A stretch of 64,000 nucleotides of DNA from Crossaster papposus (lineage: Eukaryota > Echinodermata > Asteroidea > Velatida > Solasteridae). Made by a program: the position numbers and the translations under genes. The notes below the pieces were generated by a model. The model made no database searches, was not told the origin of the DNA, and saw only the letters and a program-made list of their open reading frames with translations. The stretch spans positions 248,001 to 312,000 of the forward strand of contig JBAIAA010000701.1 in NCBI GenBank assembly GCA_037893245.1, given 5' to 3'. This document shows, one piece after another, positions 1 through 64,000 of this stretch. Position 1 is the first letter of the stretch. Every line of letters starts with the position of its first letter.

Positions 1-148
1 TTGGCGCCCGCCGCAGTTATGAGAAGAGGTCGGAGTTCAGAGGTCAGGACAGGAAGTGGAGGTCATAAGTTTTAAAGCCTGGTGCTCCGCCGGTAGTCAG
101 AGTAGAACGCCTATTGATTCGAGCCGTAAGAGGACGCTGTATAATTAA
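1..148 (-). mobile_element. End fragment of a second DIRS-like element
   Basis: These bases read the same as 19656-19803, the 5' (right-hand) end of the complete DIRS-like element, including the right ITR (about 17-120) and the terminal tip ending in the AATTAA core (143-148). The rest of this copy lies left of the window. It meets the repeat unit at the same base as the complete copy does at 19798-19803, so a unit upstream of unit 1 also carries the element. Confidence 0.9.
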
Positions 149-629
149 CAACACGTTACGTTACATCAAAAAGTTAATCGACATGACCTTTACTAGCTTT
201 GTAGAAAAATCTGGAAACTAAACTCACCGGAATGAAGAGCGATTTCGATCAACTGCCAATGAAAATCCAAAACTCAGAACAATCTGTAGCGCTATAAACG
301 CGAAATATCGGTCTGGCTAAGTCAAGATCACACACACCGAATAAATTAATTATGCACAGAACTGTCAGAAGAAATGTAAACAGTTGCCTTGGTTGTTTGT
401 TGACGAATAGAACATGGCGGATAAATACGTCATTCGAGTGACGCAACTAGTGTATACCATTTTTGTGTAGGGCTGTATGAACATATCCGACAAGGAAAGG
501 AAAAATTGAAAACGAAATGCAATTCGTAAATAAACATAATAAAATAGAAGAACCAAAGCCAATTGTTTTAATTAATATCAAGGACAAAAAGTTGCAGAAT
601 TATTCTACCTACCGAGTGTAAAAATAGGA

Positions 630-870
630 GTGTAGTAAAATTTTCAACGTACCTGCCCTCCTTCCTACTACAATGGTACGGCCAACATCTACCGTACCGC
701 CGGCCGGCGCGGGTTGCACACTCGATCGTTCGATCGATCGAACGCGCTATACTATGTAAAACAAAAAGACAAGGAAAGGACGCGCCCACTAGCGCCCTCT
801 AGAAACGCGTCGCGTTCTACTCGTACAGCGCGAGTGTTTACCCACCCACATCCGTGCATGTTTGTAAACA
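630..870. promoter_or_regulatory. CpG-rich block with palindromes and CTCF-like motif
   Basis: CpG dinucleotides are dense here while the surrounding unit is AT-rich. The block contains a 12-bp palindrome (698-709, CGCCGGCCGGCG), a perfect 18-bp palindrome (727-744, CGTTCGATCGATCGAACG), and CTAGCGCCCTCTAGA at 789-803, which resembles the AGCGCC-CTCT core of the CTCF motif read in reverse. It recurs at the same offset in every unit, including truncated unit 9. It could be a promoter or boundary element; no transcript start is visible. The regulatory role is inference from composition and motif. Confidence 0.35.
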
Positions 871-1127
871 TCGCTCGCTTTCGGCTATTTTTAAGCTGCA
901 CTGCGATTACTTTCCAAGCAAAATGGCATAACAAGCTGCCTCAATTTTTATGAAATTCAAACATTTCCGTTGGAATTTAACAAAAATTGGTCCCCACAAT
1001 TTAGATTCAGACTTGTGACAAATTAAAAAATCGTACGATTCATGGCACGTGTGAGAGAACATCGGATTAATAATAACGCGTGTGTGGGGAGTACATTGGA
1101 GCTATTCGTTAAAATGTAAACAAATCT

Positions 1128-1615
1128 GAACGGAGCATTAAGAAACTCACACAATTATTTAAAAAATGGCAAGATTTACAATGATGGCAAAATGGACCAA
1201 ACGACCTGGGGTGAGAAAAAATGTTAGAAGACGGAACACTGAAATCAATAAAACAATCTCTGAACAGAGCATTAAGAAGACCACACATTCAACAAATAAA
1301 TAACAAATGGACCAATAAAACGACCTGGGGAGAAAGAAAAGGGAAAAAGACGAGACACTGAAATTAATATTAACTGACATCCCTATTTGAACAGAGCATT
1401 AAAGAATTAGACCACACATTCAACAAATAAATAACAAATGGCACGATTGACAATAATGGCAAAAAGGACCAATAAAACGACCTGGGAAGTGGATACAAAA
1501 TTAAAAAAGACAGAACACTGAAATCAATTTAGAATTAGGCTATTTTTACAGAACATTAAAGAAGACCACACATTCAATAAATAAATAAATGGCAGGATTG
1601 ACTTTGGCAAAAAAA
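1128..1615. repeat. Degenerate internal tandem repeat, ~130-160 bp x 4
   Basis: Four diverged copies begin with GAAC(a/g)GAGCATTAA-like sequence at about 1128, 1262, 1389 and 1551. Each continues with an ACCACACATTCAA segment, AAATGG, CCAATAAAACGACCTGGG and ACACTGAAAT. The spacing is 134, 127 and 162 bp. Every macrosatellite unit has the block at the same offset (for example 8743-9230 in unit 2), so it predates amplification of the large unit. No coding potential was seen. Confidence 0.75.
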
Positions 1616-2270
1616 AGACACACATTTACCCTGGTGACCTCCTCCTATCCCTTGCAATAATGAAGTGTATTTCACTGCTAATATTAATAGGAAAACCGAT
1701 TATTCATACAGAAACGCAACACTGGTAAAATAAAACACGGAATGAACATGCGAGTACTTTTTATTTTACTGTATTTTATTTCAAACCCAGTTGTGACTTA
1801 TTAAAAGGGAAATGCACTTGGTACATTTGCAAAAGGGCTAGAGAAAAAATGGTTTCCAATGTTATAGACCAGTCACATATCCACTATATAAGCCAACAAA
1901 TTGTTTCCCACTATGAAAAGCAAATGCAGATTTTGTTTGGACTTTTCTTCCGCAAAACTGCTCAGGATTAATATGTTTTAATACATCATTTATTTATTGC
2001 AATTACCAACGTGAGTTGTGTAAACTCTAGTGACAATGTAAAGTGACGAGAGGTAACTGAAAGGAAATGAATGGCATAACAAGTAACGACCGTTTTGATT
2101 TGAAAGGAATTTTGCTTCTCATCGTTCTTATACTTTCCTATATTAAAAATCACTAATTCGATTGCTTTTATAATCAATTTCCAATCTGATTTACTATTTC
2201 AAGCACAGGATTTTCGGGATTTTTCTATTTGTCAGGATTAAGTATTACATGTACACAGAATAAAGATGGT

Positions 2271-2554
2271 TTTGTTTCATGGTGGGAGGGGTTGTTTCAT
2301 GTTGGGGGGGGGGGGGTTCATATTGGGGGAGGGGGGGAGGGGTTGTTTCATGGTGGGGGGGGGGTTGTTTCATGGTGGGGGGGGGGGGGGTTTCATGGTG
2401 GGAGGGGGGTTGTTTCATGGTGGGGGTTATGGGGGGGGGGGGTTATGGTAGGGGGTGGGAGGGGATTTCATGTTGGGGGGCGGTTCATATTGGGGGAGGG
2501 GGGGAGGGGTTGTTTCATGGTGGGGGGGGGGGGGGGGTGTTTCATGGTGGGGGA
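2271..2554 (+). repeat. G-rich minisatellite tract, unit 1
   Basis: This is a run of TTGTTTCATGGTGGG-type cassettes separated by homopolymer G runs of about 5 to 17 bases. The plus strand is almost free of C. The G-run lengths differ between units and account for most of the unit-length variation. The strand has clear G-quadruplex potential. It lies downstream of the kinase gene, whose transcript would read the C-rich complement. Apparent glycine-rich open frames here result from the repeat. Confidence 0.93.
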
Positions 2555-2678
2555 GATTTTTGTTCTTCATACCGGTAAATGCATCAGACAAGAAGACACC
2601 GCTAACTGCTGGAGGAGACCTGCTGCTGAAAAGGCAAGGAAAAGGTCTTGGAGCAACGGACTGGGCCTGCACGATGTT

Positions 2679-2684
2679 TTTATT
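2679..2684 (-). promoter_or_regulatory. Candidate poly(A) signal for kinase copy 1
   Basis: TTTATT on the plus strand reads AATAAA on the minus strand, about 310 nt after the kinase stop codon and about 125 nt before the G-rich tract. The motif is conserved in the other units. It is a plausible 3' end signal, unconfirmed without transcript data. Confidence 0.4.
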
Positions 2685-2992
2685 TGGACTGATAAATGTA
2701 ATTGCGCTTGCTGATAATCAGTTTGGTGAAATTGAGATGTGGTCATTTAGCAACAGAAACTGATACAAATTGAACCATGTCGAGTAGTGTAACCACATTT
2801 GGAGCATTAAATCTGCTTATTTTGTTCACCAAACTCGCAAGCTGCATGAGCACAAACACTGGAAAAGGGAAGGTAAAAGATACTCTTGAGGTGCAGAGGC
2901 TGCTGGGATTTGTTTCTACAGTACTGCTCTAAAAAGGTAGTTCTAACTTCCAGTATCTTGTCTCTTACCTCACCCTGCATTCAAATTATATC

Positions 2993-4915
2993 CTACTTCC
3001 AGTGTTTGGACATCTTCTTACAAATATCCGCCATTGTTGGACGCCTTCTAAAATCAACATTCTGGCATTTTTTTCCAACTTGCCGCAATCGTCGAATTCC
3101 TGCTGCCTTTCCGATGTTGATTAGCAGGTCTCCCAATGCATAAATTTCAGCAGGCTTGTTGAAGGGCGAGTCCCCCTCCATAACCTCTGGAGCCATCTGG
3201 GGACACTCCAGGTACATCTGGTTGATGAGATGCTCTGGAATACGGAGCCAGGGACCAGCCACCTCAAGACATGCATTGCCAAGATCAATAATCTTGGCAA
3301 GCCATCTTGTCTTCTTGCCCTCATTTGCTTTATACACAAGTATGTTGTCTGGTTTAATGTCACAGTGCACATATTCGTTGTTGTGCATGTGCAGCAAGCC
3401 CTCGCACACACGCCGTACAACACGCAGCCAGTTCTTGCGGGAGAGTGCTCCCGGGGTGCCACTCCAGTCCAGAGCATCCTGTAGAGTTGTTACCGACAGG
3501 GTGTTCTTATCGCCCACAAACTCATACAGCATCGTCCGGAGGGGCCGCTGTTCCAACACACCGTACAGCTTGGGGAACGAGGGGTGCTCTCCAATGGCTG
3601 CCACAGCTATAATCTCCTGCCAAAGTGGTCCCTCCGAATCCTGTGCCTGCAGAACCTTGGCTGCAGCTACAGTGTCATCAGGCAAACGGACTGCAGTCAC
3701 CTGAGCAAACGCCCCCTCTCCCACCATTCCACGGCACTGTCCATAGCGGTCGACCACAGCAGGCTTGATATGTCTGCAACTATACATCCTGCACCCAAGA
3801 TGAGGATGGTAGACAATCTCCACAGTGGCGGGTTTAGGAACAGCTCCTGGTGAGAGAGGCACTACTGGTGAGAAAGGTGCTTCCTGTGATGGAGCGCCCG
3901 GAGCTGACGGAGGGGCAACCTGTGACAGAGGGGCTACCTGTGACGGCGAGACGACCTGTGACGGCGGGGCTGCGTGTGACGGCGGGGCTGCCTGTGACGG
4001 CGGGGCTGCCTGTGAGGGCGGGACTACCTGTGACGGCGGGACTACCTGTGACGGCGGGACTACCTGTGACGTCGGGACTACCTGTGACGGCGGGACTACC
4101 TGTGACGGCGGGGCGGCCTGTGACGGCGAGGCTGCCTGTGACGGCGAGGCTGCCTGTGACGGCGGGACTACCTGTGAGGGCGGGACTGCCTGTGAGGGCG
4201 GGGCGGCCTGTGACGGCGAGGCTGCCTGTGACGGCGGGACTGCATGTGAGGGCGGGACTACCTGTGAGGGCGGGACTACCTGTGACGGAGAGACTGCCTG
4301 TGACGGCGGAGCTGCCTGTGACAGCGGGGGTTGCAGTGGAGTAGGGGCGTCCGGTGATGGAGGGGCTGGTGGTGAGGGAGTTGCTAATGGCGACCCAGGG
4401 GCTGCTGTAAATGGAGGGGATGCTGGCGACCCAGGGGCTGCTGATGACCCAGGGGCTGCTGATGACCCAGGAGCTGCTGATGACCCATGGGCTGCTGATG
4501 ACCCAGCGGCTGCCGATGAACTAGGGACTGCTGCCGATGGTGACCCGGTGGATTTTGCCGACACAGGGGCTGCACCTCTTTTCTTTCTATGAATGACATA
4601 TTCCAGAATGAAATGTTAAATAGTTTCAACTGTCAAATATTTTAGATTGATTCAGAATCAAGATATTTTGTCTTAATATTTTAAGTGTCCACTGCCTTTT
4701 GTTCTATAGAGGAAACTGTTGACTAACTTGTCAAACATACTTTGTGTCTTGCGGTACGTCTTACATTTTTTGTCAGGTTAAAGATTTTCTTTTCAAAATG
4801 AAGGGTTTTGAACCAATACATTCACAAATAAACAAGTAATTTATGTCAAAGGCATGCCCACTTACTTTTTATGGTAGAATATCGCACGTAGGGTTCTCCT
4901 CAGTCTTCCAGGCAT
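2993..4915 (-). CDS. SQ-repeat Ser/Thr protein kinase, copy 1 (two exons)
   Basis: My model joins exon 1 (4915-4866, ATG with A at -3) to exon 2 (4586-2993). The intron (4865-4587, 279 bp) has a GTAAGT donor and ends TTCATAG, and the phase-2 junction keeps frame, giving 547 aa. Exon 2 alone has no in-frame ATG before the kinase domain; its frame is closed by TAA just upstream of the acceptor. Residues 1-24 are very basic (a KKKKR run at 16-20, possible NLS). Residues 25-104 are Ala/Ser/Pro-rich. Residues 105-242 are 23 hexapeptides, 21 containing SQ. The kinase domain spans about 300-547: GEGAFAQV glycine loop (306-313), Lys327, Glu341, HCDIKPDN catalytic loop (424-431, Asp426), DLG (451-453) in place of DFG, APE (482-484) and a C-terminal RPT. 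All catalytic residues are present, and DIKPDN indicates Ser/Thr specificity. DLGNAC resembles the SRPK activation segment, but I cannot place the subfamily. Substrate unknown. Confidence 0.88.
3911..4324 (-). repeat. In-frame 18-bp minisatellite (23 copies) inside the kinase
   Basis: Twenty-three 18-bp repeats encode P-S-Q-(A/V)-(A/V)-(P/S) hexapeptides, residues 105-242 of the kinase. Two repeats carry His instead of Gln (PSHAVP, PSHAAP). The protein length is the same in every readable copy, so the repeat number does not vary across the array. Long open frames on the plus strand through this stretch are shadows of the 18-bp periodicity. Confidence 0.95.
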
Positions 4916-5222
4916 CTTGCAGTTAAACCCTTTAGATGGAATAAAATTAAGGACTATTAAAATAACACCAGTGTAAGGACACCTCAAGAAGTTTTATGTT
5001 TACATGATCAAATTTGGTTGCCATCACAGGGTTCCAGACTTGTAATCGAGTCATTCACATGCCACTTCACAAGTCAGTTCGGAAGTATAAAGAGGAACAA
5101 TAACAAAGGCATGATTTTGTCAAAGTTCATTTCAATAGCTTGTGAGTTGACCAGAGACTAAATAACTTGTGATTGACTTGAGTGACCTGTGGCGACTTGT
5201 GACTGCCTCAATTACAACTGTG

Positions 5223-5896
5223 CAGGGTTTCCACTGAAATCTGAAAATCAAATCCCATGACTTTTCCAGAATTACAATATGACAATTTCCATGGCATTTA
5301 TTGTAATTTTGCAGAGAAATGTTGTTTGAAAATGATACTGATGAAAAGCTGATGTTGGGCTAATCATTTGTTCGCTTTTGAAAATGAGTTTTAATGAATA
5401 ATGGCCTCCTCCTCCCCTTACAGCCATCCAATCCACCCACTTTAATATATATCAACTATACCATCAGCAAAGAAAAGACTGTCCCAAAACAGAAGAACCC
5501 CCTTCAGAATGTCAAAGTAATTCATTTGATATAAAGGGGTCACTATGCGGTCATAGCTAGCTCTGGAGGCAAGGGGCGCCAACCCTTTCAGTGTTCCAGC
5601 TCTAGTAAACCTAAAGCCAAAGATAGGTCTGCGAGTACAGTATAGAAAAATTGATGTATGTATTGGAAACTGGAAGACTGCCATAGCCACTACTAATACT
5701 ATAGACTGGCAAGGATAATGGCCTATAAATTGATCATTATTCCGATATCCCATCAAAAACGGCCCATCCAAAATAACCCTTTCGCAATCTTGATTTCCAT
5801 GGTTTTTCCAAGACTTAACCAAAAATTCCCAATTTGTCATAGCTTGTCCATGACAACTTTTCTTTCCACTACTTTTCATGACCCATGGAAACCCTA
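5223..5896. mobile_element. Possible degenerate hAT-like non-autonomous element
   Basis: The left end begins CAGGGTTTCCA and the right end is GGAAACCCTA, an imperfect inverted pair. Both sides are rich in CATGAC and TTTCCA words of the kind seen near the ends of CAGGGTTTCC-type hAT elements. No matching 8-bp target duplication is visible and no transposase is encoded. The block occurs at the same place in every full unit. A chance or older composite repeat is possible. Confidence 0.35.
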
Positions 5897-6637
5897 CATC
5901 AGACACTTCAAGTCTAAAATATGTCCAACGGCATATATGTGCAGGTCCAATTGGACCCTCTATTCTAAAGTAAACGGTAGAAAAAATGGGCCTATAATTT
6001 TAATTACATGGGAAAACAAAATTATCCATTGGAACTTAAAGGGGTCGCAACGAGAAAGGATTTATTCCCTGCCCCTTCTCTCTCTCTCTAACAAAACAAT
6101 TGTGTTAGGCCCGATAGCATAGTACTATAAAAGCAGTACGCCTACCTTTGTAATTTGTTCTGGGTTTGTTTATTAACTGTTGAAGACCTCAATTACAGTA
6201 TTTCTTAAATCTGGCTACAAATCCCAAATGGCCTTGAATATAATGTCTTTCTTACTGAGCCAAACTAGTCCCACCAAGGCCCAAGTGAAATGTTATAAAG
6301 TCCGACATTTTCCTGTTTATAGGCCTACTTAGGCTAAGCCTAAAGTTCTATACATTGAGTTTACCTACCCATTAAACAACAAATAACAAATTTGCTGGTA
6401 AATTTCTTTAGTTTTGGCATGATTTTTCGATTTTAGTGAAGTTGATGGGTAGGCCCTACCTAGCATCATAAGCATGAGTGGGGAAAATAAATGGTTTTGG
6501 TCTATCACTGTCAAAATTTGTCAACTTAATTATGCCTGCCCTTGGGTGGTTATACACTCAATCAGTCAGCCGATTAGTGTCCCAAATTTCCGGACCCCAG
6601 CTTTTTTTTTTATTATTTCGGCCTGACTAGGCTAGGC

Positions 6638-7522
6638 TAGCCCTACAAACATGGCGGTATATGGCTCTCTTTTAAAATCTGTCTTGTTACTGTCGCCATT
6701 ACCGCCCTGCCCCGACGCAATCAGTTAACACGAAGTGTCGACTGCCGAAATCCGAGAAAGTTTGACTCCAAATATCTTCCGAAATACATAAGACAGAACC
6801 CTTTCACATATACCATCGTGCTCGTGAGATTCTAGTGTTTCATAAATAACGGTCAAACTTACCGAAATCGTAAATTTGTCCATGTATGGCGTCTTCACAA
6901 ACTGGACAATATCCCGACAACGTTATAGCATGCCGCCATGTTTGTCAGTGGTGGCGCTTCCCGATCGCGAACGGTCATGGCGCCCGGCTGTATTTTGCAT
7001 AAATTAATATGTATTAGTCATTGCGCGCGTATTGAATATACATTTGAATTGTATTCCTCCGTGATACGTGCACCTGCTGCATGTTCATGGGAAAGTGTGG
7101 GCGTGACTTCAAGCCCGCAATCAAAACGCGTGACGTCATTATGAATTATGCATATGTCACGACCTCTCACACGTACACCCGATCGGGAAGCGCCACCACT
7201 GACAAACATGGCGGCGGCCGAACCATGCATGCTATAACGTTGTCGGGAAATTGTCCAGTTTGTGAAGACGCCATACATGGACAAATTTACGATTTCGGTA
7301 AGTTTGACCGTTATTTATGAAACACTAGAATCTCACGAGCACGATGGTATATGTGAAAGGGTTCTGTCTTATGTATTTCGGAAGATATTTGGAGTCAAAC
7401 TTTCTCGGATTTCGGCAGTCGACACTTCGTGTTAACTGATTGCGTCGGGGCAGGGCGGTAATGGCGACAGTAACAAGACAGATTTTAAAAGAGAGCCATA
7501 TACCGCCATGTTTGTAGGGCTA
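6638..7522. mobile_element. 885-bp long-TIR element, MULE-like, with 9-bp TSD
   Basis: The element is present only in unit 1; the empty site reads straight through in units 2-8. It starts TAGCCCTACAAACATGG and ends with the exact reverse complement. It is flanked by the 9-bp duplication AGGCTAGGC (6629-6637 and 7523-7531). The inverted arms are about 330 bp (6638 to ~6968, and ~7182 to 7522), nearly identical apart from a few substitutions and an indel of about 13 bp, around a spacer of about 210 bp. Long TIRs with a 9-bp TSD suggest a non-autonomous Mutator-like element. No transposase is present. The arms carry a CpG-rich ATGGCGGC segment and a short open stretch ending at a GTAAGT donor, so the arms may derive from a gene 5' end. 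Confidence 0.8.
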
Positions 7523-9885
7523 AGGCTAGGCCTACCCTAGCGTTAAACTTTGTTAACGTTAAATTTCACGGCGATGAAATTGTTAAGAATGAACCAGCAT
7601 GCAGCAAGCACACGACAGATAACGTTTGTCAACAGGGGGCCCAATTTGGCAACACATTCGCGACATGATAATTATTGCACGACATGCATGAGGCCAGGAA
7701 AGTCGTGCGCCACGTTTAGTGTTTACAGGCGAGACCCAAAACCCAGCACGCACGTAAAATTAACAACACGTTACGTTACATCAAAAAGTTAATCGACATG
7801 ACCTTTACTAGCTTTGTAGAAAAATCTGGAAACTAAACTCACCGGAATGAAGAGCGATTTCGATCAACTGCCAATGAAAATCCAAAACTCAGAACAATCT
7901 GTAGCGCTATAAACGCGAAATATCGGTCTGGCTAAGTCAAGATCACACACACCGAATAAATTAATTATGCACAGAACTGTCAGAAGAAATGTAAACAGTT
8001 GCCTTGGTTGTTTGTTGACGAATAGAACATGGCGGATAAATACGTCATTCGAGTGACGCAACTAGTGTATACCATTTTTGTGTAGGGCTGTATGAACATA
8101 TCCGACAAGGAAAGGAAAAATTGAAAACGAAATGCAATTCGTAAATAAACATAATAAAATAGAAGAACCAAAGCCAATTGTTTTAATTAATATCAAGGAC
8201 AAAAAGTTGCAGAATTATTCTACCTACCGAGTGTAAAAATAGGAGTGTAGTAAAATTTTCAACGTACCTGCCCTCCTTCCTACTACAATGGTACGGCCAA
8301 CATCTACCGTACCGCCGGCCGGCGCGGGTTGCACACTCGATCGTTCGATCGATCGAACGCGCTATACTATGTAAAACAAAAAGACAAGGAAATGACGCGC
8401 CCACTAGCGCCCTCTAGAAACGCGTCGCGTTCTACTCGTACAGCGCGAGTGTTTACCCACCCACATCCGTGCATGTTTGTAAACATCGCTCGCTTTCGGC
8501 TATTTTTAAGCTGCACTGCGATTACTTTCCAAGCAAAATGGCATAACAAGCTGCCTCAATTTTTATGAAATTCAAACATTTCCGTTGGAATTTAACAAAA
8601 ATTGGTCCCCACAATTTAGATTCAGACTTGTGACAAATTAAAAAATCGTACGATTCATGGCACGTGTGAGAGAACATCGGATTAATAATAACGCGTGTGT
8701 GGGGAGTACATTGGAGCTATTCGTTAAAATGTAAACAAATCTGAACGGAGCATTAAGAAACTCACACAATTATTTAAAAAATGGCAAGATTTACAATGAT
8801 GGCAAAATGGACCAAACGACCTGGGGTGAGAGAAAATGTTAGAAGACGGAACACTGAAATCAATAAAACAATCTCTGAACAGAGCATTAAGAAGACCACA
8901 CATTCAACAAATAAATAACAAATGGACCAATAAAACGACCTGGGGAGAAAGAAAAGGGAAAAAGACGAGACACTGAAATTAATATTAACTGACATCCCTA
9001 TTTGAACAGAGCATTAAAGAATTAGACCACACATTCAACAAATAAATAACAAATGGCACGATTGACAATAATGGCAAAAAGGACCAATAAAACGACCTGG
9101 GAAGTGGATACAAAATTAAAAAAGACAGAACACTGAAATCAATTTAGAATTAGGCTATTTTTACAGAACATTAAAGAAGACCACACATTCAATAAATAAA
9201 TAAATGGCAGGATTGACTTTGGCAAAAAAAAGACACACATTTACCCTGGTGACCTCCTCCTATCCCTTGCAATAATGAAGTGTATTTCACTGCTAATATT
9301 AATAGGAAAACCGATTATTCATACAGAAACGCAACACTGGTAAAATAAAACACGGAATGAACATGCGAGTACTTTTTATTTTACTGTATTTTATTTCAAA
9401 CCCAGTTGTGACTTATTAAAAGGGAAATGCACTTGGTACATTTGCAAAAGGGCTAGAGAAAAAATGGTTTCCAATGTTATAGACCAGTCACATATCCACT
9501 ATATAAGCCAACAAATTGTTTCCCACTATGAAAAGCAAATGCAGATTTTGTTTGGACTTTTCTTCCGCAAAACTGCTCAGGATTAATATGTTTTAATACA
9601 TCATTTATTTATTGCAATTACCAACGTGAGTTGTGTAAACTCTAGTGACAATGTAAAGTGACGAGAGGTAACTGAAAGGAAATGAATGGCATAACAAGTA
9701 ACGACCGTTTTGATTTGAAAGGAATTTTGCTTCTCATCGTTCTTATACTTTCCTATATTAAAAATCACCAATTCGATTGCTTTTATAATCAATTTCCAAT
9801 CTGATTTACTATTTCAAGCACAGGATTTTCGGGATTTTTCTATTTGTCAGGATTAAGTATTACATGTACACAGAATAAAGATGGT

Positions 9886-10195
9886 TTTGTTTCATGGTGG
9901 GAGGGGTTGTTTCATGTTGGGGGGGGGTTCATATTGGGGGAGGGGGGGAGGGGTTGTTTCATGGTGGGGGGGGGGGTTGTTTCATGGTGGGGGGGGGGGG
10001 GGTTTCATGGTGGGAGGGGGGTTGTTTCATGGTGGGGGTTATGGGGGGGGGGGGGGGGGGGGGGTTATGGTAGGGGGTGGGGGGGGGATTTCATGTTGGG
10101 GGGCGGTTCATATTGGGGGAGGGGGGGAGGGGTTGTTTCATGGTGGGGGGGGGGGGTGTTTCATGGTGGGGGGGGGGGGTGTTTCATGGTGGGGG
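9886..10195 (+). repeat. G-rich minisatellite tract, unit 2 (longest)
   Basis: Same cassette structure as in unit 1. This copy has an extra TGTTTCATGGTGGG cassette and a longer G run in the middle, making it about 26-35 bp longer than the other tracts. Confidence 0.93.
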
Positions 10196-10634
10196 AGATT
10201 TTTGTTCTTCATACCGGTAAATGCATCAGACAAGAAGACACCGCTAACTGCTGGAGGAGACCTGCTGCTGAAAAGGCAAGGAAAAGGTCTTGGAGCAACG
10301 GACTGGGCCTGCATGATGTTTTTATTTGGACTGATAAATGTAATTGCGCTTGCTGATAATCAGTTTGGTGAAATTGAGATGTGGTCATTTAGCAACAGAA
10401 ACTGATACAAATTGAACCATGTCGAGTAGTGTAACCACATTTGGAGCATTAAATCTGCTTATTTTGTTCACCAAACTCGCAAGCTGCATGAGCACAAACA
10501 CTGGAAAAGGGAAGGTAAAAGATACTCTTGAGGTGCAGAGGCTGCTGGGATTTGTTTCTACAGTACTGCTCTAAAAAGGTAGTTCTAACTTCCAGTATCT
10601 TGTCTCTTACCTCACCCTGCATTCAAATTATATC

Positions 10635-12557
10635 CTACTTCCAGTGTTTGGACATCTTCTTACAAATATCCGCCATTGTTGGACGCCTTCTAAAATCAAC
10701 ATTCTGGCATTTTTTTCCAACTTGCCGCAATCGTCGAATTCCTGCTGCCTTTCCGATGTTGATTAGCAGGTCTCCCAATGCATAAATTTCAGCAGGCTTG
10801 TTGAAGGGCGAGTCCCCCTCCATAACCTCTGGAGCCATCTGGGGACACTCCAGGTACATCTGGTTGATGAAATGCTCTGGAATACGGAGCCAGGGACCAG
10901 CCACCTCAAGACATGCATTGCCAAGATCAATAATCTTGGCAAGCCATCTTGTCTTCTTGCCCTCATTTGCTTTATACACAAGTATGTTGTCTGGTTTAAT
11001 GTCACAGTGCACATATTCGTTGTTGTGCATGTGCAGCAAGCCCTCGCACACACGCCGTACAACACGCAGCCAGTTCTTGCGGGAGAGTGCTCCCGGGGTG
11101 CCACTCCAGTCCAGAGCATCCTGTAGAGTTGTTATCGACAGGGTGTTCTTATCGCCCACAAACTCATACAGCATCGTCCGGAGGGGCCGCTGTTCCAACA
11201 CACCGTACAGCTTGGGGAACGAGGGGTGCTCTCCAATGGCTGCCACAGCTATAATCTCCTGCCAAAGTGGTCCCTCCGAATCCTGTGCCTGCAGAACCTT
11301 GGCTGCAGCTACAGTGTCATCAGGCAAACGGACTGCAGTCACCTGAGCAAACGCCCCCTCTCCCACCATTCCACGGCACTGTCCATAGCGGTCGACCACA
11401 GCAGGCTTGATATGTCTGCAACTATACATCCTGCACCCAAGATGAGGATGGTAGACAATCTCCACAGTGGCGGGTTTAGGAACAGCTCCTGGTGAGAGAG
11501 GCACTACTGGTGAGAAAGGTGCTTCCTGTGATGGAGCGCCCGGAGCTGACGGAGGGGCAACCTGTGACAGAGGGGCTACCTGTGACGGCGAGACGACCTG
11601 TGACGGCGGGGCTGCGTGTGACGGCGGGGCTGCCTGTGACGGCGGGGCTGCCTGTGAGGGCGGGACTACCTGTGACGGCGGGACTACCTGTGACGGCGGG
11701 ACTACCTGTGACGTCGGGATTACCTGTGACGGCGGGACTACCTGTGACGGCGGGGCGGCCTGTGACGGCGAGGCTGCCTGTGACGGCGAGGCTGCCTGTG
11801 ACGGCGGGACTACCTGTGAGGGCGGGACTGCCTGTGAGGGCGGGGCGGCCTGTGACGGCGAGGCTGCCTGTGACGGCGGGACTGCATGTGAGGGCGGGAC
11901 TACCTGTGAGGGCGGGACTACCTGTGACGGAGAGACTGCCTGTGACGGCGGAGCTGCCTGTGACAGCGGGGGTTGCAGTGGAGTAGGGGCGTCCGGTGAT
12001 GGAGGGGCTGGTGGTGAGGGAGTTGCTAATGGCGACCCAGGGGCTGCTGTAAATGGAGGGGATGCTGGCGACCCAGGGGCTGCTGATGACCCAGGGGCTG
12101 CTGATGACCCAGGAGCTGCTGATGACCCATGGGCTGCTGATGACCCAGCGGCTGCCGATGAACTAGGGACTGCTGCCGATGGTGACCCGGTGGATTTTGC
12201 CGACACAGGGGCTGCACCTCTTTTCTTTCTATGAATGACATATTCCAGAATGAAATGTTAAATAGTTTCAACTGTCAAATATTTTAGATTGATTCAGAAT
12301 CAAGATATTTTGTCTTAATATTTTAAGTGTCCACTGCCTTTTGTTCTATAGAGGAAACTGTTGACTAACTTGTCAAACATACTTTGTGTCTTGCGGTACG
12401 TCTTACATTTTTTGTCAGGTTAAAGATTTTCTTTTCAAAATGAAGGGTTTTGAACCAATACATTCACAAATAAACAAGTAATTTATGTCAAAGGCATGCC
12501 CACTTACTTTTTATGGTAGAATATCGCACGTAGGGTTCTCCTCAGTCTTCCAGGCAT
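10635..12557 (-). CDS. SQ-repeat Ser/Thr protein kinase, copy 2
   Basis: Exon 1 is 12557-12508, the intron 12507-12229 (GTAAGT donor) and exon 2 12228-10635, giving 547 aa. This is the most diverged intact protein in the array, with three substitutions from the common sequence: V187I in the SQ repeat, V382I in the kinase N-lobe/hinge region and L470F in the activation segment before APE. Catalytic Lys327, Asp426 and DLG 451-453 are unchanged, so an active enzyme is expected. It lies about 2 kb from the DIRS insertion, which does not touch the coding exons. Confidence 0.88.
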
Positions 12558-14511
12558 CTTGCAGTTAAACCCTTTAGATGGAATAAAATTAAGGACTATT
12601 AAAATAACACCAGTGTAAGGACACCTCAAGAAGTTTTATGTTTACATGATCAAATTTGGTTGCCATCACAGGGTTCCAGACTTGTAATCGAGTCATTCAC
12701 ATGCCACTTCACAAGTCAGTTCGGAAGTATAAAGAGGAACAATAACAAAGGCATGATTTTGTCAAAGTTCATTTCAATAGCTTGTGAGTTGACCAGAGAC
12801 TAAATAACTTGTGATTGACTTGAGTGACCTGTGGTGACTTGTGACTGCCTCAATTACAACTGTGCAGGGTTTCCACTGAAATCTGAAAATCAAATCCCAT
12901 GACTTTTCCAGAATTACAATATGACAATTTCCATGGCATTTATTGTAATTTTGCAGAGAAATGTTGTTTGAAAATGATACTGATGAAAAGCTGATGTTGG
13001 GCTAATCATTTGTTCGCTTTTGAAAATGAGTTTTAATGAATAATGGCCTCCTCCTCCCCTTACAGCCATCCAATCCACCCACTTTAATATATATCAACTA
13101 TACCATCAGCAAAGAAAAGACTGTCCCAAAACAGAAGAACCCCCTTCAGAATGTCAAAGTAATTCATTTGATATAAAGGGGTCACTATGCGGTCATAGCT
13201 AGCTCTGGAGGCAAGGGGCGCCAACCCTTTCAGTGTTCCAGCTCTAGTAAACCTAAAGCCAAAGATAGGTCTGCGAGTACAGTATAGAAAAATTGATGTA
13301 TGTATTGGAAACTGGAAGACTGCCATAGCCACTACTAATACTATAGACTGGCAAGGATAATGGCCTATAAATTGATCATTATTCCGATATCCCATCAAAA
13401 ACGGCCCATCCAAAATAACCCTTTCGCAATCTTGATTTCCATGGTTTTTCCAAGACTTAACCAAAAATTCCCAATTTGTCATAGCTTGTCCATGACAACT
13501 TTTCTTTCCACTACTTTTCATGACCCATGGAAACCCTACATCAGACACTTCAAGTCTAAAATATGTCCAACGGCATATATGTGCAGGTCCAGTTGGACCC
13601 TCTATTCTAAAGTAAACGGTAGAAAAAATGGGCCTATAATTTTAATTACATGGGAAAACAAAATTATCCATTGGAACTTAAAGGGGTCGCAACGAGAAAG
13701 GATTTATTCCCTGCCCCTTCTCTCTCTCTCTAACAAAACAATTGTGTTAGGCCCGATAGCATAGTACTATAAAAGCAGTACGCCTACCTTTGTAATTTGT
13801 TCTGGGTTTGTTTATTAACTGTTGAAGACCTCAATTACAGTATTTCTTAAATCTGGCTACAAATCCCAAATGGCCTTGAATATAATGTCTTTCTTACTGA
13901 GCCAAACTAGTCCCACCAAGGCCCAAGTGAAATGTTATAAAGTCCGACATTTTCCTGTTTATAGGCCTACTTAGGCTAAGCCTAAAGTTCTATACATTGA
14001 GTTTACCTACCCATTAAACAACAAATAACAAATTTGCTGGTAAATTTCTTTAGTTTTGGCATGATTTTTCGATTTTAGTGAAGTTGATGGGTAGGCCCTA
14101 CCTAGCATCATAAGCATGAGTGGGGAAAATAAATAGTTTTGGTCTATCACTGTCAAAATTTGTCAACTTAATTATGCCTGCCCTTGGGTGGTTATACACT
14201 CAATCAGTCAGCCGATTAGTGTCCCAAATTTCCGGACCCCAGCTTTTTTTTTTATTATTTCGGCCTGACTAGGCTAGGCCTACCCTAGCGTTAAACTTTG
14301 TTAACGTTAAATTTCACGGCGATGAAATTGTTAAGAATGAACCAGCATGCAGCAAGCACACGACAGATAACGTTTGTCAACAGGGGGCCCAATTTGGCAA
14401 CACATTCGCGACATGATAATTATTGCACGACATGCATGAGGCCAGGAAAGTCGTGCGCCACGTTTAGTGTTTACAGGCGAGACCCAAAACCCAGCACGCA
14501 CGTAAAATTAA

Positions 14512-14572
14512 TGATTATGCAAGGGTAATTACCTGAAGTATAATCGTGATTATACAAGTCCTCTGGAGGTGA
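14512..14572. repeat. DIRS left terminal tip
   Basis: This is the 3' terminal tip of the element. It is not shared with the right end but is repeated in reverse complement in the internal complementary region at 15030-15098. Confidence 0.88.
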
Positions 14573-14676
14573 GAATCAATAGGCGTTCTACTCTGACTAC
14601 CGGCGGAGCACCAGGCTTTAAAACTTATGACCTCCACTTCCTGTCCTGACCTCTGAACTCCGACCTCTTCTCATAA
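14573..14676. repeat. DIRS left inverted terminal repeat (104 bp)
   Basis: By eye it is the reverse complement of 19672-19775 over 104 bases, from GAATCAATAGG to TTCTCATAA. High arm identity is expected if the ITRs are regenerated at each replication. Confidence 0.93.
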
Positions 14677-15029
14677 GGCCCTGTTCTTAAGGGGAGGGTC
14701 ACTCAACACTCACTAGTGACAACTACAGGGTGGGTAAAATTCTTCAAACTCGAAGAGTAAGTCAAATATATACATGTAGAGGTTAAAACCTCAACTACTA
14801 AAATTGTTACAAAACTTGTAACTCAAAGTAAACACTTAAAAACCAACAGGTATAGCAAGGATAAAACATGCCTAAAAAAGGAAGAACATGTTAACAACAT
14901 CTCAACATAATTATATACACTGAATATCTTACTGGTATCCACAAACAAACTCAAATGTGAATCATTTGAGGGTGAGAATCAAGGGCTTGGGATACTGACA
15001 AGTACAATCACTTGAGTTACTGGGTGGGA
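14677..15029. other. DIRS 3' non-coding spacer
   Basis: AT-rich spacer between the left ITR and the internal complementary region. I see no open frame or structured motif beyond an extra GGTGAGAATCAA word near 14970. Confidence 0.6.
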
Positions 15030-15139
15030 ATTGATTCTCACCTCCAGAGGACTTGTATAATCACGATTATACTTCAGGTAATTACCCTTGCATAATCATT
15101 AATTATACAGCGTCCTCTTACGGCTCGAATCAATAGGCG
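15030..15139. repeat. DIRS internal complementary region
   Basis: Bases 15030-15098 are the reverse complement of the left tip, and 15099-15139 are the reverse complement of the right tip. They are joined through TTAATTAT, the sequence expected if the two element ends were fused in a circle. In DIRS1 models this region aligns the two ends of the cDNA to form the circular intermediate. It overlaps the last codons and stop of the recombinase. Confidence 0.93.
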
Positions 15140-16248
15140 ACTTTGAAGTCACCCCACGTAGCACAGCCTTTGCAACCACTGAGGTTGCTGTAGGCCTATG
15201 GTAAAACTGACTGAAAGTTGAATTAGAAGCCCAACCAGCAGTTTCTAAAATATCCCTTAAGGCTACACCCAATTTGTGAGAACACGATGCTGCTGCACCT
15301 CTTGTTGAATGTGCCTTAAATCGATCTGTATCTATGCCCGTTACGCTAAGCATTTCAACCATCCACCGACTTATCGTTGAAGAAACCACTTTCTTATGGG
15401 GTTTCATGTGGCTGATAAACAATTGAGTCTCAGTACCTCGTAATGCCCTAGTTCGTGCCAAATATTTCGTGATGGCATACACTGGGCAAATCTGTTGTTC
15501 TTCATATGATTCTATGATCACACTTTTAATATTATTACCTGGCCGGTTCTGCTTATGTAACTTTGTTGGAATGAACCTCAATCCACTTTGAGAAACACAC
15601 AAATCCCTGATGTCAATGTGCACCAAAGATGACACTCTTCCCAGTGTTACTAGTCCCAAAAGCAACACAGATTTGAGAGAAAGCAACTTTAACGACAGAC
15701 TGTCATTTGGTGGTAGCTTCTTGATGTATTGCAACACTTGGTCCACCTCCCAAGTCAAAGCATACTTTGGCCTCGGTGGATTTCGATTAAAAAAACCTTT
15801 CATCAATTTGCAAACATCAGCTGACTGCCCTACCGGTCTACCCTCTATAGGTTGGTGATACAGGGAAATAGCCGATCTGTAGACCCCAAGAGATCTGTAA
15901 CTTAAACCTTTGTCCTTCTCACATGTTACTAAGAACTCCACAATTTCAGTTATAGGTGCTGAAACTGGATCACAAAGTCCCCTTCTATCACACCAGCTAC
16001 ACCAAGCTTTTCAATGCTGATTGATACTGTTTGTGAGTTGATGCTCTACAACTGTCGAGCCTGACTTGCGAAACCTCCTGCGAAAAACCTTTCGCTGTAA
16101 ACTGTTTCCGCAAAGCAGCCACGCCGCTAGATGAAGGGAACTGCTCAATGGGTGGGGCTGGCCTGAATGGGGTTGAGCTAGACTGTCCTCCCACTGAGGA
16201 AGCAGGATTGGTTGTGTTATGGCTAATTCTAGTAACATGGGGTACCAT
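15099..16248 (-). CDS. DIRS tyrosine recombinase (frame interrupted)
   Basis: This enzyme would integrate the circular element by site-specific recombination. The main open frame (about 16010-15099) carries the catalytic residues. Numbered from a GTG codon at 15941: Arg102 in a GR-V-SSL context, His211-x-x-Arg214 in HSTRG, and nucleophile Tyr247 in QFYHRP. The N-terminal core-binding part (ATG at 16248; RASTHKQY-type motif) lies in another frame, which overlaps the end of pol and stops at 15997. The two join only if one A of the four-A run at 16008-16011 is skipped (+1), so this copy is frameshifted or uses recoding. The TAA stop (15099-15101) sits in the recombination core, and the last 12 residues are encoded by the internal complementary region. 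Confidence 0.85.
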
Positions 16249-18056
16249 ATCTGTGTTGTCCATGTTGGCGCTACTACAAGAATTGTTGTTTTGTCCATCT
16301 CTACCTTTCTCAACACTTGTGCCAAGAGACAAAAGGGCGGAAATGCATATGCTTGTTCGTTCGTCCAACTCATTGAGAAAGCGTCTACCGCTACTGCCCC
16401 TGGATCTGGCTTCCACGCCACATACCGAGGAATCTGATGGTTTAGTCTGGAGGCAAAAAGGTCTATTGTTGGATGGTACTGTAGATGTCGGCACAGCTGT
16501 GCGAAAATCTGGGGATGTAACATCCACTCCAGCCTGTCTACAAACACTCGTGACTGGTAATCTGCTATGCAATTGTCTATCCCTGGGACGTGGTATGCAG
16601 TAAGTATGATCTCTCGTTTCATAGACCATTTCCACATTTTGATCGCTAGGTGGGAGAGGCTGGAGGTATGGGTCCCTCCTTTGTGCTTGATGTATGCTAT
16701 TGCTGTAGAATTGTCTAGACGCATCATTATATGACAATTCTTCCTGTCCACTGCAAAGGTTTGAAGGGCGAGGAAAGCTGCCAGTAATTCCAGATAATTT
16801 ATGTGGTGCTCTTTTTCGGTTAGAGACCACCGTCCCCCTGTCTCGATCAACCCACAGTGGGCACCCCACCCCTGGGTTGACGCATCTGATGTTATTGTTA
16901 TTTCTGGATTTGGTAACCTCATTGGTTTCCCGTTCCACTGATGGAGGCATTGAGCCCACCACTGAAGCTCCTGAAAGCTCGTTTCTGACAAGGTAACCAG
17001 ACTCTGGTAGGTAGGGTCCTTTTGGACAATCGGAATTAAATCTGTCTGTAACGCCCTGAAAAATACCGGTGCCGGAACTACATCTTCGGCTGTTGCATTC
17101 ATCTTCCCCAGTATGCTGGCCAACGCCTCTGCAGTTATTTGGGGCTTCTTTAAAGTTTGTTTGCACAGAAGTTCTAACCGTTTTACCTTTTCTTCCGGGA
17201 GACTCAGTGTCATACTGCATGAGTCTATCATGTGTCCTAGAAAACAAATCTTGTGGCATGGTATCAATTGAGATTTCTCCCAATTCACTAACAGACCCAG
17301 TTTCTCGAACAACTGTAGAATGTATTGTTTCTGGGACTGACAATCTTCTTCGGACTGAGCCATCAAGAGAAGGTCGTCTAGATAAATAATCACTTTCATT
17401 GATCTCTGTCGTAAATGAGAAATGACTGGCTTCATCATTTTCGTGAATAGTCGAGGAGCCGATTTCAACCCGAATGGGAGTACTTGAAACTCCATTATTT
17501 TGTCCTCCCATTCGAACCTCAGAAATTTCTTGTCTTCGGACCCAATTGAGATCATGAAATAGGCATCCTTTAGATCGATGGAGACCATCCAATCGTCTTT
17601 CTGAATCAACTGTTTTATCATGCTCATTGATTCCATTTTGAAGTGTTCGGACTTGACGAACCGATTGAGCCGTTTCAAATTGAAAACGGGTCGAAATCCC
17701 CCTGATTTCTTGGGTATGACAAAGATCGTGGAGATGAATTGATCGGGTCGATGCTCCACTTGTCTTATTGCTCCTTTTTCCAACATATTTGCTATTTCTT
17801 TTTGAGTTAACAGACGTTGTTTCTCGTTCATGTGAAACTGTTTTGGCACTTTTATTTGCCATGGTTGGTATACCCACTCGATTCGGTAACCTACTACAGA
17901 TTGAAGAATAAAAGGATCGTTGGTCATCTTTGCCCATTCGGAAAGATAATTTGTTATCCTGCCTGCATAGTGACGCCCATAGTAGTTTACCGAATCGGGC
18001 TCTTGTTGTTGTCTGTTGGTGTCTGGAGGCTTGACATCTAGTTTTTTGGGTTTTTT
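16011..18056 (-). CDS. DIRS pol: RT, RNase H, DAM-like methyltransferase
   Basis: The frame is open from upstream of the gag stop; the first in-frame ATG is at 17927, giving 638 aa, but homology-like sequence starts before it, so entry by -1 frameshifting from gag is likely. From that ATG: reverse transcriptase with SIDLKDAY (Asp118, Asp121), LPFGLKSAP (150-158) and YLDD (182-185); RNase H with TSDAS Asp348, YLE Glu380, RLDN Asp405 and ADYQSR Asp456; then the C-terminal region of DIRS elements usually called DAM-like methyltransferase, with IDLFASR (488-494), PDP (508-510) and YAFPPF (527-532). All RT and RNase H catalytic acids are present. The 3' end overlaps the recombinase N-terminus in another frame. 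It acts with gag and the recombinase. Confidence 0.93.
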   Translation of the reverse strand, partial: KKPKKLDVKPPDTNRQQQEPDSVNYYGRHYAGRITNYLSEWAKMTNDPFILQSVVGYRIEWVYQPWQIKVPKQFHMNEKQRLLTQKEIANMLEKGAIRQVEHRPDQFISTIFVIPKKSGGFRPVFNLKRLNRFVKSEHFKMESMSMIKQLIQKDDWMVSIDLKDAYFMISIGSEDKKFLRFEWEDKIMEFQVLPFGLKSAPRLFTKMMKPVISHLRQRSMKVIIYLDDLLLMAQSEEDCQSQKQYILQLFEKLGLLVNWEKSQLIPCHKICFLGHMIDSCSMTLSLPEEKVKRLELLCKQTLKKPQITAEALASILGKMNATAEDVVPAPVFFRALQTDLIPIVQKDPTYQSLVTLSETSFQELQWWAQCLHQWNGKPMRLPNPEITITSDASTQGWGAHCGLIETGGRWSLTEKEHHINYLELLAAFLALQTFAVDRKNCHIMMRLDNSTAIAYIKHKGGTHTSSLSHLAIKMWKWSMKREIILTAYHVPGIDNCIADYQSRVFVDRLEWMLHPQIFAQLCRHLQYHPTIDLFASRLNHQIPRYVAWKPDPGAVAVDAFSMSWTNEQAYAFPPFCLLAQVLRKVEMDKTTILVVAPTWTTQIWYPMLLELAITQPILLPQWEDSLAQPHSGQPHPLSSSLHLAAWLLCGNSLQRKVFRRRFRKSGSTVVEHQLTNSINQH

Positions 18057-19594
18057 GTCTGGTTGTAGTCCTTTCCTTTTGATTCAGAACGAAAAGAATT
18101 ATAACCCTGGCCAACTCGCCCATGTCCTCTAGTATTGAAGGACTTATGGTATTGCCCACGGTTGTTCCTGTTCCGACTACTGTATGAGGCGGACTTGTCT
18201 TTATTGTAGTTGAAAGATTTCCTGAAAGTATTGCCTTTATCCTTCGGAGCCATTTTCTGGTTCGTCGGTGTACTTGACGTACCCTTTACTACTTTTTGTG
18301 TCACTTTGTTGAGCTTGTCCTCCTCTTCGACTTTCTGGGCCCATTCATCACCCAGGATACAGCCCATTGAAGGAGTCACATCTCTGAGGTACCCTTCCTT
18401 AATGAAGGGGTCGGCATGTCGTTGTCTGAAAATCGACACCCTTTGTATTGCTGACCCTAAAAGACTGCCCGAAGACGTCAAAAGGGTTTTCACTTCTTGA
18501 AACCCTTCGGGTGCATCTTGCATCTTTTCAACCGCTTTAATGAGCGGAATAGAGGCACGGAGCATGTCCTCCTGGATCGACCAGACTGAATTATCACTCT
18601 TCCAAGCTTCAAACTTGGTCTTCTTCATGGTCCCCCTGATGGGTTTTGGCATATCTGGGGCCTTAAAATATTCGTCAATAGACGGGTCTGGCTTCATCCC
18701 TTCCAATAATTCATCCTTCTTGCTTTGTTCAAGGACATGTGTCCTCTGTTGTTTCCACCAGTCAAGTACTTCTGACTCGAACAAGGTGCCTTTAACCTCT
18801 TCATGAGGGTTAGCTAGCTTTGAAGTAGGTTTTGGGTGGTCTCGCCCTGGGATTTTTGTCACATCATCTGCAATCCCTTCTCTTTCTTCATCATTCATGT
18901 TTTGTGCCCTTATTGATAAGACATCTTCTTGACCTGGACCCCTCTTACACTTTGGGGAATCGGGGGCAGAAGAAATATCTGAAGGTTGTCTTGCCCCATA
19001 ACGACTATCACGGGGAGAGTCACTTGAGGATGATGAGGAGTATCTCCTTTTACGCCCTTGTCGTCTATGGGGTCTAGATCTTGAACTAGATCTGGAACGT
19101 GACCTCATGTCTCGCAAGGTGTCCTGTAACACACCTTTGAAAAAACACATCTGTTTTTGTTGCATACTTTCCAGACATGACAACTGTTGATCTGAAAAAA
19201 CAGAGTCATTCGGTCTCTGAAAGGAGCTAGTCGACTTGGCTCGATGACGACGTCCCGAGCGATCCTGATCAGAAGAAAGCATATCTTTCTCTCTTGAAAA
19301 TTGACCACGACCCTTAGAATGGAGGCGTGGAACACTCTCATGATCACTATCACGACTCATAAAATGAAGGCGTGAAGTGTGGCCTTTTCCTTCATCACGA
19401 CCCAAAGATTGGAGGCGTGAATCAGACTTGCGACCGTGGCCGTCATGGCCGTGGGGTAGCACTGTTCTATCCTCCCCACCATTATCGGTAAAATTATCAC
19501 ATTTCTTACCATCACAAATAATGTCAACGGATTTATCTACATTACGAAATGATCCTGACTTATTACAGAACCTTTCATCTTCTACTGAAGACAT
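18038..19594 (-). CDS. DIRS gag-like protein
   Basis: The ATG at 19594 gives 518 aa; an upstream in-frame GTG at 19651 is not a convincing start. Residues ~55-100 contain short Ser-Arg-Leu repeats. Residues 164-198 are an SR-rich, strongly basic tract. The middle has Trp/Lys-rich segments (EVLDWWKQQ, KFEAWKSDN). The C-terminus is basic and Arg/Gly/Asn-rich with no CCHC knuckle. This matches the first frame of DIRS elements by position and composition; the nucleocapsid role is inferred. It ends TAG at 18040-18038 directly after two slippery heptamers. Confidence 0.88.
   Translation of the reverse strand: MSSVEDERFCNKSGSFRNVDKSVDIICDGKKCDNFTDNGGEDRTVLPHGHDGHGRKSDSRLQSLGRDEGKGHTSRLHFMSRDSDHESVPRLHSKGRGQFSREKDMLSSDQDRSGRRHRAKSTSSFQRPNDSVFSDQQLSCLESMQQKQMCFFKGVLQDTLRDMRSRSRSSSRSRPHRRQGRKRRYSSSSSSDSPRDSRYGARQPSDISSAPDSPKCKRGPGQEDVLSIRAQNMNDEEREGIADDVTKIPGRDHPKPTSKLANPHEEVKGTLFESEVLDWWKQQRTHVLEQSKKDELLEGMKPDPSIDEYFKAPDMPKPIRGTMKKTKFEAWKSDNSVWSIQEDMLRASIPLIKAVEKMQDAPEGFQEVKTLLTSSGSLLGSAIQRVSIFRQRHADPFIKEGYLRDVTPSMGCILGDEWAQKVEEEDKLNKVTQKVVKGTSSTPTNQKMAPKDKGNTFRKSFNYNKDKSASYSSRNRNNRGQYHKSFNTRGHGRVGQGYNSFRSESKGKDYNQTKNPKN
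18041..18056 (-). promoter_or_regulatory. Candidate -1 ribosomal frameshift site (two A-AAA-AAC)
   Basis: In the gag frame the codons before the stop are ACA AAA AAC CCA AAA AAC TAG. They contain two canonical X-XXY-YYZ heptamers in the correct register (18056-18050 and 18047-18041). A -1 slip at either enters the pol frame, which is open through this point. I did not establish a downstream pseudoknot or stem. Confidence 0.6.
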
Positions 19595-19671
19595 GATGTT
19601 CTTGTTTTCCGTCAAATAACTGGAAAAATCTTCTCTGCAAAACGCAAACACGTTTTTGGCGCCCGCCGCAG

Positions 19672-19775
19672 TTATGAGAAGAGGTCGGAGTTCAGAGGTC
19701 AGGACAGGAAGTGGAGGTCATAAGTTTTAAAGCCTGGTGCTCCGCCGGTAGTCAGAGTAGAACGCCTATTGATTC
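19672..19775. repeat. DIRS right inverted terminal repeat (104 bp)
   Basis: Partner of 14573-14676. The copy at the left edge of the window (about 17-120) reads the same. Confidence 0.93.
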
Positions 19776-19803
19776 GAGCCGTAAGAGGACGCTGTATAAT
19801 TAA
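19776..19803. repeat. DIRS right terminal tip and AATTAA core
   Basis: This is the 5' terminal tip. It is not shared with the left end but is complementary to 15099-15127. It encodes the same residues as the recombinase C-terminus if read on the minus strand of the internal region. The AATTAA (19798-19803) is shared with the target. Confidence 0.88.
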
Positions 19804-21925
19804 CAACACGTTACGTTACATCAAAAAGTTAATCGACATGACCTTTACTAGCTTTGTAGAAAAATCTGGAAACTAAACTCACCGGAATGAAGAGCGATTT
19901 CGATCAACTGCCAATGAAAATCCAAAACTCAGAACAATCTGTAGCGCTATAAACGCGAAATATCGGTCTGGCTAAGTCAAGATCACACACACCGAATAAA
20001 TTAATTATGCACAGAACTGTCAGAAGAAATGTAAACAGTTGCCTTGGTTGTTTGTTGACGAATAGAACATGGCGGATAAATACGTCATTCGAGTGACGCA
20101 ACTAGTGTATACCATTTTTGTGTAGGGCTGTATGAACATATCCGACAAGGAAAGGAAAAATTGAAAACGAAATGCAATTCGTAAATAAACATAATAAAAT
20201 AGAAGAACCAAAGCCAATTGTTTTAATTAATATCAAGGACAAAAAGTTGCAGAATTATTCTACCTACCGAGTGTAAAAATAGGAGTGTAGTAAAATTTTC
20301 AACGTACCTGCCCTCCTTCCTACTACAATGGTACGGCCAACATCTACCGTACCGCCGGCCGGCGCGGGTTGCACACTCGATCGTTCGATCGATCGAACGC
20401 GCTATACTATGTAAAACAAAAAGACAAGGAAAGGACGCGCCCACTAGCGCCCTCTAGAAACGCGTCGCGTTCTACTCGTACAGCGCGAGTGTTTACCCAC
20501 CCACATCCGTGCATGTTTGTAAACATCGCTCGCTTTCGGCTATTTTTAAGCTGCACTGCGATTACTTTCCAAGCAAAATGGCATAACAAGCTGCCTCAAT
20601 TTTTATGAAATTCAAACATTTCCGTTGGAATTTAACAAAAATTGGTCCCCACAATTTAGATTCAGACTTGTGACAAATAAAAAAATCGTACGATTCATGG
20701 CACGTGTGAGAGAACATCGGATTAATAATAACGCGTGTGTGGGGAGTACATTGGAGCTATTCGTTAAAATGTAAACAAATCTGAACGGAGCATTAAGAAA
20801 CTCACACAATTATTTAAAAAATGGCAAGATTTACAATGATGGCAAAATGGACCAAACGACCTGGGGTGAGAGAAAATGTTAGAAGACGGAACACTGAAAT
20901 CAATAAAACAATCTCTGAACAGAGCATTAAGAAGACCACACATTCAACAAATAAATAACAAATGGACCAATAAAACGACCTGGGGAGAAAGAAAAGGGAA
21001 AAAGACGAGACACTGAAATTAATATTAACTGACATCCCTATTTGAACAGAGCATTAAAGAATTAGACCACACATTCAACAAATAAATAACAAATGGCACG
21101 ATTGACAATAATGGCAAAAAGGACCAATAAAACGACCTGGGAAGTGGATACAAAATTTAAAAAGACAGAACACTGAAATCAATTTAGAATTAGGCTATTT
21201 TTACAGAACATTAAAGAAGACCACACATTCAATAAATAAATAAATGGCAGGATTGACTTTGGCAAAAAAAAGACACACATTTACCCTGGTGACCTCCTCC
21301 TATCCCTTGCAATAATGAAGTGTATTTCACTGCTAATATTAATAGGAAAACCGATTATTCATACAGAAACGCAACACTGGTAAAATAAAACACGGAATGA
21401 ACATGCGAGTACTTTTTATTTTACTGTATTTTATTTCAAACCAGGTTGTGACTTATTAAAAGGGAAATGCACTTGGTACATTTGCAAAAGGGCTAGAGAA
21501 AAAATGGTTTCCAATGTTATAGACCAGTCACATATCCACTATATAAGCCAACAAATTGTTTCCCACTATGAAAAGCAAATGCAGATTTTGTTTGGACTTT
21601 TCTTCCGCAAAACTGCTCAGGATTAATATGTTTTAATACATCATTTATTTATTGCAATTACCAACGTGAGTTGTGTAAACTCTAGTGACAATGTAAAGTG
21701 ACGAGAGGTAACTGAAAGGAAATGAATGGCATAACAAGTAACGACCGTTTTGATTTGAAAGGAATTTTGCTTCTCATCGTTCTTATACTTTCCTATATTA
21801 AAAATCACCAATTCGATTGCTTTTATAATCAATTTCCAATCTGATTTACTATTTCAAGCACAGGATTTTCGGGATTTTTCTATTTGTCAGGATTAAGTAT
21901 TACATGTACACAGAATAAAGATGGT

Positions 21926-22202
21926 TTTGTTTCATGGTGGGAGGGGTTGTTTCATGTTGGGGGGGGGGTTCATATTGGGGGAGGGGGGGAGGAGTTGTTT
22001 CATGGTGGGGGGGGGGGGGGGTTGTTTCATGGTGGGGGGGGGGGGTTTCATGGTGGGAGGGGGGTTGTTTCATGGTGGGGGTTATGGGGGGGGGGTTATG
22101 GTAGGGGGTGGGGGGGGATTTCATGTTGGGGGGCGGTTCATATTGGGGGAGGGGGGGAGGGGTTGTTTCATGGTGGGGGGGGGGGGTGTTTCATGGTGGG
22201 GG
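21926..22202 (+). repeat. G-rich minisatellite tract, unit 3
   Basis: Same cassettes as in unit 1, with its own set of G-run lengths. One cassette reads GGAGGAGTTG in place of GGAGGGGTTG. Confidence 0.92.
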
Positions 22203-22641
22203 AGATTTTTGTTCTTCATACCGGTAAATGCATCAGACAAGAAGACACCGCTAACTGCTGGAAGGGACCTGCTGCTGAAAAGGCAAGGAAAAGGTCTTGG
22301 AGCAACGGACTGGGCCTGCATGATGTTTTTATTTGGACTGATAAATGTAATTGCGCTTGCTGATAATCAGTTTGGTGAAATTGAGATGTGGTCATTTAGC
22401 AACAGAAACTGATACAAATTGAACCATGTCGAGTAGTGTAACCACATTTGGAGCATTAAATCTGCTTATTTTGTTCACCAAACTCGCAAGCTGCATGAGC
22501 ACAAACACTGGAAAAGGGAAGGTAAAAGATACTCTTGAGGTGCAGAGGCTGCTGGGATTTGTTTCTACAGTACTGCTCTAAAAAGGTAGTTCTAACTTCC
22601 AGTATCTTGTCTCTTACCTCACCCTGCATTCAAATTATATC

Positions 22642-24564
22642 CTACTTCCAGTGTTTGGACATCTTCTTACAAATATCCGCCATTGTTGGACGCCTTCTAA
22701 AATCAACATTCTGGCATTTTTTTCCAACTTGCCGCAATCGTCGAATTCCTGCTGCCTTTCCGATGTTGATTAGCAGGTCTCCCAATGCATAAATTTCAGC
22801 AGGCTTGTTGAAGGGCGAGTCCCCCTCCATAACCTCTGGAGCCATCTGGGGACACTCCAGGTACATCTGGTTGATGAGATGCTCTGGAATACGGAGCCAG
22901 GGACCAGCCACCTCAAGACATGCATTGCCAAGATCAATAATCTTGGCAAGCCATCTTGTCTTCTTGCCCTCATTTGCTTTATACACAAGTATGTTGTCTG
23001 GTTTAATGTCACAGTGCACATATTCGTTGTTGTGCATGTGCAGCAAGCCCTCGCACACACGCCGTACAACACGCAGCCAGTTCTTGCGGGAGAGTGCTCC
23101 CGGGGTGCCACTCCAGTCCAGAGCATCCTGTAGAGTTGTTACCGACAGGGTGTTCTTATCGCCCACAAACTCATACAGCATCGTCCGGAGGGGCCGCTGT
23201 TCCAACACACCGTACAGCTTGGGGAACGAGGGGTGCTCTCCAATGGCTGCCACAGCTATAATCTCCTGCCAAAGTGGTCCCTCCGAATCCTGTGCCTGCA
23301 GAACCTTGGCTGCAGCTACAGTGTCATCAGGCAAACGGACTGCAGTCACCTGAGCAAACGCCCCCTCTCCCACCATTCCACGGCACTGTCCATAGCGGTC
23401 GACCACAGCAGGCTTGATATGTCTGCAACTATACATCCTGCACCCAAGATGAGGATGGTAGACAATCTCCACAGTGGCGGGTTTAGGAACAGCTCCTGGT
23501 GAGAGAGGCACTACTGGTGAGAAAGGTGCTTCCTGTGATGGAGCGCCCGGAGCTGACGGAGGGGCAACCTGTGACAGAGGGGCTACCTGTGACGGCGAGA
23601 CGACCTGTGACGGCGGGGCTGCGTGTGACGGCGGGGCTGCCTGTGACGGCGGGGCTGCCTGTGAGGGCGGGACTACCTGTGACGGCGGGACTACCTGTGA
23701 CGGCGGGACTACCTGTGACGTCGGGACTACCTGTGACGGCGGGACTACCTGTGACGGCGGGGCGGCCTGTGACGGCGAGGCTGCCTGTGACGGCGAGGCT
23801 GCCTGTGACGGCGGGACTACCTGTGAGGGCGGGACTGCCTGTGAGGGCGGGGCGGCCTGTGACGGCGAGGCTGCCTGTGACGGCGGGACTGCATGTGAGG
23901 GCGGGACTACCTGTGAGGGCGGGACTACCTGTGACGGAGAGACTGCCTGTGACGGCGGAGCTGCCTGTGACAGCGGGGGTTGCAGTGGAGTAGGGGCGTC
24001 CGGTGATGGAGGGGCTGGTGGTGAGGGAGTTGCTAATGGCGACCCAGGGGCTGCTGTAAATGGAGGGGATGCTGGCGACCCAGGGGCTGCTGATGACCCA
24101 GGGGCTGCTGATGACCCAGGAGCTGCTGATGACCCATGGGCTGCTGATGACCCAGCGGCTGCCGATGAACTAGGGACTGCTGCCGATGGTGACCCGGTGG
24201 ATTTTGCCGACACAGGGGCTGCACCTCTTTTCTTTCTATGAATGACATATTCCAGAATGAAATGTTAAATAGTTTCAACTGTCAAATATTTTAGATTGAT
24301 TCAGAATCAAGATATTTTGTCTTAATATTTTAAGTGTCCACTGCCTTTTGTTCTATAGAGGAAACTGTTGACTAACTTGTCAAACATACTTTGTGTCTTG
24401 CGGTACGTCTTACATTTTTTGTCAGGTTAAAGATTTTCTTTTCAAAATGAAGGGTTTTGAACCAATACATTCACAAATAAACAAGTAATTTATGTCAAAG
24501 GCATGCCCACTTACTTTTTATGGTAGAATATCGCACGTAGGGTTCTCCTCAGTCTTCCAGGCAT
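22642..24564 (-). CDS. SQ-repeat Ser/Thr protein kinase, copy 3
   Basis: Exon 1 is 24564-24515, the intron 24514-24236 and exon 2 24235-22642. The predicted 547-aa protein is identical to copy 1, with all catalytic motifs intact. It is the first copy to the right of the DIRS insertion and keeps its full upstream region. Confidence 0.88.
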
Positions 24565-27500
24565 CTTGCAGTTAAACCCTTTAGATGGAATAAAATTAAG
24601 GACTATTAAAATAACACCAGTGTAAGGACACCTCAAGAAGTTTTATGTTTACATGATCAAATTTGGTTGCCATCACAGGGTTCCAGACTTGTAATCGAGT
24701 CATTCACATGCCACTTCACAAGTCAGTTCGGAAGTATAAAGAGGAACAATAACAAAGGCATGATTTTGTCAAAGTTCATTTCAATAGCTTGTGAGTTGAC
24801 CAGAGACTAAATAACTTGTGATTGACTTGAGTGACCTGTGGTGACTTGTGACTGCCTCAATTACAACTGTGCAGGGTTTCCACTGAAATCTGAAAATCAA
24901 ATCCCATGACTTTTCCAGAATTACAATATGACAATTTCCATGGCATTTATTGTAATTTTGCAGAGAAATGTTGTTTGAAAATGATACTGATGAAAAGCTG
25001 ATGTTGGGCTAATCATTTGTTCGCTTTTGAAAATGAGTTTTAATGAATAATGGCCTCCTCCTCCCCTTACAGCCATCCAATCCACCCACTTTAATATATA
25101 TCAACTATACCATCAGCAAAGAAAAGACTGTCCCAAAACAGAAGAACCCCCTTCAGAATGTCAAAGTAATTCATTTGATATAAAGGGGTCACTATGCGGT
25201 CATAGCTAGCTCTGGAGGCAAGGGGCGCCAACCCTTTCAGTGTTCCAGCTCTAGTAAACCTAAAGCCAAAGATAGGTCTGCGAGTACAGTATAGAAAAAT
25301 TGATGTATGTATTGGAAACTGGAAGACTGCCATAGCCACTACTAATACTATAGACTGGCAAGGATAATGGCCTATAAATTGATCATTATTCCGATATCCC
25401 ATCAAAAACGGCCCATCCAAAATAACCCTTTCGCAATCTTGATTTCCATGGTTTTTCCAAGACTTAACCAAAAATTCCCAATTTGTCATAGCTTGTCCAT
25501 GACAACTTTTCTTTCCACTACTTTTCATGACCCATGGAAACCCTACATCAGACACTTCAAGTCTAAAATATGTCCAACGGCATATATGTGCAGGTCCAAT
25601 TGGACCCTCTATTCTAAAGTAAACGGTAGAAAAAATGGGCCTATAATTTTAATTACATGGGAAAACAAAATTATCCATTGGAACTTAAAGGGGTCGCAAC
25701 GAGAAAGGATTTATTCCCTGCCCCTTCTCTCTCTCTCTAACAAAACAATTGTGTTAGGCCCGATAGCATAGTACTATAAAAGCAGTACGCCTACCTTTGT
25801 AATTTGTTCTGGGTTTGTTTATTAACTGTTGAAGACCTCAATTACAGTATTTCTTAAATCTGGCTACAAATCCCAAATGGCCTTGAATATAATGTCTTTC
25901 TTACTGAGCCAAACTAGTCCCACCAAGGCCCAAGTGAAATGTTATAAAGTCCGACATTTTCCTGTTTATAGGCCTACTTAGGCTAAGCCTAAAGTTCTAT
26001 ACATTGAGTTTACCTACCCATTAAACAACAAATAACAAATTTGCTGGTAAATTTCTTTAGTTTTGGCATGATTTTTCGATTTTAGTGAAGTTGATGGGTA
26101 GGCCCTACCTAGCATCATAAGCATGAGTGGGGAAAATAAATGGTTTTGGTCTATCACTGTCAAAATTTGTCAACTTAATTATGCCTGCCCTTGGGTGGTT
26201 ATACACTCAATCAGTCAGCCGATTAGTGTCCCAAATTTCCGGACCCCAGCTTTTTTTTTTATTATTTCGGCCTGACTAGGCTAGGCCTACCCTAGCGTTA
26301 AACTTTGTTAACGTTAAATTTCACGGCGATGAAATTGTTAAGAATGAACCAGCATGCAGCAAGCACACGACAGATAACGTTTGTCAACAGGGGGCCCAAT
26401 TTGGCAACACATTCGCGACATGATAATTATTGCACGACATGCATGAGGCCAGGAAAGTCGTGCGCCACGTTTAGTGTTTACAGGCGAGACCCAAAACCCA
26501 GCACGCACGTAAAATTAACAACACGTTACGTTACATCAAAAAGTTAATCGACATGACCTTTACTAGCTTTGTAGAAAAATCTGGAAACTAAACTCACCGG
26601 AATGAAGAGCGATTTCGATCAACTGCCAATGAAAATCCAAAACTCAGAACAATCTGTAGCGCTATAAACGCGAAATATCGGTCTGGCTAAGTCAAGATCA
26701 CACACACCGAATAAATTAATTATGCACAGAACTGTCAGAAGAAATGTAAACAGTTGCCTTGGTTGTTTGTTGACGAATAGAACATGGCGGATAAATACGT
26801 CATTCGAGTGACGCAACTAGTGTATACCATTTTTGTGTAGGGCTGTATGAACATATCCGACAAGGAAAGGAAAAATTGAAAACGAAATGCAATTCGTAAA
26901 TAAACATAATAAAATAGAAGAACCAAAGCCAATTGTTTTAATTAATATCAAGGACAAAAAGTTGCAGAATTATTCTACCTACCGAGTGTAAAAATAGGAG
27001 TGTAGTAAAATTTTCAACGTACCTGCCCTCCTTCCTACTACAATGGTACGGCCAACATCTACCGTACCGCCGGCCGGCGCGGGTTGCACACTCGATCGTT
27101 CGATCGATCGAACGCGCTATACTATGTAAAACAAAAAGACAAGGAAATGACGCGCCCACTAGCGCCCTCTAGAAACGCGTCGCGTTCTACTCGTACAGCG
27201 CGAGTGTTTACCCACCCACATCCGTGCATGTTTGTAAACATCGCTCGCTTTCGGCTATTTTTAAGCTGCACTGCGATTACTTTCCAAGCAAAATGGCATA
27301 ACAAGCTGCCTCAATTTTTATGAAATTCAAACATTTCCGTTGGAATTTAACAAAAATTGGTCCCCACAATTTAGATTCAGACTTGTGACAAATTAAAAAA
27401 TCGTACGATTCATGGCACGTGTGAGAGAACATCGGATTAATAATAACGCGTGTGTGGGGAGTACATTGGAGCTATTCGTTAAAATGTAAACAAATCTGAA

Positions 27501-28640
27501 CGGAGCATTAAGAAACTCACACAATTATTTAAAAAATGGCAAGATTTACAATGATGGCAAAATGGACCAAACGACCTGGGGTGAGAGAAAATGTTAGAAG
27601 ACGGAACACTGAAATCAATAAAACAATCTCTGAACAGAGCATTAAGAAGACCACACATTCAACAAATAAATAACAAATGGACCAATAAAACGACCTGGGG
27701 AGAAAGAAAAGGGAAAAAGACGAGACACTGAAATTAATATTAACTGACATCCCTATTTGAACAGAGCATTAAAGAATTAGACCACACATTCAACAAATAA
27801 ATAACAAATGGCACGATTGACAATAATGGCAAAAAGGACCAATAAAACGACCTGGGAAGTGGATACAAAATTAAAAAAGACAGAACACTGAAATCAATTT
27901 AGAATTAGGCTATTTTTACAGAACATTAAAGAAGACCACACATTCAATAAATAAATAAATGGCAGGATTGACTTTGGCAAAAAAAAGACACACATTTACC
28001 CTGGTGACCTCCTCCTATCCCTTGCAATAATGAAGTGTATTTCACTGCTAATATTAATAGGAAAACCGATTATTCATACAGAAACGCAACACTGGTAAAA
28101 TAAAACACGGAATGAACATGCGAGTACTTTTTATTTTACTGTATTTTATTTCAAACCCAGTTGTGACTTATTAAAAGGGAAATGCACTTGGTACATTTGC
28201 AAAAGGGCTAGAGAAAAAATGGTTTCCAATGTTATAGACCAGTCACATATCCACTATATAAGCCAACAAATTGTTTCCCACTATGAAAAGCAAATGCAGA
28301 TTTTGTTTGGACTTTTCTTCCGCAAAACTGCTCAGGATTAATATGTTTTAATACATCATTTATTTATTGCAATTACCAACGTGAGTTGTGTAAACTCTAG
28401 TGACAATGTAAAGTGACGAGAGGTAACTGAAAGGAAATGAATGGCATAACAAGTAACGACCGTTTTGATTTGAAAGGAATTTTGCTTCTCATCGTTCTTA
28501 TACTTTCCTATATTAAAAATCACCAATTCGATTGCTTTTATAATCAATTTCCAATCTGATTTACTATTTCAAGCACAGGATTTTCGGGATTTTTCTATTT
28601 GTCAGGATTAAGTATTACATGTACACAGAATAAAGATGGT

Positions 28641-28916
28641 TTTGTTTCATGGTGGGAGGGGTTGTTTCATGTTGGGGGGGGGGTTCATATTGGGGGAGGG
28701 GGGGAGGGGTTGTTTCATGGTGGGGGGGGGGGGGTTGTTTCATGGTGGGGGGGGGGGTTTCATGGTGGGAGGGGGGTTGTTTCATGGTGGGGGTTATGGG
28801 GGGGGGGGTTATGGTAGGGGGTGGGGGGGGGGATTTCATGTTGGGGGGCGGTTCATATTGGGGGAGGGGGGGAGGGGTTGTTTCATGGTGGGGGGGGGGG
28901 TGTTTCATGGTGGGGG
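28641..28916 (+). repeat. G-rich minisatellite tract, unit 4
   Basis: Same cassette order as in unit 1 with different homopolymer G lengths. Confidence 0.92.
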
Positions 28917-29355
28917 AGATTTTTGTTCTTCATACCGGTAAATGCATCAGACAAGAAGACACCGCTAACTGCTGGAGGAGACCTGCTGCTGAAAAGGCAA
29001 GGAAAAGGTCTTGGAGCAACGGACTGGGCCTGCATGATGTTTTTATTTGGACTGATAAATGTAATTGCGCTTGCTGATAATCAGTTTGGTGAAATTGAGA
29101 TGTGGTCATTTAGCAACAGAAACTGATACAAATTGAACCATGTCGAGTAGTGTAACCACATTTGGAGCATTAAATCTGCTTATTTTGTTCACCAAACTCG
29201 CAAGCTGCATGAGCACAAACACTGGAAAAGGGAAGGTAAAAGATACTCTTGAGGTGCAGAGGCTGCTGGGATTTGTTTCTACAGTACTGCTCTAAAAAGG
29301 TAGTTCTAACTTCCAGTATCTTGTCTCTTACCTCACCCTGCATTCAAATTATATC

Positions 29356-31278
29356 CTACTTCCAGTGTTTGGACATCTTCTTACAAATATCCGCCATTGT
29401 TGGACGCCTTCTAAAATCAACATTCTGGCATTTTTTTCCAACTTGCCGCAATCGTCGAATTCCTGCTGCCTTTCCGATGTTGATTAGCAGGTCTCCCAAT
29501 GCATAAATTTCAGCAGGCTTGTTGAAGGGCGAGTCCCCCTCCATAACCTCTGGAGCCATCTGGGGACACTCCAGGTACATCTGGTTGATGAGATGCTCTG
29601 GAATACGGAGCCAGGGACCAGCCACCTCAAGACATGCATTGCCAAGATCAATAATCTTGGCAAGCCATCTTGTCTTCTTGCCCTCATTTGCTTTATACAC
29701 AAGTATGTTGTCTGGTTTAATGTCACAGTGCACATATTCGTTGTTGTGCATGTGCAGCAAGCCCTCGCACACACGCCGTACAACACGCAGCCAGTTCTTG
29801 CGGGAGAGTGCTCCCGGGGTGCCACTCCAGTCCAGAGCATCCTGTAGAGTTGTTACCGACAGGGTGTTCTTATCGCCCACAAACTCATACAGCATCGTCC
29901 GGAGGGGCCGCTGTTCCAACACACCGTACAGCTTGGGGAACGAGGGGTGCTCTCCAATGGCTGCCACAGCTATAATCTCCTGCCAAAGTGGTCCCTCCGA
30001 ATCCTGTGCCTGCAGAACCTTGGCTGCAGCTACAGTGTCATCAGGCAAACGGACTGCAGTCACCTGAGCAAACGCCCCCTCTCCCACCATTCCACGGCAC
30101 TGTCCATAGCGGTCGACCACAGCAGGCTTGATATGTCTGCAACTATACATCCTGCACCCAAGATGAGGATGGTAGACAATCTCCACAGTGGCGGGTTTAG
30201 GAACAGCTCCTGGTGAGAGAGGCACTACTGGTGAGAAAGGTGCTTCCTGTGATGGAGCGCCCGGAGCTGACGGAGGGGCAACCTGTGACAGAGGGGCTAC
30301 CTGTGACGGCGAGACGACCTGTGACGGCGGGGCTGCGTGTGACGGCGGGGCTGCCTGTGACGGCGGGGCTGCCTGTGAGGGCGGGACTACCTGTGACGGC
30401 GGGACTACCTGTGACGGCGGGACTACCTGTGACGTCGGGACTACCTGTGACGGCGGGACTACCTGTGACGGCGGGGCGGCCTGTGACGGCGAGGCTGCCT
30501 GTGACGGCGAGGCTGCCTGTGACGGCGGGACTACCTGTGAGGGCGGGACTGCCTGTGAGGGCGGGGCGGCCTGTGACGGCGAGGCTGCCTGTGACGGCGG
30601 GACTGCATGTGAGGGCGGGACTACCTGTGAGGGCGGGACTACCTGTGACGGAGAGACTGCCTGTGACGGCGGAGCTGCCTGTGACAGCGGGGGTTGCAGT
30701 GGAGTAGGGGCGTCCGGTGATGGAGGGGCTGGTGGTGAGGGAGTTGCTAATGGCGACCCAGGGGCTGCTGTAAATGGAGGGGATGCTGGCGACCCAGGGG
30801 CTGCTGATGACCCAGGGGCTGCTGATGACCCAGGAGCTGCTGATGACCCATGGGCTGCTGATGACCCAGCGGCTGCCGATGAACTAGGGACTGCTGCCGA
30901 TGGTGACCCGGTGGATTTTGCCGACACAGGGGCTGCACCTCTTTTCTTTCTATGAATGACATATTCCAGAATGAAATGTTAAATAGTTTCAACTGTCAAA
31001 TATTTTAGATTGATTCAGAATCAAGATATTTTGTCTTAATATTTTAAGTGTCCACTGCCTTTTGTTCTATAGAGGAAACTGTTGACTAACTTGTCAAACA
31101 TACTTTGTGTCTTGCGGTACGTCTTACATTTTTTGTCAGGTTAAAGATTTTCTTTTCAAAATGAAGGGTTTTGAACCAATACATTCACAAATAAACAAGT
31201 AATTTATGTCAAAGGCATGCCCACTTACTTTTTATGGTAGAATATCGCACGTAGGGTTCTCCTCAGTCTTCCAGGCAT
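29356..31278 (-). CDS. SQ-repeat Ser/Thr protein kinase, copy 4
   Basis: Exon 1 is 31278-31229, the intron 31228-30950 and exon 2 30949-29356. The predicted protein is identical to copy 1; no disabling change was seen. Confidence 0.88.
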
Positions 31279-34200
31279 CTTGCAGTTAAACCCTTTAGAT
31301 GGAATAAAATTAAGGACTATTAAAATAACACCAGTGTAAGGACACCTCAAGAAGTTTTATGTTTACATGATCAAATTTGGTTGCCATCACAGGGTTCCAG
31401 ACTTGTAATCGAGTCATTCACATGCCACTTCACAAGTCAGTTCGGAAGTATAAAGAGGAACAATAACAAAGGCATGATTTTGTCAAAGTTCATTTCAATA
31501 GCTTGTGAGTTGACCAGAGACTAAATAACTTGTGATTGACTTGAGTGACCTGTGGTGACTTGTGACTGCCTCAATTACAACTGTGCAGGGTTTCCACTGA
31601 AATCTGAAAATCAAATCCCATGACTTTTCCAGAATTACAATATGACAATTTCCATGGCATTTATTGTAATTTTGCAGAGAAATGTTGTTTGAAAATGATA
31701 CTGATGAAAAGCTGATGTTGGGCTAATCATTTGTTCGCTTTTGAAAATGAGTTTTAATGAATAATGGCCTCCTCCTCCCCTTACAGCCATCCAATCCACC
31801 CACTTTAATATATATCAACTATACCATCAGCAAAGAAAAGACTGTCCCAAAACAGAAGAACCCCCTTCAGAATGTCAAAGTAATTCATTTGATATAAAGG
31901 GGTCACTATGCGGTCATAGCTAGCTCTGGAGGCAAGGGGCGCCAACCCTTTCAGTGTTCCAGCTCTAGTAAACCTAAAGCCAAAGATAGGTCTGCGAGTA
32001 CAGTATAGAAAAATTGATGTATGTATTGGAAACTGGAAGACTGCCATAGCCACTACTAATACTATAGACTGGCAAGGATAATGGCCTATAAATTGATCAT
32101 TATTCCGATATCCCATCAAAAACGGCCCATCCAAAATAACCCTTTCGCAATCTTGATTTCCATGGTTTTTCCAAGACTTAACCAAAAATTCCCAATTTGT
32201 CATAGCTTGTCCATGACAACTTTTCTTTCCACTACTTTTCATGACCCATGGAAACCCTACATCAGACACTTCAAGTCTAAAATATGTCCAACGGCATATA
32301 TGTGCAGGTCCAATTGGACCCTCTATTCTAAAGTAAACGGTAGAAAAAATGGGCCTATAATTTTAATTACATGGGAAAACAAAATTATCCATTGGAACTT
32401 AAAGGGGTCGCAACGAGAAAGGATTTATTCCCTGCCCCTTCTCTCTCTCTCTAACAAAACAATTGTGTTAGGCCCGATAGCATAGTACTATAAAAGCAGT
32501 ACGCCTACCTTTGTAATTTGTTCTGGGTTTGTTTATTAACTGTTGAAGACCTCAATTACAGTATTTCTTAAATCTGGCTACAAATCCCAAATGGCCTTGA
32601 ATATAATGTCTTTCTTACTGAGCCAAACTAGTCCCACCAAGGCCCAAGTGAAATGTTATAAAGTCCGACATTTTCCTGTTTATAGGCCTACTTAGGCTAA
32701 GCCTAAAGTTCTATACATTGAGTTTACCTACCCATTAAACAACAAATAACAAATTTGCTGGTAAATTTCTTTAGTTTTGGCATGATTTTTCGATTTTAGT
32801 GAAGTTGATGGGTAGGCCCTACCTAGCATCATAAGCATGAGTGGGGAAAATAAATGGTTTTGGTCTATCACTGTCAAAATTTGTCAACTTAATTATGCCT
32901 GCCCTTGGGTGGTTATACACTCAATCAGTCAGCCGATTAGTGTCCCAAATTTCCGGACCCCAGCTTTTTTTTTTATTATTTCGGCCTGACTAGGCTAGGC
33001 CTACCCTAGCGTTAAACTTTGTTAACGTTAAATTTCACGGCGATGAAATTGTTAAGAATGAACCAGCATGCAGCAAGCACACGACAGATAACGTTTGTCA
33101 ACAGGGGGCCCAATTTGGCAACACATTCGCGACATGATAATTATTGCACGACATGCATGAGGCCAGGAAAGTCGTGCGCCACGTTTAGTGTTTACAGGCG
33201 AGACCCAAAACCCAGCACGCACGTAAAATTAACAACACGTTACGTTACATCAAAAAGTTAATCGACATGACCTTTACTAGCTTTGTAGAAAAATCTGGAA
33301 ACTAAACTCACCGGAATGAAGAGCGATTTCGATCAACTGCCAATGAAAATCCAAAACTCAGAACAATCTGTAGCGCTATAAACGCGAAATATCGGTCTGG
33401 CTAAGTCAAGATCACACACACCGAATAAATTAATTATGCACAGAACTGTCAGAAGAAATGTAAACAGTTGCCTTGGTTGTTTGTTGACGAATAGAACATG
33501 GCGGATAAATACGTCATTCGAGTGACGCAACTAGTGTATACCATTTTTGTGTAGGGCTGTATGAACATATCCGACAAGGAAAGGAAAAATTGAAAACGAA
33601 ATGCAATTCGTAAATAAACATAATAAAATAGAAGAACCAAAGCCAATTGTTTTAATTAATATCAAGGACAAAAAGTTGCAGAATTATTCTACCTACCGAG
33701 TGTAAAAATAGGAGTGTAGTAAAATTTTCAACGTACCTGCCCTCCTTCCTACTACAATGGTACGGCCAACATCTACCGTACCGCCGGCCGGCGCGGGTTG
33801 CACACTCGATCGTTCGATCGATCGAACGCGCTATACTATGTAAAACAAAAAGACAAGGAAATGACGCACCCACTAGCGCCCTCTAGAAACGCGTCGCGTT
33901 CTACTCGTACAGCGCGAGTGTTTACCCACCCACATCCGTGCATGTTTGTAAACATCGCTCGCTTTCGGCTATTTTTAAGCTGCACTGCGATTACTTTCCA
34001 AGCAAAATGGCATAACAAGCTGCCTCAATTTTTATGAAATTCAAACATTTCCGTTGGAATTTAACAAAAATTGGTCCCCACAATTTAGATTCAGACTTGT
34101 GACAAATTAAAAAATCGTACGATTCATGGCACGTGTGAGAGAACATCGGATTAATAATAACGCGTGTGTGGGGAGTACATTGGAGCTATTCGTTAAAATG

Positions 34201-35354
34201 TAAACAAATCTGAACGGAGCATTAAGAAACTCACACAATTATTTAAAAAATGGCAAGATTTACAATGATGGCAAAATGGACCAAACGACCTGGGGTGAGA
34301 GAAAATGTTAGAAGACGGAACACTGAAATCAATAAAACAATCTCTGAACAGAGCATTAAGAAGACCACACATTCAACAAATAAATAACAAATGGACCAAT
34401 AAAACGACCTGGGGAGAAAGAAAAGGGAAAAAGACGAGACACTGAAATTAATATTAACTGACATCCCTATTTGAACAGAGCATTAAAGAATTAGACCACA
34501 CATTCAACAAATAAATAACAAATGGCACGATTGACAATAATGGCAAAAAGGACCAATAAAACGACCTGGGAAGTGGATACAAAATTAAAAAAGACAGAAC
34601 ACTGAAATCAATTTAGAATTAGGCTATTTTTACAGAACATAAAAGAAGACCACACATTCAATAAATAAATAAATGGCAGGATTGACTTTGGCAAAAAAAA
34701 GACACACATTTACCCTGGTGACCTCCTCCTATCCCTTGCAATAATGAAGTGTATTTCACTGCTAATATTAATAGGAAAACCGATTATTCATACAGAAACG
34801 CAACACTGGTAAAATAAAACACGGAATGAACATGCGAGTACTTTTTATTTTACTGTATTTTATTTCAAACCCAGTTGTGACTTATTAAAAGGGAAATGCA
34901 CTTGGTACATTTGCAAAAGGGCTAGAGAAAAAATGGTTTCCAATGTTATAGACCAGTCACATATCCACTATATAAGCCAACAAATTGTTTCCCACTATGA
35001 AAAGCAAATGCAGATTTTGTTTGGACTTTTCTTCCGCAAAACTGCTCAGGATTAATATGTTTTAATACATCATTTATTTATTGCAATTACCAACGTGAGT
35101 TGTGTAAACTCTAGTGACAATGTAAAGTGACGAGAGGTAACTGAAAGGAAATGAATGGCATAACAAGTAACGACCGTTTTGATTTGAAAGGAATTTTGCT
35201 TCTCATCGTTCTTATACTTTCCTATATTAAAAATCACCAATTCGATTGCTTTTATAATCAATTTCCAATCTGATTTACTATTTCAAGCACAGGATTTTCG
35301 GGATTTTTCTATTTGTCAGGATTAAGTATTACATGTACACAGAATAAAGATGGT

Positions 35355-35632
35355 TTTGTTTCATGGTGGGAGGGGTTGTTTCATGTTGGGGGGGGGGGGG
35401 GGGTTCATATTGGGGGAGGGGGGGAGGGGTTGTTTCATGGTGGGGGGGGGGGGTTGTTTCATGGTGGGGGGGGGGGTTTCATGGTGGGAGGGGGGTTGTT
35501 TCATGGTGGGGGTTATGGGGGGGGGGGTTATGGTAGGGGGTGGGGGGGGATTTCATGTTGGGGGGCGGTTCATATTGGGGGAGGGGGGGAGGGGTTGTTT
35601 CATGGTGGGGGGGGGGTGTTTCATGGTGGGGG
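35355..35632 (+). repeat. G-rich minisatellite tract, unit 5
   Basis: Same cassette order as in unit 1. The first long G run is expanded relative to unit 4. Confidence 0.92.
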
Positions 35633-36071
35633 AGATTTTTGTTCTTCATACCGGTAAATGCATCAGACAAGAAGACACCGCTAACTGCTGGAGGAGACCT
35701 GCTGCTGAAAAGGCAAGGAAAAGGTCTTGGAGCAACGGACTGGGCCTGCATGATGTTTTTATTTGGACTGATAAATGTAATTGCGCTTGCTGATAATCAG
35801 TTTGGTGAAATTGAGATGTGGTCATTTAGCAACAGAAACTGATACAAATTGAACCATGTCGAGTAGTGTAACCACATTTGGAGCATTAAATCTGCTTATT
35901 TTGTTCACCAAACTCGCAAGCTGCATGAGCACAAACACTGGAAAAGGGAAGGTAAAAGATACTCTTGAGGTGCAGAGGCTGCTGGGATTTGTTTCTACAG
36001 TACTGCTCTAAAAAGGTAGTTCTAACTTCCAGTATCTTGTCTCTTACCTCACCCTGCATTCAAATTATATC

Positions 36072-37994
36072 CTACTTCCAGTGTTTGGACATCTTCTTAC
36101 AAATATCCGCCATTGTTGGACGCCTTCTAAAATCAACATTCTGGCATTTTTTTCCAACTTGCCGCAATCGTCGAATTCCTGCTGCCTTTCCGATGTTGAT
36201 TAGCAGGTCTCCCAATGCATAAATTTCAGCAGGCTTGTTGAAGGGCGAGTCCCCCTCCATAACCTCTGGAGCCATCTGGGGACACTCCAGGTACATCTGG
36301 TTGATGAGATGCTCTGGAATACGGAGCCAGGGACCAGCCACCTCAAGACATGCATTGCCAAGATCAATAATCTTGGCAAGCCATCTTGTCTTCTTGCCCT
36401 CATTTGCTTTATACACAAGTATGTTGTCTGGTTTAATGTCACAGTGCACATATTCGTTGTTGTGCATGTGCAGCAAGCCCTCGCACACACGCCGTACAAC
36501 ACGCAGCCAGTTCTTGCGGGAGAGTGCTCCCGGGGTGCCACTCCAGTCCAGAGCATCCTGTAGAGTTGTTACCGACAGGGTGTTCTTATCGCCCACAAAC
36601 TCATACAGCATCGTCCGGAGGGGCCGCTGTTCCAACACACCGTACAGCTTGGGGAACGAGGGGTGCTCTCCAATGGCTGCCACAGCTATAATCTCCTGCC
36701 AAAGTGGTCCCTCCGAATCCTGTGCCTGCAGAACCTTGGCTGCAGCTACAGTGTCATCAGGCAAACGGACTGCAGTCACCTGAGCAAACGCCCCCTCTCC
36801 CACCATTCCACGGCACTGTCCATAGCGGTCGACCACAGCAGGCTTGATATGTCTGCAACTATACATCCTGCACCCAAGATGAGGATGGTAGACAATCTCC
36901 ACAGTGGCGGGTTTAGGAACAGCTCCTGGTGAGAGAGGCACTACTGGTGAGAAAGGTGCTTCCTGTGATGGAGCGCCCGGAGCTGACGGAGGGGCAACCT
37001 GTGACAGAGGGGCTACCTGTGACGGCGAGACGACCTGTGACGGCGGGGCTGCGTGTGACGGCGGGGCTGCCTGTGACGGCGGGGCTGCCTGTGAGGGCGG
37101 GACTACCTGTGACGGCGGGACTACCTGTGACGGCGGGACTACCTGTGACGTCGGGACTACCTGTGACGGCGGGACTACCTGTGACGGCGGGGCGGCCTGT
37201 GACGGCGAGGCTGCCTGTGACGGCGAGGCTGCCTGTGACGGCGGGACTACCTGTGAGGGCGGGACTGCCTGTGAGGGCGGGGCGGCCTGTGACGGCGAGG
37301 CTGCCTGTGACGGCGGGACTGCATGTGAGGGCGGGACTACCTGTGAGGGCGGGACTACCTGTGACGGAGAGACTGCCTGTGACGGCGGAGCTGCCTGTGA
37401 CAGCGGGGGTTGCAGTGGAGTAGGGGCGTCCGGTGATGGAGGGGCTGGTGGTGAGGGAGTTGCTAATGGCGACCCAGGGGCTGCTGTAAATGGAGGGGAT
37501 GCTGGCGACCCAGGGGCTGCTGATGACCCAGGGGCTGCTGATGACCCAGGAGCTGCTGATGACCCATGGGCTGCTGATGACCCAGCGGCTGCCGATGAAC
37601 TAGGGACTGCTGCCGATGGTGACCCGGTGGATTTTGCCGACACAGGGGCTGCACCTCTTTTCTTTCTATGAATGACATATTCCAGAATGAAATGTTAAAT
37701 AGTTTCAACTGTCAAATATTTTAGATTGATTCAGAATCAAGATATTTTGTCTTAATATTTTAAGTGTCCACTGCCTTTTGTTCTATAGAGGAAACTGTTG
37801 AGTAACTTGTCAAACATACTTTGTGTCTTGCGGTACGTCTTACATTTTTTGTCAGGTTAAAGATTTTCTTTTCAAAATGAAGGGTTTTGAACCAATACAT
37901 TCACAAATAAACAAGTAATTTATGTCAAAGGCATGCCCACTTACTTTTTATGGTAGAATATCGCACGTAGGGTTCTCCTCAGTCTTCCAGGCAT
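36072..37994 (-). CDS. SQ-repeat Ser/Thr protein kinase, copy 5
   Basis: Exon 1 is 37994-37945, the intron 37944-37666 (one private base change near 37802) and exon 2 37665-36072. The predicted protein is identical to copy 1. Confidence 0.88.
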
Positions 37995-40900
37995 CTTGCA
38001 GTTAAACCCTTTAGATGGAATAAAATTAAGGACTATTAAAATAACACCAGTGTAAGGACACCTCAAGAAGTTTTATGTTTACATGATCAAATTTGGTTGC
38101 CATCACAGGGTTCCAGACTTGTAATCGAGTCATTCACATGCCACTTCACAAGTCAGTTCGGAAGTATAAAGAGGAACAATAACAAAGGCATGATTTTGTC
38201 AAAGTTCATTTCAATAGCTTGTGAGTTGACCAGAGACTAAATAACTTGTGATTGACTTGAGTGACCTGTGGTGACTTGTGACTGCCTCAATTACAACTGT
38301 GCAGGGTTTCCACTGAAATCTGAAAATCAAATCCCATGACTTTTCCAGAATTACAATATGACAATTTCCATGGCATTTATTGTAATTTTGCAGAGAAATG
38401 TTGTTTGAAAATGATACTGATGAAAAGCTGATGTTGGGCTAATCATTTGTTCGCTTTTGAAAATGAGTTTTAATGAATAATGGCCTCCTCCTCCCCTTAC
38501 AGCCATCCAATCCACCCACTTTAATATATATCAACTATACCATCAGCAAAGAAAAGACTGTCCCAAAACAGAAGAACCCCCTTCAGAATGTCAAAGTAAT
38601 TCATTTGATATAAAGGGGTCACTATGCGGTCATAGCTAGCTCTGGAGGCAAGGGGCGCCAACCCTTTCAGTGTTCCAGCTCTAGTAAACCTAAAGCCAAA
38701 GATAGGTCTGCGAGTACAGTATAGAAAAATTGATGTATGTATTGGAAACTGGAAGACTGCCATAGCCACTACTAATACTATAGACTGGCAAGGATAATGG
38801 CCTATAAATTGATCATTATTCCGATATCCCATCAAAAACGGCCCATCCAAAATAACCCTTTCGCAATCTTGATTTCCATGGTTTTTCCAAGACTTAACCA
38901 AAAATTCCCAATTTGTCATAGCTTGTCCATGACAACTTTTCTTTCCACTACTTTTCATGACCCATGGAAACCCTACATCAGACACTTCAAGTCTAAAATA
39001 TGTCCAACGGCATATATGTGCAGGTCCAATTGGACCCTCTATTCTAAAGTAAACGGTAGAAAAAATGGGCCTATAATTTTAATTACATGGGAAAACAAAA
39101 TTATCCATTGGAACTTAAAGGGGTCGCAACGAGAAAGGATTTATTCCCTGCCCCTTCTCTCTCTCTCTAACAAAACAATTGTGTTAGGCCCGATAGCATA
39201 GTACTATAAAAGCAGTACGCCTACCTTTGTAATTTGTTCTGGGTTTGTTTATTAACTGTTGAAGACCTCAATTACAGTATTTCTTAAATCTGGCTACAAA
39301 TCCCAAATGGCCTTGAATATAATGTCTTTCTTACTGAGCCAAACTAGTCCCACCAAGGCCCAAGTGAAATGTTATAAAGTCCGACATTTTCCTGTTTATA
39401 GGCCTACTTAGGCTAAGCCTAAAGTTCTATACATTGAGTTTACCTACCCATTAAACAACAAATAACAAATTTGCTGGTAAATTTCTTTAGTTTTGGCATG
39501 ATTTTTCGATTTTAGTGAAGTTGATGGGTAGGCCCTACCTAGCATCATAAGCATGAGTGGGGAAAATAAATGGTTTTGGTCTATCACTGTCAAAATTTGT
39601 CAACTTAATTATGCCTGCCCTTGGGTGGTTATACACTCAATCAGTCAGCCGATTAGTGTCCCAAATTTCCGGACCCCAGCTTTTTTTATTATTATTTCGG
39701 CCTGACTAGGCTAGGCCTACCCTAGCGTTAAACTTTGTTAACGTTAAATTTCACGGCGATGAAATTGTTAAGAATGAACCAGCATGCAGCAAGCACACGA
39801 CAGATAACGTTTGTCAACAGGGGGCCCAATTTGGCAACACATTCGCGACATGATAATTATTGCACGACATGCATGAGGCCAGGAAAGTCGTGCGCCACGT
39901 TTAGTGTTTACAGGCGAGACCCAAAACCCAGCACGCACGTAAAATTAACAACACGTTACGTTACATCAAAAAGTTAATCGACATGACCTTTACTAGCTTT
40001 GTAGAAAAATCTGGAAACTAAACTCACCGGAATGAAGAGCGATTTCGATCAACTGCCAATGAAAATCCAAAACTCAGAACAATCTGTAGCGCTATAAACG
40101 CGAAATATCGGTCTGGCTAAGTCAAGATCACACACACCGAATAAATTAATTATGCACAGAACTGTCAGAAGAAATGTAAACAGTTGCCTTGGTTGTTTGT
40201 TGACGAATAGAACATGGCGGATAAATACGTCATTCGAGTGACGCAACTAGTGTATACCATTTTTGTGTAGGGCTGTATGAACATATCCGACAAGGAAAGG
40301 AAAAATTGAAAACGAAATGCAATTCGTAAATAAACATAATAAAATAGAAGAACCAAAGCCAATTGTTTTAATTAATATCAAGGACAAAAAGTTGCAGAAT
40401 TATTCTACCTACCGAGTGTAAAAATAGGAGTGTAGTAAAATTTTCAACGTACCTGCCCTCCTTCCTACTACAATGGTACGGCCAACATCTACCGTACCGC
40501 CGGCCGGCGCGGGTTGCACACTCGATCGTTCGATCGATCGAACGCGCTATACTATGTAAAACAAAAAGACAAGGAAATGACGCGCCCACTAGCGCCCTCT
40601 AGAAACGCGTCGCGTTCTACTCGTACAGCGCGAGTGTTTACCCACCCACATCCGTGCATGTTTGTAAACATCGCTCGCTTTCGGCTATTTTTAAGCTGCA
40701 CTGCGATTACTTTCCAAGCAAAATGGCATAACAAGCTGCCTCAATTTTTATGAAATTCAAACATTTCCGTTGGAATTTAACAAAAATTGGTCCCCACAAT
40801 TTAGATTCAGACTTGTGACAAATTAAAAAATCGTACGATTCATGGCACGTGTGAGAGAACATCGGATTAATAATAACGCGTGTGTGGGGAGTACATTGGA

Positions 40901-42070
40901 GCTATTCGTTAAAATGTAAACAAATCTGAACGGAGCATTAAGAAACTCACACAATTATTTAAAAAATGGCAAGATTTACAATGATGGCAAAATGGACCAA
41001 ACGACCTGGGGTGAGAGAAAATGTTAGAAGACGGAACACTGAAATCAATAAAACAATCTCTGAACAGAGCATTAAGAAGACCACACATTCAACAAATAAA
41101 TAACAAATGGACCAATAAAACGACCTGGGGAGAAAGAAAAGGGAAAAAGACGAGACACTGAAATTAATATTAACTGACATCCCTATTTGAACAGAGCATT
41201 AAAGAATTAGACCACACATTCAACAAATAAATAACAAATGGCACGATTGACAATAATGGCAAAAAGGACCAATAAAACGACCTGGGAAGTGGATACAAAA
41301 TTAAAAAAGACAGAACACTGAAATCAATTTAGAATTAGGCTATTTTTACAGAACATTAAAGAAGACCACACATTCAATAAATAAATAAATGGCAGGATTG
41401 ACTTTGGCAAAAAAAAGACACACATTTACCCTGGTGACCTCCTCCTATCCCTTGCAATAATGAAGTGTATTTCACTGCTAATATTAATAGGAAAACCGAT
41501 TATTCATACAGAAACGCAACACTGGTAAAATAAAACACGGAATGAACATGCGAGTACTTTTTATTTTACTGTATTTTATTTCAAACCCAGTTGTGACTTA
41601 TTAAAAGGGAAATGCACTTGGTACATTTGCAAAAGGGCTAGAGAAAAAATGGTTTCCAATGTTATAGACCAGTCACATATCCACTATATAAGCCAACAAA
41701 TTGTTTCCCACTATGAAAAGCAAATGCAGATTTTGTTTGGACTTTTCTTCCGCAAAACTGCTCAGGATTAATATGTTTTAATACATCATTTATTTATTGC
41801 AATTACCAACGTGAGTTGTGTAAACTCTAGTGACAATGTAAAGTGACGAGAGGTAACTGAAAGGAAATGAATGGCATAACAAGTAACGACCGTTTTGATT
41901 TGAAAGGAATTTTGCTTCTCATCGTTCTTATACTTTCCTATATTAAAAATCACCAATTCGATTGCTTTTATAATCAATTTCCAATCTGATTTACTATTTC
42001 AAGCACAGGATTTTCGGGATTTTTCTATTTGTCAGGATTAAGTATTACATGTACACAGAATAAAGATGGT

Positions 42071-42346
42071 TTTGTTTCATGGTGGGAGGGGTTGTTTCAT
42101 GTTGGGGGGGGGGTTCATATTGGGGGAGGGGGGGAGGGGTTGTTTCATGGTGGGGGGGGGGTTGTTTCATGGTGGGGGGGGGGGGGTTTCATGGTGGGAG
42201 GGGGGTTGTTTCATGGTGGGGGTTATGGGGGGGGGGGGGGTTATGGTAGGGGGTGGGGGGGATTTCATGTTGGGGGGCGGTTCATATTGGGGGAGGGGGG
42301 GAGGGGTTGTTTCATGGTGGGGGGGGGGGGTGTTTCATGGTGGGGG
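42071..42346 (+). repeat. G-rich minisatellite tract, unit 6
   Basis: Same cassette order as in unit 1 with its own G-run lengths. Confidence 0.92.
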
Positions 42347-42785
42347 AGATTTTTGTTCTTCATACCGATAAATGCATCAGACAAGAAGACACCGCTAACT
42401 GCTGGAGGAGACCTGCTGCTGAAAAGGCAAGGAAAAGGTCTTGGAGCAACGGACTGGGCCTGCATGATGTTTTTATTTGGACTGATAAATGTAATTGCGC
42501 TTGCTGATAATCAGTTTGGTGAAATTGAGATGTGGTCATTTAGCAACAGAAACTGATACAAATTGAACCATGTCGAGTAGTGTAACCACATTTGGAGCAT
42601 TAAATCTGCTTATTTTGTTCACCAAACTCGCAAGCTGCATGAGCACAAACACTGGAAAAGGGAAGGTAAAAGATACTCTTGAGGTGCAGAGGCTGCTGGG
42701 ATTTGTTTCTACAGTACTGCTCTAAAAAGGTAGTTCTAACTTCCAGTATCTTGTCTCTTACCTCACCCTGCATTCAAATTATATC

Positions 42786-44708
42786 CTACTTCCAGTGTTT
42801 GGACATCTTCTTACAAATATCCGCCATTGTTGGACGCCTTCTAAAATCAACATTCTGGCATTTTTTTCCAACTTGCCGCAATCGTCGAATTCCTGCTGCC
42901 TTTCCGATGTTGATTAGCAGGTCTCCCAATGCATAAATTTCAGCAGGCTTGTTGAAGGGCGAGTCCCCCTCCATAACCTCTGGAGCCATCTGGGGACACT
43001 CCAGGTACATCTGGTTGATGAGATGCTCTGGAATACGGAGCCAGGGACCAGCCACCTCAAGACATGCATTGCCAAGATCAATAATCTTGGCAAGCCATCT
43101 TGTCTTCTTGCCCTCATTTGCTTTATACACAAGTATGTTGTCTGGTTTAATGTCACAGTGCACATATTCGTTGTTGTGCATGTGCAGCAAGCCCTCGCAC
43201 ACACGCCGTACAACACACAGCCAGTTCTTGCGGGAGAGTGCTCCCGGGGTGCCACTCCAGTCCAGAGCATCCTGTAGAGTTGTTACCGACAGGGTGTTCT
43301 TATCGCCCACAAACTCATACAGCATCGTCCGGAGGGGCCGCTGTTCCAACACACCGTACAGCTTGGGGAACGAGGGGTGCTCTCCAATGGCTGCCACAGC
43401 TATAATCTCCTGCCAAAGTGGTCCCTCCGAATCCTGTGCCTGCAGAACCTTGGCTGCAGCTACAGTGTCATCAGGCAAACGGACTGCAGTCACCTGAGCA
43501 AACGCCCCCTCTCCCACCATTCCACGGCACTGTCCATAGCGGTCGACCACAGCAGGCTTGATATGTCTGCAACTATACATCCTGCACCCAAGATGAGGAT
43601 GGTAGACAATCTCCACAGTGGCGGGTTTAGGAACAGCTCCTGGTGAGAGAGGCACTACTGGTGAGAAAGGTGCTTCCTGTGATGGAGCGCCCGGAGCTGA
43701 CGGAGGGGCAACCTGTGACAGAGGGGCTACCTGTGACGGCGAGACGACCTGTGACGGCGGGGCTGCGTGTGACGGCGGGGCTGCCTGTGACGGCGGGGCT
43801 GCCTGTGAGGGCGGGACTACCTGTGACGGCGGGACTACCTGTGACGGCGGGACTACCTGTGACGTCGGGACTACCTGTGACGGCGGGACTACCTGTGACG
43901 GCGGGGCGGCCTGTGACGGCGAGGCTGCCTGTGACGGCGAGGCTGCCTGTGACGGCGGGACTACCTGTGAGGGCGGGACTGCCTGTGAGGGCGGGGCGGC
44001 CTGTGACGGCGAGGCTGCCTGTGACGGCGGGACTGCATGTGAGGGCGGGACTACCTGTGAGGGCGGGACTACCTGTGACGGAGAGACTGCCTGTGACGGC
44101 GGAGCTGCCTGTGACAGCGGGGGTTGCAGTGGAGTAGGGGCGTCCGGTGATGGAGGGGCTGGTGGTGAGGGAGTTGCTAATGGCGACCCAGGGGCTGCTG
44201 TAAATGGAGGGGATGCTGGCGACCCAGGGGCTGCTGATGACCCAGGGGCTGCTGATGACCCAGGAGCTGCTGATGACCCATGGGCTGCTGATGACCCAGC
44301 GGCTGCCGATGAACTAGGGACTGCTGCCGATGGTGACCCGGTGGATTTTGCCGACACAGGGGCTGCACCTCTTTTCTTTCTATGAATGACATATTCCAGA
44401 ATGAAATGTTAAATAGTTTCAACTGTCAAATATTTTAGATTGATTCAGAATCAAGATATTTTGTCTTAATATTTTAAGTGTCCACTGCCTTTTGTTCTAT
44501 AGAGGAAACTGTTGACTAACTTGTCAAACATACTTTGTGTCTTGCGGTACGTCTTACATTTTTTGTCAGGTTAAAGATTTTCTTTTCAAAATGAAGGGTT
44601 TTGAACCAATACATTCACAAATAAACAAGTAATTTATGTCAAAGGCATGCCCACTTACTTTTTATGGTAGAATATCGCACGTAGGGTTCTCCTCAGTCTT
44701 CCAGGCAT
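42786..44708 (-). CDS. SQ-repeat Ser/Thr protein kinase, copy 6
   Basis: Exon 1 is 44708-44659, the intron 44658-44380 and exon 2 44379-42786. There is one substitution, R405C (a CpG-type change at about 43217), in the helix before the HCDIKPDN catalytic loop. Catalytic residues are intact; the effect is unknown. Confidence 0.88.
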
Positions 44709-47700
44709 CTTGCAGTTAAACCCTTTAGATGGAATAAAATTAAGGACTATTAAAATAACACCAGTGTAAGGACACCTCAAGAAGTTTTATGTTTACATGA
44801 TCAAATTTGGTTGCCATCACAGGGTTCCAGACTTGTAATCGAGTCATTCACATGCCACTTCACAAGTCAGTTCGGAAGTATAAAGAGGAACAATAACAAA
44901 GGCATGATTTTGTCAAAGTTCATTTCAATAGCTTGTGAGTTGACCAGAGACTAAATAACTTGTGATTGACTTGAGTGACCTGTGGTGACTTGTGACTGCC
45001 TCAATTACAACTGTGCAGGGTTTCCACTGAAATCTGAAAATCAAATCCCATGACTTTTCCAGAATTACAATATGACAATTTCCATGGCATTTATTGTAAT
45101 TTTGCAGAGAAATGTTGTTTGAAAATGATACTGATGAAAAGCTGATGTTGGGCTAATCATTTGTTCGCTTTTGAAAATGAGTTTTAATGAATAATGGCCT
45201 CCTCCTCCCCTTACAGCCATCCAATCCACCCACTTTAATATATATCAACTATACCATCAGCAAAGAAAAGACTGTCCCAAAACAGAAGAACCCCCTTCAG
45301 AATGTCAAAGTAATTCATTTGATATAAAGGGGTCACTATGCGGTCATAGCTAGCTCTGGAGGCAAGGGGCGCCAACCCTTTCAGTGTTCCAGCTCTAGTA
45401 AACCTAAAGCCAAAGATAGGTCTGCGAGTACAGTATAGAAAAATTGATGTATGTATTGGAAACTGGAAGACTGCCATAGCCACTACTAATACTATAGACT
45501 GGCAAGGATAATGGCCTATAAATTGATCATTATTCCGATATCCCATCAAAAACGGCCCATCCAAAATAACCCTTTCGCAATCTTGATTTCCATGGTTTTT
45601 CCAAGACTTAACCAAAAATTCCCAATTTGTCATAGCTTGTCCATGACAACTTTTCTTTCCACTACTTTTCATGACCCATGGAAACCCTACATCAGACACT
45701 TCAAGTCTAAAATATGTCCAACGGCATATATGTGCAGGTCCAATTGGACCCTCTATTCTAAAGTAAACGGTAGAAAAAATGGGCCTATAATTTTAATTAC
45801 ATGGGAAAACAAAATTATCCATTGGAACTTAAAGGGGTCGCAACGAGAAAGGATTTATTCCCTGCCCCTTCTCTCTCTCTCTAACAAAACAATTGTGTTA
45901 GGCCCGATAGCATAGTACTATAAAAGCAGTACGGTACGCCTACCTTTGTAATTTGTTCTGGGTTTGTTTATTAACTGTTGAAGACCTCAATTACAGTATT
46001 TCTTAAATCTGGCTACAAATCCCAAATGGCCTTGAATATAATGTCTTTCTTACTGAGCCAAACTAGTCCCACCAAGGCCCAAGTGAAATGTTATAAAGTC
46101 CGACATTTTCCTGTTTATAGGCCTACTTAGGCTAAGCCTAAAGTTCTATACATTGAGTTTACCTACCCATTAAACAACAAATAACAAATTTGCTGGTAAA
46201 TTTCTTTAGTTTTGGCATGATTTTTCGATTTTAGTGAAGTTGATGGGTAGGCCCTACCTAGCATCATAAGCATGAGTGGGGAAAATAAATGGTTTTGGTC
46301 TATCACTGTCAAAATTTGTCAACTTAATTATGCCTGCCCTTGGGTGGTTATACACTCAATCAGTCAGCCGATTAGTGTCCCAAATTTCCGGACCCCAGCT
46401 TTTTTTTTTATTATTTCGGCCTGACTAGGCTAGGCCTACCCTAGCGTTAAACTTTGTTAACGTTAAATTTCACGGCGATGAAATTGTTAAGAATGAACCA
46501 GCATGCAGCAAGCACACGACAGATAACGTTTGTCAACAGGGGGCCCAATTTGGCAACACATTCGCGACATGATAATTATTGCACGACATGCATGAGGCCA
46601 GGAAAGTCGTGCGCCACGTTTAGTGTTTACAGGCGAGACCCAAAACCCAGCACGCACGTAAAATTAACAACACGTTACGTTACATCAAAAAGTTAATCGA
46701 CATGACCTTTACTAGCTTTGTAGAAAAATCCGGAAACTAAACTCACCGGAATGAAGAGCGATTTCGATCAACTGCCAATGAAAATCCAAAACTCAGAACA
46801 ATCTGTAGCGCTATAAACGCGAAATATCGGTCTGGCTAAGTCAAGATCACACACACCGAATAAATTAATTATGCACAGAACTGTCAGAAGAAATGTAAAC
46901 AGTTGCCTTGGTTGTTTGTTGACGAATAGAACATGGCGGATAAATACGTCATTCGAGTGACGCAACTAGTGTATACCATTTTTGTGTAGGGCTGTATGAA
47001 CATATCCGACAAGGAAAGGAAAAATTGTAAACGAAATGCAATTCGTAAATAAACATAATAAAATAGAAGAACCAAAGCCAATTGTTTTAATTAATATCAA
47101 GGACAAAAAGTTGCAGAATTATTCTACCTACCGAGTGTAAAAATAGGAGTGTAGTAAAATTTTCAACGTACCTGCCCTCCTTCCTACTACAATGGTACGG
47201 CCAACATCTACCGTACCGCCGGCCGGCGCGGGTTGCACACTCGATCGTTCGATCGATCGAACGCGCTATACTATGTAAAACAAAAAGACAAGGAAATGAC
47301 GCGCCCACTAGCGCCCTCTAGAAACGCGTCGCGTTCTACTCGTACAGCGCGAGTGTTTACCCACCCACATCCGTGCATGTTTGTAAACATCGCTCGCTTT
47401 CGGCTATTTTTAAGCTGCACTGCGATTACTTTCCAAGCAAAATGGCATAACAAGCTGCCTCAATTTTTATGAAATTCAAACATTTCCGTTGGAATTTAAC
47501 AAAAATTGGTCCCCACAATTTAGATTCAGACTTGTGACAAATTAAAAAATCGTACGATTCATGGCACGTGTGAGAGAACATCGGATTAATAATAACGCGT
47601 GTGTGGGGAGTACATTGGAGCTATTCGTTAAAATGTAAACAAATCTGAACGGAGCATTAAGAAACTCACACAATTATTTAAAAAATGGCAAGATTTACAA

Positions 47701-48787
47701 TGATGGCAAAATGGACCAAACGACCTGGGGTGAGAGAAAATGTTAGAAGACGGAACACTGAAATCAATAAAACAATCTCTGAACAGAGCATTAAGAAGAC
47801 CACACATTCAACAAATAAATAACAAATGGACCAATAAAACGACCTGGGGAGAAAGAAAAGGGAAAAAGACGAGACACTGAAATTAATATTAACTGACATC
47901 CCTATTTGAACAGAGCATTAAAGAATTAGACCACACATTCAACAAATAAATAACAAATGGCACGATTGACAATAATGGCAAAAAGGACCAATAAAACGAC
48001 CTGGGAAGTGGATACAAAATTAAAAAAGACAGAACACTGAAATCAATTTAGAATTAGGCTATTTTTACAGAACATTAAAGAAGACCACACATTCAATAAA
48101 TAAATAAATGGCAGGATTGACTTTGGCAAAAAAAAGACACACATTTACCCTGGTGACCTCCTCCTATCCCTTGCAATAATGAAGTGTATTTCACTGCTAA
48201 TATTAATAGGAAAACCGATTATTCATACAGAAACAACACTGGTAAAATAAAACACGGAATGAACATGCGAGTACTTTTTATTTTACTGTATTTTATTTCA
48301 AACCCAGTTGTGACTTATTAAAAGGGAAATGCACTTGGTACATTTGCAAAAGGGCTAGAGAAAAAATGGTTTCCAATGTTATAGACCAGTCACATATCCA
48401 CTATATAAGCCAACAAATTGTTTCCCACTATGAAAAGCAAATGCAGATTTTGTTTGGACTTTTCTTCCGCAAAACTGCTCAGGATTAATATGTTTTAATA
48501 CATCATTTATTTATTGCAATTACCAACGTGAGTTGTGTAAACTCTAGTGACAATGTAAAGTGACGAGAGGTAACTGAAAGGAAATGAATGGCATAACAAG
48601 TAACGACCGTTTTGATTTGAAAGGAATTTTGCTTCTCATCGTTCTTATACTTTCCTATATTAAAAATCACCAATTCGATTGCTTTTATAATCAATTTCCA
48701 ATCTGATTTACTATTTCAAGCACAGGATTTTCGGGATTTTTCTATTTGTCAGGATTAAGTATTACATGTACACAGAATAAAGATGGT

Positions 48788-49064
48788 TTTGTTTCATGGT
48801 GGGAGGGGTTGTTTCATGTTGGGGGGGGGGGTTCATATTGGGGGAGGGGGGGAGGGGTTGTTTCATGGTGGGGGGGGGGTTGTTTCATGGTGGGGGGGGG
48901 GGGGTTTCATGGTGGGAGGGGGGTTGTTTCATGGTGGGGGTTATGGGGGGGGGGGGGTTATGGTAGGGGGTGGGGGGGGATTTCATGTTGGGGGGCGGTT
49001 CATATTGGGGGAGGGGGGGAGGGGTTGTTTCATGGTGGGGGGGGGGGGTGTTTCATGGTGGGGG
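48788..49064 (+). repeat. G-rich minisatellite tract, unit 7
   Basis: Same cassette order as in unit 1 with its own G-run lengths. Confidence 0.92.
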
Positions 49065-49503
49065 AGATTTTTGTTCTTCATACCGGTAAATGCATCAGAC
49101 AAGAAGACACCGCTAACTGCTGGAGGAGACCTGCTGCTGAAAAGGCAAGGAAAAGGTCTTGGAGCAACGGACTGGGCCTGCATGATGTTTTTATTTGGAC
49201 TGATAAATGTAATTGCGCTTGCTGATAATCAGTTTGGTGAAATTGAGATGTGGTCATTTAGCAACAGAAACTGATACAAATTGAACCATGTCGAGTAGTG
49301 TAACCACATTTGGAGCATTAAATCTGCTTATTTTGTTCACCAAACTCGCAAGCTGCATGAGCACAAACACTGGAAAAGGGAAGGTAAAAGATACTCTTGA
49401 GGTGCAGAGGCTGCTGGGATTTGTTTCTACAGTACTGCTCTAAAAAGGTAGTTCTAACTTCCAGTATCTTGTCTCTTACCTCACCCTGCATTCAAATTAT
49501 ATC

Positions 49504-51426
49504 CTACTTCCAGTGTTTGGACATCTTCTTACAAATATCCGCCATTGTTGGACGCCTTCTAAAATCAACATTCTGGCATTTTTTTCCAACTTGCCGCAAT
49601 CGTCGAATTCCTGCTGCCTTTCCGATGTTGATTAGCAGGTCTCCCAATGCATAAATTTCAGCAGGCTTGTTGAAGGGCGAGTCCCCCTCCATAACCTCTG
49701 GAGCCATCTGGGGACACTCCAGGTACATCTGGTTGATGAGATGCTCTGGAATACGGAGCCAGGGACCAGCCACCTCAAGACATGCATTGCCAAGATCAAT
49801 AATCTTGGCAAGCCATCTTGTCTTCTTGCCCTCATTTGCTTTATACACAAGTATGTTGTCTGGTTTAATGTCACAGTGCACATATTCGTTGTTGTGCATG
49901 TGCAGCAAGCCCTCGCACACACGCCGTACAACACGCAGCCAGTTCTTGCGGGAGAGTGCTCCCGGGGTGCCACTCCAGTCCAGAGCATCCTGTAGAGTTG
50001 TTACCGACAGGGTGTTCTTATCGCCCACAAACTCATACAGCATCGTCCGGAGGGGCCGCTGTTCCAACACACCGTACAGCTTGGGGAACGAGGGGTGCTC
50101 TCCAATGGCTGCCACAGCTATAATCTCCTGCCAAAGTGGTCCCTCCGAATCCTGTGCCTGCAGAACCTTGGCTGCAGCTACAGTGTCATCAGGCAAACGG
50201 ACTGCAGTCACCTGAGCAAACGCCCCCTCTCCCACCATTCCACGGCACTGTCCATAGCGGTCGACCACAGCAGGCTTGATATGTCTGCAACTATACATCC
50301 TGCACCCAAGATGAGGATGGTAGACAATCTCCACAGTGGCGGGTTTAGGAACAGCTCCTGGTGAGAGAGGCACTACTGGTGAGAAAGGTGCTTCCTGTGA
50401 TGGAGCGCCCGGAGCTGACGGAGGGGCAACCTGTGACAGAGGGGCTACCTGTGACGGCGAGACGACCTGTGACGGCGGGGCTGCGTGTGACGGCGGGGCT
50501 GCCTGTGACGGCGGGGCTGCCTGTGAGGGCGGGACTACCTGTGACGGCGGGACTACCTGTGACGGCGGGACTACCTGTGACGTCGGGACTACCTGTGACG
50601 GCGGGACTACCTGTGACGGCGGGGCGGCCTGTGACGGCGAGGCTGCCTGTGACGGCGAGGCTGCCTGTGACGGCGGGACTACCTGTGAGGGCGGGACTGC
50701 CTGTGAGGGCGGGGCGGCCTGTGACGGCGAGGCTGCCTGTGACGGCGGGACTGCATGTGAGGGCGGGACTACCTGTGAGGGCGGGACTACCTGTGACGGA
50801 GAGACTGCCTGTGACGGCGGAGCTGCCTGTCACAGCGGGGGTTGCAGTGGAGTAGGGGCGTCCGGTGATGGAGGGGCTGGTGGTGAGGGAGTTGCTAATG
50901 GCGACCCAGGGGCTGCTGTAAATGGAGGGGATGCTGGCGACCCAGGGGCTGCTGATGACCCAGGGGCTGCTGATGACCCAGGAGCTGCTGATGACCCATG
51001 GGCTGCTGATGACCCAGCGGCTGCCGATGAACTAGGGACTGCTGCCGATGGTGACCCGGTGGATTTTGCCGACACAGGGGCTGCACCTCTTTTCTTTCTA
51101 TGAATGACATATTCCAGAATGAAATGTTAAATAGTTTCAACTGTCAAATATTTTAGATTGATTCAGAATCAAGATATTTTGTCTTAATATTTTAAGTGTC
51201 CACTGCCTTTTGTTCTATAGAGGAAACTGTTGACTAACTTGTCAAACATACTTTGTGTCTTGCGGTACGTCTTACATTTTTTGTCAGGTTAAAGATTTTC
51301 TTTTCAAAATGAAGGGTTTTGAACCAATACATTCACAAATAAACAAGTAATTTATGTCAAAGGCATGCCCACTTACTTTTTATGGTAGAATATCGCACGT
51401 AGGGTTCTCCTCAGTCTTCCAGGCAT
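49504..51426 (-). pseudogene. SQ-repeat kinase, copy 7 (nonsense at codon 106)
   Basis: The structure matches the other copies: exon 1 51426-51377, intron 51376-51098, exon 2 51097-49504. The base at 50831 is C instead of G, changing codon 106 from TCA (Ser) to TGA in the first SQ hexapeptide. Translation would stop after 105 aa, before the SQ repeat and the kinase domain. The downstream kinase frame is otherwise unbroken and has no other visible change, so the lesion is recent. An ATG near the start of the kinase domain could in principle restart translation. A base-calling error cannot be excluded. Confidence 0.85.
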
Positions 51427-54400
51427 CTTGCAGTTAAACCCTTTAGATGGAATAAAATTAAGGACTATTAAAATAACACCAGTGTAAGGACACCTCAAGA
51501 AGTTTTATGTTTACATGATCAAATTTGGTTGCCATCACAGGGTTCCAGACTTGTAATCGAGTCATTCACATGCCACTTCACAAGTCAGTTCGGAAGTATA
51601 AAGAGGAACAATAACAAAGGCATGATTTTGTCAAAGTTCATTTCAATAGCTTGTGAGTTGACCAGAGACTAAATAACTTGTGATTGACTTGAGTGACCTG
51701 TGGTGACTTGTGACTGCCTCAATTACAACTGTGCAGGGTTTCCACTGAAATCTGAAAATCAAATCCCATGACTTTTCCAGAATTACAATATGACAATTTC
51801 CATGGCATTTATTGTAATTTTGCAGAGAAATGTTGTTTGAAAATGATACTGATGAAAAGCTGATGTTGGGCTAATCATTTGTTCGCTTTTGAAAATGAGT
51901 TTTAATGAATAATGGCCTCCTCCTCCCCTTACAGCCATCCAATCCACCCACTTTAATATATATCAACTATACCATCAGCAAAGAAAAGACTGTCCCAAAA
52001 CAGAAGAACCCCCTTCAGAATGTCAAAGTAATTCATTTGATATAAAGGGGTCACTATGCGGTCATAGCTAGCTCTGGAGGCAAGGGGCGCCAACCCTTTC
52101 AGTGTTCCAGCTCTAGTAAACCTAAAGCCAAAGATAGGTCTGCGAGTACAGTATAGAAAAATTGATGTATGTATTGGAAACTGGAAGACTGCCATAGCCA
52201 CTACTAATACTATAGACTGGCAAGGATAATGGCCTATAAATTGATCATTATTCCGATATCCCATCAAAAACGGCCCATCCAAAATAACCCTTTCGCAATC
52301 TTGATTTCCATGGTTTTTCCAAGACTTAACCAAAAATTCCCAATTTGTCATAGCTTGTCCATGACAACTTTTCTTTCCACTACTTTTCATGACCCATGGA
52401 AACCCTACATCAGACACTTCAAGTCTAAAATATGTCCAACGGCATATATGTGCAGGTCCAATTGGACCCTCTATTCTAAAGTAAACGGTAGAAAAAATGG
52501 GCCTATAATTTTAATTACATGGGAAAACAAAATTATCCATTGGAACTTAAAGGGGTCGCAACGAGAAAGGATTTATTCCCTGCCCCTTCTCTCTCTCTCT
52601 AACAAAACAATTGTGTTAGGCCCGATAGCATAGTACTATAAAAGCAGTACGCCTACCTTTGTAATTTGTTCTGGGTTTGTTTATTAACTGTTGAAGACCT
52701 CAATTACAGTATTTCTTAAATCTGGCTACAAATCCCAAATGGCCTTGAATATAATGTCTTTCTTACTGAGCCAAACTAGTCCCACCAAGGCCCAAGTGAA
52801 ATGTTATAAAGTCCGACATTTTCCTGTTTATAGGCCTACTTAGGCTAAGCCTAAAGTTCTATACATTGAGTTTACCTACCCATTAAACAACAAATAACAA
52901 ATTTGCTGGTAAATTTCTTTAGTTTTGGCATGATTTTTCGATTTTAGTGAAGTTGATGGGTAGGCCCTACCTAGCATCATAAGCATGAGTGGGGAAAATA
53001 AATGGTTTTGGTCTATCACTGTCAAAATTTGTCAACTTAATTATGCCTGCCCTTGGGTGGTTATACACTCAATCAGTCAGCCGATTAGTGTCCCAAATTT
53101 CCGGACCCCAGCTTTTTTTTTTATTATTTCGGCCTGACTAGGCTAGGCCTACCCTAGCGTTAAACTTTGTTAACGTTAAATTTCACGGCGATGAAATTGT
53201 TAAGAATGAACCAGCATGCAGCAAGCACACGACAGATAACGTTTGTCAACAGGGGGCCCAATTTGGCAACACATTCGCGACATGATAATTATTGCACGAC
53301 ATGCATGAGGCCAGGAAAGTCGTGCGCCACGTTTAGTGTTTACAGGCGAGACCCAAAACCCAGCACGCACGTAAAATTAACAACACGTTACGTTACATCA
53401 AAAAGTTAATCGACATGACCTTTACTAGCTTTGTAGAAAAATCTGGAAACTAAACTCACCGGAATGAAGAGCGATTTCGATCAACTGCCAATGAAAATCC
53501 AAAACTCAGAACAATCTGTAGCGCTATAAACGCGAAATATCGGTCTGGCTAAGTCAAGATCACACACACCGAATAAATTAATTATGCACAGAACTGTCAG
53601 AAGAAATGTAAACAGTTGCCTTGGTTGTTTGTTGACGAATAGAACATGGCGGATAAATACGTCATTCGAGTGACGCAACTAGTGTATACCATTTTTGTGT
53701 AGGGCTGTATGAACATATCCGACAAGGAAAGGAAAAATTGAAAACGAAATGCAATTCGTAAATAAACATAATAAAATAGAAGAACCAAAGCCAATTGTTT
53801 TAATTAATATCAAGGACAAAAAGTTGCAGAATTATTCTACCTACCGAGTGTAAAAATAGGAGTGTAGTAAAATTGTCAACGTACCTGCCCTCCTTCCTAC
53901 TACAATGGTACGGCCAACATCTACCGTACCGCCGGCCGGCGCGGGTTGCACACTCGATCGTTCGATCGATCGAACGCGCTATACTATGTAAAACAAAAAG
54001 ACAAGGAAAGGACGCGCCCACTAGCGCCCTCTAGAAACGCGTCGCGTTCTACTCGTACAGCGCGAGTGTTTACCCACCCACATCCGTGCATGTTTGTAAA
54101 CATCGCTCGCTTTCGGCTATTTTTAAGCTGCACTGCGATTACTTTCCAAGCAAAATGGCATAACAAGCTGCCTCAATTTTTATGAAATTCAAACATTTCC
54201 GTTGGAATTTAACAAAAATTGGTCCCCACAATTTAGATTCAGACTTGTGACAAATTAAAAAATCGTACGATTCATGGCACGTGTGAGAGAACATCGGATT
54301 AATAATAACGCGTGTGTGGGGAGTACATTGGAGCTATTCGTTAAAATGTAAACAAATCTGAACGGAGCATTAAGAAACTCACACAATTATTTAAAAAATG

Positions 54401-55500
54401 GCAAGATTTACAATGATGGCAAAATGGACCAAACGACCTGGGGTGAGAGAAAATGTTAGAAGACGGAACACTGAAATCAATAAAACAATCTCTGAACAGA
54501 GCATTAAGAAGACCACACATTCAACAAATAAATAACAAATGGACCAATAAAACGACCTGGGGAGAAAGAAAAGGGAAAAAGACGAGACACTGAAATTAAT
54601 ATTAACTGACATCCCTATTTGAACAGAGCATTAAAGAATTAGACCACACATTCAACAAATAAATAACAAATGGCACGATTGACAATAATGGCAAAAAGGA
54701 CCAATAAAACGACCTGGGAAGTGGATACAAAATTAAAAAAGACAGAACACTGAAATCAATTTAGAATTAGGCTATTTTTACAGAACATTAAAGAAGACCA
54801 CACATTCAATAAATAAATAAATGGCAGGATTGACTTTGGCAAAAAAAAGACACACATTTACCCTGGTGACCTCCTCCTATCCCTTGCAATAATGAAGTGT
54901 ATTTCACTGCTAATATTAATAGGAAAACCGATTATTCATACAGAAACAACACTGGTAAAATAAAACACGGAATGAACATGCGAGTACTTTTTATTTTACT
55001 GTATTTTATTTCAAACCCAGTTGTGACTTATTAAAAGGGAAATGCACTTGGTACATTTGCAAAAGGGCTAGAGAAAAAATGGTTTCCAATGTTATAGACC
55101 AGTCACATATCCACTATATAAGCCAACAAATTGTTTCCCACTATGAAAAGCAAATGCAGATTTTGTTTGGACTTTTCTTCCGCAAAACTGCTCAGGATTA
55201 ATATGTTTTAATACATCATTTATTTATTGCAATTACCAACGTGAGTTGTGTAAACTCTAGTGACAATGTAAAGTGACGAGAGGTAACTGAAAGGAAATGA
55301 ATGGCATAACAAGTAACGACCGTTTTGATTTGAAAGGAATTTTGCTTCTCATCGTTCTTATACTTTCCTATATTAAAAATCACCAATTCGATTGCTTTTA
55401 TAATCAATTTCCAATCTGATTTACTATTTCAAGCACAGGATTTTCGGGATTTTTCTATTTGTCAGGATTAAGTATTACATGTACACAGAATAAAGATGGT

Positions 55501-55780
55501 TTTGTTTCATGGTGGGAGGGGTTGTTTCATGTTGGGGGGGGGGGGGGTTCATATTGGGGGAGGGGGGGAGGGGTTGTTTCATGGTGGGGGGGGGGGTTGT
55601 TTCATGGTGGGGGGGGGGGGTTTCATGGTGGGAGGGGGGTTGTTTCATGGTGGGGGTTATGGGGGGGGGGGTTATGGTAGGGGGTGGGGGGGGATTTCAT
55701 ATTGGGGGGCGGTTCATATTGGGGGAGGGGGGGAGGGGTTGTTTCATGGTGGGGGGGGGGGGGGTGTTTCATGGTGGGGG
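55501..55780 (+). repeat. G-rich minisatellite tract, unit 8
   Basis: Same cassette order as in unit 1. One cassette has a private G-to-A change. Confidence 0.92.
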
Positions 55781-56219
55781 AGATTTTTGTTCTTCATACC
55801 GGTAAATGCATCAGACAAGAAGACACCGCTAACTGCTGGAGGAGACCTGCTGCTGAAAAGGCAAGGAAAAGGTCTTGGAGCAACGGACTGGGCCTGCATG
55901 ATGTTTTTATTTGGACTGATAAATGTAATTGCGCTTGCTGATAATCAGTTTGGTGAAATTGAGATGTGGTCATTTAGCAACAGAAACTGATACAAATTGA
56001 ACCATGTCGAGTAGTGTAACCACATTTGGAGCATTAAATCTGCTTATTTTGTTCACCAAACTCGCAAGCTGCATGAGCACAAACACTGGAAAAGGGAAGG
56101 TAAAAGATACTCTTGAGGTGCAGAGGCTGCTGGGATTTGTTTCTACAGTACTGCTCTAAAAAGGTAGTTCTAACTTCCAGTATCTTGTCTCTTACCTCAC
56201 CCTGCATTCAAATTATATC

Positions 56220-58142
56220 CTACTTCCAGTGTTTGGACATCTTCTTACAAATATCCGCCATTGTTGGACGCCTTCTAAAATCAACATTCTGGCATTTTTT
56301 TCCAACTTGCCGCAATCGTCGAATTCCTGCTGCCTTTCCGATGTTGATTAGCAGGTCTCCCAATGCATAAATTTCAGCAGGCTTGTTGAAGGGCGAGTCC
56401 CCCTCCATAACCTCTGGAGCCATCTGGGGACACTCCAGGTACATCTGGTTGATGAGATGCTCTGGAATACGGAGCCAGGGACCAGCCACCTCAAGACATG
56501 CATTGCCAAGATCAATAATCTTGGCAAGCCATCTTGTCTTCTTGCCCTCATTTGCTTTATACACAAGTATGTTGTCTGGTTTAATGTCACAGTGCACATA
56601 TTCGTTGTTGTGCATGTGCAGCAAGCCCTCGCACACACGCCGTACAACACGCAGCCAGTTCTTGCGGGAGAGTGCTCCCGGGGTGCCACTCCAGTCCAGA
56701 GCATCCTGTAGAGTTGTTACCGACAGGGTGTTCTTATCGCCCACAAACTCATACAGCATCGTCCGGAGGGGCCGCTGTTCCAACACACCGTACAGCTTGG
56801 GGAACGAGGGGTGCTCTCCAATGGCTGCCACAGCTATAATCTCCTGCCAAAGTGGTCCCTCCGAATCCTGTGCCTGCAGAACCTTGGCTGCAGCTACAGT
56901 GTCATCAGGCAAACGGACTGCAGTCACCTGAGCAAACGCCCCCTCTCCCACCATTCCACGGCACTGTCCATAGCGGTCGACCACAGCAGGCTTGATATGT
57001 CTGCAACTATACATCCTGCACCCAAGATGAGGATGGTAGACAATCTCCACAGTGGCGGGTTTAGGAACAGCTCCTGGTGAGAGAGGCACTACTGGTGAGA
57101 AAGGTGCTTCCTGTGATGGAGCGCCCGGAGCTGACGGAGGGGCAACCTGTGACAGAGGGGCTACCTGTGACGGCGAGACGACCTGTGACGGCGGGGCTGC
57201 GTGTGACGGCGGGGCTGCCTGTGACGGCGGGGCTGCCTGTGAGGGCGGGACTACCTGTGACGGCGGGACTACCTGTGACGGCGGGACTACCTGTGACGTC
57301 GGGACTACCTGTGACGGCGGGACTACCTGTGACGGCGGGGCGGCCTGTGACGGCGAGGCTGCCTGTGACGGCGAGGCTGCCTGTGACGGCGGGACTACCT
57401 GTGAGGGCGGGACTGCCTGTGAGGGCGGGGCGGCCTGTGACGGCGAGGCTGCCTGTGACGGCGGGACTGCATGTGAGGGCGGGACTACCTGTGAGGGCGG
57501 GACTACCTGTGACGGAGAGACTGCCTGTGACGGCGGAGCTGCCTGTGACAGCGGGGGTTGCAGTGGAGTAGGGGCGTCCGGTGATGGAGGGGCTGGTGGT
57601 GAGGGAGTTGCTAATGGCGACCCAGGGGCTGCTGTAAATGGAGGGGATGCTGGCGACCCAGGGGCTGCTGATGACCCAGGGGCTGCTGATGACCCAGGAG
57701 CTGCTGATGACCCATGGGCTGCTGATGACCCAGCGGCTGCCGATGAACTAGGGACTGCTGCCGATGGTGACCCGGTGGATTTTGCCGACACAGGGGCTGC
57801 ACCTCTTTTCTTTCTATGAATGACAGATTCCAGAATGAAATGTTAAATAGTTTCAACTGTCAAATATTTTAGATTGATTCAGAATCAAGATATTTTGTCT
57901 TAATATTTTAAGTGTCCACTGCCTTTTGTTCTATAGAGGAAACTGTTGACTAACTTGTCAAACATACTTTGTGTCTTGCGGTACGTCTTACATTTTTTGT
58001 CAGGTTAAAGATTTTCTTTTCAAAATGAAGGGTTTTGAACCAATACATTCACAAATAAACAAGTAATTTATGTCAAAGGCATGCCCACTTACTTTTTATG
58101 GTAGAATATCGCACGTAGGGTTCTCCTCAGTCTTCCAGGCAT
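56220..58142 (-). CDS. SQ-repeat Ser/Thr protein kinase, copy 8
   Basis: Exon 1 is 58142-58093, the intron 58092-57814 (private change at 57826, 13 nt inside the intron from the acceptor, which adds a pyrimidine) and exon 2 57813-56220. The predicted protein is identical to copy 1. It is the last kinase copy; unit 9 stops before its kinase. Confidence 0.88.
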
Positions 58143-60090
58143 CTTGCAGTTAAACCCTTTAGATGGAATAAAATTAAGGACTATTAAAATAACACCAGTG
58201 TAAGGACACCTCAAGAAGTTTTATGTTTACATGATCAAATTTGGTTGCCATCACAGGGTTCCAGACTTGTAATCGAGTCATTCACATGCCACTTCACAAG
58301 TCAGTTCGGAAGTATAAAGAGGAACAATAACAAAGGCATGATTTTGTCAAAGTTCATTTCAATAGCTTGTGAGTTGACCAGAGACTAAATAACTTGTGAT
58401 TGACTTGAGTGACCTGTGGTGACTTGTGACTGCCTCAATTACAACTGTGCAGGGTTTCCACTGAAATCTGAAAATCAAATCCCATGACTTTTCCAGAATT
58501 ACAATATGACAATTTCCATGGCATTTATTGTAATTTTGCAGAGAAATGTTGTTTGAAAATGATACTGATGAAAAGCTGATGTTGGGCTAATCATTTGTTC
58601 GCTTTTGAAAATGAGTTTTAATGAATAATGGCCTCCTCCTCCCCTTACAGCCATCCAATCCACCCACTTTAATATATATCAACTATACCATCAGCAAAGA
58701 AAAGACTGTCCCAAAACAGAAGAACCCCCTTCAGAATGTCAAAGTAATTCATTTGATATAAAGGGGTCACTATGCGGTCATAGCTAGCTCTGGAGGCAAG
58801 GGGCGCCAACCCTTTCAGTGTTCCAGCTCTAGTAAACCTAAAGCCAAAGATAGGTCTGCGAGTACAGTATAGAAAAATTGATGTATGTATTGGAAACTGG
58901 AAGACTGCCATAGCCACTACTAATACTATAGACTGGCAAGGATAATGGCCTATAAATTGATCATTATTCCGATATCCCATCAAAAACGGCCCATCCAAAA
59001 TAACCCTTTCGCAATCTTGATTTCCATGGTTTTTCCAAGACTTAACCAAAAATTCCCAATTTGTCATAGCTTGTCCATGACAACTTTTCTTTCCACTACT
59101 TTTCATGACCCATGGAAACCCTACATCAGACACTTCAAGTCTAAAATATGTCCAACGGCATATATGTGCAGGTCCAATTGGACCCTCTATTCTAAAGTAA
59201 ACGGTAGAAAAAATGGGCCTATAATTTTAATTACATGGGAAAACAAAATTATCCATTGGAACTTAAAGGGGTCGCAACGAGAAAGGATTTATTCCCTGCC
59301 CCTTCTCTCTCTCTCTAACAAAACAATTGTGTTAGGCCCGATAGCATAGTACTATAAAAGCAGTACGCCTACCTTTGTAATTTGTTCTGGGTTTGTTTAT
59401 TAACTGTTGAAGACCTCAATTACAGTATTTCTTAAATCTGGCTACAAATCCCAAATGGCCTTGAATATAATGTCTTTCTTACTGAGCCAAACTAGTCCCA
59501 CCAAGGCCCAAGTGAAATGTTATAAAGTCCGACATTTTCCTGTTTATAGGCCTACTTAGGCTAAGCCTAAAGTTCTATACATTGAGTTTACCTACCCATT
59601 AAACAACAAATAACAAATTTGCTGGTAAATTTCTTTAGTTTTGGCATGATTTTTCGATTTTAGTGAAGTTGATGGGTAGGCCCTACCTAGCATCATAAGC
59701 ATGAGTGGGGAAAATAAATGGTTTTGGTCTATCACTGTCAAAATTTGTCAACTTAATTATGCCTGCCCTTGGGTGGTTATACACTCAATCAGTCAGCCGA
59801 TTAGTGTCCCAAATTTCCGGACCCCAGCTTTTTTTTTTATTATTTCGGCCTGACTAGGCTAGGCCTACCCTAGCGTTAAACTTTGTTAACGTTAAATTTC
59901 ACGGCGATGAAATTGTTAAGAATGAACCAGCATGCAGCAAGCACACGACAGATAACGTTTGTCAACAGGGGGCCCAATTTGGCAACACATTCGCGACATG
60001 ATAATTATTGCACGACATGCATGAGGCCAGGAAAGTCGTGCGCCACGTTTAGTGTTTACAGGCGAGACCCAAAACCCAGCACGCACGTAA

Positions 60091-61729
60091 AATTAACAAC
60101 ACGTTACGTTACATCAAAAAGTTAATCGACATGACCTTTACTAGCTTTGTAGAAAAATCTGGAAACTAAACTCACCGGAATGAAGAGCGATTTCGATCAA
60201 CTGCCAATGAAAATCCAAAACTCAGAACAATCTGTAGCGCTATAAACGCGAAATATCGGTCTGGCTAAGTCAAGATCACACACACCGAATAAATTAATTA
60301 TGCACAGAACTGTCAGAAGAAATGTAAACAGTTGCCTTGGTTGTTTGTTGACGAATAGAACATGGCGGATAAATACGTCATTCGAGTGACGCAACTAGTG
60401 TATACCATTTTTGTGTAGGGCTGTATGAACATATCCGACAAGGAAAGGAAAAATTGAAAACGAAATGCAATTCGTAAATAAACATAATAAAATAGAAGAA
60501 CCAAAGCCAATTGTTTTAATTAATATCAAGGACAAAAAGTTGCAGAATTATTCTACCTACCGAGTGTAAAAATAGGAGTGTAGTAAAATTTTCAACGTAC
60601 CTGCCCTCCTTCCTACTACAATGGTACGGCCAACATCTACCGTACCGCCGGCCGGCGCGGGTTGCACACTCGATCGTTCGATCGATCGAACGCGCTATAC
60701 TATGTAAAACAAAAAGACAAGGAAATGACGCACCCACTAGCGCCCTCTAGAAACGCGTCGCGTTCTACTCGTACAGCGCGAGTGTTTACCCACCCACATC
60801 CGTGCATGTTTGTAAACATCGCTCGCTTTCGGCTATTTTTAAGCTGCACTGCGATTACTTTCCAAGCAAAATGGCATAACAAGCTGCCTCAATTTTTATG
60901 AAATTCAAACATTTCCGTTGGAATTTAACAAAAATTGGTCCCCACAATTTAGATTCAGACTTGTGACAAATTAAAAAATCGTACGATTCATGGCACGTGT
61001 GAGAGAACATCGGATTAATAATAACGCGTGTGTGGGGAGTACATTGGAGCTATTCGTTAACATGTAAACAAATCTGAACGGAGCATTAAGAAACTCACAC
61101 AATTATTTAAAAAATGGCAAGATTTACAATGATGGCAAAATGGACCAAACGACCTGGGGTGAGAGAAAATGTTAGAAGACGGAACACTGAAATCAATAAA
61201 ACAATCTCTGAACAGAGCATTAAGAAGACCACACATTCAACAAATAAATAACAAATGGACCAATAAAACGACCTGGGGAGAAAGAAAAGGGAAAAAGACG
61301 AGACACTGAAATTAATATTAACTGACATCCCTATTTGAACAGAGCATTAAAGAATTAGACCACACATTCAACAAATAAATAACAAATGGCACGATTGACA
61401 ATAATGGCAAAAAGGACCAATAAAACGACCTGGGAAGTGGATACAAAATTAAAAAAGACAGAACACTGAAATCAATTTAGAATTAGGCTATTTTTACAGA
61501 ACATTAAAGAAGACCACACATTCAATAAATAAATAAATGGCAGGATTGACTTTGGCAAAAAAAAGACACACATTTACCCTGGTGACCTCCTCCTATCCCT
61601 TGCAATAATGAAGTGTATTTCACTGCTAATATTAATAGGAAAACCGATTATTCATACAGAAACAACACTGGTAAAATAAAACACGGAATGAACATGCGAG
61701 TACTTTTTATTTTACTGTATTTTATTTCA
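60091..61729. repeat. Macrosatellite unit 9, truncated (1,639 bp)
   Basis: It matches the first quarter of a unit, including the CpG-rich block and the internal ~130-160-bp repeat. It then departs from the consensus at TTTATTTCA/TATGGC (about 61729). It lacks the G-rich tract and the kinase. It carries GACGCACCC (as unit 5) and the GC deletion (as units 7 and 8). This is the right edge of the array. Confidence 0.96.
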
Positions 61730-62400
61730 TATGGCAAGCCAAAGGGGAATAAATTAATTATATAAAAACATATATATATATATAAATTAAAAACATATAT
61801 ATAAACATTATTATACATATAATTTATATATAAAACATATATAAAGAAATATATAATTTATATGTAATATATATAATATAATGTGTATTATAAATAAAAA
61901 ACATATAATTATATAAAATCATATATATATATAAATTAAAAACATATATATAAACCTTATTATACATATAATTTATATATAAAACATATATAAAGAAATA
62001 TATAATTTGTATGTAAAATATATAATATAATGTGTATTATAAATATATAAAAAAACTATAATTATATAAAGTCATAAATATATATATAAATTAAAAACAT
62101 GTATATAAACCTTATTATACATATAATTTATATATAAAACATATAAAGAAATATATAATTTGTATGTAATATATAAAAACATACATTAATATATATTATA
62201 TCTTACAAAATATCAAAGTTGCAAAAATCTTTAAAAGTAACAACATATAATTGTTAAAAAATATATTTTAACTGTTATTGTTAATTTAGGAACAATATTT
62301 TGGCGTTACAATATAACAAATACATTTATGACAAATATATTAATATTGTACACAAATATATATTGTGTTTTACAAATATATAAAGTTTACAAATATAAAG
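61730..62400. repeat. AT-rich satellite, ~150-bp period
   Basis: Very AT-rich DNA. The segment ATAAATTAAAAACAT(A/G)TATATAAAC recurs at about 61782, 61931 and 62086, each followed by a similar ATTATACATATAATTTATATATAAAACATAT stretch, giving about three copies with a period of 149-155 bp. From about 62205 the repeat decays into irregular AT-rich sequence. No coding capacity. Confidence 0.85.
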
Positions 62401-62595
62401 TGTTGGCCAAATTACGGCACAAGATGGCGCTCTGCTGAACCCGCCGAACACGTGTCGAATCAGCAGATGTCATCGGCGAATTTTGGGTGCATGCATGCTG
62501 CGCGCGCGTTCGCGAGTGTACTGTGCCTGCAGTGCTAAATTAGCTAGCTAGCTAGCGCGCCGGCTGCTTTCGTCGTACCGTATAAACACGTAAGA
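62401..62595 (+). promoter_or_regulatory. CpG-rich putative promoter / 5' UTR
   Basis: There is an abrupt change from AT-rich satellite to CpG-rich DNA. It contains AAGATGGCG (about 62421, YY1-like), an E-box CACGTG (62449-62454), a GCGCGCGCG run and a GCTAGCTAGCTAGC repeat shortly before an ATG. No TATA box. This is consistent with a CpG-type promoter for the exon that follows; motif roles are inferred. Confidence 0.45.
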
Positions 62596-62803
62596 ATGGC
62601 GGACCCAAACAGTCCTGTTCTGCAACAATTGCAGGACAGTGTTTCGACGCTGTCTTCTCTACTTCGAGAGTTTGGGAGGCAGCACACCGCCTTGAACAAC
62701 TCGGTAGGCTCAGGCTCGTCAAACCCCGCGGCCGCCGTCACAACAAGTATGCCCCGACCAGGTTCAGCAGCAGCGACCCCGAGGAGGGGGAGATCTGCAC
62801 CAG
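62596..62803 (+). CDS. Candidate first coding exon of an unidentified gene
   Basis: An ATG at 62596 opens a frame of 69 codons plus one base that ends at CAG/GTACGT, a good splice donor at 62804, so the intron would be phase 1. The peptide begins MADPNSPVLQQLQDSVSTL and has a heptad-like, probably coiled-coil segment (about residues 8-35), followed by a Ser/Pro/Arg-rich low-complexity tail. I do not recognise the family. Without splicing the frame ends at 62811. The rest of the gene would lie beyond the window; no second exon is evident before 64000. Confidence 0.5.
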
Positions 62804-64000
62804 GTACGTAGTCATGGTAGTAATAATAGTATGGAGAAGTACGATGTACGTACATTTACATTTAATATGTACACTTTTTTGTAGGTCGTAACCCAAATTC
62901 AGTAATGAGTAGTACACTGTACATGTAATTTACTTTTTGTTTTGATTTACACAAGTTGCATTAGGATCGGGTGCACACGCGTGTTTTATGGCATGTATGG
63001 AGGCCTGTATTTCATTGTATTTTGTTAACTGTAGACGTGGACTGGTTCCCCCCATCCCCCACCCTCTCCTCCTCTCCCCATGCATTGTGTACTATAGTAT
63101 GTTTACAACATGTGGTTCCTGTCCTGCTTGACTGCTTAGGGTTAGGCTCTGTTTTTATTAAAACAATTTCTTAAAGGAGCTTTATTTCTTAAACTTTAGC
63201 CTATTTAAAGGACTGTTTGTTTAATTTCCATAAATTCTGAGTTAAGTTTTTTATTTTTGTTTAATTCTAGTACTAGTAGAAGTAATGACCATATTATTGT
63301 GTTAGAATTCTTTAAAACAATTTTTTGATTACAAACATACTAACTTTGGCTACATTTTGCAGAAAAAAATGGACAATAACATTACTTGGCTTCATATTTT
63401 CTTAATTAGACTAATTATAATCCTAATTAGAATGCTAATTATTGTTTACTTTCATTAAAAGTCACAGTTAACATTAATTGGAGGCCAACTGTTGTTGGTT
63501 TCACTTTGAAAAGCATGTAAGGTTTCATAAAAACTTGAAAAAGCCTTTATTATAAAAGGTCATTTTTGCAAGTATTGCAGGATGTGTGCCCCTAGTTATT
63601 AAAGATTTTATTGAGTTTAAAAATATCATAATACATTAACAGAAAGGGCAATTAGTCGTACAGTCGTACAGTTAGAGCAACCTGCTTATATAAAGTATAA
63701 CTGTTTTAAAAATGAGAAAAATTTGCCAGATATTTGTGTAGATACAATTTTCTGAAAAGGCCCAAAGTTACGTAATTCCCTATTGTCCAAGTGTTGACAG
63801 CCATGACCTTGAAAAGTGATTTATGGCGACCTTTCCACAGTTTTTAATTTAGTAATTCTTGGCTTTGATGCACTGGAGTGCTATGAAACTCTTTCAACAG
63901 AAAGAAAACAGACAAAAAGCCACAGTGTCAAAGGTTCAACACTCTAGCCTAAGTGGTTTGTGAAACAAAAGAACTTGTAAAGTGAGATAAGTGATTGATG
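62804..64000 (+). other. Non-coding, probable first intron
   Basis: About 1.2 kb of AT-rich DNA with no convincing open frame, repeat or RNA gene on either strand. If the preceding exon is real, this is its first intron. Confidence 0.4.

Follow-up and report, generated by a model that had tools for sequence, protein, structure and literature searches.

A segment of 6.7 kb bearing a complete two-exon protein kinase gene is repeated head to tail across most of the window (the whole stretch of DNA analysed, 64,000 bases, 43% GC and without N). The array is quite likely a young gene-bearing macrosatellite whose copies owe their near-identity to recent duplication, combined with unequal exchange or gene conversion. 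It combines head-to-tail units of kilobase size, high identity between units and a complete gene in each, with the reading frame full in seven of eight. From this standpoint, a segment comprising the kinase gene and several kilobases of flank would have been multiplied head to tail, its copies would have been made alike by recent duplication plus unequal exchange or gene conversion, and each copy would be transcribed from its own upstream region.

Layout and limits of the array

Self-comparison of the window gave dominant repeat periods of 6713-6719 bp, strongest at about 6714-6716 bp. Unit 5 (35000-41715) served as the reference for alignment and coordinates. In this register, units 1 to 8 occupy, on the plus strand, 1916-9530, 9531-21570, 21571-28285, 28286-34999, 35000-41715, 41716-48432, 48433-55145 and 55146-61729. 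The eight gene-bearing units thus run head to tail from 1916 to 61729, broken only by two inserts, and about 8.25 units are in view. Unit 1 contains an insert of 885 bp, and unit 2 carries a larger one, about 5.3 kb long. With the inserts removed, units 1 to 7 measure 6713-6748 bp (unit 1 being 6721 bp after subtraction of its insert and one target duplication, and unit 2 being 6748 bp) and unit 8 measures 6584 bp. A chance origin of repeats this long and this alike is ruled out. The earlier note had counted eight head-to-tail units of about 6.7 kb plus a partial one, a count that is right in total length, although in the reference register 132 bp are missing from the right end of the final unit.

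To the left of unit 1 lies the tail of a further unit (unit 0, 139-1915, plus strand), which corresponds to unit positions 4940-6716 and matches the reference unit at 99.8%. Window positions 1-200 are identical to 19656-19855 with zero mismatches, which identifies positions 1-138 as the end of a DIRS-like insert of the kind present in unit 2. This copy occupies the corresponding site of a unit that is cut by the left window edge. The left limit is accordingly the edge of this element and not the edge of the array, which extends past the left end of the window. Of the extent of 143 to 61729 given in the earlier note, the right end stands, as the array stops at 61729; the left end falls at 139 by alignment and does not bound the array. 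At the right end the array is followed by an AT-rich flank (61730-62201) with a 149-bp tandem repeat (61755-62175, 2.8 copies, 93% match). Further out, the plus strand at 62548-62811 holds an 87-aa open frame whose Pfam matches are all sub-threshold. Rfam (gathering scores) and ARAGORN searches gave no matches.

The kinase gene and its predicted product

Each of the eight units contains one two-exon gene on the minus strand with a predicted product of 547 aa, and all eight copies share their GT donor and AG acceptor. The gene model is a prediction from reading frame and splice signals, and more upstream exons are possible. The copy in unit 5 (36072-37994) has an exon 1 of 50 coding bases starting with ATG (37945-37994), a 279-bp intron (37666-37944) and the rest of the frame in exon 2 (36072-37665), with an AATAAA about 310 bases past the stop codon. 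The other complete copies, each of 547 aa, lie in unit 1 (2993-4915; exon 1 4866-4915, exon 2 2993-4586), unit 2 (10635-12557; exon 1 12508-12557, exon 2 10635-12228; three private missense changes), unit 3 (22642-24564), unit 4 (29356-31278), unit 6 (42786-44708; one private missense change) and unit 8 (56220-58142). In unit 7 the gene starts with an ATG at 51426 and is interrupted by a single nonsense substitution at codon 106, giving a stop after 105 aa (50830-51426, minus strand), with the remainder further left in the unit. A length change in the 18-bp coding repeat, the boundaries of which differ between copies, was considered as the cause and dropped in favour of this one substitution. 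The observations agree with the proposal that every unit holds a complete two-exon kinase gene and that seven of eight copies keep the complete protein. Separately, a private substitution of unit 8 at 57826 (unit 5 position 37678) lies 13 bases before exon 2, near the intron acceptor.

The predicted protein has a basic start, followed by long Ser/Ala/Pro-rich repeats and a kinase domain at the end. The largest part of the repeats is encoded by a 410-bp array of 18-bp units (in unit 5, 36998-37407, minus strand, 22.8 copies) in the Pro/Ser-rich part. The exon 2 frame matches Pfam PF00069 (Pkinase) at E 9.1e-21, scoring 74.9 bits where the cut-off is 31.7, and all four Pfam matches of the protein are to kinase families, PF07714 also being above its cut-off and the other two below. 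Reading the translation by eye, we recognize a GEGAFAQV loop, an AAAK lysine, HCDIKPDN, DLG and APE, which are the usual catalytic motifs, with HCD in place of HRD and DLG in place of DFG. By eye, too, the last conserved motifs seem to be separated by a short stretch. A PDB search (E 0.001) returned 286 distinct sequences, headed by twitchin (E 1.2e-10), and the best 60 of the 286 are scattered over twitchin, CDK6, GCN2, CDPK, PknB and others; this spread over many kinase groups assigns no family beyond Pkinase. The protein also has seven NCBIfam matches, all of which fall far under their cut-offs. A single-sequence structure model of the protein is poor (mean pLDDT 44.1). The protein is presumably an active kinase that is unclassified; it would act on Ser/Thr, and its Pro-rich tail would be disordered.

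A search of a viral contigs collection with the kinase domain (253 aa), as a single-protein query that detects close relatives only, found no relatives. Against genome contigs the domain gave 14 pattern-matching stretches, one of which encodes a weak relative in an uncultured Myxococcales contig (28% identity, query residues 149-234 of 253); we set this match aside as general kinase similarity. In neither the viral nor the prokaryotic collections did this single-protein query detect a close kinase relative that would testify to conservation of the frame over time.

Differences and probable exchange between units

Alignment of the eight units without their two inserts gave 34 substitution columns, of which 27 were kept; of the seven dropped, five lie in a G-rich minisatellite and two beyond 41584. 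The mean pairwise difference outside the minisatellite is 0.117% across the 28 pairs, with a range of 3-14 differences. This agrees with the earlier description of units that differ by scattered bases only, to which the inserts in two units are to be added. Gaps of 31 bp in unit 2 look like an alignment slip inside a repeat. The minisatellite lies 3' of the gene, once in each of the eight units (in unit 5, 35356-35632, plus strand), and may assist misalignment of copies. Its longest G run is 13-22 bases per unit, and there are 4-17 G-quadruplex pattern matches per unit.

Near-identical units are where assemblers err, and one might suppose that an assembler had copied one or two real units. This is difficult to reconcile with the presence of at least one private substitution in each of the eight units, with longest G runs that differ between units, and with two inserts of restricted distribution, one confined to unit 1 and the other to units 0 and 2. 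We consider such an artefact very unlikely.

The smaller insert, present in unit 1 only (6638-7522), measures 885 bp and has inverted arms that are about 340-355 bp long and 95% alike. It is flanked on both sides by the 9-bp target duplication AGGCTAGGC (6629-6637 and 7523-7531). Long terminal inverted repeats combined with a target duplication of this length are marks of Mutator-like elements. The insert resembles such an element and, at 885 bp with such long arms, would be a non-autonomous one.

The larger insert is a DIRS-like tyrosine-recombinase retrotransposon in unit 2 (14512-19793, minus strand, with edges ambiguous by about 10 bp). It has three long minus-strand frames, two of which match Pfam RVT_1 (E 8.5e-29) and Phage_integrase (E 4.4e-8); the third, in the gag position, has no Pfam match. 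A Pfam methyltransferase match is absent at E 0.1, the weak match being to PCIF1_WW only (E 0.049), and no relatives of the pol frame were found in the viral contigs collection with a single-protein query, which detects close relatives only. The termini are inverted (14549-14676 versus 19672-19800), there are internal complementary repeats (15030-15108 versus 14502-14580, and 15099-15139 versus 19763-19803), and no clear target duplication was found at the insert. Inverted termini, internal complementary repeats and the lack of a clear target duplication are traits described for DIRS1-like elements (PMC3266345). Together with the predicted spliceosomal intron, an element of this type points to a eukaryotic host, tentatively an animal. 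Units 3 to 8 provide insert-free sites at both positions, unit 2 at that of the smaller insert and unit 1 at that of the larger.

Shared markers bear on the relations between units. In reference-unit coordinates, 40578 is G in units 0, 2 and 7, 40584 is A in units 4 and 8, and a 2-bp deletion at 41515 is present in units 6, 7 and 8; a further marker, at 39942, is shared by units 0 and 2 at the DIRS edge. The deletion at 41515 occurs in all four combinations with 40578 and likewise with 40584, which requires either exchange between units or recurrent mutation; 40578 and 40584 occur in three combinations only. Recurrent mutation is possible at 40584, which lies within a CpG, and, with only 27 filtered substitution columns, three shared markers carry the whole signal of exchange. 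The DIRS-like insert occupies the same site in units 0 and 2 and is absent from unit 1 between them. These two units share 40578 and carry further changes in the same region, two in unit 2 (40824 and 41303) and one in unit 0 (41017). This pattern fits block duplication or conversion inside the array. Taken together, the copy-specific insertions, private substitutions and incompatible marker patterns suggest that the array is real and that its units have exchanged sequence. The alternative, raised earlier, of a very young or homogenising array fits the mean divergence, the intact frames and the incompatible markers, and it would appear to be through exchange, and not recency alone, that the copies are alike.

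Selection among copies and comparison with known systems

Differences between units affect 5 of 1644 coding positions and 22 of 4619 non-coding positions (Fisher p 0.51). All five coding differences change the protein (four missense and one nonsense), and the probability of seeing no synonymous change without selection is 0.22; with five coding changes only, the comparison has little power in either direction. There is no sign of purifying selection among the copies, at this low power.

These counts bear on two further explanations of the array. One is that it was amplified and kept because a higher kinase dose brings a benefit, perhaps in germ line, embryo or defence. The whole frame is kept in seven of the eight copies, and the long flanks of the repeated unit could hold a promoter; yet every coding difference alters the protein, and the coding sequence shows no deficit in rate, few as the counts are. 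We regard this explanation as unlikely, and the strong dosage amplification put forward in the earlier note finds no backing in these counts, which give little power. The other explanation sees in the array a satellite that is for the most part silent or selfish, with duplications so recent that its genes have stayed intact for that reason alone. At a divergence of 0.12% there has been little time for decay; a stop has already arisen in one of the eight genes, transposons have entered two units and a purifying signal is absent among the copies. Against this, the frame of 547 aa was open in the ancestral unit and contained kinase motifs, which points to descent from a working gene. We give the silent satellite appreciable weight, though short of even chances. 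For the young macrosatellite homogenised by exchange that we favour, present-day copy number is most likely under weak selection or none.

Several known systems resemble this array in layout. D4Z4 likewise consists of gene-bearing tandem units, although its product DUX4 is a transcription factor, a homeobox protein, whereas the gene here is a two-exon kinase. TOR is itself a kinase. Its Y-linked copies in Callosobruchus maculatus likewise represent copy-number variation of a kinase gene, but they are a few copies of a conserved gene and not a homogeneous array of 6.7-kb units (PMC10414808). Macrosatellites with coding units have been described in humans, where they vary in length (PMC3599962). 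Among them, RS447 (USP17, human 4p16.1) consists of tandem units of 4.7 kb, 20-103 of them in a study quoted there, and is similar in encoding an enzyme within units of several kilobases; that enzyme is a deubiquitinase, whereas here all four Pfam matches are to kinase families. The same text describes CT47, which encodes a cancer testis antigen, and the PRR20 array (MSR FLJ40296), which has 5-20 units in 11 individuals and is similar in being a small macrosatellite with a proline-rich product, with no kinase domain mentioned for PRR20 there (PMC3599962). Stellate and Su(Ste) of Drosophila melanogaster are likewise tandem multicopy genes with a link to a kinase system, and Su(Ste) repeats carry a transposon insertion; they differ in that Stellate encodes a protein homologous to the regulatory beta subunit of CK2, is sex-linked and is repressed by piRNAs (PMC7874207).

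The kinase domain inside a homogeneous macrosatellite is the distinctive point of this array, which is otherwise laid out like known systems. Among the matches listed from the open-licence PMC literature (titles and abstract starts) there was no kinase-encoding macrosatellite, and we do not claim that none exists. The novelty suggested in the earlier note is smaller than implied: an enzyme-encoding macrosatellite, RS447 (PMC3599962), and tandem Stellate genes (PMC7874207) have already been described. By analogy with the Stellate layout, and with a catalytic kinase domain in its place, the array might be a germ-line system, polymorphic in copy number, that tunes a trait or biases transmission through its dose of active kinase, a proposal that we consider highly improbable.

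If the copies are silent, the array is an ordinary young satellite. By their private markers, comprising the two transposon insertions, single substitutions and G-tract lengths, the units can be told apart in long reads and, in part, in transcripts, which makes exchange between units and the use of single copies directly measurable. With a kinase gene in every unit, the array would allow testing whether large gene-bearing satellites cause individuals to differ in their dose of a signalling enzyme.
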